64,000 nucleotides of DNA from Nocardioides cavernae (GTDB taxonomy: Bacteria > Actinomycetota > Actinomycetes > Propionibacteriales > Nocardioidaceae): positions 2,914,001 to 2,978,000 of the forward strand of contig NZ_JAFBCA010000001.1 of NCBI RefSeq assembly GCF_016907475.1, written 5' to 3'. The position numbers and the translations under genes are program-made. Under the pieces are notes generated by a model. That model did not search any database, had not been told where the DNA came from, and worked only from the letters and a program-made list of their open reading frames with translations. Below are positions 1 to 64,000 of the stretch, piece after piece; the stretch's first letter is position 1; every line of letters begins with the position of its first letter.

Positions 1-2349
1 GTGAGCGAGAAGTTCTTCGCGCTCATCGAGGTGTTCGGTGCCGACAACGTCGGGATGCTGACCGGCGACGCCGCGGTCAACGCGGACGCCCCGATCATCT
101 GCTGCACCGCCGAGGTGCTGGCCAACATCGCGCTGCGCGAGGGTCGAGGAGCCGACGTCGGCCTCGTCGTGATGGACGAGTTCCACTTCTACTCCGAGCA
201 CGACCGCGGCTGGGCCTGGCAGGTCCCGCTGCTGGAGCTGCTCGACGCCCAGTTCCTCCTCATGTCGGCGACCCTCGGCGACGTCTCCTTCTTCGTCGAG
301 GACCTCAAGCGCCGCACCGGACGCGACACCGCCGTCATCGACGACGCCGAGCGTCCCGTCCCGCTGGGCTTCCGCTGGTCGATGGAGCCGCTCGATGACA
401 CCCTCGAGGAGCTCGTGACGACCGGCCAGGACCCGGTCTACGTCGTCCACTTCACCCAGGCCGCGGCCGTCGAGCACGCCACCAACCTGCTGAAGTCCCG
501 CATCGGCTCCTCGGGCGGCGGTCCGAAGGTCGACAAGGAGGCGATCGCCGCGAAGATCGGGGCCTTCCGCTTCGGCGCGGGCTTCGGCAAGACCCTGTCC
601 CGGCTGGTCCGCAGCGGCATCGGCGTCCACCACGCCGGGATGCTCCCGAAGTACCGTCGGCTCGTCGAGACCCTCGCCCAGGCCGGTCTGCTGCGCGTGA
701 TCTGCGGCACCGACACCCTCGGCGTCGGGATCAACGTGCCGATCCGCACGGTGCTGTTCACCGGGCTGGCCAAGTTCGACGGGACCAAGCAGCGGGTGCT
801 CCGGACGCGGGAGTTCCAGCAGATCGCCGGCCGCGCCGGCCGCGCGGGCTACGACACGGCCGGCTACGTCGTCGTGCAGGCGCCGGACTTCGTGATCGAG
901 AACGAGCAGGCCAAGGCCAAGATCGCCGCACGTCAGGCGGCTGGCAAGAAGAAGTCCAAGGCGCAGCTCAAGAAGGCGCCCGAGGGCACCGTCGTGTGGA
1001 CCGAGCAGACCTTCGACAAGCTCGTCGCCGGCGTGCCGGAGCGGCTCCAGAGCCGGATGAAGGTCGACAACGCGATGCTCGTCAACGTCGTGACCCGCGA
1101 GGAGGACGCCTTCGGCGTCCTGCGCCGGCTGGTCACCGACAACCACGAGGAGCGGAGAGGACAGCTGCGGCTGGCCCGCCGCGCCCTGCGCCTGTCGCGC
1201 TCGCTGGTGCGCACCGGCATCGTGACCCGGCTCCCCGAGGTCGACGAGTTCGGCCGCCGGTTCGTGATGACCGTCGACCTGCCCGACAACTTCGCGCTCA
1301 ACCAGCCGCTGGCCCACTTCGCGCTGGCCGCCTTCGACGTGCTCGACCCCGAGTCCGAGACGTACGCCCTCGACGTGGTCTCGATCGTCGAGTCGGTGCT
1401 CGAGGCGCCGCGCCAGATCCTCATGGCCCAGCAGCATGCGGCGCGCGGGGACGCGATCGGCCAGATGAAGGCCGACGGCCTGGAGTACGACGAGCGGATG
1501 GCGCTGCTGGAGGAGATCACCTGGCCGCAGCCGTTGCGCGAGCTCCTCGAGGCCCTCTACGAGACCTACCGGCAGACCCATCCCTGGCTCCCGGACGACG
1601 CGCTCGGCCCGAAGTCGGTGGTGCGGGAGATGTGGGAGCAGGGGATGGGTTTCACCGACTTCGTCGGCCGCTACCAGCTCGCCCGGTCCGAGGGGCTGGT
1701 GCTGCGCTACCTCACCGACGCGTACCGCACGCTGCGCCAGACCGTGCCCGAGTCGCACCGCGCCCCCGAGGTCGAGGACGTCATCGAGTGGCTGGGGGAG
1801 ACCGTCCGCCAGACCGACTCGTCGCTCCTGGACGAGTGGGAGGCGCTGTCGGACCCCGACCACGCGTCCTCCGCCGTGGCGCACCACGAGCCCCCGCCCC
1901 CGCCGCGCCCGCTCTCGAAGCAGGAGCGGCCGTTCGCGGTGATGCTTCGCAACGCGATGTGGGCGCGGGTGGACGCCGTCTCGCGCGACGACCTCGACGG
2001 GCTGGTACGCCTCGAGCGCGCCGCCGCCGACCGGACGGACCCGCCGCGGCAGGTCGTCGTCGGCCGCTCGGTGTGGGACGCGGCGCTGGAGGGCTACTAC
2101 GCCGAGCACGACCGCGTCCTCACCGACGGCGACGCGCGCGGGCCGGACCTGCTGGTGGTGGGGGAGGAGCGGACCGGGGAGCCGGTCGGCGCCGAGGAGG
2201 GCACTACGGCCCGTCTGCGCGACGTACGCCAGACGATCCACGACCCCGAGGACCACCACGACTGGGTCATCGAGGCGGTGGTGGACTGCGACGCCACCGA
2301 CAGCGCCGGTGAGCTGGTGCTGGCGACCGCGGCGATGCGGCGGCTCTGA
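1..2349 (+). CDS. Ski2-like DEAD/DEAH RNA helicase with DUF3516 C-terminus (5'-truncated)
   Basis: Superfamily 2 helicase expected to unwind RNA with ATP. Visible motifs are the Walker B variant DEFH (about residues 59-62), motif III SAT (89-91), HHAG (about 210) and the motif VI core QIAGRAGRAG (about 274-283), followed by a long C-terminal region typical of actinobacterial DUF3516 helicases. The Walker A/Q-motif region is missing, so the gene begins upstream of the window and the GTG at base 1 is only where the sequence opens; I expect several tens of residues to be absent. The gene ends 173 bp before parA and is probably a separate transcription unit. Family assignment is firm; the RNA substrate is unknown. 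Confidence 0.9.
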   Translation: MSEKFFALIEVFGADNVGMLTGDAAVNADAPIICCTAEVLANIALREGRGADVGLVVMDEFHFYSEHDRGWAWQVPLLELLDAQFLLMSATLGDVSFFVEDLKRRTGRDTAVIDDAERPVPLGFRWSMEPLDDTLEELVTTGQDPVYVVHFTQAAAVEHATNLLKSRIGSSGGGPKVDKEAIAAKIGAFRFGAGFGKTLSRLVRSGIGVHHAGMLPKYRRLVETLAQAGLLRVICGTDTLGVGINVPIRTVLFTGLAKFDGTKQRVLRTREFQQIAGRAGRAGYDTAGYVVVQAPDFVIENEQAKAKIAARQAAGKKKSKAQLKKAPEGTVVWTEQTFDKLVAGVPERLQSRMKVDNAMLVNVVTREEDAFGVLRRLVTDNHEERRGQLRLARRALRLSRSLVRTGIVTRLPEVDEFGRRFVMTVDLPDNFALNQPLAHFALAAFDVLDPESETYALDVVSIVESVLEAPRQILMAQQHAARGDAIGQMKADGLEYDERMALLEEITWPQPLRELLEALYETYRQTHPWLPDDALGPKSVVREMWEQGMGFTDFVGRYQLARSEGLVLRYLTDAYRTLRQTVPESHRAPEVEDVIEWLGETVRQTDSSLLDEWEALSDPDHASSAVAHHEPPPPPRPLSKQERPFAVMLRNAMWARVDAVSRDDLDGLVRLERAAADRTDPPRQVVVGRSVWDAALEGYYAEHDRVLTDGDARGPDLLVVGEERTGEPVGAEEGTTARLRDVRQTIHDPEDHHDWVIEAVVDCDATDSAGELVLATAAMRRL

Positions 2350-2435
2350 GCCGGGTGACCCGCCGGACGGCGCGGACGACCGCGTAGAGTCCCGCCGCGG
2401 TAGCAGGCCGGGACCCGCCGGAACTCATCTGCGAA

Positions 2436-2462
2436 CTGTCGACGTGTCGACAAAGTCGACAG
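2436..2462. promoter_or_regulatory. Triple GTCGAC inverted-repeat element upstream of parA
   Basis: Three GTCGAC hexamers (2438-2443, 2446-2451, 2455-2460) lie about 60-85 bp before the ParA start. The outer two form the inverted repeat CTGTCGAC...GTCGACAG. This is the only long gene-free stretch before the parA-scpAB run, so it probably contains the promoter, and the palindromes could be an operator. It does not match the usual parS sequence TGTTTCACGTGAAACA. The binding protein is unknown. Confidence 0.35.
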
Positions 2463-2522
2463 CATCCGGCGTGGTCCAATCGAGGTCCAGGCCGATGCAC
2501 GACGGATGCACGAGGAGCAGAC

Positions 2523-3557
2523 ATGAGCGGTGCGGGATTCCCCGGTCACGACACGGGCAGCAGTGCCCCGCAGATGCCACCCCTCGTGCGGCCACCGCAC
2601 CCGCACCAGACCCCCCACCCCGGCCCGACCCCGCGAGACGAGCAGACCGTGACCCAGCCGATCCCCTTCGAGCGTCCGCTCGAGACACGCGCCACGACGA
2701 CCCTCGAGGCGGAGAAGCCCCTCGGCCCGACCGGGCGTCCGATGCCGGTGTTCCCCGAGCCGCGGCCGCTGACCGAGCACGGTGGCGCCCGCGTGATCTC
2801 GATGTGCAACCAGAAGGGCGGGGTCGGCAAGACCACCACCACGATCAACCTCGGTGCCTCGCTCGCCGAGCTCGGTCGCAAGGTGCTGCTCGTCGACTTC
2901 GACCCCCAGGGCTCGCTGTCGGTGGGGCTCGGCCTCCACCCGCACGAGATGGACCTGACCATCTACAACCTGCTGATGGACCGCGAGACCGTGCTCGACG
3001 AGGTCGTGGTCCCGTCCGGCATCGAGGGCATGGACCTGTTGCCCTCCAACATCGACCTGTCGGCCGCCGAGGTGCAGCTGGTCCACGAGGTGGCGCGCGA
3101 GCAGACCCTCCAGCGCGTGCTCGCCCCGGCCCTCGAGCACTACGACGTCATCCTCATCGACTGCCAGCCCTCGCTCGGCCTGCTGACCGTCAACGCGCTG
3201 ACCGCCTCGGACGGCGTCATCGTGCCGCTGGAGTGCGAGTACTTCGCGCTGCGCGGCGTGGCCCTGCTGAAGACGACGATCGACAAGGTGCGCGAGCGGC
3301 TCAACCCCAAGCTCGAGATCGAGGGCGTGCTCGGCACGATGTTCGACGGACGCACGCTCCACAGCCGCGAGGTGATGGAGCGCCTCGTGTCGGCGTGGGG
3401 CGACAAGGTCTTCCACACCGTCATCCGCCGCACCGTGAAGTTCTCCGACGCGACGGTCGCCGGCGAGCCGATCACGGCCTACGCGTCCTCGTCGGCCGGC
3501 GCCGACGCCTACCGCCAGCTGGCCAAGGAGGTGCTGACCCGGTGGCCCGCCGAGTGA
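2523..3557 (+). CDS. ParA/Soj-family ATPase
   Basis: Deviant Walker A ATPase of the ParA/MinD group (344 aa). The motif KGGVGKTTT sits near residue 97, preceded by CNQ; DFDPQGS and the DCQPSLG segment follow as expected for ParA. The first 85 or so residues are Pro/Thr-rich and probably disordered. An AGGAG Shine-Dalgarno precedes the ATG. The gene directly precedes scpA and scpB, the same order as the actinobacterial ParA paralogue next to the condensin accessory genes, so it is probably the scp-linked ParA rather than the oriC-linked Soj. A chromosome segregation or positioning role is inferred from family and context. Confidence 0.9.
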   Translation: MSGAGFPGHDTGSSAPQMPPLVRPPHPHQTPHPGPTPRDEQTVTQPIPFERPLETRATTTLEAEKPLGPTGRPMPVFPEPRPLTEHGGARVISMCNQKGGVGKTTTTINLGASLAELGRKVLLVDFDPQGSLSVGLGLHPHEMDLTIYNLLMDRETVLDEVVVPSGIEGMDLLPSNIDLSAAEVQLVHEVAREQTLQRVLAPALEHYDVILIDCQPSLGLLTVNALTASDGVIVPLECEYFALRGVALLKTTIDKVRERLNPKLEIEGVLGTMFDGRTLHSREVMERLVSAWGDKVFHTVIRRTVKFSDATVAGEPITAYASSSAGADAYRQLAKEVLTRWPAE

Positions 3558-3901
3558 GCATGCCGGCCGCGGACGACCTGTTCCGGCCGACCTCCGACCC
3601 CGCGACTGCGGACCCCGCTCCCGAGCAGCGCCAGCGCCGCGTCCGGGCCGTGGCCGACGACGCCGAGCCCGACGGCCCGCGCAAGCCCAGTGGCCGCGTG
3701 CGGCACGACGAGAAGATGACGGTCTACGTCACCTCCGACGAGCTGCTCGACATCGAGCACGCCCGCCTGACGATGCGTCGCGATCACGGCCTCGCCGTCG
3801 ACCGTGGCCGCCTGGTCCGGGAGGCGCTGGCGCTCGTGCTCGCCGACCTCGAGGCCCAGGGCGCCGACAGCGCGCTGGTGCAGCGGCTTCTCGACGAGTG
3901 A
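3554..3901 (+). CDS. Small putative DNA-binding partner of ParA
   Basis: 115-aa protein starting at a GTG that overlaps the parA stop (GTGA); an in-frame ATG two codons later is the alternative. The first 55 residues are charged and low-complexity. The C-terminal half (MTVYVTSDELLDIEHARL then a second helix rich in R/L/V) looks like a ribbon-helix-helix fold: one beta-strand followed by two helices. It overlaps scpA by 4 bp, so the three genes are translationally coupled. A ParB-like or DNA-anchoring role next to ParA is inference from size, fold pattern and position. Confidence 0.75.
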   Translation: MSMPAADDLFRPTSDPATADPAPEQRQRRVRAVADDAEPDGPRKPSGRVRHDEKMTVYVTSDELLDIEHARLTMRRDHGLAVDRGRLVREALALVLADLEAQGADSALVQRLLDE

Positions 3902-4803
3902 GCACCGCCCGCCCCGCTGTCCCGGACCTCTCGCCCGGCGGCGCGCTCGAGCCGGGCAGCGAGGCCCCGGCGTTCGCCGTACGCCTGGACAACTTCGAGG
4001 GCCCGTTCGACCTGCTGCTCGGACTCATCTCCAAGCACAAGCTCGACATCACCGAGGTCGCGCTGTCCCAGGTCACCGACGAGTTCATCGCCCACGTGAA
4101 GAACCTCGGCGACGCCTGGGACCTCGAGCAGACCACGTCGTTCCTGGTGGTGGCGGCGACTCTGCTCGACCTCAAGGCGGCCCGCCTGCTGCCGCAGGGT
4201 GACGTCGAGGACGAGGAGGACCTCGCGCTCCTCGAGGCGCGCGACCTGCTCTTCGCCCGGCTCATGCAGTACCGCGCCTTCAAGCAGGTGGCCTCGGTCC
4301 TCGAGGAGCGACTGTCCTCGGAGTCGCGCCGCCACCCGCGAGCGGTGGGGCTCGAGGAGCAGTTCGCGACGCTGCTGCCCGAGGTGCTGATCGGCATCGG
4401 TCTCGACGAGTTCGCGCGGCTGGCGGCGAGGGCGCTGGAGCCCAAGCCGGTGCTCGAGGTGTCCCTGCAGCACATCCACGCCGCCAAGGTGAGCGTCCGC
4501 GAGCAGGGCCAGCTGGTCGTCGACCGGCTGCGCCGCAGCGGCACGATGACCTTCCGGGCGCTGTGCGGCGACTCACCGGACCGGCTCACCACCGTGGCCC
4601 GCTTCCTCTCGCTGCTCGAGCTGTTCCGCGAGGGAGCGGTGTCCTTCGACCAGGTGACCCCACTGGGCGAGCTCACCGTGCGCTGGACCGGCGCCGAGGA
4701 CGGCGAGGTCGACATCCACGACGAGTTCGACGGCGCCCCGCCGGGCGACGATGATGCACCCATGCCGTCGGCAGCCGCCGACGAGCCCGAGGAGGACCAG
4801 TGA
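3898..4803 (+). CDS. scpA: Segregation and condensation protein A
   Basis: ScpA kleisin subunit (301 aa) that bridges the SMC heads and works with ScpB in chromosome condensation. The family opening VRLDNFEGPFDLLLGLI is present near residue 30, followed by the helical KLDITEVALSQVTDEF segment and a C-terminal winged-helix region. The tail after about residue 270 is acidic and variable. GTG start overlaps the preceding stop by 4 bp, and the stop overlaps scpB by 4 bp. Confidence 0.96.
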   Translation: MSTARPAVPDLSPGGALEPGSEAPAFAVRLDNFEGPFDLLLGLISKHKLDITEVALSQVTDEFIAHVKNLGDAWDLEQTTSFLVVAATLLDLKAARLLPQGDVEDEEDLALLEARDLLFARLMQYRAFKQVASVLEERLSSESRRHPRAVGLEEQFATLLPEVLIGIGLDEFARLAARALEPKPVLEVSLQHIHAAKVSVREQGQLVVDRLRRSGTMTFRALCGDSPDRLTTVARFLSLLELFREGAVSFDQVTPLGELTVRWTGAEDGEVDIHDEFDGAPPGDDDAPMPSAAADEPEEDQ

Positions 4804-5606
4804 GCGAGCAGCCCGACAGCACCCAGCCGGACCCGGGTCCCGTCGAGGGCGCCGACACCGGGACGGCTGCTGAGGCCGACGCCGGGGTCGACACGCTGGA
4901 CGTGGCGGTCGCCGAGCTGCGCCCGGCGCTCGAGGCGATCCTGATGGTCTCCGACGAGCCCCTGAGCACGGTGCGCCTGGCCTCCGTGGTCGGGCACCCG
5001 GTCGAGGCGGTCGAGGCCGCCCTCGAGGCCCTGGCGGGGGAGTACGCCGAGCAGGGCCGCGGCTTCGACCTGCGCTCGGTGGCCGGCGGGTGGCGCTTCT
5101 ACTCGCGTCCGGAGTTCGCCGGTGTCGTCGAGTCGTTCGTGCTCGAGGGTCAGCAGGCGCGGCTCACCCGGGCCGCCCTCGAGACGCTGTCGGTGGTCGC
5201 CTACAAGCAGCCGGTGTCGCGCGCGCGGGTGTCGGCGATCCGCGGCGTCAACGTCGACGGCGTGATGCGCACGCTCCTCACCCGCGGGCTGGTCGAGGAG
5301 GCCGGCCAGGACGAGCTGAGCGGCGCGAACCTCTACCGGACCACGTCCTACTTCCTCGAGCGCATCGGCGTCACCTCGCTCGACGAGCTGCCCGAGCTCG
5401 CGCCCTACCTGCCCGACATGGACGACCTCGAGGACGAGCTGGCCAGCGTCGCGGGGCTCGACGCCGAGCCTGCGCCGGAGCCGGCTGCCGAGCCGGCTCC
5501 CGTCGACGTACCGCCCGCTCCCCAGCAGCCGCAGCAGGCTCCGCGCCACGCCTCGCCCCACTCCGGCGACGGCACCGAGCCCGACGGCGGGACCGAGATC
5601 TCTTGA
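4800..5606 (+). CDS. scpB: Segregation and condensation protein B
   Basis: ScpB (268 aa), partner of ScpA and SMC. Two winged-helix domains span about residues 40-200: LRPALEAILMVSDEPLS opens the first, and the hallmark ALETLSVVAYKQPVSR is in the second, followed by the GVNVDGVMRTLLTRGLV segment. Residues 1-35 and the last 60 are acidic, Pro/Ala-rich and probably disordered. GTG start overlaps the scpA stop by 4 bp. Confidence 0.96.
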   Translation: MSEQPDSTQPDPGPVEGADTGTAAEADAGVDTLDVAVAELRPALEAILMVSDEPLSTVRLASVVGHPVEAVEAALEALAGEYAEQGRGFDLRSVAGGWRFYSRPEFAGVVESFVLEGQQARLTRAALETLSVVAYKQPVSRARVSAIRGVNVDGVMRTLLTRGLVEEAGQDELSGANLYRTTSYFLERIGVTSLDELPELAPYLPDMDDLEDELASVAGLDAEPAPEPAAEPAPVDVPPAPQQPQQAPRHASPHSGDGTEPDGGTEIS

Positions 5607-5655
5607 CCACCCCACGACACCACTCGCATCGCTCGCGCTTCCGCAGGGACCCCGA

Positions 5656-6459
5656 ATGAGACCGCACGACGCACCCGACAACGACCAGCCCGCCTCGCAG
5701 CGCCCCGACACCGACGAGGACGGCCTGATCCGGCTGCAGAAGCTGCTCGCGCAGTCCGGTGTCGCCAGCCGCCGCAAGTGCGAGGAGCTCATGCTCGACG
5801 GCCTCGTCGAGGTCGATGGCGAGGTCGTCACCCGGCTCGGCACCAAGGTCGACCCGCGCACCGCCGTGATCCGGGTCGAGGGCAAGCGCCTGCCGCCGAT
5901 CAGCGACAAGGTCTACCTGGTGCTCCACAAGCCCCGCGGCGTCGTCTCGACGATGTCGGACCCCGAGGGCCGGCGCACCCTCGGCGACCTCGTCGCCGAG
6001 CGGCCCGAGCGGCTCTTCCACGTCGGCCGGCTCGACACCGACACCGAGGGCCTGATCATCCTCACCAACGACGGCGACTTCGCGCAGCACCTCGCGCACC
6101 CCTCGCACGAGGTCGACAAGACCTACGTGGCCGAGGTCGACGGCGAGGTCCACGTCCGGACGATCCGCGAGCTGCTCGCCGGCGTGACGCTCGAGGACGG
6201 TCCGGTCACGGTCTCCCGGGCCCGGGTGCTCGGCGGTGACCCGCGGCGCGAGGGCAGCAACCGCTCGATCGTCGAGCTCACCATCCACGAGGGGCGCAAC
6301 CGCATCGTGCGGCGCCTGCTCGCCCACGTCGGCCACCCGGTGCGCCGGCTCACCCGCACGCAGATCGGACCGGTCACCCTCGCCCGGCTGCGGTCGGGGG
6401 AGATGCGCGAGCTCACCATGGCCGAGCTGGGCGAGCTGATGGACAGCGCGCAGCTCTGA
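5656..6459 (+). CDS. rluB: RluB/RsuA-family rRNA pseudouridine synthase
   Basis: 267-aa pseudouridine synthase. An N-terminal S4 RNA-binding domain (about residues 20-80: LQKLLAQSGVASRRKCEELM) is followed by the catalytic domain with the active-site loop GRLDTDTEGL, the Asp being the family nucleophile, then LTNDGDFAQHLAHP. Position directly after scpAB is the common arrangement for the large-subunit enzyme RluB, so modification of 23S rRNA is the likely role. It starts 49 bp after scpB and probably shares its transcript. Confidence 0.93.
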   Translation: MRPHDAPDNDQPASQRPDTDEDGLIRLQKLLAQSGVASRRKCEELMLDGLVEVDGEVVTRLGTKVDPRTAVIRVEGKRLPPISDKVYLVLHKPRGVVSTMSDPEGRRTLGDLVAERPERLFHVGRLDTDTEGLIILTNDGDFAQHLAHPSHEVDKTYVAEVDGEVHVRTIRELLAGVTLEDGPVTVSRARVLGGDPRREGSNRSIVELTIHEGRNRIVRRLLAHVGHPVRRLTRTQIGPVTLARLRSGEMRELTMAELGELMDSAQL

Positions 6460-6484
6460 CTCCGGACGCGGCTAGGCTCGTCGG

Positions 6485-6862
6485 GTGGCAGTGAGAGCAG
6501 TGCGTGGGGCGACCCAGCTCGAGGAGGACACTCGCGAGCACATGCTGGACCGGGTCGCCGAGCTGGTGACCGACGTGATGGAGGCCAACCACCTCGAGGT
6601 CGACGACTTCATCTCGATCATCTTCACCGCGACCAGCGACCTGACCAGCGAGTTCCCGGCCTATGCCGCACGGCAGCTCGGTTTCTCGGACGTCCCGCTG
6701 GTCTGTGCCCGCGAGCTGGAGATCGCCGGCTCGATGCCGCGGGTGGTCCGGCTGATGGCGCACGTCGAGACCGACCTGCCGCGCTCGGAGATCACCCACG
6801 CCTACCTCCACGGCGCGGCCAACCTGCGCCGAGACCTGGCCCGGACCACCAGCCATGACTGA
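6485..6862 (+). CDS. aroH: Chorismate mutase, AroH type
   Basis: 125-aa monofunctional chorismate mutase of the trimeric Bacillus AroH type, converting chorismate to prephenate for Phe/Tyr synthesis. Residues aligned with the known active site are visible: Arg7 in AVRAVRGA, the Cys and Glu of CARELEI, the Arg of RVVRLM, and the Tyr in THAYLHGAA. GTG start. It overlaps tyrA by 8 bp, placing two consecutive steps of tyrosine synthesis side by side. Confidence 0.94.
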   Translation: MAVRAVRGATQLEEDTREHMLDRVAELVTDVMEANHLEVDDFISIIFTATSDLTSEFPAYAARQLGFSDVPLVCARELEIAGSMPRVVRLMAHVETDLPRSEITHAYLHGAANLRRDLARTTSHD

Positions 6863-7940
6863 CGACGACCTGCCGGCCCTGACCGGGCCGGTGGAGGTCG
6901 TCGGTGCCGGCCTGATCGGCACGTCGATCGCCCTGGTGTGCAGCCGGCTCGGCATCGAGGTCGTGCTGCGCGACACCTCCGAGGAGAACCTCCGCACCGC
7001 CCACGGCCTCGGGGCGGGACGCGCGGCGGCGCCGGACGACCGACCGCAGCTGGTCGTGGTGGCCGTGCCGCCCGCCTCGGTCGGCGACGCCATCGTCGAC
7101 GCCCTGAGCCGCACCGGCGCCGTCGTCACCGACGTCGGCAGCGTGAAGGCCGCCCCCTTCGAGGAGGTGGCCGGCCGGGTCGGACCGGACGACCTCGCCC
7201 GCTACGTCGGCTCGCACCCGATGGCCGGCAGCGAGCGCTCCGGACCCCTCGCCGCCAGCGCGGCCCTCTTCGACGGACGTCCCTGGGCCGTCACGCCGCA
7301 CCCCTACGCGCGCCCCGACGCCGTACGCCTCGTCGAGGCCCTGGTGCTGGAGTGCGGGGCCGCGCCGCTGGTGATGGAGCCGGCGGAGCACGACCGGGCG
7401 GTCGCCCGCATCTCCCACCTGCCCCACCTCGCCGCCGTGCTCGTCGCCGGACGGCTGGCAGCGGCCCCGGCCGAGCACCTCGCCCTCTCGGGGCAGGGCG
7501 TCCGCGACGTCACGCGTGTCGCGGCGAGCGACCCGGAGTTGTGGCAGCAGATCCTGGAGGCCAACTCCGAGGCCGTGCTCGACCTCCTCGCCGAGGTCCG
7601 CGCGGACCTCGACGCCCTCATGTCGGCGGTGGCCTCCGATTCGGGCCCGGACCTCGTCGAGATCCTCACCCGCGGCAACGCGGGCACGGCGGCGATCCCC
7701 GGCAAGCACGGCGGCCCGGCGCGACCGACCCGCTCGGTCTTCGTCGCGGTGCCCGACCACCCGGGCGAGCTTGCCCGCCTCTTCGGCGACGCCGGCGAGA
7801 TCGGCATCAACATCGAGGACGTCCACATCGACCACGACCCGGGACGCCCCGTCGGCCTCACCGAGCTCGTCGTCGAGCGCGGCAGCGCCGAGCCGCTGCT
7901 GGCCGCTCTCGAATCCCGCGGGTGGACGACCCACCGGTAA
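6855..7940 (+). CDS. tyrA: Prephenate dehydrogenase with C-terminal ACT domain
   Basis: 361-aa TyrA, oxidising prephenate to 4-hydroxyphenylpyruvate with NAD. The Rossmann motif GAGLIGTS lies near residue 17, the catalytic-loop sequence GSHPMAGSERSG near residue 120, and an ACT domain fills about residues 290-361 (VFVAVPDHPGELARLF), suggesting allosteric control by an aromatic amino acid. Coupled to aroH and followed 11 bp later by cmk. Confidence 0.95.
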   Translation: MTDDDLPALTGPVEVVGAGLIGTSIALVCSRLGIEVVLRDTSEENLRTAHGLGAGRAAAPDDRPQLVVVAVPPASVGDAIVDALSRTGAVVTDVGSVKAAPFEEVAGRVGPDDLARYVGSHPMAGSERSGPLAASAALFDGRPWAVTPHPYARPDAVRLVEALVLECGAAPLVMEPAEHDRAVARISHLPHLAAVLVAGRLAAAPAEHLALSGQGVRDVTRVAASDPELWQQILEANSEAVLDLLAEVRADLDALMSAVASDSGPDLVEILTRGNAGTAAIPGKHGGPARPTRSVFVAVPDHPGELARLFGDAGEIGINIEDVHIDHDPGRPVGLTELVVERGSAEPLLAALESRGWTTHR

Positions 7941-7951
7941 CCTTCTCGCCC

Positions 7952-8638
7952 GTGAGCACCGTCGACAGCACCGCACAGACCGGGTCCCTCGTCATCGCCG
8001 TCGACGGCACGTCCGGCTCGGGGAAGTCGAGCACCTCACGGGGCGTGGCCGACCGGCTGGGCCTGCGCTACCTCGACACCGGCGCGATGTTCCGGGCCAT
8101 GACGTGGTGGCTGCTGCGCGAGGGCATCGACGTACGAGACACGGCGGCGGTCGCGGCCGCTGCGGGACGTCCCACCATCGAGTCCGGCACCGACCCGCTC
8201 GGCCCGACCATCACCGTCGACGGCACCGACGTCTCGGTCGAGATCCGAGCCGACGAGGTCAACGCCGCGGTCAGCCCGGTCAGCGCCGTGCCGGAGGTGC
8301 GTGCCCGGCTGCTCGACCTTCAGCGCGAGGCCATCGGTGGGGGCGGCATCGTCGTCGAGGGCCGCGACATCGGGTCCGTCGTGTGGCCGCAGGCCGAGGT
8401 CAAGGTCTACCTCAGCGCCGACCCCGATGCCCGCGCGCAGCGTCGTACGGCCGAGCAGGGCGGCACGGACGTCGCCAGCACCCAGCAGTCCCTCCTCGAG
8501 CGCGACCGCATCGACTCCGGGCGGGCCACCGCGCCGCTGACCATGGCCGAGGGCGCGGTCCACGTCGACAGCACGCACCTGACGCTCGCCGAGGTCATCG
8601 ACCGGATCGTCGCGCTGGCGGAGGCACGACCAGCGTGA
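7952..8638 (+). CDS. cmk: Cytidylate kinase
   Basis: 228-aa (d)CMP kinase. The P-loop GTSGSGKSS is near residue 20, followed by the family-typical YLDTGAMFRAMTWW; the conserved EGRDIGSVVWP and the Arg-rich LID segment come later. The GTG start at 7952 was chosen because the family begins just before the P-loop; longer in-frame extensions overlap tyrA. The stop overlaps plsC by 4 bp. cmk - plsC - der is a common actinobacterial order. Confidence 0.95.
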   Translation: MSTVDSTAQTGSLVIAVDGTSGSGKSSTSRGVADRLGLRYLDTGAMFRAMTWWLLREGIDVRDTAAVAAAAGRPTIESGTDPLGPTITVDGTDVSVEIRADEVNAAVSPVSAVPEVRARLLDLQREAIGGGGIVVEGRDIGSVVWPQAEVKVYLSADPDARAQRRTAEQGGTDVASTQQSLLERDRIDSGRATAPLTMAEGAVHVDSTHLTLAEVIDRIVALAEARPA

Positions 8639-9384
8639 CCCGGGCGGACCTGCCGGCCAGCGCCGACGAGCACCCCGCCACCCGGTTGCTGCACCGGCTG
8701 CGTCGCCCGGCCGCGCGGCTGGTCCGCACCCGGTGGCCGGTGGTCGTGCACCACGCCGATCGCGTGCCGGAGACGGGCGGCGTGATCCTGGCGAGCAACC
8801 ACATCGGGATCATCGACGGGCCGCTCCTCGCGGTCTTCTCGCCCCGGCCCGTCCACGCGCTGACCAAGCAGGAGATGTTCGAGGGGCGGCTCGGGCGCTT
8901 CCTGCGGGCCTCGGGCCAGATCCCGCTCGACCGGTTCCACGCCGACCCGGGTGCGATCCGCTCGTGCCTGCGCGTCGTGCGCGACGGGGGAGTGGCCGGC
9001 ATCTTCCCCGAGGGCACCCGCGGCGACGGCGAGCTGCACCGCTTCCACCACGGTGCCGCCTACCTCGCCCTGGTCACCGGCGCCCCGGTCGTGCCGGTCA
9101 CGATGCTCGGCACCCGTCCGCCCGGTGGTGGGGCCAACGCCCTCCCGGCGCGCGGCGACACCGTCGACCTGGTGTTCGGGCGGCCGTGGCGGACGACACA
9201 GCAGCCGTGGCCACGCACCCGGGAACACGTGGCGGCCACGTCGGTGTTGCTCCGGGGGCACCTGCTGTCCGAGCTGGCCACCGCGCTCGCCGACACGCGC
9301 CGATCCTTGCCCGGGCCGCTTCCTGCGGGACAATCCGAGGACGACCCCGACACCGGGCTCGTCGAGCCATCCAGAGAGCTGTGA
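8635..9384 (+). CDS. plsC: 1-acyl-sn-glycerol-3-phosphate acyltransferase family protein
   Basis: 249-aa PlsC-type acyltransferase, predicted to acylate lysophosphatidic acid at the membrane in phospholipid synthesis. The catalytic HX4D motif is visible in NHIGIID near residue 56, and the acceptor-binding motif FPEGTRG near residue 122. The last 25 residues are acidic and unrelated to catalysis. GTG start overlaps the cmk stop. Family is firm; the exact substrate is not. Confidence 0.9.
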   Translation: MTRADLPASADEHPATRLLHRLRRPAARLVRTRWPVVVHHADRVPETGGVILASNHIGIIDGPLLAVFSPRPVHALTKQEMFEGRLGRFLRASGQIPLDRFHADPGAIRSCLRVVRDGGVAGIFPEGTRGDGELHRFHHGAAYLALVTGAPVVPVTMLGTRPPGGGANALPARGDTVDLVFGRPWRTTQQPWPRTREHVAATSVLLRGHLLSELATALADTRRSLPGPLPAGQSEDDPDTGLVEPSREL

Positions 9385-9390
9385 TCACCC

Positions 9391-10758
9391 ATGACTGAGT
9401 ACGACGCCGGCGTCGACGCCGCGTCCACCGACGAGCCGACCGGGCCCACCCCGGTCCTGGCCGTGGTCGGGCGACCCAACGTGGGCAAGTCCACCCTCGT
9501 CAACCGGATCATCGGGCGCCGCGAGGCCGTCGTCGAGGACCGCCCGGGCGTGACCCGGGACCGCGTGTACTACGACGCCAACTGGAACGGCCGCGCCTTC
9601 ACCGTGGTCGACACCGGCGGCTGGGACCCCGACGCCCGCGGGCTCGCCGAGCGCATCGCCGGCCAGGCCGAGGTGGCGGTCACGCTGGCCGACGCCGTGC
9701 TGTTCGTCGTGGACGCGACCGTCGGGATCACCGACTCCGACGAGGCCGTCGTACGCATCCTGCGCAAGTCGGGCAAGCCCGTCGTCCTGGCCGCCAACAA
9801 GGTCGACGACCAGCGCACCGAGGCCGAGGCCTACGGCCTCTGGAACCTCGGCCTGGGCGAGCCGTTCGCGGTGTCCGCGCTGCACGGCCGCGGGTCCGGC
9901 GACATGCTCGACGCGATCCTCGCGGCGCTCCCGGAGACGCCGAAGGAGTCGTTCGAGGAGGTCGGCGGCCCGCGCCGCATCGCGATCGTCGGCAAGCCCA
10001 ACGTCGGCAAGTCGTCCCTGCTCAACATGCTGGCCAAGGAGGACCGGGTGGTCGTCGACAACGCCGCCGGCACCACGGTCGACCCGGTCGACGAGCTGAT
10101 CCAGCTCGGTGACCGCACCTGGCGCTTCATCGACACCGCGGGCATCCGCAAGCGGGTCAACCAGGCGTCCGGGCACGAGTACTACGCCTCGCTGCGCACC
10201 ACGACCGCGATCGACCGCGCCGAGGTGGCGGTGCTGGTGCTCGACGCCAGCGAGACGGTCTCCGAGCAGGACATGCGGATCATCCAGACGATCCGCGACG
10301 CCGGCCGCGCCATGGTCATCGCCTTCAACAAGTGGGACCTCGTCGACGAGGAGCGCCGCTACTACCTCGAGCGCGAGATCGAGCGCGACCTGGTCCAGCT
10401 GAAGTGGGCGCCGCGGATCAACTTCACCGCCCGCACCGGCTGGCACGTCGACCGTCTCGTCCCGGCGATCGACAAGGCGCTCGAGGGCTGGGAGACCCGC
10501 ATCGGCACCGGCGCCCTCAACACGTTCCTCGGGCGCCTGGTCGCCGAGCACCCGCACCCCGTGCGCAGTGGCAAGCAGGCCAAGATCCTGTTCGCGACCC
10601 AACCGTCGGTTGCCCCGCCCACGTTCGTGCTCTTCACCAGCGGCAAGCTCGATGCCTCCTACGAGCGCTTCATCGAGCGGCGGCTGCGCGAGGAGTTCGG
10701 TTTCGTCGGCACGCCGATCGTCATCGAGCAGAAGCCGCGGGAGAAGCGCAAGCGCTGA
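9391..10758 (+). CDS. der: Ribosome-associated GTPase Der (EngA)
   Basis: 455-aa Der with two tandem GTPase domains, needed for 50S subunit assembly. First P-loop GRPNVGKST near residue 29, with DTGG and NKVD; second P-loop GKPNVGKSS near residue 201, with DTAGI and NKWD. The C-terminal KH-like domain ends in the usual basic tail (KPREKRKR). It starts 6 bp after plsC and converges with the M23 peptidase gene, leaving a 12-bp gap. Confidence 0.97.
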
Positions 10759-10770
10759 CCTCGCCGCTGC

Positions 10771-11451
10771 TCAGGGATCGAGGCCCTGGGCCTGCAGCCA
10801 GTCCATCGGGTCGACCGGGCTGCCGGCGGCCGGGCGCACCTCGAGGTGGAGGTGCGGGCCGGTGGAGTTGCCGGTGGAGCCCACGCTGCCGATGACGTCG
10901 GTGATGCCGACCTGCTGGCCGGCGACGACGCTCGTGTCGGTCTGGTGGCAGTACCAGACCTCGGTGCCGTCGGGGAGCGTGAGTATCGTGCGCAGGCCGT
11001 AGGGCCCGGCGTACGCGACCTCGGTGACGGTGCCGTCGGCGACCGCGACCAGCGGCTCGCCGGCGTACGCGCTGAAGTCCTGGCCGCCGTGCTCTGCCTC
11101 CCACAGCGGACCGGTCAGCCCGAAGCCGGCCGAGAGGTCGTACGACGCCAGCGGCAGCACGGCACGCACCGCGTCCGGGTCGCCGTCGTAGCCGTAGCGG
11201 GCCAGCACGGCGCGATAGCCGATGAGCGCCCGGTCGCGGGCGTCCGCGGCCTGGTTGAGGGTCGCCAGGCTGTGCTGGCGCTCGGCGAGCTGCTCGGCCA
11301 GAGCGACGGCCTGCGCGACGGCCTCGGCCTCACCGCTGTCCTCGCGCACGACCGCCTCGGGTGCGGCCTGGGCGGCGGGCGCGACGAGGCCCGTCCCGAC
11401 GATCGCCGCGAGGGCGGCGACCACCAGGCCGAGGCGTGGCACAGCTGGCAT
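10771..11451 (-). CDS. Secreted M23-family metallopeptidase
   Basis: 226-aa LytM/M23 endopeptidase predicted to cut peptidoglycan cross-bridges outside the cell. A signal peptide ending near AAQAA (about residue 30) is followed by a helical segment and the M23 domain. Zinc ligands are visible as HGGQD and the HLHLEV motif. The ATG at 11451 is chosen because the signal peptide begins there and GGGGG lies 8 bases upstream; an upstream extension to 11559 is unlikely. I looked for a c-di-AMP (ydaO) riboswitch in the 216-bp leader and saw no recognisable core. Confidence 0.9.
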   Translation of the reverse strand: MPAVPRLGLVVAALAAIVGTGLVAPAAQAAPEAVVREDSGEAEAVAQAVALAEQLAERQHSLATLNQAADARDRALIGYRAVLARYGYDGDPDAVRAVLPLASYDLSAGFGLTGPLWEAEHGGQDFSAYAGEPLVAVADGTVTEVAYAGPYGLRTILTLPDGTEVWYCHQTDTSVVAGQQVGITDVIGSVGSTGNSTGPHLHLEVRPAAGSPVDPMDWLQAQGLDP

Positions 11452-11667
11452 CAGGAAACCCCCACAGGTCGACGGTCCATGGTCGGGCCGCACGGGCCGG
11501 CGCTCACGGCGTTCGGCGACAAATGGCCCACTCGGACTACGACCGTGGCGACCCGGCAAGGTGGCGCGAACACGGGGGGAGCTGGGTGGATGGCGGGTCG
11601 ATTCCGTGACCGCGGAAGCCCTGCGGTAGTCTTCCCATCGCTCCGCAGGCCTCGTGCCAGGAGCACT

Positions 11668-11741
<74 letters not shown>

Positions 11742-11747
11742 CCGAGA

Positions 11748-11777
11748 GAACCGGCTCTGACCAGCGGAAACGCAGGG

Positions 11778-11790
<13 letters not shown>
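11748..11790 (+). terminator. Hairpin downstream of tRNA-Pro
   Basis: Arms GAACCGGCTCTGACC (11748-11762) and GGTCAGGGCCGGTTC (11776-11790) pair over 15 bp with a single T-G wobble. The loop contains its own GCG-GAAA-CGC mini-hairpin, a GNRA tetraloop. There is no T-tract, so it is either a GC-rich actinobacterial terminator or a processing structure. Confidence 0.7.
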
Positions 11791-12150
<360 letters not shown>

Positions 12151-12215
12151 TCACCGGTGGAGCCGCACCGACCGGGGGAGCCACCGGAGCCTGCGCTCGG
12201 TCAGGCGTAGAGGAC

Positions 12216-12857
12216 TCAGCGTGCGCCGAGCCCGCTCGGGCCGGACTTGTGACGGGCAGGAGGAGCTGTAAGCAACGGGCGTGGTGGATCGAGCACCACC
12301 ATCACGGCGAGGTTGTTGACTCGCGCATGGCGCTTGGCGAGCTGGGCATCCTCGAGCAGGAGCCGGGCCGTGACGGTGCACTCACCGCCGTGCAAGGCGA
12401 CCAGCTCTCCTGCGCGCACCACCGCGGCGGCACCGACGACGTCGAAGTGCACCTCCAGCAGGAACTCGAAGGAGTTGATGAAAGTGTCGTCGACGTAGAG
12501 GTCGACGTGTGGGTGGTGCACGGATGTCACTCGGTGGGTCGCCAGCAGCGCCACCTCCTCCGTACCCGGTGCGGCCGCCGTACGTCGCGCCGCCTCAACG
12601 AGCCGGCTGTGCCTGCGCCAGCCCGCCACGAGCAGGTCGCCGAGGTCGAGGTCGACGAGGTCGTCGGCCATGGCGCCGACGTCCCGGTCGATGTGGTCGG
12701 CGACCGACGATGCCAGGCGCCGGACCACCTCCAGCCTGTGGCGCGCGTGGTCGTGGCCGCGGATCGCCTCTCCGGCGTCGCGGGGCTCGCCGTTGTCGCG
12801 CTCGTCGAAGAGCAGGCTGCGGGCGGTGGTGGGGTTACCGATGCGGGTGCTGGTCAT
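12216..12857 (-). CDS. Hypothetical protein coupled to PASTA protein
   Basis: 213 aa, not recognised. The start ATG overlaps the stop of the upstream PASTA gene (ATGA), so the two are translationally coupled. The N-terminal 50 residues are polar; the middle is rich in hydrophobic beta-type segments (ATHRVTSVHHPHVDLYVDD, FEFLLEVHFDVVGAAAVVRAG, then TVTARLLLEDAQLAKR). There is no signal peptide or membrane helix, so it is probably cytoplasmic. Coupling suggests it acts with the PASTA protein. Confidence 0.7.
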   Translation of the reverse strand: MTSTRIGNPTTARSLLFDERDNGEPRDAGEAIRGHDHARHRLEVVRRLASSVADHIDRDVGAMADDLVDLDLGDLLVAGWRRHSRLVEAARRTAAAPGTEEVALLATHRVTSVHHPHVDLYVDDTFINSFEFLLEVHFDVVGAAAVVRAGELVALHGGECTVTARLLLEDAQLAKRHARVNNLAVMVVLDPPRPLLTAPPARHKSGPSGLGAR

Positions 12858-14275
12858 GGTTCGACCTCCTGGACGGTCTGAGTGCCGAGGTCTCGGTGTG
12901 GCGTCAGACGTAGCACCCGCGTCTGCGGGGACTCGTCGGCGCTTCGCTCGGCGACGTGCTCCTCAGAGCGGCCGGACACCGGGTCGAGCGCGAGGTTCTT
13001 GGCGACCCACCGCTGGTCGCCCCGGCGTTTGAGCGCCCGACCGCCGGTGGCGCCGGCGGCTGCCACCAGGAGCGTCGCTGCCCCGATGCCGGCGACCATG
13101 GCCCACGGCGAGTCGTCTTCGACGATGACGGTGACGGTCGAGCCCACGGCGACGTGGGTGCGTGCCACCGGCTGTTGACTGCTGATCGTGCCGTCGCCGT
13201 CGCCGTCGCCGTCGGGCTGGCTCAGGAAGAGGCCGACGCTCGACAGCAAATCGCGCGCCTCGTCGGCGGTGAGCCCGACAAGGTCGGGCACCACCACCAC
13301 GCGCACGGGCCGACGCCCGCTCTGCACGCTGACGTTGACCTCGCTCCGTACTGGCACCAGGCCACCCGGCTCGGGGCGCTGTCCCCGCACCGTGCCGCCG
13401 GTGCCCGTTACCACGCCAAGCTCGAGGTCACGGCGGTCCAGCACCGCAGGGACGTCAGCGAGCTTCAGGCCGCGCAGGTCCGGTACGCGCACCCTTGTCG
13501 TAGGGGGCAGGCCCAGGGTGACGGCGACCGAGTCGCCAGGCGCCGCCTCCTGCCCCGCCAGAGGCCGCTGCTCCTGCACGTTGCCGCCGCCGGGGTTGGC
13601 GATGCTGCCCAGCAGCAAGCCGGCCGACTCCAGCGCGGCCCGTGCCGACGCCACGGACAGGCCGACCACGTCCGGGACGACCACGACGTCCTCGACCGGC
13701 GGGGTGCCGAGGTCGAGGTCGACGCGACTGAGCGGCTGCACCAGCAAGCCAGCGGCAGGCTGCTGATCCTCGACGAAGTCACCGGTGCCCGTGACGACCC
13801 CAGGCACCAGCTTGGCAGCCCTGATCTCCTGCTCGGCTTCGGCCCGGGTCAGGCCCACCACGTTGGGTACCGCGACGTCTGGCTCTCGTGGCGCAGTCAC
13901 GAGGAGATTCGAGGTGTCGCCAAGGGCGCCGTCCGACACGCATTGCGCTGTGACGCGGTGCTCGGTCAGCTGGGCGGACTCCGGGACGACGAAGGTGCCG
14001 GCTGCCGAGCCGCCGGCCAGCTCCTCCCGGACCAACTCCTGATCGCCGTCCCACAGGAGGGCCAGGGTTCCGTCGGTCTGCACGTCGTCAATCGGTAGGC
14101 ATCCGTCGAACCCGCTCGCCGTCCAAGGCACCAACGCCCCAGGAGGCGACTCGTCGCGGTCGAGGCTGAGTGACGGGATCGCCACGGCGGACGCTGTCCC
14201 CGCCAGGACCAGTAGGAGCGCGCCCACGAGCCCGGCGAGGCGTGCTCGCTTACGAGGCGCTGGCGAGCGGGACAC
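12854..14275 (-). CDS. PASTA-domain membrane protein without kinase domain
   Basis: 473 aa from a GTG at 14275 (GGGGG 5 bases upstream; starts directly on the signal-anchor); longer ATG starts at 14335 or 14356 are possible. Order: signal-anchor helix (LAGLVGALLLVLAG), an Ig-like or unknown domain of about 130 residues, four PASTA repeats opening VPNVVGL, VPDVVGL, VPDLRGL and VPDLVGL, a second membrane helix near the end (AMVAGIGAATLLVAAAGA) and a basic cytoplasmic tail. PASTA repeats bind peptidoglycan fragments, usually in Ser/Thr kinases or PBPs; neither is present here. Topology suggests a wall-sensing or anchoring role, which is inference. Confidence 0.85.
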   Translation of the reverse strand: MSRSPAPRKRARLAGLVGALLLVLAGTASAVAIPSLSLDRDESPPGALVPWTASGFDGCLPIDDVQTDGTLALLWDGDQELVREELAGGSAAGTFVVPESAQLTEHRVTAQCVSDGALGDTSNLLVTAPREPDVAVPNVVGLTRAEAEQEIRAAKLVPGVVTGTGDFVEDQQPAAGLLVQPLSRVDLDLGTPPVEDVVVVPDVVGLSVASARAALESAGLLLGSIANPGGGNVQEQRPLAGQEAAPGDSVAVTLGLPPTTRVRVPDLRGLKLADVPAVLDRRDLELGVVTGTGGTVRGQRPEPGGLVPVRSEVNVSVQSGRRPVRVVVVPDLVGLTADEARDLLSSVGLFLSQPDGDGDGDGTISSQQPVARTHVAVGSTVTVIVEDDSPWAMVAGIGAATLLVAAAGATGGRALKRRGDQRWVAKNLALDPVSGRSEEHVAERSADESPQTRVLRLTPHRDLGTQTVQEVEP

Positions 14276-14580
14276 TGTTACCCCCGGTGAACCATGTGGC
14301 CGTGCCTTCCAACTTTCCTCCCGCCGAGGCGTCATGGCAACACTCGGGCAGTCCATCGATCTCCCTGACCACGCATGCGGCTTGGTGGCCGCCTGGAACG
14401 GTCGGTCCGAGTCGGAACAGACATCAGCCAGGTAGGCGCGTCGGGGCGGTGACCCCGCGAAACGGTGGGGCGGGCCAACCCAGGTCCGGCGGAAAGGCTT
14501 CCTTGGCTCGGACAGGGATGTGCGTGCCGCCCGTCCCGCTCGGGCCGTCTGGATCCTGGGCGACCCAGGCTTCTGCTGCA

Positions 14581-14619
14581 GAGCAGCCTCACCCCCGTCG
14601 GGCGGCGATGAGGCTGCTC
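14581..14619 (-). terminator. Hairpin terminator after the metalloprotease gene
   Basis: Perfect 11-bp inverted repeat GAGCAGCCTCA (14581-14591) / TGAGGCTGCTC (14609-14619) with a 17-nt loop, 50 bp past the stop of the minus-strand metalloprotease gene. The rest of the gap 14276-14668 shows nothing else I can name. Confidence 0.75.
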
Positions 14620-14668
14620 CGTCGCAGGACCGTCACGGTCCACGTGGGCCCCTGGTTCGCAGCTAGGG

Positions 14669-16984
14669 TCAGCGCGACCGCAGCTCCTCCACGACTCCTG
14701 GGAGGACGCCGCGTCGGGCCAGGACGTCCGCGGAGGCGTTGAGCAGGTCCGTTCGCGCTGTCGTGTCGCCCATGTCCTCCATGGCGGCGGCGAGCCGCTC
14801 TGTCTGCTTCGTGACGGCGATGTGACCGAGCGAGTCGGCGGCTCGATCGAAGTCACCGAGCGACGCGGAGAGCAGCTGGGTCGCCTCGTGGGGGTCGGCC
14901 GGGACGACCTCCACGACCTCGGTGCCTGCGTCCCCGAGGGCGAGCACCTTGCCGTCGGTCGCCTTCGGGGCGCCGAGGGCGGCAGTGGCGTGGACAGCCG
15001 CGGCCGACTCGGGGAGCCGCTCGGCCACCTCGCGGAGGGTGTCGTTCGCGGAGGTCAGCACGCGTGATCCACCGAAGGCCAGCACGTGGGCCACCTCCTT
15101 GGTGAACATGTCGTCGGCGAGCCGCTCGGCCTCGGTTCCGCTTGGTCGGTCGACGACGATGCCCAGCGGCCTGCTGAGCGCCGCTGTGGCGCCCGACTGT
15201 GCCTCCGTGGCGGCGTAGACCGTGTACGAGCCGGGTTCGCTGACCAGCCAGCCACCGCTGCCCGCAGAGACGAAGACCGAGGCGTACATGGCGTCGCCCG
15301 GCTGGAGGACGCGCGGCGCGGGCGCGGTGCAGTACCGCGCGAACGGCAGCCACCGCTTCGCCTCGCCGCCGTCCTTGGCGACGACGATCGCGAGACCGTC
15401 GCCCTGCAGAGCGTTGTCGTCCACCACGGCCGGCGTGGACGAGACGTTCTTGAGCCGCAGCTCCAGGACGACCGGCTCGAGGAACTCGAAGCGCGGCTCG
15501 CGGTGCACGCGCAGCTCCAGCTCGAGCGGCCCGGTCACGGCGGCACGCAGCTGCTCGTACGCTTCTTGCTCGAACCCGTGGTTGTCGAACCACGGCGCCG
15601 CGCCCATCTTGACGAAACGCTCCGGTGCGTGGCGAAGGAAGAGCAGCTCGTCCGGGCTGAACCCGTAGTCGAACGCGGCGAAGAATGCGTCCAGGCCGCC
15701 CGGGTAGTTGTACGGGTAGTTCATGAAGCTGAGTGCGGCGGGTTCGTCGGTGAGGGAGACCCACCCTGTGCCGAGCGACTTCTGCCACGAGTGTGCAAGG
15801 TTGAATGCGTGACCGATCTCGTGCATGGCGGTCCAGAACTTCATGCGCTCGACCCACGGGCCGGGGTGGACCTCGCCGTTGGGCGCCTGCGAGATGAACG
15901 AGTCGCTGAAGATGGCGGTGCCTTGGCGTTGGGCGGCGCCGATGTCGTCGAACATGATGCCGCCGAGCGACGTGCCTTGGTCGTGCAGTCGTGCGAACAG
16001 GACCCAGATCGCCCACTGGGGCGCGTCGGCCCAACGGGACCAGTGGGCCTGCATCGCGTCGTGCATCTCCTGGTCGGACCAGGCGGAGCCAGGCGGGTTG
16101 GGGATCACCGAGTCCCCGCCCGTCTTCGTCACCTGGAACCCCAGGCGGGAGTAGGCGGTCTCCAGTGTCAACGTCGAGCCGGGCGCCGAGGGGGAGCGGT
16201 TCGGGTGGGTGGCGGGGTTGTGCGAGGTCACCGCGGTGGCGTCGCTGACCCGGTCGTACTCGAACGCGACGTCTCGGAACGCGGCCTTCTGGAAGCTGAA
16301 GGTGTGCGTGACAGGGGATGCGGTTCCGCCGCTGAAGGTCGCGGTGGCTTTCCTGTTCGAGGGAAGGAACGGGCCTCCGGTGAGCTTGACCGTCACCGTG
16401 GTGTGCGGGCGCAGCGAGGCGTTGCCGTCGCGGTAGCTGATCGGACCTGACCATGTCCCGGTCGCTGGGTCCTTCTTCACCCGGGCGATCCAGGTGAGCC
16501 TGCCTCCGAAGAGTCGGGTGATGGTGCCGCTGATGGTCATCGTCGGCTTCACTCCGTCGATGTCGACGCGCAGCTCCTCGGAACCGAACAGCGGTGTGAT
16601 CGATGGTACCGGAACGAGTGGAGCCACAGCGTCCTCAGCGGTGCCGGCGTGCGGTTCTTGGCCGTTGGTGGAGCTCCCCGCCTGGTCCGGAGCGGATGCT
16701 CCGAGTGGGGTGATCGGCGGGAACGGGGGGATCTGCGGAGTGGGAATGGGCACAGGTACCGGCGGCAGCACGATGGGCCGATCGACGCGGTACACGCCGG
16801 AGCGGCGCAGCAGGATCGGCGGGAACGGGATGGGCGAGAGGGGGGCCTTCGCCGCGGCGAGCCCCCCGTGATCCGCGTCGTCGTACACGTCGGGAACCGC
16901 GTCGGGGACTGCAGCGACCTCGGCGGTCGCGTTGCGTGTCGTGCGGTAGTCCTCGTCGGACGCGCGGCTGAGATCGATGGACAT
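14669..16984 (-). CDS. Metzincin-like metalloprotease, candidate injection-system cargo
   Basis: 771 aa. Residues 1-130 are acidic then strongly proline-rich (LPPVPVPIPTPQIPPFPP), with no Sec signal. A beta-rich domain follows (about 140-270). The zinc motif HEIGHAFNLAH begins at His388, and a Met-turn-like SFMNYP has Met421, fitting a metzincin (HEXXHXXXXXH plus Met-turn). The C-terminal 250 residues contain beta segments and then alpha-helix. GAGGAGCG precedes the ATG. A CGTCTAGACG palindrome (17056-17065) lies upstream. A secreted-type protease without a Sec signal in a genome with an eCIS locus suggests injected cargo; this is inference. Alternatives are an intracellular protease or secretion by another route. 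Confidence 0.8.
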   Translation of the reverse strand: MSIDLSRASDEDYRTTRNATAEVAAVPDAVPDVYDDADHGGLAAAKAPLSPIPFPPILLRRSGVYRVDRPIVLPPVPVPIPTPQIPPFPPITPLGASAPDQAGSSTNGQEPHAGTAEDAVAPLVPVPSITPLFGSEELRVDIDGVKPTMTISGTITRLFGGRLTWIARVKKDPATGTWSGPISYRDGNASLRPHTTVTVKLTGGPFLPSNRKATATFSGGTASPVTHTFSFQKAAFRDVAFEYDRVSDATAVTSHNPATHPNRSPSAPGSTLTLETAYSRLGFQVTKTGGDSVIPNPPGSAWSDQEMHDAMQAHWSRWADAPQWAIWVLFARLHDQGTSLGGIMFDDIGAAQRQGTAIFSDSFISQAPNGEVHPGPWVERMKFWTAMHEIGHAFNLAHSWQKSLGTGWVSLTDEPAALSFMNYPYNYPGGLDAFFAAFDYGFSPDELLFLRHAPERFVKMGAAPWFDNHGFEQEAYEQLRAAVTGPLELELRVHREPRFEFLEPVVLELRLKNVSSTPAVVDDNALQGDGLAIVVAKDGGEAKRWLPFARYCTAPAPRVLQPGDAMYASVFVSAGSGGWLVSEPGSYTVYAATEAQSGATAALSRPLGIVVDRPSGTEAERLADDMFTKEVAHVLAFGGSRVLTSANDTLREVAERLPESAAAVHATAALGAPKATDGKVLALGDAGTEVVEVVPADPHEATQLLSASLGDFDRAADSLGHIAVTKQTERLAAAMEDMGDTTARTDLLNASADVLARRGVLPGVVEELRSR

Positions 16985-17101
16985 GGTGGGCGCTCCTCTT
17001 CTGGGTGGTGACCTTCCACCTGGAGCGGAGCCGCCGGACGACCACCAGATACACCCGTCTAGACGACCGGCAGGCAGCGCGACGCGGCGTACGGCTCGTG
17101 G

Positions 17102-17401
17102 CTAGGCGAACATCGGTGGCGTCGCCTGCGGCAGCACGTCCAGCGAACCGTCCGTGACGTTCACTCGCACGTGCGGTGTGGCTGCCGGGTCCAGTCCGAC
17201 CTCGGCCGAGAGACCCCGCTCGGGAACGGTGATCTGCACGGTCGCTCGGGCGTCGGACGGGACGTCCAGCTCGACGACGGTCGCCAGCCCCACCTGGTGA
17301 CGTGTGGTCACGTCGGGGTCGGTGTGGTGGTCCTCGCTGGCGACGAGGACCACCAGATCGTGGTCGAAGCCGTTCTCCAGGTAGACATGGATCCCGGTCA
17401 T
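17102..17401 (-). CDS. Small beta-rich hypothetical protein
   Basis: 99 aa with a good Shine-Dalgarno (AAGGGAG). The sequence alternates hydrophobic and polar residues (IHVYLENGFDHDLVVLVA, VGLATVVELDV, TVQITVPERG), typical of a compact beta-sandwich. It has no signal peptide or membrane helix. It lies upstream of the metalloprotease gene on the same strand with a 117-bp gap and may share its transcript. Function unknown; an accessory or inhibitor role is possible but not shown. Confidence 0.65.
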   Translation of the reverse strand: MTGIHVYLENGFDHDLVVLVASEDHHTDPDVTTRHQVGLATVVELDVPSDARATVQITVPERGLSAEVGLDPAATPHVRVNVTDGSLDVLPQATPPMFA

Positions 17402-17496
17402 CGGCGTCTCCCTTCACCTCGTGGGCTCGAGGACGAGGTCATGGGGTACCACGATCCCACCATTCCGAACGCCACCACAGATCGATGGGCCAGCTC

Positions 17497-18606
17497 CTAT
17501 CGCGGCGTCGGTGCGCCGGGGAAGGTGCCGCGCTCGGGACGACTCGCGGTCGCAGCCTTGCCGGGTGCGTGGGAGAGCAGCTCCTGCGCCTGCTTGTCGA
17601 CGAATCCCACGAAGAGCTGCTGTGCGACTCCGAACAGGAAGGCGTAGGCGAGGATCTGTTGCTGGTTGTCGAGGTTGGACAACCCGGGGATGAAGTGTGC
17701 GGCGACGAGGAGTAGCCCGCCCACGGCCGTCAGGGCCCCCACCGGCAGCTTGAGCGCGGCCAGTGCGGTGGGGACGTCGTAGGCGACCGAGGTCCCCTGC
17801 ATGTTCCTGATGGAGATGATCGCGGACAGGAGCCCACCGAGCGCCCCCAGGGATGCGACGATCCCCACGTCCGCCTTGGACGGATCGCCAAGTCCTGACG
17901 CACAGACCTCCTGTGCCTCGCTGAAGCAGATGGGTAGTGCTTCCGGGTTGTTCCATGCGTACGCCACGACGGCGATCAGGGTGACGCCGAGGATGGCGGC
18001 ACTCCCCAGGACGGCGTTGCGGAAGCTGCGCAGACGCTTGTACTCCGAGTCGGCGGCCTCGAACCCCACCTGGACCGCCTTGGCCAGCTGGGCGCGGCGT
18101 TGTTCCGGAGACTGTGCCTCGGACTGGAGGGCGAAGGCGGCGGCGCGCCTGGGGTCGTCCCGGTCGAGCCGTGCTTCCACGCGGGCGATTGCCTCGGGCA
18201 CTTCTGCCTCGGCGTGGACGTCGTCGTAGAGCGACGTCATCAGGATCTCCGCAGCGTGGAGGTTCTGGTAGGCCGCATCAACGTGTGCCCCTCGCCACCA
18301 GTTGCGGACGCTGCGGGTCGGTTGGACCCGCGTCGCCGCGAGCGCAGCGTGCTTGAGCCGGTCCTCGGCCCGCTCAGCGAGCTGGGTCTCGCCGGCCGAC
18401 AGGTCCCTGTCGAGCCGCATCGCCTCGAGGCGCGCCTCCAGGACGGCGGCGCGCACCAGGACCTCCTGCGACCAGACCCGGCGCGTCCGACGGCGACGCT
18501 GACGTCCCTGGGACTCCTCGTTGTCGTCAGCAGCCTCTGCGGTGGGCCACCGACGGTCGGAAGGCCGTGGCGGGGCTGACTCCTGTGTGGTGCGGGTCGT
18601 TGTCAT
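17497..18606 (-). CDS. Four-helix membrane protein, unknown function
   Basis: 369 aa. A basic, disordered N terminus (QRRRRTRR near 36-43) leads to a helical, possibly coiled-coil cytoplasmic region (about 45-190), then four predicted membrane helices at about 196-218, 247-266, 286-308 and 318-336. The loop between helices 1 and 2 contains two Cys. Not recognised. The large N-terminal helical domain on a membrane anchor would suit docking or assembly near the membrane. It follows the small secreted-protein gene by 37 bp on the same strand. Confidence 0.8.
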   Translation of the reverse strand: MTTTRTTQESAPPRPSDRRWPTAEAADDNEESQGRQRRRRTRRVWSQEVLVRAAVLEARLEAMRLDRDLSAGETQLAERAEDRLKHAALAATRVQPTRSVRNWWRGAHVDAAYQNLHAAEILMTSLYDDVHAEAEVPEAIARVEARLDRDDPRRAAAFALQSEAQSPEQRRAQLAKAVQVGFEAADSEYKRLRSFRNAVLGSAAILGVTLIAVVAYAWNNPEALPICFSEAQEVCASGLGDPSKADVGIVASLGALGGLLSAIISIRNMQGTSVAYDVPTALAALKLPVGALTAVGGLLLVAAHFIPGLSNLDNQQQILAYAFLFGVAQQLFVGFVDKQAQELLSHAPGKAATASRPERGTFPGAPTPR

Positions 18607-18643
18607 CGGCTTGCTCCTTCCGTCTCGTCAGCGCGTGCTCGGC

Positions 18644-19150
18644 TCATTTCAGGAACCACTCATCGGTCGTGTAGTCGGTCCGCCAGTCGGCCGCGGTGAA
18701 GTCCGTGTGCACCCACACCCGCAGGTACAGCCGCCCGGAGTAGGTGTAGGTCTTCACCCAGACCGCCTTCGTGGCCCAGCTGTAGGAATAGGTCGCACGC
18801 TGCCAGCTGTCCGACATCTCGTACGCGCGGCGCGTCCCCCAGTCGCAGTCGGTCGGGCTGCAGCTGCCGAAGGGCCGGAGCGTGAAGTAGCTCTGGCCAC
18901 CGGTGCAGTTGCCGTTCTCGTCGCACAGGATCTGGTCGCCGCAGTGGAAGCCGACGACGACGCGGGTCGTGGAGCGCGTGGCGGTGTTCGTGTTGCGCCA
19001 GTCGCCGACCATCGGTTGTGCGGCGCACAGTGCCGAGGCGGAGGTGGTCGTCGCCGCCGTGACGCCGACGGTGGCAAGGGCGGCCGCCATGAGCGTGGCG
19101 ACCAGCCGGCAGAGGTGCCGAAGGACGGAGGCGTTGCGGCGTGTGGACAT
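18644..19150 (-). CDS. Small secreted protein with CxPTDCDWG-type motif
   Basis: 168 aa; ATG at 19150 chosen because GAGGAG lies 6 bases upstream and a clear signal peptide follows (cleavage near ASALC, about residue 38). The mature part has the pattern WRNTNTATRSTTRVVV ... CSPTDCDWGTRRA, which I recognise as a motif recurring in bacterial secreted proteins of unknown function, and six Cys that could form disulfides. It is followed, on the same strand, by the membrane protein ending at 17497 and is preceded 86 bp upstream by the DyP gene. Role unknown. Confidence 0.75.
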   Translation of the reverse strand: MSTRRNASVLRHLCRLVATLMAAALATVGVTAATTTSASALCAAQPMVGDWRNTNTATRSTTRVVVGFHCGDQILCDENGNCTGGQSYFTLRPFGSCSPTDCDWGTRRAYEMSDSWQRATYSYSWATKAVWVKTYTYSGRLYLRVWVHTDFTAADWRTDYTTDEWFLK

Positions 19151-19236
19151 GGGGTCTCCTCGCAATGGGTGTGCCTGGGGCAGGTTGCGCTATTGCGGAG
19201 AGTCCTGGGACGTCCCGTGATACATCGGCACGCCGA

Positions 19237-20646
19237 CTAGGAGAATCTCCCGTCGGCGAGGCCCCGAAGCGCCGCGAGCCCCGGCGCGAAGAGGTACTCC
19301 ATGCCTCGGGTGACCACCAGGTCCGGCTCGGTGGTGACGAACCTGGGCGGACCGTCCCGCACGGGGATGACCATCTTGCCGCTGGCGTTCTCGTTGCCGA
19401 GCAGGAAGTCCTGGTCCTCGCCGAGGAAGAAGGCGTCCCCGTCACAGCACCAGGCCCGTTGGATGACCTCGAACTGTCGCTCGATGTCGGCCTGGAAACA
19501 GACGAAGACCAGCCCGCGGTCCACCGCGTCGTCGCCGGACGCCTCCGTCGGCAACGGAGGGCCGTAGGGCATGCCGCGTCGGATGATCCTGTGCCGCGCG
19601 GTGAGCAGGCCGGTCTCCGGCACCGCTGTCCCGAACTCGATCGAGTCGCGAGGGTTGGTCCGCCGGATGTGTGCGCCCCGCGGGCAGATCTCGCCTGCGC
19701 GGTCGTGGGGGAGGTAGCGGAAGTCGTTCGGGGGCAGGCGGGCCGCGTCGTCGCTGAGGTCGTGCGTGACGGAGCGCCACGGATCCAGCTCGAGCGGCAG
19801 GCCGTCGCGCCAGCGTCCCACGGTCTTCGCCGCCATCAGCTCGACCGGCAGGTCAGCCTGTTCAGCCGCCACCTGGAGGCGGGCCCGGAACGCGCCGACG
19901 TGCTGGCGCAGCTTGCGCCACACGACGTACGACCCGTTCCGCACCAAGGCTGGATCCGGCGCGTCAGGCACCGCGCCGTCCTCGTCCCAGTAGCCGAGGA
20001 TGAACTCCCCGGGCTTCACGGGGCGCCAGCCGCCGTCGCGCAGCGGGACTCCGCCGCCGCGGACGAGCGGGTCATCGGTTGGCACCACGCCCTCGACGGC
20101 GGGCTGTGAGGAACCATCAGCGAACCCGAAGTGCTCGACCATGTGCCGTAGCGTCTCGGCCTCCTGGACGGCGACGACCGCGACGTCGTCCGCCTTCGCG
20201 AGGACTGCTTCCAGGTCCCGGTACGTCCGGGGGTACTCGTCCGGCGTGGCGTGGAGGGTGACGATCGCGTGCACCTGCCCCATGCCGGTGCCCATCCCCT
20301 CCTCCCAGAGGGTCGGGTCGCTGGCACCGACGTCGCCGAGCGAGCGAGCGCGTGCGTGGGCGGTCTTGGGGTGCGACATCTCGCGGAACGGCTCGGGGAA
20401 GCCGTCGAGCAGTGACTGGCGGATGCCGAGCGCGCCGAACCCCGCATGGGTGATCGACACGGTCGTGCCCACGCTGGGTCGCCTGGAGGTGGCGGGGGTG
20501 AGGTCGGGAAGGAGGGCTCCGAGGAGCCTGCGACCGGGTCCGGGCGAGTCGAAGCGGAGCAGGAAGTAGGCCGCACGGCCGGGGTCGTGCCCGTAGGAGT
20601 GCAGGATGTTGGCCTGGATGTCGGGCAGGTCGAGATGGCGGCCCAT
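19237..20646 (-). CDS. DyP-type heme peroxidase
   Basis: 469 aa; the ATG at 20646 lies just past the stop of the preceding gene. Hallmarks: the GXXDG distal motif in FGFADGSSQP, the proximal-His region GAHIRRTNPRDS, and the distal Arg region IIRRGMPYG. No Tat or Sec signal, so probably cytoplasmic or encapsulated. DyP enzymes use H2O2 to oxidise dyes, phenols or other bulky substrates. It is the last gene of a coupled operon with P450, patatin and two paralogous unknowns, which suggests oxidative processing of a lipid-derived substrate. Confidence 0.92.
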   Translation of the reverse strand: MGRHLDLPDIQANILHSYGHDPGRAAYFLLRFDSPGPGRRLLGALLPDLTPATSRRPSVGTTVSITHAGFGALGIRQSLLDGFPEPFREMSHPKTAHARARSLGDVGASDPTLWEEGMGTGMGQVHAIVTLHATPDEYPRTYRDLEAVLAKADDVAVVAVQEAETLRHMVEHFGFADGSSQPAVEGVVPTDDPLVRGGGVPLRDGGWRPVKPGEFILGYWDEDGAVPDAPDPALVRNGSYVVWRKLRQHVGAFRARLQVAAEQADLPVELMAAKTVGRWRDGLPLELDPWRSVTHDLSDDAARLPPNDFRYLPHDRAGEICPRGAHIRRTNPRDSIEFGTAVPETGLLTARHRIIRRGMPYGPPLPTEASGDDAVDRGLVFVCFQADIERQFEVIQRAWCCDGDAFFLGEDQDFLLGNENASGKMVIPVRDGPPRFVTTEPDLVVTRGMEYLFAPGLAALRGLADGRFS

Positions 20647-20647
20647 G

Positions 20648-21184
20648 TCAGGCACTCCCGTCCCAGGAGCGGAACCTGTTGAGGAGGTCGACGGGGTCGG
20701 CACCCTGGGCCCAGATCGCGAACCGTGCGTGCTGCTTGCGGAGCGCGAGCGCGGACTCGATCTTGCTGACGGTCGCATCGGGGAAGGCGAAGTAGGTCTG
20801 CTGGGCGGGCAGCCGGTGGGTCTCCATGTACGCGACGAACTCCGTCGCTGCGCCATCACAGGGGTAGCCGTTGCAGCATCCCCAGATCCGGTCGGCGTCC
20901 GTGCCGCACGTGCTGCGAAGGTCCTCGAAGAAGGCTTCCGGAGGTCGGTTCGCGACCACGCTGAAGAGCAGGTGACGCCTCGCCAGCGGCTTGCGTCTCC
21001 GGCCGGCGGGCTCGTTCGGGCCGCCGACGAGCACCAGGCGCGCCAGGTGGATCGAGTCGAGACGTGCGAAGGGGCTCTTCTCGTCCCGCGGGAGGGACCG
21101 GAGGTGATCGCGCAGCTCGGCCTCGCGGCCGCGGGTGACGGGCGTCAGCACCGAGATCGAGGTCTGCGGCCAGCCCGCCGTCAC
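20648..21184 (-). CDS. Unknown protein, paralogue of the next gene upstream
   Basis: 178 aa, GTG start overlapping the stop of the upstream gene (GTGA) and stop 1 bp from the DyP start. It opens SVLTPVTRGREAELRDHLRSL, then SPFARLDSIHLARLVLVGG, and later RIWGCCNGYPC and YFAFPDATVSKIESALALR. These blocks align with the neighbour at 21181-21753 (ITPL, RIWGTSLGFPG, YWAYPHATVRTIESALAVA). The beta-alpha-beta opening resembles a ferredoxin-like (EthD/DyP half-domain) fold. No signal peptide. Function unknown. Confidence 0.8.
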   Translation of the reverse strand: MTAGWPQTSISVLTPVTRGREAELRDHLRSLPRDEKSPFARLDSIHLARLVLVGGPNEPAGRRRKPLARRHLLFSVVANRPPEAFFEDLRSTCGTDADRIWGCCNGYPCDGAATEFVAYMETHRLPAQQTYFAFPDATVSKIESALALRKQHARFAIWAQGADPVDLLNRFRSWDGSA

Positions 21185-21753
21185 AGATCCGTCCCCCGGC
21201 GCACCAGGAAGCCGCGGTAGAGGCGGGCGAACTCCTCGGGAGTGGACGAGCGGGCCGCCTCGGTCAGGAACTCGTGCTCCCGGGCGACCGCCAGCGCGGA
21301 CTCGATCGTGCGCACGGTGGCGTGCGGGTAGGCCCAGTAGAGGTACCCGATGTCCCACGAGTGCTTCTTGATGTAGTCCCGCACGCTGCCGACCGAGCTG
21401 GACCCCGGAAAACCGAGCGACGTCCCCCAGATTCGCCTGATGTTCGCGGCGATGCCGTGCACGAACGACTCGATGTACGGGTCGACCTCGGCGCTGTACG
21501 CCACCTCCCACAGCATCACGCGCGGGGAAGCGCGCTCGATGACCTCGTCCCCGACGGCAGGTAGCCGCGTGATGATGTTCCAGTTGGAGAAGAACACGGA
21601 GTCGAAGTGCTGCAGCCCCTTGAGGGAGGGCTTGAGGCGGGTCGCGACGAACTGGGCCTTCAGCAAGACCGGTCCGCGCCGCGCGAGCGGGGTGATGACG
21701 GTCAGTGCGCCGTTGGCCGGCCGGGTGGGGCGACCCGGGGTGTCCTGCGTCAT
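21181..21753 (-). CDS. Unknown protein, paralogue of the adjacent downstream gene
   Basis: 190 aa, ATG overlapping the patatin stop (ATGA) and stop overlapping the next GTG. It opens LTVITPLARRGPVLLKAQF, then FDSVFFSNWNIITRLP, then PRVMLWEVAYSAEVDPYI, and ends RRGTDL. It is alignable by eye to the 20648-21184 product along most of its length, so the pair arose by tandem duplication and then diverged. A ferredoxin-like fold is my guess from the strand and helix pattern. Position between a lipase and a peroxidase suggests substrate handling. Confidence 0.8.
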   Translation of the reverse strand: MTQDTPGRPTRPANGALTVITPLARRGPVLLKAQFVATRLKPSLKGLQHFDSVFFSNWNIITRLPAVGDEVIERASPRVMLWEVAYSAEVDPYIESFVHGIAANIRRIWGTSLGFPGSSSVGSVRDYIKKHSWDIGYLYWAYPHATVRTIESALAVAREHEFLTEAARSSTPEEFARLYRGFLVRRGTDL

Positions 21754-22757
21754 TGCCTCGAGCCCGCCGTCGGACGGAAGGCGTCCACGATCCTGTCGAT
21801 CGTGTCCGTGTCGGCGAGCAGCTCCATGGCACTGGACCTCAGGTGGCGCAGGTTCTCTGCACCGGCGTTGTCGATCTCGTTCACCCGGGTCCGTCTGCCG
21901 TCGACCGCCTGGGGAAGCTCGGGCTGGAGACGGAAGTATCGTTCGCCCTCGGGGAGCAGGCGCTTCATCTGGTAGTGCACGGCGTCCTCCTGTGCATCGA
22001 GCACGATGTCGAACAGCGGCTTTGCCCAACCGAGCGCGCCACCGTGCAGCGTCGACCTCGTCGCGAAGTCGAATCCGACAGCGCCGGTGCCGATCGACAG
22101 CACGACCACCTCGTCGGCCGCGAAGTCGGAGACGCCCCGGATCACCAGGTCCATCGCGTGCGCGTACGCGCACAGCGTGGGGTTGTTGGCGACCGTGCCG
22201 CCGTCGACGAGGTGGAGGTCACAGCCGTCCTCGATGAGCCGTGCAGGTGAGAAGTACGTCGGCGCTGCCGCAGTCGCGCGCAACACGTCCTTCATCAGCT
22301 GGACCTGCTGGCGACCGTCGATCGTCATCTCCCGTGACTTGAAGATGCGCGGTTCGCGCGCCTTGATGTCGTAGGACGTGATGAGCACTTCCTGGACTGC
22401 CTCAGCCAGCATGGCGCTCCCGAACTCCTCCTCGAGGCTCCTCTCGAGGGCGGCAGCGTCGTACCTCGGTCCGAGCAAGCCGTTCGCCGACACGATTCGG
22501 TGCCGCCACGACCGGCGGAAGATGGTGCGGCTCACCGCGAGGTAGAAGTCGACGACCTCCTGGGCCGTCCGCGCCGGCCGGCCGGTCATGGACGGCCGCA
22601 GCAAGCCGAGCGCGACGATCGCGCCGGTGGACGTCCCAGCGACGAGGTCGAACATGTCGGCGGTCCTGCAGCGGGCGCGCTCCTCGATCCCCTTGAGGAT
22701 CAGACCGGGGACGAGGCCGCGTACCCCACCACCGTCGAGGGAGAGAATCCGGTACAC
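21750..22757 (-). CDS. Patatin-like phospholipase
   Basis: 335 aa from a GTG preceded by AAGGAGG (4-base spacing). Catalytic features are complete: oxyanion-hole DGGGVRG (8-14), nucleophile in GTSTG (Ser43) and the DGG aspartate (Asp185). Patatins hydrolyse phospholipid or lipid acyl esters. Starting 17 bp after the P450 and coupled to two unknowns and a DyP peroxidase, it probably releases or remodels the fatty acid that the heme enzymes act on; that pathway link is inferred. Confidence 0.93.
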   Translation of the reverse strand: MYRILSLDGGGVRGLVPGLILKGIEERARCRTADMFDLVAGTSTGAIVALGLLRPSMTGRPARTAQEVVDFYLAVSRTIFRRSWRHRIVSANGLLGPRYDAAALERSLEEEFGSAMLAEAVQEVLITSYDIKAREPRIFKSREMTIDGRQQVQLMKDVLRATAAAPTYFSPARLIEDGCDLHLVDGGTVANNPTLCAYAHAMDLVIRGVSDFAADEVVVLSIGTGAVGFDFATRSTLHGGALGWAKPLFDIVLDAQEDAVHYQMKRLLPEGERYFRLQPELPQAVDGRRTRVNEIDNAGAENLRHLRSSAMELLADTDTIDRIVDAFRPTAGSRQ

Positions 22758-22774
22758 GGTGCCTCCTTGTTGGC

Positions 22775-24106
22775 CTATCGGGAGAACTGGACCCACAGCT
22801 CGTCAGGACTGGCATCGACCCAGGTGAGCCGTCCGCGTCGCCCGGCCGCGCGGGTCAGCCCGTCCACGGCCAGCAGCGGAGCCAACATGGCGGGCAGCTG
22901 ACCGCGCATGAGGGCCTCTCCCATGCAGCGGTGGGGGCCGCTCCCGAAGACGAGGTACTGGCCCTCCGACCGGGTCACGTCGAACCTGGCCGGATCCGGG
23001 ACGACGGAGTCGTCCCACATGGCCGAGTGGGTGCCGGCCAGGACGAACGCGTGGGGCGGGACCACGGTCTCGTACGGGGTCCCCCTGCCCAGGATCGCGC
23101 CGTCGGGACACGTGCGGGGAAGGCCGACCTGCACGGGACGGAACCGCAGGACCTCCCACAGCACGCGCTGCAGCTGCTCCATGTCGCTGTCGCGCGCCGC
23201 TGCCGTGGCGATCACAAGGGCGTCGCGGCGGTCGAGCAGGCCGTCGATCGCGACCATTGCCGCCTTCGTCGCGTGCCAGAACCAGCCGATGGCGAGGCCG
23301 ATGATGTTGTCGACGATCTCCGCCTGGCTCAGGCCATCCGGGCCTTGCGGAGCCCGCTCGACGGCCATGATCCGCGTCAGCAGGTCGTCAGGGCGATCGC
23401 GGATCGGCACCGAACGACGCTCGACCAGCGCCGTCTCGACGACGTGCCTGACCTCCGCGGCCGCGCCGTCGCCTGCTCGGTGGATCTGCGACAGGTTCGC
23501 GTTGTTCAGGAAGATGTCCTGGAAGATCGCGCGGCTCCAGTCCAGCAGCACGTCGGGTGGTGTCCGCCCGATCCCGACGTATCGGGCAACCAGATCGATC
23601 AGCACGGGCCGGACCAGTTCTCGTCCGACAGCCATCCCGTTCGGATCGGCCGATGCCACGGCAGCGGTGGCGATGTTCGCCATGTCCTGTCGGAGGTGCT
23701 GGTGGTCGCCCGGTCGCAGCAGGCCCTCCAGTGCACGGTGGTGCCGGCGATAGTCCTCGCCGGTGAGGCCCAGCACGAAGCCGGACGCGAGGCCGGTGGT
23801 GTAGGGCGGCGCGAAGGTGGTCGTGTCGTCGAGAACGCCCAGCACGTCCTCCCGGCGGCTGACCACGACTGCGTCGCCCACACGCACGATGGGCCGCCGG
23901 TGGCGCAGCCACGACAGGCCGCTGACGTTCCGGAAGTCGAAGAAGCGCTGAGGTGCCGTGATGGCCAGCTGCTGCAGCCTGCCTGTGGCCGCGCGTTGCC
24001 GCGCGCCGGCCCCCGTCTGGACCTGGTCCCTGGTCGCGCGCCAGAGCGCCTCCATCTGCTTATTGAACCGAAGGTGTCGTCGCCGAGCAAGGTAAAATCC
24101 GTGCAT
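22775..24106 (-). CDS. Cytochrome P450 with atypical I-helix
   Basis: 443 aa from 24106; an internal ATG at 24055 is a plausible true start because the first ATG overlaps the divergent gene start. The heme-thiolate motif FGSGPHRCMG has Cys394, and the K-helix ExxR is EVLR (318-321). The I-helix reads GWFWHAT (about 274-280), where most P450s have (A/G)GX(D/E)T; the acid before Thr is His-Ala here. Loss of the acid-alcohol pair is known in P450s that use peroxides or fatty-acid hydroperoxides instead of O2. First gene of the lipase-peroxidase operon. Confidence 0.9.
   Translation of the reverse strand: MHGFYLARRRHLRFNKQMEALWRATRDQVQTGAGARQRAATGRLQQLAITAPQRFFDFRNVSGLSWLRHRRPIVRVGDAVVVSRREDVLGVLDDTTTFAPPYTTGLASGFVLGLTGEDYRRHHRALEGLLRPGDHQHLRQDMANIATAAVASADPNGMAVGRELVRPVLIDLVARYVGIGRTPPDVLLDWSRAIFQDIFLNNANLSQIHRAGDGAAAEVRHVVETALVERRSVPIRDRPDDLLTRIMAVERAPQGPDGLSQAEIVDNIIGLAIGWFWHATKAAMVAIDGLLDRRDALVIATAAARDSDMEQLQRVLWEVLRFRPVQVGLPRTCPDGAILGRGTPYETVVPPHAFVLAGTHSAMWDDSVVPDPARFDVTRSEGQYLVFGSGPHRCMGEALMRGQLPAMLAPLLAVDGLTRAAGRRGRLTWVDASPDELWVQFSR
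24093..24098 (+). promoter_or_regulatory. -10-like TAAAAT in leaderless position
   Basis: TAAAAT ends 6 bases before the ATG at 24105, where a transcript would start at or next to the start codon. There is no convincing Shine-Dalgarno, so leaderless translation of the regulator gene, common in actinobacteria, fits. No good -35 is seen. Confidence 0.4.
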
Positions 24107-27100
24107 GAGCAGGGCCTTGCGCTACGCTCCGCCGATCGCGACCCGCGAGCTGGTCGACCGGCCGCGGCTTCTCGCCACGTTGCGTGGCCGGTTCGACAGG
24201 CCGCTCACGACCGTGGTCGCCGGCGCAGGAGGTGGCAAGACCACCCTGCTGATGCAGGCATACCGGGAGAACCAGCTGTCCCCGCTGGGCGAGGAGAAGT
24301 GGCTCACCTGCCAGCGCGACGACGCCAGCCTCTCCTTCCTGGTCGGGGGTGCGTTCGAGGCGCTGGAGGTGCCGAAGCCGGTCCCGGAGGACCCGCGCAC
24401 GGCGGCCGTCGCCGTGGCGGAGGCCATGTGGCGGAAGAGTCCGACGCACGTCGGGCTGGTCCTCGACGACGCCCACGAGATTCCGTCAGGCACGCCGGGC
24501 GAGGAGTTCCTCGTGATGCTGATCGAGGAGCTTCCCCTCAACGGACACCTCGTGCTGGCCACCCGACCTGCATCGACGACCGCCCCGCGCAACTCCCCGG
24601 CCTGGGAACGCGTCGTCGCCCGTCTCCGGGTCCAGGGGCGGGTCGAGGAGATCGATCAGCAGTCGTTGGACTTCGCGCACACCGAGCTCGAGGAGTTCGC
24701 CCGCCTGCGCGACCTCGACCACGAGGTCGAGGTCGACTCGCTCACGCCCTGGCCGGCGGTCGCCGAGCTGCGTGCCACGTTCGGCGTGAGCTCGGCGGGC
24801 GTGAACGCGGTGGGCAGCTACCTGCGGGCCGAGCTGTTGTCCGGCTTCTCGGAGGAGCGACGCCGTGCGCTGGCGGTCCTGGCCGCCGTGGGGGGTGCGG
24901 ATCAGGAGCTGGCGAGCCAGCTGCTGGAGTCCGACCTCGACCTCGACGACACTCTCGATGGCCTGCCCCTGGTCGTCCGCGCCGACGACGGGTGGCGTTC
25001 CCTGCACGACACCTGGAAGGACACCCTGCGCAACGAGCTCGACGCCGCGGAGGTCGCCGATGCGCTGCGCAAGGCGGGGGTCGTGCTGCGTCGGCGGCGG
25101 CAGTACCACGATGCGATGAACCTGCTCCTCGGGGCGGAGGCCTGGGACGAGGTCCTGGCGTTGATCACCGAGGTGTGCGAGGTGTGCACGCCCCTCGTTC
25201 CCAACGACGTGCTCGAGGTGTGGCAGGAACGACTGCCGCGCGAGCTGCACCAGACTCCCGAGGCCCTCCTGCTCGCCAGCATGATCGCCGAGCCGACCGA
25301 CCCCGCGGTCGCGGAGAAGCTTCTGGAGCGGGCCCTGGAGACGACTCCGCTCGACCCGGCAGTGCGCTACGCGTGTCTCAATGCGCTGGTGCAGCTGGCC
25401 TTCTGGCGCAGCGACCGCGCCCGGATGAAGTGGATCGTGAGCCAGCTCCGGGCGCTGGCTGAGCGCGGTCATCCCGACGCTCGGGGGTGGGTGGCCCTGG
25501 TCAGTGCCGTGCTGGCCCTGCGCGTCGAAGACGTCCGGTCGGAGCTCGGGGAGCCGGGCTTGCGGGACGGGACAGTGCGCAACCCGGTCCAGCACTGGCT
25601 GCACGCACACGTCCTGCTGCTCAAGCTCGGCGACCCAGGGGCGGCGAGGACGCCTGCTCGCCTGGCCCTGAAGAACAACGTGATGACGATGATGGCGGTC
25701 TCGCGCAGCGTGCTGGCCGAGTCCTACCGGCTCGAGGGCAGGCTCGACGTGCCGGCCGCGATGCTGCCTGCGCTGCTGGCCGACCTCAAGGCCGTGAAGG
25801 TGCACACCTCGCCCGAGCTGGTGACCCAGGCAGTCGTGTTGCTCGACGTCCTCGGTCGCACCGACGAGGCCGAGGGGGTTCTCGAGGACTTCCTGCCCGC
25901 CGTGGTCCGGTCCCCGGTTGCGTGGGGCAGGTTTGCGGCGGCCCTGGCCACGGCGTTCCACGCCGTCTCGGTGGGGGATGAGGCACAGGCTGCGGCCGTC
26001 GTTCGCGACCTCACGCGTCTCCCCGTCGGCCGCAACGAGGGAGCACTGGTCCAGGTCTCGGCCTCGGCCCCGGTCCTCATGTACGTCCTCGTGCCGGAGG
26101 TCCGACCCGAGTGGGATGGCAACGAGCACCCCGGCTGGCTGCGGCCGATGCACGCGCTGGCTCGCGCCCTGGTGGACCTCCGCGAGCACGGCGACGTGGA
26201 GCGGCTCGCCTCCCTGGACGGTGAGGCGCGACGGCTGATGCCCGCCACCTTGCCCGCTCCGTGGCTGGTACAGCTGGCGGTGGGTCGGGTGGCGTGTGGC
26301 GACCAGGTCGGGCGCGCGCTGGTCGAGGAGCTGGGCAACCGGGCCCGGCCCACGCTTCGGGCGCTGGCCGCAGGCGGGCCGCTGGCAGCCACCGCCGACG
26401 AGCTGCGGAGGACGATGCCGGCCCTGCCGGCGTACCGCCTCCGGCTCCGGTTGCTCGGCACCTTGGAGTTGAGCCGCGACGGGGTGGTCGTCACCCACGA
26501 GCACCTGCGCCGCCGTCGGGTTCGAGAGCTTCTCGGCTACCTCGCCCTGAGGCGACGCGCCCTCCGGCACGAGGTGGCGGCAGCACTCTGGCCCGACCTC
26601 GACACGCGGGCCGGCGCGCACAACCTGTCGGTGACGCTCGGATACCTCCAAAAGGTGCTCGAGCCCGACCGGAACAGGGACGACCCGGCGTACTTCGTCC
26701 GTACGCCCACCGAGGAGCTGCTCGAGCTGGTCGACGACGCGTACCTGGAGGTGGACACGCGTGCCTTCGAGGGCTGCCTGCGGGACGCGTGGCGGCTCAA
26801 CGAGCAGGGCGCGCTCTCGGCGGCGTTGGATGCCTTCGCCCAGGCCACGGACCTCTGGGGCGGTGACTACCTCGGCGACGTGCCGGACGGAGACTGGCTG
26901 GACCATGAGCGCCGCACCAAGCGCACCCAGTTCGTGGATGCAGCCGTACGGGCGGGCGAGCTCTTCCTGACCCGTGGCGACCTGGACCGGGCATGGTCGC
27001 TGGGGGAGCGCGCGTTGAGCTTCGGCCCCGAGTGCGAAGAGGCGTACCAGCTCCTCGTCGCCGTCCACCTCGAACGTGGTGACCGGCCGACTGCCAGACG

Positions 27101-27260
27101 CTACCTCGACTGGTGCCGGCAGATGCTGTTCGAGCAGGGCCGCGCAGAGGACGCGCGGACCACCACCCTCGACCGGAAGCTCGGCGCCCTCCCAGGCCCG
27201 GTGGATGTGCACGATCTGGACTGGTCTGGACCGTTCGGAGGCTCGCTGACGGCTCGCTGA
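24105..27260 (+). CDS. STAND ATPase-SARP/BTAD transcriptional regulator
   Basis: 1051 aa. An N-terminal NTPase has Walker A GAGGGKTT (40-47) and Walker B LVLDD (118-122), as in LAL/STAND regulators. A long helical (TPR-like) middle follows. From about residue 777 comes a SARP-type winged helix (LRLLGTLELSRDG, then RVRELLGYLALRRRALRHEVAAALWP) and a BTAD domain. The DNA-binding part is C-terminal, the reverse of many large SARPs. It is divergent from the P450 operon, which it probably controls, and is followed by a sigma factor gene 56 bp later. Confidence 0.9.
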   Translation: MSRALRYAPPIATRELVDRPRLLATLRGRFDRPLTTVVAGAGGGKTTLLMQAYRENQLSPLGEEKWLTCQRDDASLSFLVGGAFEALEVPKPVPEDPRTAAVAVAEAMWRKSPTHVGLVLDDAHEIPSGTPGEEFLVMLIEELPLNGHLVLATRPASTTAPRNSPAWERVVARLRVQGRVEEIDQQSLDFAHTELEEFARLRDLDHEVEVDSLTPWPAVAELRATFGVSSAGVNAVGSYLRAELLSGFSEERRRALAVLAAVGGADQELASQLLESDLDLDDTLDGLPLVVRADDGWRSLHDTWKDTLRNELDAAEVADALRKAGVVLRRRRQYHDAMNLLLGAEAWDEVLALITEVCEVCTPLVPNDVLEVWQERLPRELHQTPEALLLASMIAEPTDPAVAEKLLERALETTPLDPAVRYACLNALVQLAFWRSDRARMKWIVSQLRALAERGHPDARGWVALVSAVLALRVEDVRSELGEPGLRDGTVRNPVQHWLHAHVLLLKLGDPGAARTPARLALKNNVMTMMAVSRSVLAESYRLEGRLDVPAAMLPALLADLKAVKVHTSPELVTQAVVLLDVLGRTDEAEGVLEDFLPAVVRSPVAWGRFAAALATAFHAVSVGDEAQAAAVVRDLTRLPVGRNEGALVQVSASAPVLMYVLVPEVRPEWDGNEHPGWLRPMHALARALVDLREHGDVERLASLDGEARRLMPATLPAPWLVQLAVGRVACGDQVGRALVEELGNRARPTLRALAAGGPLAATADELRRTMPALPAYRLRLRLLGTLELSRDGVVVTHEHLRRRRVRELLGYLALRRRALRHEVAAALWPDLDTRAGAHNLSVTLGYLQKVLEPDRNRDDPAYFVRTPTEELLELVDDAYLEVDTRAFEGCLRDAWRLNEQGALSAALDAFAQATDLWGGDYLGDVPDGDWLDHERRTKRTQFVDAAVRAGELFLTRGDLDRAWSLGERALSFGPECEEAYQLLVAVHLERGDRPTARRYLDWCRQMLFEQGRAEDARTTTLDRKLGALPGPVDVHDLDWSGPFGGSLTAR

Positions 27261-27280
27261 CCCGTCCCGCCGACCGTCCT

Positions 27281-27306
27281 TCCCTCGGACATCGGTCCGC
27301 GAGGGA
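27281..27306 (+). promoter_or_regulatory. Hairpin covering the sigma-factor ribosome binding site
   Basis: TCCCTC (27281-27286) pairs with GAGGGA (27301-27306), and GGAC (27287-27290) with GTCC (27295-27298), leaving a 2-base bulge. The 3' arm is part of the purine-rich Shine-Dalgarno stretch before the ATG at 27317, so folding would hide it. It could control translation or act as a weak terminator after the regulator gene. Confidence 0.4.
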
Positions 27307-27316
27307 GGGAGACGAG

Positions 27317-27904
27317 ATGAACGCGAACCAGGTCACCGTGCTGGTCCGGCAGGCGAGCGAGGGGGACAGCGCCGCGTGGGAACACCTCTACGCCGAGTAC
27401 TCACGCTTGCTCTGGGGCGTCGCACGGCGATTCCGCCTCGACGAGCACCAACGTGCGGACGCCGTCCAGGCCACGTGGCTGAAGCTGCTGGAGAACATCG
27501 ACGACATCCGCGACCCCGCGTGTCTGCCTGGCTGGCTCGCCACCACAGTGCGCCGCATCTGCTCGGACAAGGTGCGTGCCTCGCAGCGGGAGAAGCCGGT
27601 CGAGGTGCTGGGCGAATGGCGCGTCGTGCACCAGCGAGCGGACGACGACGACGACACGTGCCCGGTCCGCAGCCTCATCCGGCGCGAGCACCAGGCAGCC
27701 GTCCGGCTCGTCCTGGCTGAGCTTCCCGAGCAGCAGAAGCAGCTGCTGCAGCTGCTGCACGCGAGCCCGGCGCTGAGCTACCAGGAGCTCAGCAAGCTCA
27801 CGGGCATGCCGGTCGGCAGCATCGGGCCCACCAGGGCTCGCATCCTGGCGAAGCTGCGCTCGGCGCTCCAGGCGCACGGGCTCGTGGACGGAGTCTGCGC
27901 ATGA
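27317..27904 (+). CDS. ECF-like sigma-70 family factor
   Basis: 195 aa; ATG preceded by GGGAGGGAG. Region 2 is visible (WEHLYAEYSRLLWGVARRF ... ADAVQATWLKLL) and region 4 near the end (ALSYQELSKLTGMPVGSIGPTRARIL), with an acidic linker (DDDDD near 115). It directs RNA polymerase to a dedicated promoter set. No classical anti-sigma gene follows; instead a coupled 61-aa Cys-rich protein and two membrane proteins do. Probably co-transcribed with the upstream regulator. Confidence 0.9.
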   Translation: MNANQVTVLVRQASEGDSAAWEHLYAEYSRLLWGVARRFRLDEHQRADAVQATWLKLLENIDDIRDPACLPGWLATTVRRICSDKVRASQREKPVEVLGEWRVVHQRADDDDDTCPVRSLIRREHQAAVRLVLAELPEQQKQLLQLLHASPALSYQELSKLTGMPVGSIGPTRARILAKLRSALQAHGLVDGVCA

Positions 27905-28086
27905 ACCGCGAGGACAGGACGGGTGCCGAGCAGGCAGTTGCGTGCGCGCGGTCGAGCCGGGACGTGCCACGCACCTGCTACTGCGGACAAGCCCTCGAGG
28001 GGTGCCGTCGGGCTCACTGCTCGCGCTGCGGGGTCAGGCTGCCCGTCGTCGACGTGGGCAAGAGGGCGCTCGGGCGCTGGATGTGA
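27901..28086 (+). CDS. 61-aa zinc-ribbon-like micro-protein
   Basis: ATG overlaps the sigma-factor stop (ATGA), so translation is coupled. The middle reads TCYCGQALEGC then AHCSRCGVRLP, with two CxC/CxxC knuckles that could bind one zinc. It has no membrane helix. Coupling to a sigma factor suggests it modulates the sigma factor or binds RNA polymerase, but no known anti-sigma family is recognised. Confidence 0.65.
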   Translation: MNREDRTGAEQAVACARSSRDVPRTCYCGQALEGCRRAHCSRCGVRLPVVDVGKRALGRWM

Positions 28087-28099
28087 CGTGGAGGTGGAC

Positions 28100-28891
28100 A
28101 TGCGTTGGTTGTGGGGGTTCTTCGGTCTCGCGCTCGCCGCTGGGGGAACGGCCGCCCTGGTCGGCATGGCGGCGAGGCCGAGCCGGCCGGTCATGGTCAC
28201 GACGACCGACATGGAGGGCAACACCATCACGGAGGAACGGCCCCTTCGGCGGTGGGAGCTGACGCTCGCCCTCGTGGGGTTCGGGTCGATGGCCGGCATC
28301 GGAGCGCTGTTGTTGCTCGGTGCCGTTCCCGTCACTGATCGTCGTGTCCCCGACGAGCGACTCCTGGCGACCTCGTTCACGCTCGTGCTCGCCGCCATGC
28401 TCGCGGCCGGAGCGGTCGTGTCCTGGGTGACTGCCTGGCGCTCGCGCGGAGGCGAGCGGCCGTCGTACGACGTGGCTGTCGACCCCGACGACAGCGTCGA
28501 TGACGTCGCCACGAACCTGCTGACGCGCGTGATGCTGTCCCACCCGGCCAGTGCCGTCGTGCTGGGCACGCTCCTCGCCACGGTGGCGGCATTCACCATC
28601 ACGCAGGTCGGTGCGGTCTGGCGTGGCGACGATGCCCGGTTGGCGGAGGTGCTGCAGTGGCTCCAGCCGTTCAGCGCGCTCGGTGAGCTCGCGGGCTTGG
28701 GGGAGGTGTCTGTCGCCTTCATCCTGCTCGGGCTCGGGGTGGTCCTTGCCCTGGCCACGGGCAACGGGCTGAGCGCGGTCTTCACGGTTGCGCTGGTCAT
28801 GTTGTTCTGGCTCGTGGCGCTGGTCGCCTGGCCATTCGGTCTGCTGGACGACTGGCTCGGGCTCGGCCGTAGCCTGCTCTCGTTGGTGTGA
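28100..28891 (+). CDS. Polytopic membrane protein, unknown
   Basis: 263 aa; ATG with GGAGGTGG just upstream (an in-frame GTG at 28088 is possible). About six membrane helices, at roughly 3-24, 54-76, 90-110, 150-170, 203-222 and 226-250, with an acidic loop between the third and fourth. Not recognised. It lies 13 bp after the zinc-ribbon gene and 10 bp before another membrane-protein gene, in the sigma-factor operon. Confidence 0.8.
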   Translation: MRWLWGFFGLALAAGGTAALVGMAARPSRPVMVTTTDMEGNTITEERPLRRWELTLALVGFGSMAGIGALLLLGAVPVTDRRVPDERLLATSFTLVLAAMLAAGAVVSWVTAWRSRGGERPSYDVAVDPDDSVDDVATNLLTRVMLSHPASAVVLGTLLATVAAFTITQVGAVWRGDDARLAEVLQWLQPFSALGELAGLGEVSVAFILLGLGVVLALATGNGLSAVFTVALVMLFWLVALVAWPFGLLDDWLGLGRSLLSLV

Positions 28892-28901
28892 GGAGGTCGC
28901 G

Positions 28902-29879
28902 ATGCCTGAGATTCCACCGGTTGCCCTGCGCACCTACATGGGCATCCGGATCGGCGTGATCGCCGTGATCGTGGCGCTCTTCCTCGCGGTCGGCAAGGAG
29001 ATCGCGAGCGAGCCGGACTGGTGCACGCAACGCTCACTGAGCGCGTACTTCCACACGCCGGTGATGCCTGTCTTCGTCGGCGCGCTGCTCCTCATCGGCT
29101 TCGCGATGATCGTGATGTGGGGACACACGATCGTCGAGGACGCCGCGCTGAACCTGGCCGGACTCCTGCTCATGGCGGTCGCCATCGTGCCCACCCTCGA
29201 TGCGAACTACTGCAGCGTTCCACCCGAGCTCCGTGACGCAGGCGTCGATCCGGAGGCGCAGAGCGTCGCCGACAAGGACCTGATCCTCCAGCACGCGGAC
29301 ACGGTTCGGTCGACCTTCTGGGCGTTCTTGATCGTCGTCGCCGTGGTCCTCGTCTTCACCCTGCTCATGGCGCTCAGACGACGGTTGAGTGACTCCGCGC
29401 CCAGCCTGTCTCGCCCCGCGACGATCGGGTACGCAGCCACCTGGGTGCTCGCCGCGGCAGCGTGGGGTGTGTACGTCTACCTGTTCCAGGCGGCGGACGA
29501 CCCGACGAGCTTCTTCAACCACGAGCTGCACGGCTGGTCGGCCAACATCGGCGTCGGGTTCATCATCGTCGCCGTCCTGACCGCGGCAGCCGAGTCGGCC
29601 CGCGGCACCGACGAGGCCGTGCCCTGGTGGCGACGGTGGAAGGCGGTGGCCGACTGGGACCGATGGGTCTGGCTCTATGGCTCACTCGGGACGCTGATGG
29701 TGCTCACCGCGATCGTCGTCAAGGGAGGTGACCGGCTCGACTGGTTCGACGGCTGGTTCGGGGGCTGGCTCGACACCCACGCCACCTTCGTCCTGGAGGC
29801 GATCCTCATCGTCCTCCTCGGCGTCTACTGGCTCATGCAGACCATCCAACGCCGCGCGGAGGGAGCGCCCACGTACTGA
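28902..29879 (+). CDS. Polytopic membrane protein with SLSAYFHT...FVGALLLIG motif
   Basis: 325 aa; AGGAGG precedes the ATG. About eight predicted membrane helices. The first third has the pattern SLSAYFHTPVMPVFVGALLL ... EDAALNLAGLLLMAVAIVPT, which recurs in a widespread family of uncharacterised bacterial membrane proteins (usually SISAYYHT...VFVG). The paired acidic/His positions in the membrane are conserved in that family, but its function is not established. Last gene of the sigma operon. Confidence 0.8.
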   Translation: MPEIPPVALRTYMGIRIGVIAVIVALFLAVGKEIASEPDWCTQRSLSAYFHTPVMPVFVGALLLIGFAMIVMWGHTIVEDAALNLAGLLLMAVAIVPTLDANYCSVPPELRDAGVDPEAQSVADKDLILQHADTVRSTFWAFLIVVAVVLVFTLLMALRRRLSDSAPSLSRPATIGYAATWVLAAAAWGVYVYLFQAADDPTSFFNHELHGWSANIGVGFIIVAVLTAAAESARGTDEAVPWWRRWKAVADWDRWVWLYGSLGTLMVLTAIVVKGGDRLDWFDGWFGGWLDTHATFVLEAILIVLLGVYWLMQTIQRRAEGAPTY

Positions 29880-30058
29880 CCGGACGTCTTGGAGCAGCAT
29901 CGTCTCGGCCACGATGCGAGCCGCCGTCGGTAGTCGTTCGACGAGACCTCTCCACGAGGCCGAACCGTCAACACGCAGGCCAGGGGGACATCAATCGATT
30001 TCCTGCGACTGACCGAGATCCTCGAGGGGACTCCCCAGCCGGAGGCGTGGAACGGAAG

Positions 30059-30178
30059 CTACGCCTTCGGCAGACCGCGGTCCTCGACGACCATGCGGGT
30101 GTGGGAGCCGTCCTCGGTGAGCCCCACCTCGATCGGCCCCTCGTCGTCCCGGCTCGGGTCTGACGTCAGGAGCAGGTG
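30059..30178 (-). pseudogene. C-terminal fragment of a START/SRPBCC-like gene
   Basis: The minus strand reads TSDPSRDDEGPIEVGLTEDG then HTRMVVEDRGL before a stop, the usual last strand and helix of an AHSA1/SRPBCC protein. The N-terminal part is absent, replaced by the amidase gene on the other strand. The remainder of the gap 29880-30178 holds nothing else I can identify. Confidence 0.4.
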
Positions 30179-31699
30179 ATGGCGCACTCCTACACTCGCG
30201 CTGTGCACCTTGACGACTACCTGATCACTGACGCCACCGACCTGGCAGCCTTGGTTGCCGACAAGCAGGTCACTCCGGTTGAGCTGCTGGCCCTGGCACG
30301 TCAGCGTGCCGACCAGGTGAACCCGAAGATCAACGCGATCACCAGGAGGCTGGACGACGTGGCTGATGCGCGGGCCGCCGAGCCGCTGAGGGGTCCCTTC
30401 GCAGGCGTGCCGTTCCTGGTGAAGGATCTCGCCCAGGAGTACGCCGGGTTCCCCACCACCAACGGCTGCCACGCGCTGGTGGCCGACGTGGCCGAGGAGC
30501 ACGCACTCGTCACGCAGCGCTTCCTTGACGCGGGACTCGTTGTCTTCGGCAAGACCAACACCCCTGAGTTCGGAGCCAAGGGCATCACGGAGGACGATCT
30601 GCTGGGGCGGGCCCGCAATCCGTGGAACCTGGCCCACACTCCGGGTGGCTCGTCCGGTGGCTCGGGCGCCGCGGTCGCCGCGGGCATCGTCCCGGCGGCC
30701 GGCGCGAACGACGGCGGCGGGTCGGTCCGCATCCCCGCCGCCTGCAACGGTCTGGTCGGGTTGAAGCTCAGCCGTGGCCTCACGCCCTACGGTCCGCAGG
30801 GCACCGAGATGATGTTCGGGATGGTCACCCAGGGCGTGGTCTCCCGCAGCGTCCGGGACAGCGCCGCACTGCTCGATGCGATCGTGGGTGCGCCCACCCG
30901 CTACGCGGCGTACGCCGCCGCGACCCCCGATCGTTTCCTTCCGGAGCTCGACCGCCCACCCGCGCGTCTGCGGATCGGTTTCACAGTCTCCTCGGCCATC
31001 AACCCCAGCCCAGACCCCGAGGCGGTCGCCGCGGTCGCGGGTGCCGCTCGCCTACTCGCCGAGCTCGGCCACGAAGCCGAGGAAGTCGAGGCGCCGCACG
31101 ACGACGACGCCCTGGCCCGTGACTTCCTGAGCATCTGGTTCGCCCAGCTCCACGGCCAGATCAGCCTGATCAAGCACCGACTCGGCTCGCCCGACAGCGC
31201 CTTCGCTGCCGACTCGCTCGCGGCAGCCGAGATCGGCCGCGCCGCCGGAGTCGGGGCGCTCTTCGCCGCCTTGGAGAACGTCAACCGGCACATCCGAGCG
31301 CTCGACGACTTCCACCAGCGCTACGACCTGCTGCTCACCCCGACCTTGGCGAAGCCGCCGCTGGAGGTGGGCTCTGTTGATACCCCGCCGATGCTGCAGC
31401 GGGCCTCGCGGATCATCGCCAAGGTGCGCGCCGGCAAGCTCCTCAACGCGACCGGCATCCTCGACCAGCTCATCGCCGAGAACTTGGGCTGGGTGCCCTA
31501 CACCCAGCTGGCCAACCTCACCGGCCGCCCCGCCATCTCCGTGCCTCTGCACTGGACAGCCACCGGCCTGCCCCTGGGGGTGCAGTTCGTCGGCTCCCTT
31601 GCCTCGGACGGTCTCCTGCTCCGGCTCGCCGCGCAGCTGGAGCAGGCACAGCCCTGGTTCCACCGGTACGCCGATCTCGACCCGGCGCTGACCGTCTAA
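30179..31699 (+). CDS. Amidase signature family hydrolase
   Basis: 506 aa; the ATG at 30179 has AGGAGC upstream, and a GTG one codon earlier is an alternative. The Ser-cisSer-Lys triad is intact: Lys in FLVKDL, the GGSSGGSGAAVAAG loop with cis-Ser, and the catalytic Ser in DGGGSVRIPA. No secretion signal. Such enzymes hydrolyse diverse amides (aryl amides, peptide amides, 6-aminohexanoate dimers); substrate not predictable. It stands alone between the sigma operon and the repeat-punctuated block. Confidence 0.92.
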   Translation: MAHSYTRAVHLDDYLITDATDLAALVADKQVTPVELLALARQRADQVNPKINAITRRLDDVADARAAEPLRGPFAGVPFLVKDLAQEYAGFPTTNGCHALVADVAEEHALVTQRFLDAGLVVFGKTNTPEFGAKGITEDDLLGRARNPWNLAHTPGGSSGGSGAAVAAGIVPAAGANDGGGSVRIPAACNGLVGLKLSRGLTPYGPQGTEMMFGMVTQGVVSRSVRDSAALLDAIVGAPTRYAAYAAATPDRFLPELDRPPARLRIGFTVSSAINPSPDPEAVAAVAGAARLLAELGHEAEEVEAPHDDDALARDFLSIWFAQLHGQISLIKHRLGSPDSAFAADSLAAAEIGRAAGVGALFAALENVNRHIRALDDFHQRYDLLLTPTLAKPPLEVGSVDTPPMLQRASRIIAKVRAGKLLNATGILDQLIAENLGWVPYTQLANLTGRPAISVPLHWTATGLPLGVQFVGSLASDGLLLRLAAQLEQAQPWFHRYADLDPALTV

Positions 31700-31733
31700 C
31701 GCGTAGGACCGTGCAACCGGAAGTCAGCGCAAG

Positions 31734-31750
31734 GGCGGCGGTATGACGCA
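31734..31750 (+). repeat. Directional intergenic repeat, copy A
   Basis: GGCGGCGGTATGACGCA, between the amidase and TolB-like genes. The rest of the gap 31700-31964 shows no gene. Confidence 0.7.
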
Positions 31751-31964
31751 GGTGCTCTTTGGGGGCGTCGCCGCACCGTGACCTGAGGGCGCCTGGACCG
31801 TCGCCGCCGATTCGCCTGTAGCCGCCCTGGCGCCTAGTCCGGGTACTGCTCATCCAGGCAGAGGCTAGGTCGGGGGCGTCAACGTCCTGCCCCTTGGCAC
31901 TGGCACGCAGAGCCTTGGTGGTGCTCTACTGACGTAGGTATTCCTCCTGCTCTGGGTGGTGTCG

Positions 31965-33716
31965 ATGCACATCCGGCTCGTCGCGCTGTGCGTTCTAGCT
32001 GCGACGATGTTGGGCGGCCCGTCAGTCGATGCGCACTTGCCTTCGAGTCTCGTGCCTAGGACCCTGCAGCAGGCGGCGACCGTAGGGATGATCGCCTACG
32101 TCGCTTGGGGCCAAGATGGTGTGCCCAACATCCATACGATCCGCACCGATGGGTCACGGAGCCGTCAGCTCACGACTGGCGGAGGGCTCGGGCCGGTGTG
32201 GTCCCCCGACGGATCACAGCTCGCGTTCTGGTGGAAGAACCGAGTTGGGGTCATGAGCGCGGGCGGAACCACTCGGAGATGGGTGGCGACCGGCTCGAGT
32301 CCCACGTGGTCGCCCGATGGAAGCAGATTGGCCTACAGCTGCGACGAGGACAGCGCCCTGTGCGCTGTCGAGCTCGACACGCATCACGTCACGACGATCG
32401 TGCCACCTACGACTGACGGGATCCACATCGGCGTCGGGCAGAAAGACTGGTCCCCAGACGGGTCCTTGATCGTCTTCACCGGGTGGAGCCCGGAGGGCGA
32501 CGGCTATACGAACTACCGACAGTTGTTCGTCGTCCATCCTGATGGGACCGGCCTGAGGGCTGTCCCCAACACCTTCCCGACGGGGACCGGTCCTGCGTGG
32601 TCGCGCGATGGGTCAGCGCTGCTGTACGCCGAGCGGTACGACGGTCGCGGCGGTGAGGTCAGTGGCGACATCTACTCCATCCGCCCAGATGGGACGGCCC
32701 GAACACCCGTCGTCAAGCAGCCCGGAACGGACGACGACCCCGCTTGGTCTCCGGATGGTCGGGCGATCGCTTTCACGAGTGCAGCCCTTGGGTATCCGCG
32801 CATGCAAGGCATCTGGACAACGTCGCGCGACGGCCGCAACCGGCACCTCGTCGTGCGTGGCGGTGAAGACCCGACCTGGCGACCTGGGTTCGAGGCTGGG
32901 GCCACTGCGCCCCCCGCCGCCCCCGAGTCGTCAGGGAGAAGGATCGCGTACGTCGCTGCGAGCGACGCTGGATTCGATCTGTTCGTCGTTCGTCCTGACG
33001 GGGACCGTTCGCGACGTCTCACCAAGCACGGGCGAGCTCAGAACCCCGAGTGGTCACCGGATCACAAGCGCATCGCCTACTCGACCCTCCACGGCGGGAT
33101 CCGGGTGTTGAGAGTTGATTCCGGCGTCGACCGCAAGGTCGCCAAGTCCTACGGCGTTGCAGGACTCACATGGGCACCGTCCGGACGGCTACTGGCCTGG
33201 GGCGGCTCCGAGGGACTGACCATCCTCAATCTACGCACGGGCCACCGCCGCGTAATTCCGATCGAAGTGGGATGTTGCCCCCGCGATCCGGCCTGGTCCC
33301 CAGACGGCCGAGTCGTGGCGTTCAGTCAAGACTTCTCCACTCAGCGAACCGACATCATGACTATCTCGCCTTCTGGCGAGCGTCTTCGGCGGGTGACGCG
33401 CCTGCGCGGTGCGGAGAGGGAAGCGGAATGGTCACCTGACGGTCGCACCATCGCCTTCACCCACGAGCAGGGTCCGTGGTGGATGCGATCCGCTGAGGTG
33501 CTGACTGTGCGAGGCAACGGGAGTGATCTGCGCGAGCTGGCGGCCACCGATGGCATGTCCTACAGCCCAAGCTGGTCCGACGACGGGCGCCTCGCCTGGT
33601 ACAGCGACGGGCGTCGCGCCTCCCCAGCGCCGCGTGCGGGTCTGTGGAATCTCGACGCGCGCGGTCGGCGCGAACTCCTCGTCCCGAACCGGACCATCGC
33701 GTACGTGGCTTGGTAG
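31965..33716 (+). CDS. Secreted TolB-like beta-propeller protein (WSPDG repeats)
   Basis: 583 aa. A signal peptide (ending near VDA, about residue 24) is followed by repeated PD40-type blades marked by WSPDG (at least eight copies: GPVWSPDG, PTWSPDG, KDWSPDG, DPAWSPDG, PEWSPD and so on) across two propellers joined near residue 300. TolB-like propellers usually bind proteins or carbohydrates and are not enzymes. GGGTGG lies before the ATG; in-frame GTGs upstream are possible. A/T-rich wobble positions are more frequent than in the core genes, suggesting acquisition. Confidence 0.88.
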   Translation: MHIRLVALCVLAATMLGGPSVDAHLPSSLVPRTLQQAATVGMIAYVAWGQDGVPNIHTIRTDGSRSRQLTTGGGLGPVWSPDGSQLAFWWKNRVGVMSAGGTTRRWVATGSSPTWSPDGSRLAYSCDEDSALCAVELDTHHVTTIVPPTTDGIHIGVGQKDWSPDGSLIVFTGWSPEGDGYTNYRQLFVVHPDGTGLRAVPNTFPTGTGPAWSRDGSALLYAERYDGRGGEVSGDIYSIRPDGTARTPVVKQPGTDDDPAWSPDGRAIAFTSAALGYPRMQGIWTTSRDGRNRHLVVRGGEDPTWRPGFEAGATAPPAAPESSGRRIAYVAASDAGFDLFVVRPDGDRSRRLTKHGRAQNPEWSPDHKRIAYSTLHGGIRVLRVDSGVDRKVAKSYGVAGLTWAPSGRLLAWGGSEGLTILNLRTGHRRVIPIEVGCCPRDPAWSPDGRVVAFSQDFSTQRTDIMTISPSGERLRRVTRLRGAEREAEWSPDGRTIAFTHEQGPWWMRSAEVLTVRGNGSDLRELAATDGMSYSPSWSDDGRLAWYSDGRRASPAPRAGLWNLDARGRRELLVPNRTIAYVAW

Positions 33717-34166
33717 CGAGAGGCAGCTTTCGACCATCGGAGGAATTTGTCGGCAGGCACTCGCCCGTTGTTCAAGATCGTGGCGTGTCCGGCACCGTTG
33801 GGGAGTGCACCCTAGGCCCCCGCGCCCGCTGCCATGTGTCAGCACACCCTTAGGCGGCGGTGTGACGCACACTCAGGCCCGTCAGGGTCGCCTGTGGGTG
33901 TTGGCGACGTGCTGGGCGTGACGGCTTGGTCCGGCCCTTCGTGACGGGACGGGACGATGGTCAGTCGAGCGTGATGTGGCCGCGGTAGAAGTACAGGCCG
34001 AGTGGTGACTTCGTCCTCCTTGCGCACTCCCTTGACGAGGTCCCAGGGACGGAGCATTGTGCAGATGTTGCGCGAAGCGCGCGATGTTGCCTCATACGCA
34101 ACCAGCGCTTCGGGTTGGCAGAAGTGACACCAGTGAAAGCGTCACCCATCCGGAAGTGAGCCGACG
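33717..34166. other. Gene-free 450-bp gap
   Basis: Contains repeat copy B. On the minus strand around 33958-34057 two frames carry short protein-like strings (DLVKGVRKEDE, then GLYFYRGHITLD in another frame), which may be a frameshifted gene remnant. Otherwise nothing is recognised; the promoter of the following gene must lie here. Confidence 0.4.
33853..33869 (+). repeat. Directional intergenic repeat, copy B
   Basis: GGCGGCGGTGTGACGCA, preceded by TTA, in the gap between the TolB-like and CehA/McbA-like genes. Confidence 0.7.
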
Positions 34167-37100
34167 ATGAACTTTGCCAGCCAAGCCCGATCGCGAGTTT
34201 TCGTCATCCTGGCGCTGCTGTTCAGTCTCGGCGTCGCCAGCGCCCCAGCCTTGGCGAAGGACGGGCTTGCCGTTCAGACAGCTCTTCCTTCAGCCGCGGG
34301 CGACAGGGTCGTCCAGGACGACCCTGACAACCCCATCAAGTTCTCCATCGATGCAGCCATCGCCAGCGGCAGCGTTTCGACGCAGGACCTGTACATCGGC
34401 ACCGTCAAGTCCTACCTGGGGGACGAGGCGGACGGTGACACCCCCGTCTTCGGAGGGGGTTTCGGCGTTCACCCCTACGACATCCTCATCATGAACGACC
34501 GGGTCGGCATCGTCTTGGCGGCAGGGACTGACGATCCCTGGGGGTACCCCGGCGGCTCGATCCTCGACGCCGGCCGCGTCACGGTGCCCGATGGGAGCAC
34601 CGACCTCAAGAGCGCCACCTTCGGCGATGACTCGGTCCTGACCGCTCAGTTCCTCTTCAACACCTGGGACGCGTGGGCCCCGTCGAATGCCGGCATGGTC
34701 TCGTTCGACCTGGTCAGCTACAACTTCGAGACCAAGGCGATCGACGACGTCAACGGCATGCCGGCGGTGCAGGTGACGCGGAAGTTCACCGTCCCCTACA
34801 ACCTGAACGGCGTGTCCACCCCCCGCGACCTCGACGTGATCTCCTACTACAGCATCGCGCCGGGCAATGACTACGCCTACTGGTTCGACACGATCCACAA
34901 CAACGGGTCCGCATTTTCGACGGAGGCGCAGAACGAGGTGGTCATCTCGAACAAGGGCAGCGTGGGAATCGACACCAAGCCGGTGGCCGCGCTGAGCGCC
35001 GCCAACACCTTCAATTTCGTCACCGACGACAGCGGACAGCCCACCTCCCAGTTCTCGACGACCCTGATCTCTCCCGGAACCAACCTCGGGTCGGACGGCA
35101 GGACGCACCCCTTTAGCGGGATCGATGGTGCCAGGGGTTATCGCCAGCTCCAGTTCTCGGCCGCTAATCGTCCCTACGCTGCGGGCGAGACCCGGCTCTA
35201 CGAGTCCTACCTGATGATCGACGACCAGGCATCTTGGCAGAAGGTCTACGACTTCTGGGCGGACTACAAGGGCCTGGACACGTTCAACGTCTCAGGGACC
35301 GTCACCAGCGCCTCCGGAGCTCCGGCGCCGTATCCCACTGTCATCGTGTACCGCGGCAACACGCTGTTCGGCTCGGTGATCGGCGACGCGAACGGGCACT
35401 ACAGCCTCGACCTGCCCAACGAGAACACCACCCAGACCTACAACCTCCGTGTCGAGAAGAAGGGCACCGTTCCCGGGACCCCCACCGCCAACTTCACCAG
35501 CGCCACTGTTCCCGCGGGGGGTGTCGCCCTGCAGACAGGCGCCGACAAGGTGCCTGTGACGTTCACCTTCAAGGACCAGAACGGCGATCCCATCTGGGGA
35601 CGGATCTCGGTAGGCGCCCTGCCCCAGATGATCTACACCGGAGAGAACTACTACTTCTCCGACCGCAACCCGGACGGATCGATCAACAAGGGCGTGGTCA
35701 CCGCGATGGTCGCCCCGGGCAACTACTCGGCCACCGCTCGGGGTGAGGGCTACGGCTTCTACTCCTACACCACGAACTCCTCGACGTTCACACAAACCGT
35801 CACCGGCAACACCGCAACCGATCCCACCCCGACCGTCCACATCACCAAGCCGCTCAGCGCCCCCACGGACTGGTTCGGGGTGGACAACCACCATCACGGC
35901 GGGCGAATGGATGCGTTCTCCCCGCCCGCGGTGTCGGCCAACGCGCAGGCGACCGCTGGACTGGAGGTGATGTCCCTGGCCGACCACCAGTTCGTCCTGG
36001 ACAACTGCCCCGTCTACACCTGGTCACGAAAGCTCGGCGCCACCGGCTACATGCCCAACGAAGAGATCACGCCGAGCTGGGCTCACCACAACATGATGCC
36101 GCTCACGGGTTACGCCTACGACCGCTTCCGTGACTGCGACCAGGTGAATCCCATCATCAACACCAACACCAACCACCAGGGCATCCTCGATGACGCCCAC
36201 CAAAACGGCATCGCCATCGGCGTGAACCACCCCAACAGCTCCTACGGGCTCTTCCTCGCGGACGACGACCACACCGTGCCCGGTGGCATGAGCGGAGACT
36301 TCGACGGCATCGAGATCCAGGGGTTCGGTACCACCACCATCAACGAAGCCTTCGACTTCTGGAGCGCGTTCCTGTCCGGCGGAACTCACCGTGGGGTGGA
36401 GGTGAACAGGCCCCACTACATCCATGGTTCCACCGACATCCACGACTCCGGTCAAGGAACGGGCAGCGGTGGGCAACGGTCGTACGTCCACGTAGAGGAC
36501 GGCAAGGACAAGAGTGCGGCGGACTTCGACGAGTTCTCGCTCGAGTTCAGCAGGAACCAAGCGGCCGGTCACAGCTTCGTCTCCAGTGGTGCGTTCATCA
36601 CCCCCACCACCGGCAAGCTGTTCGGCAAGACGTACCGGGCGGACCAGGACGGAACCTTCACGGCCGACTTCAAGGTGTCAGCCCTGAACAACATCACCGA
36701 CATCTATGTCTTCGGCAGCACCGGAACAGGCACCTCGACAGGTGGGTTCAACGGACTCACCAACCTGATCTCCCGCACCACTTACACCGATGGTGACCTG
36801 GCCACGTCCAAGGACTTCACCGTCAGGTTGGACGGCGTCCAAGGCAAGCAGTGGTTCGCTCTCGGCGCCGTCACTTCCGCGGGCAACCGACGTGCCATCA
36901 CCAACCCCATCTGGGTGAACGGGCCCGACGTCCCAACTACGCAGACGATCACCGAGGTGGAACCCATCATCAGCTACCCAGAGGTGCCGACCGTCGGCAA
37001 CGTCATCGAGCAACCGCGAACGGCGATCATGACCACCAGCCCATGGTCAGGTTTCCTCTTCGCCGATTGGAAGCTCACGGGCGGCAACTTCGACTCCGTG

Positions 37101-37271
37101 GCGAAGAAGAACATCAACTACATCTACACGCTCACCTTCGACGCTCCGAGTGGCTTCGTCTTCGATCCCGCACTGAAGGACCCCAAGGCCGGGGTCCAGG
37201 TGTCGAACGACGGCGCGCAGAGCAAGCTCATCTATCGAGTGCACCTCAAAGCGCTACCCGGATCGAGATGA
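34167..37271 (+). CDS. Secreted CehA/McbA-family (PHP-like) metallohydrolase
   Basis: 1034 aa. Signal peptide (cleavage near ALA-KD, about residue 31). Residues about 35-370 form a beta-rich domain, then a carboxypeptidase-regulatory-like domain (about 375-440, VSGTVTSASGAPAPYPTV). The PHP-type metal site begins near 568 (DWFGVDNHHHGG), continues with LADHQF, GVNHPNSS, GIEIQG and STDIHDSG. CehA/McbA relatives hydrolyse carbamates or phosphoesters. The length and added domains suggest an extracellular polymer or phosphoester substrate; not determinable here. Confidence 0.85.
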   Translation: MNFASQARSRVFVILALLFSLGVASAPALAKDGLAVQTALPSAAGDRVVQDDPDNPIKFSIDAAIASGSVSTQDLYIGTVKSYLGDEADGDTPVFGGGFGVHPYDILIMNDRVGIVLAAGTDDPWGYPGGSILDAGRVTVPDGSTDLKSATFGDDSVLTAQFLFNTWDAWAPSNAGMVSFDLVSYNFETKAIDDVNGMPAVQVTRKFTVPYNLNGVSTPRDLDVISYYSIAPGNDYAYWFDTIHNNGSAFSTEAQNEVVISNKGSVGIDTKPVAALSAANTFNFVTDDSGQPTSQFSTTLISPGTNLGSDGRTHPFSGIDGARGYRQLQFSAANRPYAAGETRLYESYLMIDDQASWQKVYDFWADYKGLDTFNVSGTVTSASGAPAPYPTVIVYRGNTLFGSVIGDANGHYSLDLPNENTTQTYNLRVEKKGTVPGTPTANFTSATVPAGGVALQTGADKVPVTFTFKDQNGDPIWGRISVGALPQMIYTGENYYFSDRNPDGSINKGVVTAMVAPGNYSATARGEGYGFYSYTTNSSTFTQTVTGNTATDPTPTVHITKPLSAPTDWFGVDNHHHGGRMDAFSPPAVSANAQATAGLEVMSLADHQFVLDNCPVYTWSRKLGATGYMPNEEITPSWAHHNMMPLTGYAYDRFRDCDQVNPIINTNTNHQGILDDAHQNGIAIGVNHPNSSYGLFLADDDHTVPGGMSGDFDGIEIQGFGTTTINEAFDFWSAFLSGGTHRGVEVNRPHYIHGSTDIHDSGQGTGSGGQRSYVHVEDGKDKSAADFDEFSLEFSRNQAAGHSFVSSGAFITPTTGKLFGKTYRADQDGTFTADFKVSALNNITDIYVFGSTGTGTSTGGFNGLTNLISRTTYTDGDLATSKDFTVRLDGVQGKQWFALGAVTSAGNRRAITNPIWVNGPDVPTTQTITEVEPIISYPEVPTVGNVIEQPRTAIMTTSPWSGFLFADWKLTGGNFDSVAKKNINYIYTLTFDAPSGFVFDPALKDPKAGVQVSNDGAQSKLIYRVHLKALPGSR

Positions 37272-37631
37272 TCTTGGCTGGGGGATGAGGTCCTCGGCCC
37301 TGCCCGCCGCGAACACGACCGGGCACAGGAGCAGCCACGCTGGTCATCACACGACCGCCGGCAACTGCGTCCCCAGCCGCCGATGCGGAACGAGCCCACA
37401 TCGGCTGCTTGTTTCATTGACGGCAGGACCGAGTCTGGCGAGGCTCGGTCCAGGCGCCCGGGTCGTCGCTCTCACATCGGCTGCCCACGCTGGTCGTGTG
37501 GCTCTCATCTGGCCTGCGCGGTCCCGGGCGTCGCCAGGGCCAGGAGAGGCTCAAGAGGGGTTTGTCCAGCTCGAAGCAGCGTTGCCCTCCCGGCTCGACA
37601 ACCGAACAGGTTTCGAGGATCGGAGGAGCTG
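37272..37631 (+). ncRNA. Candidate IS110 bridge-RNA region
   Basis: The 360 bp before the transposase has no gene. It contains the stem GGACCGAG/CTCGGTCC (37426-37433 with 37444-37451), two copies of CACATCGGCTGC (37397-37408 and 37473-37484) and two of CCACGCTGGTC (37335-37345 and 37485-37495). IS110 elements are known to encode a structured bridge RNA in a non-coding end, and repeated short matches are expected of its loops. No experimental or covariance support here. Confidence 0.4.
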
Positions 37632-38798
37632 ATGAAGGACGAAAGCGGTCGTGTGGTGATCGGGATGGACCCACACAAACGGTCGGTGACGATCGAGGTG
37701 ATGACAGCCGACGACACCGTCCTCGGTGGCGGCCGATACGGCACTGACGAAGCCGGGTTCGCCGACATGGGGCGCTATGTCAGCCAGTTCCCTGATCGTG
37801 TCTGGGCGATCGAAGGCTGCTCCGGCATCGGGCATCACGTCGCAGTTCGGCTGCTCGCCGCGGGCGAGGACGTCGTCGACGTCCCGCCGAAGCTGTCCGC
37901 GCGCACGAGGGTGTTCGCGACCGGTCAGGGACGCAAGACCGACGCCACTGACGCCCACTCGGTCGCGCTGGTCGGGACCCGGATGGCCGGGTTGCGGCCG
38001 GTCGTGAATGACGAGCAGCTCGCGGTCCTACGTCTGCTGGTCGACCGCCGTCGTTCGCTGGGTGAGGAGCACAGCCGCAAGACCTCGCAGCTGCACCAGC
38101 TGCTGCTCGAGCTGATCCCGGGCGGTGCGAAGCGGGACCTGTCCGCGGCTCAGGCGAAGGCGCTGCTGGCCAAGGTCCGTCCACGCGATGTGGTCGGCAA
38201 GACCCGACGGCGCGTGGCCGCGGAGCTGGTTGCGGACCTGGAACGGATCTACGCGCGGAAGAAGGCCGCGAACAAGGAGCTCACCGAGCTGGTCGCGGCC
38301 ACCGGCACCGGACTGCTGGACCTGCACGGCATCGGCCCTACTGGCGCCGCGCGCTTGTTGGTTGAGGTCGGTGACATCACTCGGTTCCCGAACAAGGCGC
38401 ACTTCGCGTCCTGGAACGGCACGGCCCCAATCGACGCATCCTCCGGGGACCACACGCGCCACCGGTTGTCGCGTGCCGGGAACCGTCAGATCAACCGCGT
38501 GCTGCACACCATGGCCCGCGTCCAGCTCCGCAACCCGACGCCCGGGCGCGAGTACTACGACCGCAAGAAGGCCGACGGCAAGGCGCCGATGGAAGCGATG
38601 CGCTGCGTCAAACGCCGGCTGTCCGACATCGTCTTCAAGACCATGCTCGACGACGCCGTCCGATCTTCCCCACCACTCGAAGGGACGGGCCCGGGAGGAC
38701 ACCGGGGCAACGACTCTGACTCCAGCGCGACCGGCTCACAGCCCCACACCGGCTCTTCGGACAAGTCACTTCCCGGACCCGCCCACCACCGATCCTAG
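37632..38798 (+). CDS. IS110-family transposase (DEDD)
   Basis: 388 aa; GGAGGAG precedes the ATG. The RuvC-like catalytic residues are all present: Asp13 (GMDPHK), Glu61 (AIEGCSG), Asp104 and Asp107 (KTDATDAH). The C-terminal Transposase_20 domain has LLDLHGIGPTGAARLL and WNGTAPIDASSGD with the conserved Ser. It appears intact. It may have inserted downstream of the CehA/McbA-like gene. Confidence 0.95.
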   Translation: MKDESGRVVIGMDPHKRSVTIEVMTADDTVLGGGRYGTDEAGFADMGRYVSQFPDRVWAIEGCSGIGHHVAVRLLAAGEDVVDVPPKLSARTRVFATGQGRKTDATDAHSVALVGTRMAGLRPVVNDEQLAVLRLLVDRRRSLGEEHSRKTSQLHQLLLELIPGGAKRDLSAAQAKALLAKVRPRDVVGKTRRRVAAELVADLERIYARKKAANKELTELVAATGTGLLDLHGIGPTGAARLLVEVGDITRFPNKAHFASWNGTAPIDASSGDHTRHRLSRAGNRQINRVLHTMARVQLRNPTPGREYYDRKKADGKAPMEAMRCVKRRLSDIVFKTMLDDAVRSSPPLEGTGPGGHRGNDSDSSATGSQPHTGSSDKSLPGPAHHRS

Positions 38799-38855
38799 AA
38801 CCCCGCTTCCCGCAGCGTCTTGACACAGAGGGGAGGCAGATCAGTGCGTCCGGCA

Positions 38856-38872
38856 CGCGGGGGAAGGACGCT
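38856..38872 (+). repeat. Possible degenerate repeat copy
   Basis: CGCGGGGGAAGGACGCT matches the GGCGGCGGTAAGACGCA repeat at 12 of 17 positions. It lies next to the IS110 right end, just before the DUF480-VOC gene. Confidence 0.3.
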
Positions 38873-38914
38873 GTTCGATCCGCAAGCGTGCCAAGGCAGA
38901 TCTATGGTCGTGAC

Positions 38915-39829
38915 GTGAGCGAACTCCCCGTCCTCGATGCGACTGACCAGCGCATCCTCGGCAGCCTGCTGGAGAAGCAGACGACCGTGCCCACCACCTA
39001 TCCCCTCTCCGCGAACGCACTGGTATCGGCGTGCAACCAGAGGAGCAGCCGCGACCCCGTCACCGACCTCGACCAGCAGACCGTCGAGCGGACCGCGAAG
39101 TCGCTCAAGGATCGCGGGCTGCTGCGGATCGTGTGGTCCGACACCGGGCGCCGGACACTGAAGTACCACCAGATCCTCGACGAGCATCTCGCCCTCGAGC
39201 CCGATGAGCGGGCGCTGCTTACGGTGCTGTTGCTCCGTGGGGCGCAGGCGCCGGGTGAGCTGCGCACCCGCACCGAGCGCTTACACGGGTTCGCCGACCG
39301 GGGCCAGGTCGAGGATTGCCTGCGCCGGATGGCGAGCCGCTCGCAACCGCTGGTGTGCGAACTCGAGCGCCGGTCGGGCCAGCAGGATCCGCGCTGGATC
39401 CACCTCCTGGGAGCCGCGCCGGAGCAGACCTCAGGCGAAGCCAGCCATTCTGGGAGTGCCGACGCGTCGCGCATCCGCGTCACGCAGATCATCGCCGACC
39501 TTCACGTACCCGACCTCCCCGCCTCCAAAAGCTTCTACAGCGACTACCTCGGGTTAGTCGAAGAGGAGTTCAACCTGGGCTGGGTGGCCCGCCACACCTC
39601 GCCGGCTTCCAAGGCGACGCTCCAAGTGATGACCAGCGATGCCACCGCACCCGTGGACCCCGTGGTCTCGGTCATGGTCGACGACGTCGAAGCCGCCTAC
39701 CGCCAAGCACAGGAGCGCGGGTACGAGATCGTGCATCCCCTGACAACCGAGACATGGGGCGTGACTCGCTTCTTCGTCCGCGCTCCCGATGGCAACGTGC
39801 TCAACGTCGTTCAGCAGCACGCAAGCTGA
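38915..39829 (+). CDS. DUF480 (YceH-like) protein fused to a VOC domain
   Basis: 304 aa from a GTG at 38915 (an ATG-like start at 38888 is the alternative). N-terminal DUF480/YceH tandem winged helices: LDATDQRILGSLLEKQ, TYPLSANALVSACNQR and the DRGLLRIVW block, about residues 5-165. The C-terminal 115 residues are a vicinal-oxygen-chelate (glyoxalase/bleomycin-resistance) domain: LHVPDLPASKSFYSDYLGL ... FFVRAPDGNVLNVVQQH. YceH function is unknown; the VOC part suggests small-molecule sensing or detoxification. Confidence 0.85.
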   Translation: MSELPVLDATDQRILGSLLEKQTTVPTTYPLSANALVSACNQRSSRDPVTDLDQQTVERTAKSLKDRGLLRIVWSDTGRRTLKYHQILDEHLALEPDERALLTVLLLRGAQAPGELRTRTERLHGFADRGQVEDCLRRMASRSQPLVCELERRSGQQDPRWIHLLGAAPEQTSGEASHSGSADASRIRVTQIIADLHVPDLPASKSFYSDYLGLVEEEFNLGWVARHTSPASKATLQVMTSDATAPVDPVVSVMVDDVEAAYRQAQERGYEIVHPLTTETWGVTRFFVRAPDGNVLNVVQQHAS

Positions 39830-39887
39830 GGGTCTTGTCATCCGCGGCGTTGGGCGCGCGTTCACCGAGTAGATGGCCCGGCGGCCT

Positions 39888-39904
39888 CGCGGCGGTATGA
39901 CCGT
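39888..39904 (+). repeat. Directional intergenic repeat, copy C
   Basis: CGCGGCGGTATGACCGT, with the 3' part diverged (GACCG for GACGC), between the DUF480-VOC gene and the next gene. Confidence 0.6.
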
Positions 39905-39953
39905 TCTCCCTGGTCGCGACGACGCCGCTTGTCTCCGGGCTAGGGTCACGAGC

Positions 39954-41207
39954 GTGGCCACCTCGTCGTCCGTCGGTTTCGCAGCCCTTGTCGGGGCAAT
40001 CGCCGGAGCTTCGCTGGCCGCGCATCGCGGGATCAGGGCCGTAGCGGGAGCCGCCTTCGCGGGTGCCGCGGGGCTGGGCGTCTCCGAGGCGGCGTCCCGG
40101 GCTCGCCAAGCGGAAGGCGAGATCCCGGCGCTGTGGCAGCGGATCGCGGTGAGCATCGCGCTGGCCGCTCCGCTGGGATGGGCTTCGGAGAAGGTGGCGA
40201 GCGCACGTCCCCGGACGATCGGGCTCTTCACCGGCGCCGTCGTAGGACTGATGGGGATACGACCGCAAAAGGTAGCGATGGGCCCGGCCCTTGGCCTCGC
40301 CGTTGGAGAGCTGCTCGCGCGGCGACAAGCTCCGGGAGCGGCGGTCGCCAGCAGCACCGTGCTCGCCTACCGCAGCCTGTCCGCGCTCGTCTTCCGCGAC
40401 GCCCAGGTCAGTCTGCTCGCTGAACGGGTGCGCGCCGCCGACCTGCCGTTCGTCGTACCGCGACCCGCGCGATCGAGGTACGTCGGCACCGGCTACGTCC
40501 AGAGCCTCGCCGAGGAGCTAGGTGCCCACTACACCGCCAACGCGTCGGACACCGGGATCGTCGCATCGCTCGACGCTCTCGCCGGTCCGGACCTCGATCC
40601 GGGCCAGGTCGACCCGTTGGTGAGGGAGTTCTACGAGCACACCACTCGATTCGCCCTCGATATCTTGCCGCAATGGCGACTGTGGGTCCGGCCCGGCTAC
40701 CTGCTCTACCGCACCCTCGTCGCGCGCCCGCTCGGACAGGCCAGCATGCCCATGAACCAGCGCGAGGCCCAGCGCGGCATCCGCAGCAGAATCGACACCG
40801 TCACCGGGGTCGACGGTGTGGTGTCGGTACGTGGCTGGATCCGCTCGTTCGCCGATGACGACGAGCCGATCATGCTGGGGATCTACACCACCTACACCCA
40901 CGACGACCGCGGCTACGTGAGCGTCGGATTCCCCGTGCCCGAGGGCAGCTTCACCGCCACGCTGCGGCCGCAGGCCCGACCCGACAAAGGCCTGAGGCTG
41001 ACCAGCCGGGTGAACGATGGCCAGGCCGGGCACTACCTCACCTACGTCGACACGACCTCAGACGAGCTCACTGCCCTGGGCGTGCCGGGCTTCGAGGAGC
41101 AGCTCGACGTGTACGTCGACGACGGCGTGCTCCGCGCCGAGCACGCGTTCTGGGTCTTCGGCTTCCCGTTCCTGACGCTGCACTACCGGATCGAACGCAA
41201 ACCCTGA
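39954..41207 (+). CDS. Hypothetical protein with Gly/Ala-rich hydrophobic N-terminus
   Basis: 417 aa from a GTG at 39954; an earlier in-frame ATG at 39873 would run through repeat copy C and is less likely. Residues 1-150 contain several Ala/Gly-rich hydrophobic stretches that may be short membrane helices. The soluble remainder ([55 protein letters not shown]) is well formed and ends [15 protein letters not shown] cannot name the family; function unknown. Confidence 0.75.
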
Positions 41208-41310
41208 GCGTGACATCGCCCTCGACCGACGGCGGCCGATCCTGCCGACGCTAGCCACGGCCGAAAGACTGAATGCTGCGGTTCGGTGCTCGGGACTCAC
41301 TCGCCCTGGA

Positions 41311-41327
41311 CGCGGCGGTATGACCGC
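41311..41327 (+). repeat. Directional intergenic repeat, copy D
   Basis: CGCGGCGGTATGACCGC in the 236-bp gap 41208-41443; shares the GACCG variant with copy C. Confidence 0.6.
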
Positions 41328-41443
41328 CTACGCAGATCCATCTCCGCCTACGCAACTAGGTCGTTGCCTCCCCTCGGGCACGTCGAGATGGATGTACCCC
41401 TCGAACGGCAGAAGCGCTATCGAGGCGGCTCGGCGCCGGTCGC

Positions 41444-41722
41444 TCAGCTGGAGCGCAACGCAGCGACGCTCTTCACGAGACGACGCAGCGGCGTATCGCG
41501 CTGCGCTGTGAGGCGGCCACCATCCTGCGTCAGCCCGAAATGGGACAGCAGGTCCTGGCGCCCCTCTCGCTCGGCCATCAGCAAGATCGCGTCCCGGTCG
41601 TAGGAGTCGGCGAGTTCGGCGGCGAGGACTAAGTCGTCGGCCGCGACAGCATCGTTGATGGACTGGACGTAGTTGGCGTAGAGGGCGTTGAGCTCGTCGG
41701 TAAGGCGGGTCTGGTTGGTCAT
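41444..41722 (-). CDS. Small helical hypothetical protein
   Basis: 92 aa; ATG at 41722 with AAGGGG upstream. Entirely helical, with heptad-like ELNALYANYVQSINDAVAA and ELADSYDRDAILLMAERE. It has no signal peptide or Cys. Its opening resembles a small conserved hypothetical seen in Nocardioides-type genomes, but no function is known. Sole gene of its repeat-bounded unit. Confidence 0.7.
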   Translation of the reverse strand: MTNQTRLTDELNALYANYVQSINDAVAADDLVLAAELADSYDRDAILLMAEREGRQDLLSHFGLTQDGGRLTAQRDTPLRRLVKSVAALRSS

Positions 41723-42167
41723 GGACAACCCCTTGGAGTCGCGATGTGGGCTAGCTGTGACCTCCAGTCTCGGGCGCCAGTTGGATCGTTCCAATAGGAC
41801 GGCGCCATGATCTTGGGCACGCGTGACCCGGTCGACCCCAGAGGGCGCGATGATCGAGATCCCGGATTGTCAACCGCGACGGCGTCGCGCAGCCTGCGAC
41901 GTCCGCGCCTTTCAAGAGCTCAGCAGTTCGCGTTAGGCGCCGGGCGTGTGCGCCGCTTGCCCACGGCCATCGTTGTTGAAGCACGCGAAGTGACTGAGTC
42001 CCCGTCCAGTTCGACAAGTAACCGCTCACGCAAATTCGGATGTCCCCGACAGGCGGCGGTAAGACGCACTTCGCGTGGTCGAGCTGGATGTCGCACGCTT
42101 GCGAGACCGGGGGTCTGTGGGCACTCTGAGGTGAGGTGGACAAGCACCGCGTACCTGTCGGAGGGGC
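41723..42167. other. Gene-free 445-bp gap
   Basis: Contains repeat copy E near its middle and a GTTAGGC heptamer (41934-41940). I see no coding region with convincing composition. The promoters of the divergent flanking genes (41722 minus, 42168 plus) must lie here. Confidence 0.5.
42052..42068 (+). repeat. Directional intergenic repeat, copy E
   Basis: GGCGGCGGTAAGACGCA, the consensus form. Preceded by GTCCCCGACA, which is identical before copy F. Confidence 0.75.
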
Positions 42168-43484
42168 ATGCGCGCAGTTGGCTCATACGTCACGCTGGTA
42201 GCGGTGGTCGTCTTGTTCGCTGGGTGCAGCGAGGAAAGCCGCCAGCGCAGTGAGTCACGCTCCCCGGGCCAGCCCAGTGGGAGATCTGCCCCCGAGAGCA
42301 CGGACAGCGAGAGTGCTAACGAGAGTCCATCGGCTGGTTCGGTGACTCCGGCCACGAAGGGACCTATCTCGCCGAAGCGACGAGAGAAGCTCGAGGGGTT
42401 CCTCGACCGGGTTCAGTTCCTCGACCACGCGGGTCCGGACCTCGAGCTTCGCGAGATCCAGTACACCTCCCGGACCGACGCCGTGGCGATGCTCCTCGAC
42501 CAACGCGAGGGGAGCGAAGGCACGGTCATCGCCACCACCGACGACAACTGGGCCCACGCCACTCGGATGTACATCAGCGACGCTCTCGCCTACTTGGTGT
42601 CGTACAGCCCGCTAGGCGGTGGGGCGGTGGCCGTCAGGGCCCAGCAGCAGGACCCCTTCATCAACTACCCGGCGTTCGTCTTCTACCCGAACGGCAAGAC
42701 GAAGCCTCTGCGGGTCTTGGAGCCGCAGGCACGAAGAGGAGGAGACGTGCTCCTCGACCTCGACCGCTTTGGCAGCGTCCTCTACGGTCTCGGCGAGGTC
42801 CAGACACGGCAGTTGTGGGCTGCCGACGTCGATGCTGCGGAAATCTATCCGGTCGAGGGCACCCGGTTCGGTGAGGTGTGGCAGCACGTAGCGGGTCGCC
42901 GCGGAGCGATCATGGGCGTCCAGGGCTTCAAGCGTCGCGGTCAGCAGTGGCGCTTCGAGACCAGTAGCGACCGCGGACGCACATGGACCACTACCGAAGC
43001 CGACCTGCCGGGAGGCAGGTCCACCGGCGGCCCAGGATTCGGGTACGGCCAAGCGGGGGTCGCCGTGGGGCCCGGACACCTGCAGGCGACGGTGTCGACG
43101 ACGTGGTTGCAGGACCTGCCGTCGTACGTCAACGCGTTGTGGCAGACAGATGACGAGCAACGATTCCACCAGGTCCCGCTGCCCTGGGACCGACCCTACT
43201 TCGGCGGCATCGCGTACGCCGACGATGGAGCTCTGCTCTTCGGCCGACTCTTCGTTTCCGACATCCCGTGCACCAAACCGATCTGCGGGCCGCCCGGCGA
43301 GATCTGGCGCTACGCCCCGGGGAGCCGCGTGCCCGAGCCCCTAGCCGGCGCCCCTAGCCTGCTCGGTCCGTACTGGTCCGGGGGGATCGACACTTCTGGC
43401 GGTGTCATCATCGCCAGGACTGGAGTGCGAACGATCTCCGTCTCCTCCGACGGATATCAGTGGACGCCGGTCACACCCGGGTAG
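42168..43484 (+). CDS. Lipoprotein with BNR/Asp-box beta-propeller character
   Basis: 438 aa. Signal peptide with lipobox LFAGC (Cys about residue 20), then a Ser/Glu-rich linker to about residue 60. The rest is beta-rich with a sialidase-type Asp-box, SSDRGRTWTT, and a related SSDGYQWTP at the end, so it is probably a surface-anchored propeller. No catalytic residues are recognised. The genes on both sides face toward it or away without an operon link. Confidence 0.82.
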   Translation: MRAVGSYVTLVAVVVLFAGCSEESRQRSESRSPGQPSGRSAPESTDSESANESPSAGSVTPATKGPISPKRREKLEGFLDRVQFLDHAGPDLELREIQYTSRTDAVAMLLDQREGSEGTVIATTDDNWAHATRMYISDALAYLVSYSPLGGGAVAVRAQQQDPFINYPAFVFYPNGKTKPLRVLEPQARRGGDVLLDLDRFGSVLYGLGEVQTRQLWAADVDAAEIYPVEGTRFGEVWQHVAGRRGAIMGVQGFKRRGQQWRFETSSDRGRTWTTTEADLPGGRSTGGPGFGYGQAGVAVGPGHLQATVSTTWLQDLPSYVNALWQTDDEQRFHQVPLPWDRPYFGGIAYADDGALLFGRLFVSDIPCTKPICGPPGEIWRYAPGSRVPEPLAGAPSLLGPYWSGGIDTSGGVIIARTGVRTISVSSDGYQWTPVTPG

Positions 43485-43623
43485 GTCGGCCGCGAGCGCT
43501 TTGTGTAAACCGGGCTACTGCGGAGGCGAATGGTCGAGGTCATGCCGGAAAAGCCAGCCCCGCGTCATCATGCCGAGACGCCACGCTCATGTGCGGATCT
43601 GGAAGTCGGCAGCGTCCCCGACA

Positions 43624-43640
43624 GGCGGCGAAAAGACGCA
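43624..43640 (+). repeat. Directional intergenic repeat, copy F
   Basis: GGCGGCGAAAAGACGCA in the 180-bp gap 43485-43664. The preceding GTCCCCGACA matches copy E exactly. Confidence 0.7.
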
Positions 43641-43664
43641 CCGTCGAGCTCCGCGGCCGCGGCT

Positions 43665-44498
43665 TCATCGCCACGGCCGTTGACGGGGCTGTAGTTCGAG
43701 GGAGTCCGCCATGGTCAGTAGCTCGTCGACGACGGAGGGCGGCGCGTGCCGCGTCCACCCGGCGAGCACGAGGAGAGGCTCGCCGTCGAGGTCGATCAGC
43801 CAGATATCATAGGTGCCGCCCAGGCCGAGGTTGCTGAGCGGTCCCTTGGCGCCCTGGATGGTCTCCAAGGGGCAGTCGGGCCCACGGCGGGTCTCCTTCA
43901 GCCTCAGGTGGTAGGCAGGGTGACCGAAGCGGGTCGCGGCGTCGGGGCCGTAGGTCACGCCGACGCGAGGCAGTCTGGTGAGATGGGGCAGCAGTCGGTC
44001 TACGCCCGCGCCCGTGAGGTCGAGCACTTCGCAGTTGGGTGCGGCCACCCAGTCGAGCTCCGTGACGTACAACCCGGCGTACCACTTCGAGCGCTCCAAT
44101 GCCTTCGTGTTGTCGGCGCCGACCGGACCGATGCCTTCGAATCTGTCTGGCCCGTACGACGCATTCCAACCTTTAGAAACCCGCACCCACGCGGCCGGGA
44201 GAGCGATGTCGTGGTAGGGGGTGAGCTCGTAGGTTCCCTCATCCAGGGTGACGTTCTCAGGACCGGGGTACGGCTTCGCGGCGGAATGGGTGTCCTCAGC
44301 CGGCTGTGGTTCGTCGCTGTCCCGGCCCGTCGCTGCAAGAAGGCCGGTCACCACCAGCGCGCAGGCTGCCGCGGCACCCACCACAGCGTGCCTCCGGTTC
44401 CGTCGGGCACGGCCGGCTGCCTCGATCCGCTCAAACTCGGGCAGCACGATCGCCCGCTCCGCCTCTTCGCGGAATGCATCCAGCAATCGTTCAGACAT
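43665..44498 (-). CDS. Putative anti-sigma factor with one membrane helix
   Basis: 277 aa. A short cytoplasmic N terminus (about 38 residues, LLDAFREEAERAIVLPEF) is followed by a single membrane helix (VVGAAAACALVVTGLLAA, about 39-57) and an extracytoplasmic domain with two conserved-looking Cys. The start overlaps the end of the sigma-factor gene by 8 bp, the usual sigma/anti-sigma arrangement. The N-terminal part is short for a classical zinc anti-sigma domain and no HxxxCxxC is seen. Confidence 0.78.
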   Translation of the reverse strand: MSERLLDAFREEAERAIVLPEFERIEAAGRARRNRRHAVVGAAAACALVVTGLLAATGRDSDEPQPAEDTHSAAKPYPGPENVTLDEGTYELTPYHDIALPAAWVRVSKGWNASYGPDRFEGIGPVGADNTKALERSKWYAGLYVTELDWVAAPNCEVLDLTGAGVDRLLPHLTRLPRVGVTYGPDAATRFGHPAYHLRLKETRRGPDCPLETIQGAKGPLSNLGLGGTYDIWLIDLDGEPLLVLAGWTRHAPPSVVDELLTMADSLELQPRQRPWR

Positions 44499-45027
44499 GG
44501 TCGACCCCTCCTTCGGCAGGCGTCAAGCTGGTCGCGAGCGCTTCGCGTCCCCGGCTCAGTCGCGACTTGACCGTCCCTTCTGGGACGCCAAGCTCTGCGG
44601 CTATGGCGCCGACCGGTAGGTCGGCCAGGTAATGGAGCGCTACCACTTGGCGTTGTTGCTCCGGCAAGGCTCGTAGGGCGTTGATGATCTCGACGTGCTC
44701 TTCGAGGGCGGCTGGGTCGCGCGGTCGAGTCATCCGATCCTGGGCCCGGCGACCGTTGCGCTTCTTGCGCCAGCGGCTGCGGTGGGCGTTGACCGCCGTG
44801 GTGCGCAACCATGCCTCTTTGTTGTCGACGCGGAGGAAGCGTCGGCTGGTCGCGACCGCCTTCACAAACGCCTCCTGCACGAGGTCCTCGGCCTCGTCGT
44901 AGTCGCCGGTGATGGCGTAGAGCTGGACGACCAGCTTGCGGTAGCTCGCGTCAAAGACGTCGCGGAGGGCGACGCCGCAATCTTCGGGGCCCGACACCAG
45001 CCCGAAGGTGATGGAGTCCTCGTCCAT
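44491..45027 (-). CDS. ECF sigma factor (SigE-like)
   Basis: 178 aa from an ATG with AGGAGG 6 bases upstream. Region 2: FDASYRKLVVQLYAITGDYD then AEDLVQEAFVKAV; region 4: LPEQQRQVVALHYLADLPV then AAELGVPEGTVKSRLSRG. It directs RNA polymerase to stress or surface promoters and is probably held inactive by the coupled membrane protein downstream. Confidence 0.93.
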   Translation of the reverse strand: MDEDSITFGLVSGPEDCGVALRDVFDASYRKLVVQLYAITGDYDEAEDLVQEAFVKAVATSRRFLRVDNKEAWLRTTAVNAHRSRWRKKRNGRRAQDRMTRPRDPAALEEHVEIINALRALPEQQRQVVALHYLADLPVGAIAAELGVPEGTVKSRLSRGREALATSLTPAEGGVDHV

Positions 45028-45402
45028 GCTGGCCTCCTGGAGGGGATGCCTGTGACGACTCCCGAGCAGCCTCTTCCGTTCCGCCGAACTCTGATTGCTT
45101 CTCTCAGGGTGCTCTTCTGCGGGGACCGGTACGGCGTGGTCTAGGCAACCGGCCTCTCGAAGGCGCACCGCGATCGAAATCCGGGATCTCCGGGAACCTG
45201 CAGATCCAGTCGAGAGTCGTCACACGTACACACTCCGCACCATGTCCGGAGATCACGGCAAGGACCAGCGCGCGGACTGCGACGCCCGGTCCACGCAGGC
45301 CCTGAGCGTGGCCAGTCACGTCACCGCTCTGGCACCGCCATGCCACTGCACTGTCTGGCAACGCTCCGGCCAGCGGTGCCCCCTGCCCGAAAGGCGCAAA
45401 TC
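45028..45402. other. Gene-free 375-bp divergent promoter region
   Basis: Lies between the sigma-factor gene (minus) and the repeat-peptide gene (plus). No directional repeat copy and no convincing ORF. A GGAAC (minus strand) followed by CGTC about 20 bases on is reminiscent of an ECF promoter, but the spacing is too long to accept. Confidence 0.4.
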
Positions 45403-45801
45403 ATGAGCACCTCATTCACCTTCCGTCGCACCGTCGCCGGTGCCATCACGATCACGGCCACCTTCTTTGCCGCGACCGCTTGCGGAAGCGCTACAGATGT
45501 TTCCCAGTCCATCACCCGAACCAGCAAGGAGACCCCGACGAACAAGGCCTATCCGGCCGACGGCCGGGAGAACCGCAACAGCGCGCGCAACGCTTCGACG
45601 CACCGCCAGTACCCGGCAGACGGCCGGGAGAACCGCAACGCCGTCAACGGTTCGACGGGTCGCCAGTACCCGGCTGACGGCCGGGAGAACCGCAACGCCG
45701 TCAACGGTTCGACGGGTCGCCAGTACCCGGCTGACGGCCGGGAGAACCGCAACAGCGGGGCACCGTTACCGTTGCCTCGCGGGCGCGACACGTGCTGTTA
45801 G
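45403..45801 (+). CDS. Small lipoprotein-like repeat peptide (YPADGRENRN repeats)
   Basis: 132 aa; GAAAGG before the ATG. A hydrophobic N terminus ends ATACGS, a weak lipobox with Cys about residue 27. Then come four tandem repeats built on YPADGRENRN plus a linker (NAVNGSTGRQ), with a short tail ending in DTCC. The repeats are hydrophilic and probably disordered. The paired C-terminal Cys could link to a surface. Not recognised. Divergent from the sigma factor and perhaps one of its targets. Confidence 0.75.
   Translation: MSTSFTFRRTVAGAITITATFFAATACGSATDVSQSITRTSKETPTNKAYPADGRENRNSARNASTHRQYPADGRENRNAVNGSTGRQYPADGRENRNAVNGSTGRQYPADGRENRNSGAPLPLPRGRDTCC
45604..45759 (+). repeat. 57-bp coding tandem repeat
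   Basis: Units at 45604-45660 and 45661-45717 differ at one base; a third partial unit starts at 45718, and a diverged 60-bp unit precedes them. All are in frame inside the small lipoprotein gene, so copy number could vary by slippage. Confidence 0.85.
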
Positions 45802-45903
45802 CCAACTCCCCATCGGTTTAGTTGAAGCCCACCAACCGAAAGAAGTCCCGCGATTGACGCTCGCTTGGACGCACGTCATCGCCATTGAAAGCTGACGCCG
45901 TCA

Positions 45904-45920
45904 GGCGGCGGTAAGACGCA
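45904..45920 (+). repeat. Directional intergenic repeat, copy G
   Basis: GGCGGCGGTAAGACGCA, consensus form, in the 280-bp gap 45802-46081. A partial inverted match (CTTACGCCGCCGCG, about 46033-46046) lies 130 bp downstream. Confidence 0.75.
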
Positions 45921-46081
45921 GATCCGTTCGTGGGTTGAAGCCGAGATGGCACACGACACCCCTCGAGCGAACGATGCGCCGTGCGTGCCCGGAACACATC
46001 GGTCCGAGAAGGTCACTCCCGCGACAGCGGATCTTACGCCGCCGCGCGCATCTCGGCCGGCCCTAGGTTGCCTAGCCGGAA

Positions 46082-48805
46082 TTAGTCGTACTTGGTGGCA
46101 TCCAGAAGCGGCTTCGGCTTGTCGACCCGCTTCCAGACCTTGATGGTCTCTTCCCAGGTCGGGACGATCCGCAGGGTGGCGGCCTCCTTCACCAACTCGA
46201 AGTAGAAGGCAATGAGTGCCGCCTCGTCGCCTGCCAGACGCGCCACCAGGTGTGCTCGGGAGGTCACATCGACCGACAGCAGCAGTTGTAGCAGCTGCAG
46301 GCGTGTGGCTTCGTCCTGTTCGCCGGTCTCGTCCAGTTGGCCGAGCAGGTCGTAGAGCAGCGCAGCCTCGACCCATTGCTGGGCCACCGACGGATGCACG
46401 CTGGCGGTGCTCGCCAGCTTCTCGCGTCCGACGCCGACTAGATCGCTGAGGTGCAGCAGGCCGTAGCCCTTCAACGCCTTGGCATACGGTTCGAACGGCT
46501 CCAGCTCGAGGTATGTCGTCAATGGCCCCGGCGCCAGGATTTCCTTGAACTCCTTGATCAGGTCGTCATGTGCGCGTTTGCCTCCCTCGTTGCGGAGGAT
46601 GAAGACCGCCATGGACGGGTCCTGGGGTGCCCACTCGGCGAAGCGCGGAGCTGTCGCGGCGACGCGCAAGTCGCGCACGGCGAGCTTCCACTCGTCCGGG
46701 GCGTTTGGTACGGCTGCGTAGAAGCACGCTCGTCCGTAGTAGTCGTTGCGCGTTTGTGGTTTGAGGTCGTCCCTGTTCAGGTCGAGGTTGCTCGCCGCAG
46801 ACTTCACCGCGTCGACGTGCTGGCCGAACTCGGGTGCGTGGGCTGCAAGGTCGCGCAGCAGGAAGGCGGTGGGACGTACTGATTCCCCGACCAGGGCTGC
46901 CAGCGACGGGGTCGGGTTGGCCTCGAGGGCGATGAGACGTTCCCTCAATCCGAGGGCAGCTTTGGCGCTCTTTCTCCACGCGTCGGCTCCTCCCTCCGCA
47001 TCACCGGCGATCGCGCGGTCCAGGCGGACGTTCATCCACGCGATCGAGCGGTTGTACAGCAGGCGCAACTTTGCCGCCTCGTAGCCTCGCCGAACCGGGT
47101 CCGGCTTCGTCGGAGACAGGTCGGCGTCGAAGTCATCCCACAAGCGGTTCAGAGCCTCTGCATACCGCGAACGGCCGTCCGGGTCTGAGTCGTCGATGGC
47201 GTTCACCGCGGCCATCCGGGGAAGGAGGTAGCGAGGGCTTGCGTCGATTGCTGCGTGCACCAGGGCGGACTTGCGGCTGTCGCTCACCCCGGGTCGTCGC
47301 GAGATAGCGTGCAGCGCCAGGGCTTGCCAGCGCGTAGCGCCGCACAGACCCTCCTGCAGGTCCTCGTGAGGCCCTGACAGCACCAGCAGTGTGTGCGCCG
47401 CGGCAATCGTGAGCATCTCGTCGAGGTTGCTCAATTCCGATGCGTCAGCCGCGTCGCCGTTGGCAGTTGCGCTGTCCGTTGCATCAGCGTCAGCCGACGG
47501 TAGATCCGCGGCGCGCACTACCAACGAGCCGGCTGGGACGGCGATGCGGTTGCGAGTGATGTCAGCTACCAGGGTGGCGTCGTCGGGCAAAGACACTGTC
47601 ACCCGCCACGGAGCTGACGGGCGGATAACCTTCAAGAGATTGAACAGCGCTGCCGCGACTGCCCCGCTCGGCACTGCGGTCAGTGCGTCCTCGGGCAGCG
47701 AGGTGACATCGCTCTTACCTATGTGCCGGATGTCGTGCGGGTTCTCCGACCCGAGCTCTTGGAGCCGAGCCAACATCATCTGCGAGCGAGCGGCGTTGTC
47801 TGACCCCGAGTCGCCCCGTACTAGCACCTCGATGGCTAGGCCTGTACCGCGAGCACAGGCCACTAGAACAGCACCAGCGATCGCAGCCCATCCACCAGCC
47901 ACCAGCGCCACGTCGACATAGACGGCCGGAATCGCCAGACCCGTGGCCACCGCCCCAGCGACCGCCAACACCAACGCCGGCCGTTCCCACTCCTGGTGCC
48001 GTTGCCGCCACGGCGCCAGTAGCAGCACCAGAACGAGAGTAGTTAGCGCTGCGGCGAACGGCCACCACTTGTTGTCGTCGACATCGACGTGCGCGGCGAC
48101 CGCGGCGCTGCACCCCGCAGCGACAATCAGCGCGAGGCCGACCGTCCACCATGACAGACGCAACCAGTCGGCTGGCGCCTTCGCGGCGGGACGCACCACG
48201 ACCCCGGCTGACAGTCGCGCCAGCACGAGCAACACCAGGATGATGCCCAAGGCCGCGAGGAGCACGTCCTTGAGGGGATCCAGGTTGGCCTTGGTCCATG
48301 CCGACCAACTCTTCTGGAGCTTCTGCTCCCAGCCCGCCTTGCTGGCGTCCTTCGCGGCGGCGGCCGTGGCGGCCGCATCCTCCTTCTGCAACAACCTGGC
48401 CAGACCGACAGCGGCGCAGGCACGATCTGGCGGGCTGCCGCTCGCGATGACCTGCTCGTAAAGCCGCTTGGCGGCTGGGTATGCCGTGGAATCGCCAGAA
48501 TCGACTATCGCGTCTGCCGCGGCAGTCAAGTCCGTCGAACCGTTGCAGGTCGCCGAGATGGGGCGCTTGCTTGGAGTGGACTCGGAAGCCGTGGTGTCAG
48601 CCCCGTCGGGGTTGTCGGATAAGTCGGACGCGAGCCCCAGGACGAAAGCTGTGACGACTACGGCCAGCGCCAACGTCAGGCCCTTGTTCGAGCGGGCCAG
48701 GAGCAAGACCTTCGCGAGCCAGACTCCAGCAGCCATGAGCACCCCCGTACCGGGTGCGTCCCGGAATGTCGGACCCGGCACCGACATATTGGCACGAGTA
48801 TCCAT
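46082..48805 (-). CDS. Large membrane protein with helical repeat C-terminus
   Basis: About 907 aa (start uncertain: ATGs at 48805, 48787 or 48907, none with a clear Shine-Dalgarno). The first 330 residues carry six or seven membrane helices (such as LTLALAVVVTAFVLGLA, LLAALGIILVLLVLA, ALTTLVLVLLLAPW), interrupted by a helical segment. The soluble C-terminal two thirds is helical with TPR-like character (WRKSAKAALGLRERLIALEANP, GRACFYAAVPNAPDEWKLAV). It ends KPKPLLDATKYD. No catalytic motif is seen. Function unknown; a scaffold or sensor is plausible. Confidence 0.78.
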   Translation of the reverse strand: MDTRANMSVPGPTFRDAPGTGVLMAAGVWLAKVLLLARSNKGLTLALAVVVTAFVLGLASDLSDNPDGADTTASESTPSKRPISATCNGSTDLTAAADAIVDSGDSTAYPAAKRLYEQVIASGSPPDRACAAVGLARLLQKEDAAATAAAAKDASKAGWEQKLQKSWSAWTKANLDPLKDVLLAALGIILVLLVLARLSAGVVVRPAAKAPADWLRLSWWTVGLALIVAAGCSAAVAAHVDVDDNKWWPFAAALTTLVLVLLLAPWRQRHQEWERPALVLAVAGAVATGLAIPAVYVDVALVAGGWAAIAGAVLVACARGTGLAIEVLVRGDSGSDNAARSQMMLARLQELGSENPHDIRHIGKSDVTSLPEDALTAVPSGAVAAALFNLLKVIRPSAPWRVTVSLPDDATLVADITRNRIAVPAGSLVVRAADLPSADADATDSATANGDAADASELSNLDEMLTIAAAHTLLVLSGPHEDLQEGLCGATRWQALALHAISRRPGVSDSRKSALVHAAIDASPRYLLPRMAAVNAIDDSDPDGRSRYAEALNRLWDDFDADLSPTKPDPVRRGYEAAKLRLLYNRSIAWMNVRLDRAIAGDAEGGADAWRKSAKAALGLRERLIALEANPTPSLAALVGESVRPTAFLLRDLAAHAPEFGQHVDAVKSAASNLDLNRDDLKPQTRNDYYGRACFYAAVPNAPDEWKLAVRDLRVAATAPRFAEWAPQDPSMAVFILRNEGGKRAHDDLIKEFKEILAPGPLTTYLELEPFEPYAKALKGYGLLHLSDLVGVGREKLASTASVHPSVAQQWVEAALLYDLLGQLDETGEQDEATRLQLLQLLLSVDVTSRAHLVARLAGDEAALIAFYFELVKEAATLRIVPTWEETIKVWKRVDKPKPLLDATKYD

Positions 48806-49222
48806 GTGCCGACCAGAGCCGACTTCGGGGCCGATACAACGCCCGATAAGACTCGACCGTCGCCACGACAATGAGGTCTCGGGCGGTTCGTGAGCTTGCC
48901 GTTCCAAGAACTAGTGCACGTGTGCGAACGCCTACCGAACATTCCAAACTGCTGAGCGATGCCGTGCCTGCCGGCTTTGCACGGATTTCAGGTCCGGAGC
49001 AGGAGAGACCAGCACGCGGCGGTAAGACGCAGGTCGCCACGCATCGGACAGCGACACCAAGGCGGGCGCGCTCTACCGGTCTCGTCAGATGAAGACTTCG
49101 CCATCGAACGCAGAGGGCGAAGTAGTTTCGGACGGGCTGGCCGTCCTGGCGCTTGACGGCCGAAGTGCGCGCGAGCATCGTTAGGACTTCCAATCGTCAA
49201 GGGATTGACGGAGGAAGTCGGC
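48806..49222. other. Gene-free 417-bp gap
   Basis: Contains repeat copy H and the divergent start regions of the two flanking genes. No other coding or RNA feature is recognised. Confidence 0.5.
49015..49031 (+). repeat. Directional intergenic repeat, copy H
   Basis: CGCGGCGGTAAGACGCA, followed by GGTCG as in copy I. Confidence 0.75.
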
Positions 49223-49909
49223 ATGGACGATGAAGAATTCCGAGAAGGGCTCAACTCGCTCGACAGACTCGCGTTGACCGAATACCACGACGGACTGGCC
49301 GTTGTCTCGCAGGATCCCGACCCCCGTCACGCCGCGGTGCGTCTTGGTCGGCTCGTTGGCGTAGAGCTCAAGGAGCCTTTCGCTAAGAGCCGACCGCTGG
49401 CGTCCCCATCTGAACGAACGGCTGCGTACAGAGGCTGGGACCTTGTTGCGAGCAGGGAGGACTTCGACCGCGCAGACCGCGTCGCCACTTGGCAGTACCA
49501 GGCGCTCGGTGCGATCAAGGCCGAACTGGCGGCTGACGACCCACGTGTCCGCGATTGGACTACCTACGACTTCGCCTTCTGGGCGCAGAACGAGGAGGGC
49601 TTCTTCGGCTTCTTTGCTCGAGCGGTCCGCCGCTACATTTGCGGAGATCCTGTTGTTCGAGCCAAGGTCGAGGAGGCTACGACCACCTCGAGGAAGAGCG
49701 GTATCGCTGTGGCAGACCTGAGTCCCGAGGTCGTTGTTGCCAGCGGCGGTGCAGCTCTGGGCACTTACCTGGTAGCGACTGTGCCGTTTCTCGGCTTCAT
49801 GGGGGTCCCCGTGATCGTTGCGCTGGTTCTGATCCTCTATCGCCTTGGAGTAGAGGGTTTCTGCGACTGGTCCAACAGCCTCCGGACCGACGAGGACGAA
49901 AAGCACTGA
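49223..49909 (+). CDS. Hypothetical protein with C-terminal membrane hairpin
   Basis: 228 aa; GGAGGAAG precedes the ATG. A soluble mixed helical N-terminal part (about 1-165, with FDRADRVATWQYQALGAIKA and FAFWAQNEEGFFGFF) is followed by a hydrophobic stretch that can form one or two helices (about 170-212). The C-terminus is charged. Codon use is visibly less GC-biased than in the core genes. Not recognised. Confidence 0.72.
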   Translation: MDDEEFREGLNSLDRLALTEYHDGLAVVSQDPDPRHAAVRLGRLVGVELKEPFAKSRPLASPSERTAAYRGWDLVASREDFDRADRVATWQYQALGAIKAELAADDPRVRDWTTYDFAFWAQNEEGFFGFFARAVRRYICGDPVVRAKVEEATTTSRKSGIAVADLSPEVVVASGGAALGTYLVATVPFLGFMGVPVIVALVLILYRLGVEGFCDWSNSLRTDEDEKH

Positions 49910-50043
49910 AGCCGATTGAATGGCTGCTCAAGGTGCGGCGGCAGCGGCTTGGCACAGAACAGAGCTGCTACGCGCGCGTGTTCAATGTGGGTGGCCCCCA
50001 GGGCGCCGCCGAGCAGGTTGCGGGCCGCTGGGAGTTGTCCGCT

Positions 50044-50060
50044 CGCGGCGAAAAGACGCA
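50044..50060 (+). repeat. Directional intergenic repeat, copy I
   Basis: CGCGGCGAAAAGACGCA, followed by GGTCG as in copy H; shares AAAA with copy F. Gap 49910-50098 holds no gene. Confidence 0.7.
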
Positions 50061-50098
50061 GGTCGTCGTCGACCGAATTGCGGTGAGCGGAAGGTTTG

Positions 50099-50950
50099 TC
50101 ACGCTGCGTCGACGGTGGCGACGCCGTGCGGCGTCACGACGACATTGCGTTCGTTGCGGGCGAGCCTGATGAGCACGACAAGTGCTGAGATGGCGACGGC
50201 AACGGTGAGAAGCAGTGTGAGTACCTGGACGAGGTCTCTGCCGTAATTGCCTTCGAGGAAGGTGGAGAAGTCCCAGAGCCCATGGGCGATCATGGCCGGG
50301 ATGATGTATCCGTAGTTGCGTCGCCACAGATACAGAACCGCTCCGGACAGGCCAGCGAGCACGATCTGACTCAGCCCCGCTGCTCCCGTGCCCATGAACA
50401 CGTTCGGAAGATGGAACAGGCCGAAGGCGATCGCCGTCCACAGCGCCGCGGTTCCCTCGGGGCGGCCATGGGTGCGCATGCAGCGTAGAAAGATCCCCCG
50501 GAAGAGGATCTCCTCAGCGAAGCCCACCAGAACGGACGTGCAGGCGATGGCGAGCAGGAGATCGCCCGGGACGTCGCCCCATTCGAGTCCGGCGAGCCGG
50601 ATCACAACGGCGGCGACGAACATGATCAAGATCGCGCGCATCAGCGTCGACATTGCAAGACGCCCCGGGTCGCGCCACATGATGTCCCAGCGCGACCACA
50701 CCACGAAAGCGGCCAGCAGGACCGAGCAGACAGCAAGCGAGAGAACAGCGGTGCGGTAAGCGTTGTCAGCAGTGTCGAAAAAGTCCTGGTACTCGATCCC
50801 GCTGGACAACTGGATGCCGAAGCAGATCGCCATGTAGACGATGACGATCCCGACCCCAAGGCCGATGGACGGCTGGACGCGGTAGCGCGTGGGCGCGTTC
50901 CGCTCTGTGGATTCGGCGCTCACGGCAATCTCGCTTTCGCTGGGTGACAT
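50099..50950 (-). CDS. CPBP (CAAX-like) intramembrane metalloprotease
   Basis: 283 aa; start at 50950. About seven membrane helices. The family motifs are visible: EEILFRG (Glu146-Glu147 with Arg151), FHLPN (His180) and the later AHGLWDF. These intramembrane proteases are linked to protein processing or bacteriocin self-immunity in bacteria; substrate unknown. It stands alone between repeats I and J. Confidence 0.9.
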   Translation of the reverse strand: MSPSESEIAVSAESTERNAPTRYRVQPSIGLGVGIVIVYMAICFGIQLSSGIEYQDFFDTADNAYRTAVLSLAVCSVLLAAFVVWSRWDIMWRDPGRLAMSTLMRAILIMFVAAVVIRLAGLEWGDVPGDLLLAIACTSVLVGFAEEILFRGIFLRCMRTHGRPEGTAALWTAIAFGLFHLPNVFMGTGAAGLSQIVLAGLSGAVLYLWRRNYGYIIPAMIAHGLWDFSTFLEGNYGRDLVQVLTLLLTVAVAISALVVLIRLARNERNVVVTPHGVATVDAA

Positions 50951-51030
50951 GCAGGATCGCAGCAAATCGCCAGCCATCGATAGCCCATCCGCTCAGCGGC
51001 AGATCCGGTCGTTCGCCCACGGCGCCGACA

Positions 51031-51047
51031 GGCGGCGGTTCCGGCTA
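51031..51047 (+). repeat. Directional intergenic repeat, copy J (half)
   Basis: GGCGGCGGTT matches the left half, and the preceding CCGACA matches copies E and F, but the AAGACGCA half is replaced. It is the last copy, before the SLOG-like gene. Confidence 0.5.
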
Positions 51048-51068
51048 CATCTACCGTGAGCTCAGCGG

Positions 51069-51854
51069 TCATCCGGCTGCCGGCCACCTATCTGCGGATA
51101 TAAGCGCCTGCCGCACGTACCGATCCCACGTCGGCTCGTCGATGAGCATCTCGAAGTCGGGCCGGGGCTGGTGCAGGCTGGACCTTTTCAGGAGCCTCGC
51201 AACGACGCGATCGGCGGTCGCGTCGTCCGTCGGCAGGGACCATTGCCTCACCCGCTTGTGCGTGATCCCGGCCCAGCGGTACGCCGCCTTGATCCCGACG
51301 TCCACAGCCAGGCCGTCACCCTTGGCGTCGACCCTGTTGCCGATCCGGGCCCGGAGCTCGCCGGCCGTCAGATCCTCGCCGGGTGGGCCGTCGACCACTA
51401 CGGTCAGGCGCCGCCGCAGGAAGCGGCTGAACAGGGCCTCCGACGCCGTGCCAGGACTGGTGCCGCCGACGGCGATCGCCGCGTCACACAGGCACGCCTC
51501 GACGAAGTTGCGCCGGTCCCGCCATCCTGGGGTGACCACGACCCCCGACGTCCCGTGGTCCCGGGGCGCTCGAGCCTCGCCGGCGTTGGCGACCCCGATC
51601 CAGGCTGCCGACTCCCCGTCGCCTGAGTTCTGCAGGGTGTAGGCGGACACGTCCTTGACCGTGCCGGGCCTCTCGTCGTACTGATCAGGCCGCGGCCCGG
51701 CTCCACTGAGCACCAGGGCTCCCGCCCTGTGGATCGCCGCCGCCAGCAGCTCGGCCGCGAGCAGCTCGGCGTCCTTCACCTCCGGAGGCGTGGTCGGGTC
51801 GCCGAAGTTGCTGCCGAAGATGGCGACGACCGGGACCGTGGGATCGATGAACAT
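51069..51854 (-). CDS. SLOG/LOG-like Rossmann protein
   Basis: 261 aa; ATG at 51854 with AGGGAG upstream. A Rossmann-like opening (VPVVAIFGSNFGDP) and the loop AVGGTSPGTASEALF resemble the GGxGTxxE nucleotide-binding signature of LOG/SLOG proteins. SLOG domains bind or cleave nucleotide-type ligands and are often sensors next to effector systems. It lies divergent from the SARP gene at the start of the eCIS locus, which fits a signalling role; that is inference. It could equally be a stand-alone nucleosidase. Confidence 0.68.
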   Translation of the reverse strand: MFIDPTVPVVAIFGSNFGDPTTPPEVKDAELLAAELLAAAIHRAGALVLSGAGPRPDQYDERPGTVKDVSAYTLQNSGDGESAAWIGVANAGEARAPRDHGTSGVVVTPGWRDRRNFVEACLCDAAIAVGGTSPGTASEALFSRFLRRRLTVVVDGPPGEDLTAGELRARIGNRVDAKGDGLAVDVGIKAAYRWAGITHKRVRQWSLPTDDATADRVVARLLKRSSLHQPRPDFEMLIDEPTWDRYVRQALISADRWPAAG

Positions 51855-52097
51855 GACTTCTCCCTTGCAGGGAACAGCGGCTCGAGCATTCACTCGCCTC
51901 GTCGTCACCTCGTCGTCACGACGCGCCCCAGTGGTACGCGGTGTCAAGGCCGGTCCAGAGCGGGGTGCCGCTCACATTGACCAACTCTTTACCTGACGGC
52001 ATCGTGTGACGTGAGAGTCGACCAGCGATGGGGACGCGTGCGGGGCGACGCCGCGGCACCGCCGCCTTGACCACGAATGCCTTCGGGGGCGATTGCG

Positions 52098-52907
52098 ATG
52101 GGTCATCAAGGCACCGCACCCGAGCCGTCCGGGTACGACGGACTGGGCTACGCGGCCCGGCTCGGCACGGTCGGTCGAAGAGCGGTCGCGCCTCCCGTGC
52201 GGCTGAGCCTGCTCGGGGGATTCCAGCTCGTCATCGACGGCGAGGGGGTCGTCGTACCGGCGAGCAGCCAGCGGGTGCTGGCGTTCCTCGGTCTGCACGC
52301 ACGCCCGCAGCAGCGTCCGCAGATCGCGCGCATCCTGTGGCACGACATGACGGACCAGCGCGCCATCGCCAATCTGCGGGCGGCGCTGTGGAAGCTCCAC
52401 GCCGTCAGGGAACGAGTGATCGCCGTCGGCCACGACCGGCTCTCCCTCTGCCTGGACGTCGGCGTCGACGTGGTCGACGTCCTGGAGCTGGCTCGGGAGC
52501 TTCTCGACGTCGCTCGGGACACGCGGGTCGGACAGCCAGCGGAGTTTGCGGACCTGTTGGAGCTGTTCTCGAATGACGTCCTCCCCAGCTGGGAGGACGA
52601 CTGGGTGGTGTTCGAGCGTGAGCGCGTGCGGCAACTGCGTATCCACGCGATCGAGGCGTTGTCGGTGCGGCTCAGTCGCGACAACCGGCATGCCGAGGCC
52701 GTCGAGGCGGGCCTGGCCGCTGTCGCCGCGGACCCTCTGCGGGAGAGCGCCCAGCGCGTGCTGATCGAGGCGCACCTGGCCGAGGGGAACACCGCGGATG
52801 CGCGGCGGCAGTTCGACGCCTTCTGCGACCTCCTCGCGAGGGACCTCGGTGTGCGTCCGTCCCCGGTGCTGAGCGCACTGGTCGCCGGTCGCTCAACCCG
52901 CGACTGA
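52098..52907 (+). CDS. SARP-family regulator (winged helix + BTAD), first copy
   Basis: 269 aa from the ATG at 52098 (GGGGG upstream); an ATG at 52077 is possible. The winged-helix part opens VRLSLLGGFQLVIDGEGVVV and reads ANLRAALWKLHAV; the BTAD domain follows (DWVVFERERVRQLRIHAIEAL ... LAEGNTADARRQFDAF). SARPs activate transcription by binding direct repeats at 10-11 bp spacing. Its 3' end overlaps that of the next gene by 15 bp, tail to tail. Confidence 0.88.
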   Translation: MGHQGTAPEPSGYDGLGYAARLGTVGRRAVAPPVRLSLLGGFQLVIDGEGVVVPASSQRVLAFLGLHARPQQRPQIARILWHDMTDQRAIANLRAALWKLHAVRERVIAVGHDRLSLCLDVGVDVVDVLELARELLDVARDTRVGQPAEFADLLELFSNDVLPSWEDDWVVFERERVRQLRIHAIEALSVRLSRDNRHAEAVEAGLAAVAADPLRESAQRVLIEAHLAEGNTADARRQFDAFCDLLARDLGVRPSPVLSALVAGRSTRD

Positions 52908-53621
52908 CTCGCCGACAGACAGGGCCGGCGGGCCGGGCGTCCGCGCGAGGAGCGTCAGGGCGTCGGCCGAGACGGCGAGCCGCGGATCGCAGGTCAGTCG
53001 CTGCCGGTAGTCGTCCAGGGTGCGCTGCGCGTCGAACTCGTTGCCTTCGGAGAGGTGTGCCTCCATCACCAACCGGCATGGGGTCTCGCGCAGCGGGTCG
53101 ATGGCCATGGCCGTCAACGCCAGCTGGATCGCCTCCGAGGCGTCGCCGCGGGCGAGCGCACGCCTGGCCTGGGTCTCGAGCATCCTCAGGGTCAGCTGGC
53201 GCACCTTCTCGCGCTCGATCGTGAGCCAGTCGTCGTACCAGTCCGGGAGCAGGTCGACGAACAAGAAGTCGAAGGCCACCGGGCTGTCCAGCCTGCCCAC
53301 CCCGGACGCCGTCAGCTCGCCGACGACGTCGCGTGTGTCGACCCACACGGACTCCGCCAGCCTGAGCCGCGTCGGGCTCGTCTCGACGAGCTCGACGTCC
53401 AGCCTGCGCAGCCGCCACAGCGAGGAGCGCAGGTTGGCACGCGCCCGCTGCTCGGTGCTGTCCGGCCACAGCTGCTGGGCGGCGAAGTCACGCTCTACAC
53501 CGCGCACGGTCAGGGCGACGAACGCGAGGAGCCGCTGTACACCGGGCTGCAGGGTGGGGGCGCGGTGACCGTCGATCGTGAGCTCGAACCCGCCCAGCAG
53601 GTGAAGTCGAACGTCAGGCAT
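52893..53621 (-). CDS. SARP-family regulator (winged helix + BTAD), second copy
   Basis: 242 aa; ATG with GGGGGG upstream. Same layout as the convergent neighbour: VRLHLLGGFELTIDGHRAP, ANLRSSLWRLRRL, then BTAD (DWLTIEREKVRQLTLRMLETQ, LSEGNEFDAQRTLDDY). The two proteins align along their whole length, so they are paralogues. It is transcribed away from the eCIS operon, with its own promoter in the 53.6-54.08 kb gap. Confidence 0.88.
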   Translation of the reverse strand: MPDVRLHLLGGFELTIDGHRAPTLQPGVQRLLAFVALTVRGVERDFAAQQLWPDSTEQRARANLRSSLWRLRRLDVELVETSPTRLRLAESVWVDTRDVVGELTASGVGRLDSPVAFDFLFVDLLPDWYDDWLTIEREKVRQLTLRMLETQARRALARGDASEAIQLALTAMAIDPLRETPCRLVMEAHLSEGNEFDAQRTLDDYRQRLTCDPRLAVSADALTLLARTPGPPALSVGESVAG

Positions 53622-53678
53622 TCGCCCCCCTCGGTCGCAGCGAGTCATCAGGATGGACGGACAGACGCCTCGGGAGCG

Positions 53679-54020
53679 TCACCGCGGGCGCTGCACCCGC
53701 GTCTCATCCGCGTGTCCGCCGTGACCGGAGTCCGCTTCCAGCTCGAAGGAGCGCACGACCCGCTCCAGCGCCTTCAGGATCGCGGTCGTGCCGATCAACG
53801 GTTCCCCGGGGTCGCCCGCACCCGTCAGGAGACGCGCACGAGGGCGGCGGGGGTCGTGGGCCTCCGTCCAGAGTCGCAGCACCACGATCACGTCGTGGGC
53901 CGCTGGTCGGTCTGGGTGCACCGACAGACTGTGGGCGCGGCGCGTCACACGCACGTCACCGGACTGGGACCACGGCTGGATCTCCCTGGATCGGTTTTGG
54001 ATCCTGCGATCCATGGTCAC
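53679..54020 (-). CDS. Possible small protein between SARP and eCIS genes
   Basis: 113 aa, uncertain. The middle has plausible protein composition (HDVIVVLRLWTEAHDPRRPRARLL, then LIGTTAILKALERVVRSFELE) but there is no Shine-Dalgarno, and the start overlaps the TGGATC repeats. If it is not a gene, the 459 bp 53622-54080 is a regulatory gap. Confidence 0.35.
   Translation of the reverse strand: MTMDRRIQNRSREIQPWSQSGDVRVTRRAHSLSVHPDRPAAHDVIVVLRLWTEAHDPRRPRARLLTGAGDPGEPLIGTTAILKALERVVRSFELEADSGHGGHADETRVQRPR
53977..54003 (+). promoter_or_regulatory. Candidate SARP operator: three TGGATC repeats
   Basis: TGGATC occurs at 53977-53982, 53987-53992 and 53998-54003, spaced 10 and 11 bp, about 80-100 bp before the first eCIS gene. 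SARPs are known to bind short direct repeats with one-helical-turn spacing just upstream of the -10 region. No good -10 box is evident downstream, so the start point is unknown. Confidence 0.5.
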
Positions 54021-54080
54021 CAGGAGGTGGCCCGCAGCACGATCGTGGGACCGAGCTGACAGTCCGGGGAGACCGTCTCC

Positions 54081-56606
54081 ATGAGTCGAACGCGCGCCAT
54101 CATCGCAGGACCCTTCGCGAGCTCACCGTTCGCGAACGGCCTCCGCATGTTCCTTGCCGACTCGGGCCAGTTCGACACGGTCGAAGCCGCCGACCACTCC
54201 GCCGTGGACGACCTGATCGTCGGGGACCGCCCCGTCGTCGTCATCGGAGAGGGGACCGACCTGGGCTGGGCGCTCGACCTGTTGGACCGCGCCGAGCACG
54301 TGTCCGTCGTCCTGCTCAACGACGCCGGCCGCCGGGCGGTGATCGCCGTCGACGACCCCAGCGCGCAGCACCTGGTCCGGCTCATCGAGGAGCTGGGCGC
54401 GCCGGACGCAACGGGCGCCGGGACGCGGACGGTGGCACGCCTGCACCTGGTCGATCCGTCCCGCAGCGGGGACGGGTCGACCCAGGCGGGGGACCTTCCG
54501 TACGTCGACAACCCGATCGACACAGACCCGATCCCCTCGGACCCGCCTCTGGCCGACCTGGTCCCGGTGATGACATGGCTCGAGCTGGTGCTCGGTGCGC
54601 GGCTGCTGGAGCGGGTGGAGCAGGCCGGTGAACCGTCGTTCGCAGGGTGGACCGCCTCGCCGGGCGACGCCCTCGCCGGTCTCGGGCTCGGGGACTGCTC
54701 CGTCGGCGAGCTGAGAGGCCGGCTGGCCGAGGTGGATCGTGACCTGGTCGTCGAGCGGCGTGGACTCCCCGATGTCCTCGTGACGGCCGCACGCGTCTTT
54801 GGGTTGGGCGACGGCGAGCTGCGGTCCCTGTTGCTGGCGCTGGCCCCCGAGCTCGATGGCCGGTTCGGGGTCGCGATCGGGGTGCTGCACGACGACCTGA
54901 ACCGACGGAGGCCGAGCCTCACGCTGCTCGACGAGCTCCTCTCGACGCGATCCGGCGCGTGGCGTTGCCGGCAGGAGCTCGGCGCCCCCGGGTCGCTCCT
55001 GGACCGCCGGCTCGTGCTGCCGGATCGACGGGACCCGACCGTCCCCCTGGTCGAGGCCGGTCTGCTGCCACTGCACGCGTTGGTCGCGTCGTTGTACGCG
55101 CCGACCGTCGGGGCGGCGGTACGGGCGACCGGTGCCCGCCTGCTGCCGTACCGCGGCGCCGTCGTCGCGGCCAGCCGAGCGGAGGGCCTGACGGCCGACC
55201 GGTTGGCCGCCGCCGTCGCGAAAGCCGACCGCACTGCACTCGTACGGCTCGCCGAACCCGGTGGTCGGTGGTTCGAACGAGTCGCGGCCACCGCGGGGCT
55301 CCCGCTCATCGACGGTGATCTCGCCGCGGTCGAAGGACGCCCGCTGGACGAGGTCGTCGCCGGCTGGCTGTGCCTCGCAGCCCTGGCCGGCGCCGGGCTG
55401 CAGCTGCGGGGCGTTCGCGAGCTGACGGCGCCTGACCACCGGCGCCTGGGGGAGGTGTTCGGCTCGTTCGACGGGACAGTCGTCGCGCTGGCGTGCGACG
55501 GACCGTGCCCCGACGTGGAGGCGGACACCTCGTCGGTCGTGCTGTCCAGACCGGAGCTGGGCGTCGTCGAGCGCATCGACATGTGGTCTGCCGCTGCGGC
55601 CAGCAACGGTCTCGTCCTCTCGGAGGTCGACGCGACCGCGCTGGCCTCGACGCTCCCGCTCGGTCCGGCAGAGATCGCCGACGCGGTGGCCCGTCTTGCG
55701 CGGCAGCCACGGGAGGCGGGGGAGCCGATCGCCCGGCTGCTGCGGCACGTCGCCGTCGACCAGGAGAAGGACGCGCTGCCGCCGAGCGTACGGTCCGTCG
55801 CGACGCGGTTCTCGTGGGACGACCTGGTCCTGGCGGAGAAGGCCAAGACCGAGCTGCGCTCGATCGCGGCCCACTTCACGTGGTCGGCCTCGGTGCTCGA
55901 CCGTTGGGGCTTCGTCGACCGGCTGACGTACGGCCGGGGGGTGTCAGCGCTGTTCAGCGGCGCGAGCGGCACGGGCAAGACGATGGCGGCCCAGGTCCTC
56001 GCGCGCGAGCTGGGTGTCGAGCTGCTGCTCGTCGACCTCTCACGGACCGTGTCGAAGTACCTCGGCGAGACGGAGAAGAACATCGACACCGCCTTCCGCG
56101 TGGCGGAGCGACGCGGCGCACTCCTGCTCTTCGACGAGGCGGACGCGCTGTTCGGGAAGCGGTCCGACGTGAAGGACGCCCACGACCGGCACGCCAACGT
56201 GGAGGTCGCCTACCTGCTCCAGCGGATGGAGGCGTTCGAGGGCATCGCCATCCTCACGACGAACCTCAAGCAGAACATCGACGACGCCTTCCTCCGGCGC
56301 CTGCGCTTCATCGTCGACTTCCCCCTGCCCGACGCCGCGGCACGAGAGGTCATCTGGCGGCAGGCGTTCCCGGACCGTGCTCCGCTGGCGGACGACATCG
56401 ACTTCGGCTTCCTCGGGCGCCGGCTGCAGCTGACGGGTGGGACCATCCAGCAAATCGCGCTGCACGCTGCCTTCGCGGCGGTGGACGGCGGAGCCATCGA
56501 GATGCGGCACGTCCTCGCCGCGACCCAGCGCGAGCTGGACAAGCTGGGGATGTTCGACGCCGGACGGGCTCTCGAGGGTCGCGCGGCGCGGGTAGGTGCG
56601 GCATGA
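54081..56606 (+). CDS. eCIS AAA+ ATPase
   Basis: 841 aa. The C-terminal AAA+ module has Walker A SGASGTGKTMAAQ (about 624-636) and Walker B LLLFDEADALFGKR (about 680-693), with the Arg-finger region RRLRF following. The N-terminal 500 residues are helical and not otherwise recognised, as in Afp15/Pvc15-type ATPases, thought to help assemble or process the injection particle. The stop overlaps the DUF4255 gene (ATGA). First gene of the structural operon. Confidence 0.92.
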   Translation: MSRTRAIIAGPFASSPFANGLRMFLADSGQFDTVEAADHSAVDDLIVGDRPVVVIGEGTDLGWALDLLDRAEHVSVVLLNDAGRRAVIAVDDPSAQHLVRLIEELGAPDATGAGTRTVARLHLVDPSRSGDGSTQAGDLPYVDNPIDTDPIPSDPPLADLVPVMTWLELVLGARLLERVEQAGEPSFAGWTASPGDALAGLGLGDCSVGELRGRLAEVDRDLVVERRGLPDVLVTAARVFGLGDGELRSLLLALAPELDGRFGVAIGVLHDDLNRRRPSLTLLDELLSTRSGAWRCRQELGAPGSLLDRRLVLPDRRDPTVPLVEAGLLPLHALVASLYAPTVGAAVRATGARLLPYRGAVVAASRAEGLTADRLAAAVAKADRTALVRLAEPGGRWFERVAATAGLPLIDGDLAAVEGRPLDEVVAGWLCLAALAGAGLQLRGVRELTAPDHRRLGEVFGSFDGTVVALACDGPCPDVEADTSSVVLSRPELGVVERIDMWSAAAASNGLVLSEVDATALASTLPLGPAEIADAVARLARQPREAGEPIARLLRHVAVDQEKDALPPSVRSVATRFSWDDLVLAEKAKTELRSIAAHFTWSASVLDRWGFVDRLTYGRGVSALFSGASGTGKTMAAQVLARELGVELLLVDLSRTVSKYLGETEKNIDTAFRVAERRGALLLFDEADALFGKRSDVKDAHDRHANVEVAYLLQRMEAFEGIAILTTNLKQNIDDAFLRRLRFIVDFPLPDAAAREVIWRQAFPDRAPLADDIDFGFLGRRLQLTGGTIQQIALHAAFAAVDGGAIEMRHVLAATQRELDKLGMFDAGRALEGRAARVGAA

Positions 56607-57214
56607 GCGCCGACGCGATCGCCGACCTGACCTCGGCGGTCCGCGACCGCATCGAGGCCGCCGTGGGCGCCAACAGCGTGCACATCGGACCTCCGGTGGG
56701 CGCTGACCTCACGGCCGGCGAGTCGGTCACGCTCTTCCTCTTCCACGTCGAGCCCAACCGCGAGCTGCGCAACGTCGACCACTACGTCGACCCACCCGGT
56801 GGCGGACCCGACGACCTGTTGGCCGTGTCCGAGGGCCTGCCGCTGGACCTGCGGTACGTCATCTCGGTCTTCCGTCGACCCACGAACGCCGCCGACCCAG
56901 TGGAGCTCCAGGTGCTCGGGAAGCTCGTGCAGGCCCTGGCCGCGCGGCCGACGTACACCGATCCCGTGCTCCCCGGCCAGACGGTGCGCCTCACGCCCGA
57001 GCCGTACCCGATGGAGGAGATGAGCCGCGTCTGGGGGTTGTTCCCGACGACGCCGTACCAGTCGTCGATCGTGTACCTGGCCAGTCCGGTGGTCATTACC
57101 TTCGCGACGCCGACACCCGCGGCGCCGGTCACGCAGCGCAGCCTCCGTGGCGGCGTGCTCACCGGCACCGGGAGCGTCTTCGGCGACCGCTCGCTCCCGG
57201 AGGTCGGACCGTGA
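56603..57214 (+). CDS. eCIS DUF4255 cap/terminator protein (Afp16-like)
   Basis: 203 aa. Typical DUF4255 opening (AIADLTSAVRDRIEAAVG), with VTLFLFHVEPNRELRNVD and LPLDLRYVISVF, then YQSSIVYLASPVVI. Afp16/Pvc16 relatives cap the distal end of the tube and sheath and set particle length. ATG overlaps the ATPase stop; stop overlaps the next GTG. Confidence 0.9.
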   Translation: MSADAIADLTSAVRDRIEAAVGANSVHIGPPVGADLTAGESVTLFLFHVEPNRELRNVDHYVDPPGGGPDDLLAVSEGLPLDLRYVISVFRRPTNAADPVELQVLGKLVQALAARPTYTDPVLPGQTVRLTPEPYPMEEMSRVWGLFPTTPYQSSIVYLASPVVITFATPTPAAPVTQRSLRGGVLTGTGSVFGDRSLPEVGP

Positions 57215-57903
57215 CGGGCGCGATCGAGTTCCCGGCCCTCGGCCCGAGGGTCGACGAGGTCACGGCCGTGCTGGTGCCGGCCGACCGGGCGAGCCGGCGC
57301 GCCGTCACGTCCGGGGTGACGGCCGTGCTCTGGGACCCGACGACCGACCGCGCGCTCCCGGACCGCGTGGTCCGCAACCTGAGCGGTGGTCTGGTGCTAC
57401 TCAACCGGCCGCTGGGGCAGGACTACACGTTCCGGATCGATCCGACAGGAGCCGGCTACGCCGGGCCAGTCCCGGTGACGTTCCGACCGGTCGCGGCGAG
57501 CCGCCGGCGCATCGTGTGGCTGGCCAGCCGCCCGGACTCCTCGATCGAACCGGGCACGACCACGGTGCGAGGTGTCGTGACCCGGAGCGCTGCGGGCGCG
57601 TCAGCGTCCGGGCTCGATGTCGTGGCGGTGCCGCGCCGGGGCGACGGAGCGGCACCCGCGGTCGGCGATCCCGAGTTCGTCGGCATCACCGACGCGCGTG
57701 GCGGCTTCGCGGTGGCCCTGCACCTGGAGCCGGCCGACGACGGCGACCTGGCCGACCCGGTCGAGACCACGATCACCCTCAACCGTGGCGCGAACCCGCA
57801 CCGCGACATCGTCGTGCAGCTCCGGCACGGCCGCGAGCACGTGTTCGCCGAGGCACTCGTCCTCGACGGCAGCAACGAGCCGCCCTTCACGGACGGGGCC
57901 TGA
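57211..57903 (+). CDS. eCIS-associated carboxypeptidase-regulatory-like protein
   Basis: 230 aa, GTG start overlapping the previous stop (GTGA). An N-terminal beta domain (VDEVTAVLVPADRASRRAV, GLVLLNRPLGQDYTFRID) is followed by a regulatory-like beta-sandwich (TTTVRGVVTRSAAGASASGL ... TDARGGFAVALHLEP). No enzyme motif. Such proteins are common between the cap and sheath genes of actinobacterial eCIS loci; their exact place in the particle is not established. Confidence 0.82.
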   Translation: MTGAIEFPALGPRVDEVTAVLVPADRASRRAVTSGVTAVLWDPTTDRALPDRVVRNLSGGLVLLNRPLGQDYTFRIDPTGAGYAGPVPVTFRPVAASRRRIVWLASRPDSSIEPGTTTVRGVVTRSAAGASASGLDVVAVPRRGDGAAPAVGDPEFVGITDARGGFAVALHLEPADDGDLADPVETTITLNRGANPHRDIVVQLRHGREHVFAEALVLDGSNEPPFTDGA

Positions 57904-57971
57904 CCGTGGCCAACACCTGCAGCCGGATCGGCGAACCGAACCGTCCATCCCGTCCCCCGAGGAGGTAACTG

Positions 57972-59516
57972 ATGCCTGAGTACCTAGCACCCGGTGTCTA
58001 CGTCGAGGAGATCGAACGTGGTCCCAAGCCCATCGAGGGAGTCGCCACCAGCACGGCCGCGTTCCTCGGCGCGACGGAGCTGGGGCCGAGCCGACCCCGC
58101 CTGGTCACCAGCTTCAGCGAGTACATGCGCTACTTCGGCGACATCTTCAGCGACAGCGCCTTCCTGCCGTACTCGGTGCGGGCGTTCTTCGACAACGGCG
58201 GCCGCCGCGCGTACATCGCGCGCATCAGCGGCGCGAACGCCGTCGCAGCGAACGTCGACCTGGCCGGCTTCGCCCTGACTGCGACCGGAGTGGGGACGGC
58301 GTACCACCGGGTGCAGGCTCGTATCGAACCCGGCACGACGAGGAACGGCGCGGGCGACCCGGTCGGGTTCCGGTTGCGGATCTGGTACTGGTCGAAGGCC
58401 GCACCGAACATCCCGTACGACGTCCAGGCAGCGGACGATGCGGGTGGTGACCCGCCCGGCCCCCGGCCGAACGTGACCGAGGACTTCGACGACCTCAGCG
58501 TCGATCCGGCGTCACCGTCGTACTTCGAGAAGCGCGTGAACGGGAACTCTGCGTTCGTGGAGATCGAGGCGGCGGGTGCCGCACCTCCTCAGCTTCCCGG
58601 CGGCGCGACGTCCGCGGTGCTCGCCGACGGAGTCGACGACGACGTGCTGACCCTTCCGAGCTTCCTGGGTGACGCCCAGGACCCGAACCAGCGGAGGGGT
58701 CTCGCCGCGCTGGCCCTGGACCGCTACCGCGACGTCGCCATCGTCCACGCGCCCGCTGCGGCGTCCGATGTCGTGCAGGCCGTGATCACCCACTGCGAGC
58801 GCAACCGGTTCCGCTTCGCCGTCGTGGACTCGGAGGCCGACCAGGCCGACGCGAGCAACCTGGACCCGCGGACCACCCTCCGGGACAGCACCTACGCGTC
58901 CTTCTACTACCCGTGGATCTTCGTCAGCGACCCGCGGAGCGGTGCGCGCAGGAAGGTCCCGCCGGGCGGCGCGGTCTGCGGCATCTACGCCCTCACCGAC
59001 AACACCACCGGTGTGTGGAAGGCGCCAGCCAACGAGGTGGTGGCGGGGGCCATCGACATCGAGTACGAGGTCACCACTGGGACGCAGGAGGTGTTGAACC
59101 CCCGTGGCGTCAACGCCATCCGCCGCTTCCCGGGCCGCGGCATCCGCGTGTGGGGCGCCCGGACGCTCTCCAGCGACCCGCTCTGGAAGTACACGAACGT
59201 CCGGCGCCTGTTCATCTTCCTCGAGGCCTCGATCTACTACTCGACCCAGTGGGTGGTCTTCGAGCCGAACGACCCACGCCTCTGGGCTCGGGTCCAGCAG
59301 ACCATCACCCTCTTCCTGCGCACCCAGTGGCGCGAGGGAGCGCTGTTCGGGGAGAAGGAGGAGGAGGCGTTCCGGGTCGTCGTCGGCAGGGCGACCATGA
59401 CCGAGGACGACATCCTCAACGGCCGGCTGATCGTCGAGATCGGCATCGCGCCCGTCCGTCCCGCCGAGTTCGTCATCTTCCGGGTCTACCAGCAGACCCA
59501 GGAAGCCACTTCGTAG
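57972..59516 (+). CDS. eCIS contractile sheath protein
   Basis: 514 aa; GAGGAGGT precedes the ATG. Phage-tail-sheath opening YLAPGVYVEEIERGPKPIEG, then GVATSTAAFLGATELGP; the C-terminal domain has INAIRRFPGRGIRVWGARTL and the final IGIAPVRPAEFVIFR. A single sheath protein forms the contractile tube cover. The large insertion (about 110-250) may be the surface domain of the sheath. Confidence 0.96.
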   Translation: MPEYLAPGVYVEEIERGPKPIEGVATSTAAFLGATELGPSRPRLVTSFSEYMRYFGDIFSDSAFLPYSVRAFFDNGGRRAYIARISGANAVAANVDLAGFALTATGVGTAYHRVQARIEPGTTRNGAGDPVGFRLRIWYWSKAAPNIPYDVQAADDAGGDPPGPRPNVTEDFDDLSVDPASPSYFEKRVNGNSAFVEIEAAGAAPPQLPGGATSAVLADGVDDDVLTLPSFLGDAQDPNQRRGLAALALDRYRDVAIVHAPAAASDVVQAVITHCERNRFRFAVVDSEADQADASNLDPRTTLRDSTYASFYYPWIFVSDPRSGARRKVPPGGAVCGIYALTDNTTGVWKAPANEVVAGAIDIEYEVTTGTQEVLNPRGVNAIRRFPGRGIRVWGARTLSSDPLWKYTNVRRLFIFLEASIYYSTQWVVFEPNDPRLWARVQQTITLFLRTQWREGALFGEKEEEAFRVVVGRATMTEDDILNGRLIVEIGIAPVRPAEFVIFRVYQQTQEATS

Positions 59517-59543
59517 CGCCGCGACCCGAGAACGGAGAACCCC

Positions 59544-59984
59544 ATGGCACGGCAAGACCCACTACGGAACTTCCGCTACCGCCTGGAGATCGACCAGATC
59601 CAGCAGGCCGGCTTCGCGGAGGTGGCGATCGGTGACCTCTCCAACGAGCCCATCGAGTACCGCGAGGGCGACGAGGTCACGACGGTGCGCAAGCTCAACG
59701 GGCTGACCAAGTACGCCAACGTGACGCTCAAGTGGGGCGTCACCGACAACCTCGAGCTCGCGAACTGGCACCAGCTGGTCGTCGACGGCGTCACCCCGCT
59801 CGACGACGCCCGGCGCAGTGTGGTGATCCGGCTCCAGGACGAGGCCGGGCAGGACAAGGCGGCGTGGGAGCTCACCAAGGCGTGGCCGTGCAAGTACGAC
59901 CCCACCGACCTGAACGGCAAGGGCAACGAGGTCGCCATCGACACGCTCGAGCTGTGCAACGAGGGCATCAAGCGGATCAAGTGA
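59544..59984 (+). CDS. eCIS inner tube protein 1
   Basis: 146 aa; GGAGAA before the ATG. Gp19/Hcp-like tube fold: DPLRNFRYRLEIDQIQQAGF, EPIEYREGDE, LKWGVTD, and the ending EVAIDTLELCNEGIKRI. Forms the rigid inner tube inside the sheath. Paralogous to the second tube protein at 60567-60989. Confidence 0.95.
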   Translation: MARQDPLRNFRYRLEIDQIQQAGFAEVAIGDLSNEPIEYREGDEVTTVRKLNGLTKYANVTLKWGVTDNLELANWHQLVVDGVTPLDDARRSVVIRLQDEAGQDKAAWELTKAWPCKYDPTDLNGKGNEVAIDTLELCNEGIKRIK

Positions 59985-60000
59985 GAGGAGGTGGGACGAG

Positions 60001-60378
60001 ATGTTCCAGACAGAGGTCGAGTTCACCCTGCCGAAGGGCTACCTGGACGACGAGGGGTCCCTCCACCGCGACGGTGTGATGCGCCTGGCCACTGCGGCCG
60101 ACGAGATCCTGCCGCTCAAGGACCCCCGGGTGCAGCAGAATCCTGCCTACCTCACGATCATCGTGCTGGCACGGGTCATCACCCGGCTGGGCTCCGTCCC
60201 GTCGATCAACACCAAGGTCGTCGAGGGTCTGTTCGCCTCGGACCTGAGCCACCTCCAGGGTCTCTACGAGCGGCTCAACGGCGACTCGACCGATGCCTTC
60301 GCCCCGGGCGAGGAGGCAGACCCGCGCGAGCCGGTCGGGCTCAACGCGTTCGACACGGCCGGAGGTGTCGTCCGGTGA
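60001..60378 (+). CDS. eCIS tail-assembly-like protein
   Basis: 125 aa; GGAGG upstream. It has the opening FTLPKGYLDDEGSLHRDGVM, then ATAADEILPLKDPRV, a family consistently found between the two tube genes in eCIS loci and similar in placement to phage tail assembly chaperones. It overlaps the next small gene by 4 bp (GTGA) in the -1 frame. Confidence 0.85.
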   Translation: MFQTEVEFTLPKGYLDDEGSLHRDGVMRLATAADEILPLKDPRVQQNPAYLTIIVLARVITRLGSVPSINTKVVEGLFASDLSHLQGLYERLNGDSTDAFAPGEEADPREPVGLNAFDTAGGVVR

Positions 60379-60557
60379 TCCTCTACCCCGTCGACCAGCT
60401 CTACGAGGAGATGGCGTTCATCGCCTTCCACTTCCACTGGTCGCGCGACGAGCTGATGGCCCTCGAGCACGGCGAGCGCCGCCGCTGGTGCGAGGAGATC
60501 TCGTCGATCAACCGTCGCTTCAACGACCAGGCCCCGAGCCTGCTCGACGTGGTGTGA
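60375..60557 (+). CDS. eCIS small protein (DUF6760-like)
   Basis: 60 aa, GTG start overlapping the previous stop. It reads VILYPVDQLYEEMAFIAFHF then HWSRDELMALEHGERRRW, matching the pattern of the small protein that follows the assembly-like gene in many eCIS clusters. It resembles the second reading frame of phage tail assembly chaperones. Confidence 0.82.
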   Translation: MILYPVDQLYEEMAFIAFHFHWSRDELMALEHGERRRWCEEISSINRRFNDQAPSLLDVV

Positions 60558-60566
60558 GGCCCGGTC

Positions 60567-60989
60567 ATGGCGCGCTCCGACCCCTACCGGGCCTTCCGCT
60601 TCCGGATCGAGATCCAGGGACTCGTGCAGGGCGGGTTCCGCTCGGTGGGAGGCATGGAGAGGACCACGACCGTCGAGCCGTACCGCGAGGGTGGCGTGAA
60701 CGACTTCGAGCACCAGCTGGTCGTCCAGACGACCTTCCCGCCGCTCACCCTCCAGCGTGGCCTCGTCGAGTCGACGCTGTGGGACTGGCACCAGGACGTG
60801 ATCGACGGATCGGTCACCCGGAGGGACGTCACCATCGAGCTGCTCGACGAGTCCGGCCAGCAGGCGTGGCGCTGGGTCTGCCAGGGCGCCTTCCCCGCCA
60901 AGTGGTCCGGAGCCGATCTCGACGCGGTGTCAGGGTCGATCGCCACCGAGTCGGTCGAGCTCGTGCACCACGGGATCAGGCGCCAATGA
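60567..60989 (+). CDS. eCIS inner tube protein 2
   Basis: 140 aa. Gp19-like: DPYRAFRFRIEIQGLVQGGF, SVGGMERTTTVEPYREGG, LWDWHQDVIDG, and ending SVELVHHGIRR. The second tube variant usually sits at the baseplate-proximal end, joining the tube to the LysM/gpD hub. Stop overlaps the next ATG (ATGA). Confidence 0.94.
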   Translation: MARSDPYRAFRFRIEIQGLVQGGFRSVGGMERTTTVEPYREGGVNDFEHQLVVQTTFPPLTLQRGLVESTLWDWHQDVIDGSVTRRDVTIELLDESGQQAWRWVCQGAFPAKWSGADLDAVSGSIATESVELVHHGIRRQ

Positions 60990-61939
60990 ACCGCCCGACC
61001 ATCCCGCTCCGACTCGCCGGCCGGCCGACCCGGCACCGGCGGGTACGACACCGCCCGGTCGCACTCGTCCTCCGACGCCCGCCGCGGCTCGATCCGGCCG
61101 CGCCGCTCCCAACGATCCGTGCGGGTGACCAGGTCGCCGTCACGCTGGCGCCCCGCTTCACGGTGGTCCTCCAGCAGTTCCTCGCCGCCGCCGCGGTGGT
61201 GGACCGTGCCGAGCGGCCGGCCGGGGACGGCCGTCGGGGTGCCCCCGGGGCGAGCGGCAAGGCCGACCGGTCGGTGGTCGTGCACCACCACCGGACGCCG
61301 GCGTTGCCCTGGCCGGGGCGGTCCACGACCGTGCTGGTCGAGCGAACCACCGTCGCGCTGCTGCTCTCCCGCCACGCAATGAGCGCTCCGTCGAGTCCGG
61401 CCGTCCCGCCGCAGGCGTGGTTCGGGGGGATCACCAGCGCGCCGACGACACAGGTCGCCCGCCCGCAGCGAGGGGCACCGTGGCGGTCGGACTCCCGCCC
61501 CGCACCTTCTCGGAGCGGGCCCGGTCCGGCGTACGCTGTCGGGCTCCCGGTCCCTCGCCGTCGCGGCACGCTCGACCCCTCCGAGCGTCGCCACGTCCGT
61601 CGGGTGACCCGAGACCCGCTGACCCGCGAGTGGGCTGGAGGGCGCGAGGGCGGCGGTCCTCCCGCCCCGACCACGTATCGCGCGCTGCCACGTGTGGAGC
61701 TTGCGCTGGGTGCGTCGGCCCGTCAGGAGACGCGGCACGTCCCTCGCGACGCCCGGGTGGCGACCGTCTACCGGCAGCAGCCGTCCACACAGGTCGCGAC
61801 GCCTGCACGGCCGCGGACGCCCGCGCTCGACGCACCCGTGGTGCGTCCGACCATCGACATCGACCACCTCGACCGCGAGCTCTGGCGCCGGTTCGAGAAG
61901 CGCGCCCGCACCGAGCGCGAGCGTCGCGGGCGAGCGTGA
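60986..61939 (+). CDS. eCIS-associated Arg/Pro-rich protein
   Basis: 317 aa, ATG overlapping the previous stop. Mostly Arg/Pro/Ala-rich and low in order, with one conserved-looking helix at the very end (IDIDHLDRELWRRFEKRART then ERERRG). Short hydrophobic segments occur at about 50-75. Position between tube 2 and the LysM protein matches an uncharacterised eCIS gene whose conserved part is also a C-terminal charged helix. Role unknown, perhaps binding the baseplate through that helix. Confidence 0.75.
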   Translation: MNRPTIPLRLAGRPTRHRRVRHRPVALVLRRPPRLDPAAPLPTIRAGDQVAVTLAPRFTVVLQQFLAAAAVVDRAERPAGDGRRGAPGASGKADRSVVVHHHRTPALPWPGRSTTVLVERTTVALLLSRHAMSAPSSPAVPPQAWFGGITSAPTTQVARPQRGAPWRSDSRPAPSRSGPGPAYAVGLPVPRRRGTLDPSERRHVRRVTRDPLTREWAGGREGGGPPAPTTYRALPRVELALGASARQETRHVPRDARVATVYRQQPSTQVATPARPRTPALDAPVVRPTIDIDHLDRELWRRFEKRARTERERRGRA

Positions 61940-61946
61940 GGTCGCC

Positions 61947-62627
61947 ATGCGGCAGCAGCTGACACGAGCAACGGTGGAGGTCCTCGCGGGGAGCGCGAAG
62001 GGCACGGTCGTCGAGGTGCTCTTCAACCCCACCGAGTACAGCGTCGAGCACTCCGCCAGCTTCGGGCAGACCGCTCCGCCCGGCCTCGACAACCCCATCA
62101 CCCAGTTCGTCAACGGGAACGCGCAGGTCCTCACCATGGACCTGCTGTTCGACACCTACACCGACGGCGGCGGCGAGGACGTGTCGGAGCGGACCCGCCA
62201 GCTCACGGACCTGGTCCACATCGACGGCGACCTCCATGCACCGCCGACCGTCCGGTTCTCGTGGGGCGTGTTCCTCTTCGACGCCGTCATCGAGAAGGTG
62301 AGCCAGAGGTTCACAATGTTCCTCGCCGACGGCACACCGGTGCGCGCGACGCTCTCGGTCACGTTCACCCAGTACCGGACGATCCAGGAGCAGCTGGAGC
62401 AGCCTCGGCGCAACTCGGCCGACAAGACCAAGCGTCGGGTGGTCGAGGGGCCGGACAGCCTGTGGCTGCTCGCCGACCGCGAGTACGGCGACGTGGCCCA
62501 CTGGCGCACGATCGCCCGGGCCAACCGGATCGACGACCCCCGCCGGGTGGCGGCGGGCACCGTCCTGGTGCTCCCGCCCCTTGACGACGAGACGGTGGAG
62601 GTGCGGCGTGGCAGCCAAGGCGCTTGA
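61947..62627 (+). CDS. eCIS LysM-containing baseplate/tube-initiator protein (Afp7-like)
   Basis: 226 aa; GAGG before the ATG. The N-terminal CIS tube-interacting domain has EVLFNPTEYSVEHSASFGQ, LTMDLLFDTY and RFSWGVFLFDAVIEKVSQRF; the C-terminal LysM-like part (SLWLLADREYGDVAHWRTIA) ends VLVLPP. Connects the tube to the spike. Overlaps the gpD-like gene by 20 bp. Confidence 0.93.
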   Translation: MRQQLTRATVEVLAGSAKGTVVEVLFNPTEYSVEHSASFGQTAPPGLDNPITQFVNGNAQVLTMDLLFDTYTDGGGEDVSERTRQLTDLVHIDGDLHAPPTVRFSWGVFLFDAVIEKVSQRFTMFLADGTPVRATLSVTFTQYRTIQEQLEQPRRNSADKTKRRVVEGPDSLWLLADREYGDVAHWRTIARANRIDDPRRVAAGTVLVLPPLDDETVEVRRGSQGA

Positions 62628-63720
62628 CGAGCTGGCGCGGGAGCACGCGGACTTCTACGTGCCGACCTTCACCGTGACGGTGGGGGAGCGCGACGTCGTA
62701 CGCGACCTGTTCCTCACCGTGTCCAACGTGCAGCTGGACCTGAAGGAGCGCACGCCGGGCCAGTTCTCCTTCACCGTCGCCAACGCGTTCGACCTCGAGC
62801 GCCGCGAGTTCGAGGCCATGCGCGGCGACCGGCCGATCGACCTGTTCGAGCTCTTCGCGTTCGGCAGCCCGGTGCGGGTACGTCTTGGCTACGGCACCGG
62901 CCCGGCAGTCGAGCTCTCGGGCCTGGTGACCGAGCTCTCGACGAGCTTCTCGTCCGGAGGGACGCCGGAGCTGACGATCAAGGGCTTCGACGCGCTGTAC
63001 CCGCTGACGATCGGGAAGAGCACGAGGAACTGGGAGGGCCGGCGCGACAGCGACGCCGTCACCGACGTCGCCAGGGGCCGGGGGGTCACGGCCGATCCCG
63101 AGCGCACGGAACCGGTCCGGCCGCGGATCGACCAGAGCCAGCAGACGGACATGGCGTTCATCGAATTCCTGGCCGAGCGCAACCAGGCAACCTTCTACAT
63201 GCGCGGGGACCAGCTCTACTTCGGTCGTCGGCACAACCAGGACAGCGCCGTCGTGTCGCTCTCGTGGGGCTTCGGACTCGTCTCGTTCGCCCCCGAGGCC
63301 AATCTCGCCCGTCAGGTCACCGAGGTCCAGGTGCACGGCAGGTCGGCCACCGAGGGGAAGGAGATCGTGGGCACCGCGAAGCGCGGCGACGAGACAGGTC
63401 GCGACACCCGGGCGTCGAGCGGCAGCGAGCGGGTCGTCAACGCGCTCTCGTCCTCGCCGATCCTGAGCGTCCGGGCTCCCGTCCACACCCAGGCCGAGGC
63501 GGACGAGCGCGCCAAGGCGATCCTCGACGAGCGCGCCCAGGACTTCGTCACCGGAAGCGGCGAGTGCATCGGCCTGCCCGAGATCGTCCCCGACGTGAAC
63601 ATCGAGCTCGGCGGGATGGGCCGGGGCTTCAGCAAGACGTACTGGGTGTCCGAGGCCACCCACAAGCTCGACAGCGGCGGCTACAGCACGTCGTTCAAGG
63701 TGCAGGAGACGACGGTGTGA
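62608..63720 (+). CDS. eCIS baseplate hub protein (phage gpD-like)
   Basis: 370 aa from a GTG with GGAGG 7 bases upstream. Phage late-control D/gp27-like hub: FYVPTFTVTVGERDVVRDL, FSFTVANAFDLERREFEA, VRVRLGYGTGPAVELSGLV, then DMAFIEFLAERNQATFYMRG. It would form the base of the spike with the gp5-like protein encoded next. Confidence 0.93.
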   Translation: MAAKALDELAREHADFYVPTFTVTVGERDVVRDLFLTVSNVQLDLKERTPGQFSFTVANAFDLERREFEAMRGDRPIDLFELFAFGSPVRVRLGYGTGPAVELSGLVTELSTSFSSGGTPELTIKGFDALYPLTIGKSTRNWEGRRDSDAVTDVARGRGVTADPERTEPVRPRIDQSQQTDMAFIEFLAERNQATFYMRGDQLYFGRRHNQDSAVVSLSWGFGLVSFAPEANLARQVTEVQVHGRSATEGKEIVGTAKRGDETGRDTRASSGSERVVNALSSSPILSVRAPVHTQAEADERAKAILDERAQDFVTGSGECIGLPEIVPDVNIELGGMGRGFSKTYWVSEATHKLDSGGYSTSFKVQETTV

Positions 63721-64000
63721 TGGACGGCATCTTCGGCGCCACCGACCAGACCGAGCGCGAGGCCGACGGCTACCTCAGCGGACCGATGGCGGGGGTGGTG
63801 ACCGACAACCGTGACCCGGACGGGCTGGCCCGGGTGCGGGTGCGTCTGCCGTGGTACGAGGACGGGTCCACCAGCTACTGGGCCCGGCTGGCGGTGCCGA
63901 TGGGCGGTGACGCTCGGGGCACCTACTTCCTCCCCGAGGTCGACGACGAGGTGCTCGTCATCGCGGAGGCGGGCGACCCGTCACACCTGTACGTGATCGG
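63720..64000 (+). CDS. eCIS VgrG/gp5-like spike protein (3'-truncated by window)
   Basis: The ATG overlaps the last base of the previous stop (TGATG). The readable 93 residues include GPMAGVVTDNRDPDGLARVR then RLPWYEDGSTSYWARLAVPM, and FLPEVDDEVLVI, the OB-fold of phage baseplate V/VgrG proteins. The beta-helix tip lies beyond the window. Confidence 0.92.
   Translation, partial: MDGIFGATDQTEREADGYLSGPMAGVVTDNRDPDGLARVRVRLPWYEDGSTSYWARLAVPMGGDARGTYFLPEVDDEVLVIAEAGDPSHLYVI

Follow-up and report, generated by a model that had tools for sequence, protein, structure and literature searches.

One-way sites between the genes of the window

We analyzed a 64,000-nt stretch of the Nocardioides cavernae chromosome (here called the window), in which copies of a motif of ~26 bp, with the core W|S-GCGGCG-RWWW-GACGC-R, lie among genes of varied kinds (Table 1). 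Searching with a 17-mer and allowing up to three mismatches, we found seven copies in the window, all on the (+) strand (expected number, 0.42; none of 100 shuffles reached seven). A position weight matrix (PWM) trained on the window array and related loci (cut-off, 11.5) matched nine sites, and a tenth (site 5) was recognized by eye. These results agree with an earlier sequence-only reading of this DNA, which had placed repeat copies at these positions, every one of them on the (+) strand and none to the left of 31.7 kb; the PWM detected no further sites in the window. The half copy reported at 51031 indeed has the left half of the motif followed by GCGGCGG and no right half. Retention of the left half and the hexamer alone is what is expected for the edge of an array, and this half site is likely the right end of the array. 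The copy at 38856, on the other hand, had been called degenerate and in fact scores well. The claim that sites lie only between genes was nearly right, the exception being 42052, which is inside a doubtful 130-aa open reading frame (ORF); with all loci taken together, a rough ORF caller placed 39 of 201 sites within an ORF. The GC content is lower in the array (0.62 to 0.71) than outside (0.67 to 0.76), as had been proposed.

Table 1 Sites, genes, and elements of the window array (window positions) and loci of a helicase-like protein in other genomes (positions within each locus)
Feature	Position	Strand	Evidence or remark
Amidase gene (PF01425), probable cassette	30178..31729	+	Directly upstream of site 1; no window site upstream of gene
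Site 1	31734..31750	+	PWM 25.2
WD40-like/PD40 beta-propeller protein, cassette gene	31956..33716	+	Pfam
Site 2	33853..33869	+	PWM 28.5
Cassette gene, 1034 aa	34167..37271	+	Pfam, weak carboxypeptidase-regulatory-like match, sub-cut-off
IS110-family insertion sequence	37398..38842	+	Pfam; within array, outside cassette system
Site 3	38856..38872	+	PWM 23.9
DUF480 + glyoxalase domain, cassette gene	38888..39829	+	Pfam
Site 4, GACC variant	39888..39904	+	PWM 14.0
Cassette gene, 422 aa	39939..41207	+	Pfam scan, no match
Site 5, GACC variant	41311..41327	+	By eye, CGCGGCGGTATGACCGC; under PWM cut-off
Probable cassette gene, 116 aa	41444..41794	−	No Pfam match
Site 6	42052..42068	+	PWM 35.8
Cassette gene, 438 aa	42168..43484	+	Pfam scan, no match
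Site 7	43624..43640	+	PWM 30.7
Cassette gene, 277 aa	43665..44498	−	Adjoins sigma-factor gene; no Pfam match
ECF-type sigma-70 factor, cassette gene	44491..45168	−	Pfam
Possible cassette gene, 153 aa	45340..45801	+	No Pfam match
Site 8	45904..45920	+	PWM 32.2
Cassette gene, 941 aa	46082..48907	−	No Pfam match
Site 9	49015..49031	+	PWM 29.9
Site 10	50044..50060	+	PWM 27.9
CAAX protease (Rce1-like), cassette gene	50099..50977	−	Pfam
Half site	51031..51038	+	Sequence: left half + GCGGCGG, no right half
Helicase-like protein, L043	2610-4343
Helicase-like protein, L130	12313-14046
Helicase-like protein, L137	8708-10441
Helicase-like protein, L192	3737-5464
Helicase-like protein, L197	924-2657

The 3′ end of the IS110 element is 14 bp before site 3, and a second copy on the same chromosome (1.766 Mb; 99.9 to 100% identical) likewise sits between two sites. 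We considered IS110 as the mover of the units and rejected it, as only one of 16 Nocardioides loci with relatives of the element, L071, had sites in the 4.5 kb of the locus, with the caveat that both copies of this genome sit among sites. None of 10 window proteins matched a known defense protein in PADLOC at 1e-5.

Across 48 loci, all 151 pairs of neighboring sites no more than 6 kb apart share one orientation, the median unit length is 1,466 bp, and the gene strand is mixed (180 genes with the site and 128 against it). The cargo in or beside annotated arrays is varied, comprising beta-propeller, amidase, DUF480/glyoxalase, ECF sigma factor, CAAX protease, and carotenoid oxygenase genes as well as dehydrogenases, RibD-like proteins, hydrolases, a GDSL lipase, and several unknown proteins. 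A helicase-like protein (577 aa in L043, ResIII/SNF2-related) was seen 0.1 to 4.6 kb from a site in five genomes, at 83 to 90% DNA identity.

Distribution of the motif

A gene of the window has its closest named relatives in Nocardioides. On the host chromosome (4.85 Mb, a single contig), the motif occurs in seven regions. Apart from the window, a second array holds 15 sites at 305 to 331 kb, all in one orientation. Five further places, at about 0.06, 0.76, 1.77, 4.29, and 4.69 Mb, have a single site or a smaller group. The motif is clustered and not evenly spread; the sequence-only reading had named equal frequency over the whole chromosome as an observation that would tell against a cassette array. 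One Mrr-type endonuclease was recognized by Pfam in the second array (the PADLOC scan covered window proteins).

The exact pattern was counted 535 times in 215 Nocardioides genomes, 167 of which have it, compared with 18 times for the reversed pattern. Genomes of some other genera in the same family are also rich in the motif (G306, G386, G388, and G395). In other families of this order, its frequency is close to background. In viral contigs, 49 stretches had one motif match each and no arrays, with one contig represented twice, on opposite strands.

Units shared between genomes

Units of the window recur elsewhere, alone or in part together. The unit at 42044-43628 is 94% identical, site to site, in G129; the left end of the G129 copy of 42052-43624 is at a site, but its right end is at no scored site, which speaks against the cassette reading. 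The gene of the preceding unit is also common to both genomes in the same order (window DNA 41367-41966, 88%), with ~0.6 kb of other DNA separating the two window-like units, and G129 is a mixed case, partly block-like. In comparison, the unit at 38856-39888 is common to L134, L140, and L204 (92 to 95% identity to the window) without its neighbors, and the homology begins at or near a site. The gene at 39939..41207 has an 86% DNA match in G059 that is confined to that unit. Two loci, L043 (98% identity) and L045 (91%), have the amidase gene with unrelated flanks and with sites on its left. Its status as a cassette is less sure, as the gene is also found in L044, L046, and L051, and in L051, which has no sites nearby, 190 bp of the left flank in the window are matched at 84%. 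A carotenoid oxygenase unit occurs at 4.69 Mb in this genome (L035), directly before the amidase in L044, and ~5 kb after the amidase in L043.

We examined 51 segments shared between different loci, excluding recombinase modules and including some pairs of loci from one genome. Thirteen segments started at a site (null mean, 0.85; maximum, 4 in 500 trials) and 10 ended at one (null mean, 1.27; maximum, 5), one of the ten being an IS110 copy. However, 38 of the 51 started away from any site, which counts against the cassette reading. The right flank (51 to 64 kb) matched no relative at an E-value of 1e-100, with two candidates scored per genome. As units and the amidase recur at 91 to 98% identity in other genomes, with homology edges on sites far more often than by chance, these data support the mobile gene cassettes proposed from the sequence alone.

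Position of the crossover

Ten pairs of sites followed by homologous units agree at positions 11 to 17 (0.90 to 1.00), and mostly beyond as well, and differ at position 1 (0.10, compared with 0.37 at random); these pairs, which represent five cassette families only, also agree at −8 and −7 (0.70 and 0.90). Conversely, 49 pairs preceded by homologous DNA, many of them related recombinase modules, agree at position 1 (0.82) but no better than random pairs at positions 8 to 11 (0.35 to 0.53). This pattern places the exchange between position 1 and about position 9, in or at the edge of GCGGCG (positions 2 to 7). Among 122 sites the hexamer hardly varies, partly by selection, as the matrix that chose the sites contains it.

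A tyrosine recombinase linked to the sites

In G129, the gene of a tyrosine recombinase of 304 aa stands 106 bp away from a site. This recombinase has matches at an E-value of ≤1e-30 in 70 of the 215 Nocardioides genomes, and by our own count 39 of 215 hold copies or pieces of one family at no less than 68% identity, several of them broken. In 20 of 30 recombinase loci (30 genomes), a site lies 92 to 153 bp upstream of the start and points away from the gene. No site was scored at this place in the remaining 10, and in six of these a degraded one can be made out by eye. Longer flanks were read for 12 recombinase loci; 10 of these also have sites 3′ of the recombinase, 0.4 to 8 kb beyond its stop codon, and site orientation around the 12 loci stands at 55 to 0. 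Genomes with the recombinase carry more sites than those without (means of 3.9 and 2.2; Mann-Whitney P = 0.0007). Clustering of the proteins of 48 loci, by which a recombinase had also been sought, returned no abundant one and a single pair (L126 and L203).

Among the pairs of recombinase loci listed, one edge of homology is at about the stop codon. Pairs that are alike over the longest distance have their upstream edge within the site, at about +111 to +130, whereas in the others homology stops at +53 to +84 or close to the start codon. L258, L262, and L268 have ~0.9 to 1 kb of additional common DNA, which ends at a site in L258 and L262. The recombinase copies of L282, L283, and L284 are broken, near residues 80 to 90 (L282 and L284) or 245 (L283); the DNA upstream of them is almost the same in all three and includes a site ~140 bp from the start. 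Upstream of the recombinase in L257-L286, a conserved GACGCTA precedes the first site by some 20 to 45 bp; read on the other strand as TAGCGT, it could possibly be the −10 box of the recombinase promoter.

Outside Nocardioidaceae but within the same class, family members are 83 to 88% identical and partly fragments, and sites surround the recombinase in other families at L310, L311, and L314 (the last at 61%). A protein database holds 2,937 relatives at an E-value of ≤1e-20; the 120 matches listed are 84 to 96% identical, with names including Nocardioides, Monashia, and Nocardioidaceae. In a tree, the 17 family members included group together (support, 96/99) on a branch separate from XerC and XerD. 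Among 12 distant relatives (39 to 50% identity), 10 have no site in the 11 to 20 kb read and two have one. A rough k-mer look for arrays of their own around distant recombinases revealed no clear repeated site. The gene at G030:C2:1134828-1135694 and those of L315-L326 belong to a wide group of ~300-aa recombinases with 39 to 50% identity to the array enzyme that are mostly site-less. The residues that we take to be catalytic, following the motif R, K, H-x-x-R, H, Y, are well conserved among 24 members (R156, K183, and R250 invariant; H247, H273, and Y282 at least 90%). The recombinase aligns to XerD over residues 32 to 284 and to IntI4 only over residues 229 to 284; its structure model is poor (mean pLDDT, 41.8). 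No viral contig contained the recombinase.

The sequence-only reading had suggested a search for a recombinase that co-occurs with the motif, and one does stand beside the sites in other genomes, but this genome has no match to it. Of its PF00589 proteins, two were interpreted as XerC and XerD, another is an integrase of phage type, and the other two are fragments; no serine resolvase (PF00239) was detected in G000. The presence of arrays without the array recombinase in G000 and G025 is evidence against the explanation that we favor below.

Interpretation

The sites, their orientation, the sharing of units, the crossover position, and the linkage between recombinase and site are best explained if the interval is a mobile gene cassette array, belonging to an integron-like platform in which a dedicated tyrosine recombinase joins sites (probability, roughly 0.84). 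A unit would extend from the right half of one core site of ~26 bp through the left half of the next. The recombinase of ~304 aa would join two sites by strand exchange within GCGGCG, the putative overlap region, and units may be released as circles and inserted elsewhere at a site, the orientation being always the same; recombination itself, the action of this enzyme on the sites, and the circular intermediates are inferred. In other genomes, the recombinase gene stands divergently about 105 bp from a site, like intI beside attI. As this genome has no copy of it, the window array would be a CALIN-like remnant, best read as recombinase-less and either supplied with units at an earlier time or open to a recombinase that arrives from elsewhere.

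The gene-cassette platform known from bacteria is the integron, and the present one is best read as working like an integron without being one by type of recombinase or site. We think it fairly probable that it is a second, independently evolved cassette capture system, with a simple tyrosine recombinase related to phage integrases, short double-stranded sites, a fixed 6-bp overlap, and a recombinase able to lie in the array and travel with it, i.e., an actinobacterial counterpart of the integron across several families. If it is indeed a separate platform, cassette capture would have evolved on more than one occasion, and access would be gained to a stock of accessory genes and to a recombinase that has short, orientation-specific sites; the need for a folded attC site in cassette traffic becomes testable. 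PMC9024848 describes integrons as rare in Actinobacteria for reasons that are "unclear" and reports Actinobacteria without complete integrons according to IntegronFinder 2.0. We found no description of this cassette system in the literature covered, bioRxiv and most subscription journals being outside its scope.

A divergent classical integron with IntI and attC sites, of which the array would be an ordinary CALIN, is highly improbable despite a similar layout, i.e., tandem one-way cassettes with one site each, a divergent tyrosine recombinase beside a site, and arrays without a recombinase (CALINs); even an attI-like site adjoining the recombinase gene is found in 20 of 30 loci, this genome not among them. 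However, attC sites are folded imperfect palindromes with R′ and R″ boxes, and no attC-like inverted repeat was detected around 122 sites, where conservation is limited to about −9 to +20 and ungapped complementarity is 7.07 upstream (shuffled, 7.04) and 7.06 downstream (shuffled, 7.07). Moreover, the recombinase scores 45.8 bits against TIGR02249, far under the cut-off of 265, which was exceeded in none of 15 array genomes, the 14 control genomes likewise being without a positive. The earlier reading had noted that the GTT of classical integron core sites is not conserved and that no IntI is visible. Unlike integrons, the array system also has genes on both strands and often sites on both sides of the recombinase gene. 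It is very unlikely that host XerC and XerD move the units, as with dif modules (pdif), which are known from Acinetobacter plasmids. In pdif, too, short sites presumably flank single genes, and G025 has arrays with only two PF00589 recombinases, read as XerC and XerD, but the array motif does not look like dif, its sites have one orientation only, and a different recombinase is linked to them, scoring 99.2 bits against NCBIfam XerC (cut-off, 335) and 83.3 bits against XerD (cut-off, 330). No native dif was found in 400 kb (2.2 to 2.6 Mb) with a dif consensus, a result that is neutral toward this explanation.

If no recombination were involved, the motif could have a regulatory or structural role (e.g., as a terminator or binding site) and happen to lie where the DNA is variable. 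This would suit a short and mostly intergenic motif, yet neighboring sites never differ in strand where gene strand is mixed, homology breaks at the motif, and a recombinase is linked to it, so that this explanation is extremely unlikely. We give hardly any credence to an origin from phages or integrative islands that accumulated in tandem at a single att site and later decayed, although the near relatives of the recombinase include annotated integrases of Arthrobacter phages (e.g., Judy, Seahorse, and Gusanita), which are simple-type tyrosine integrases of the same length and about 50% identity. The median unit is 1.5 kb long, and those annotated carry varied accessory rather than phage genes; the three phage integrase regions (6.9 kb each) have no such site above background, and the viral contigs with single motif matches (49 stretches) have no recombinase.

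As a separate observation, three Arthrobacter phages (L330, L331, and L332) encode two tyrosine integrases about 1 to 1.2 kb apart, one of which is related to the array recombinase.
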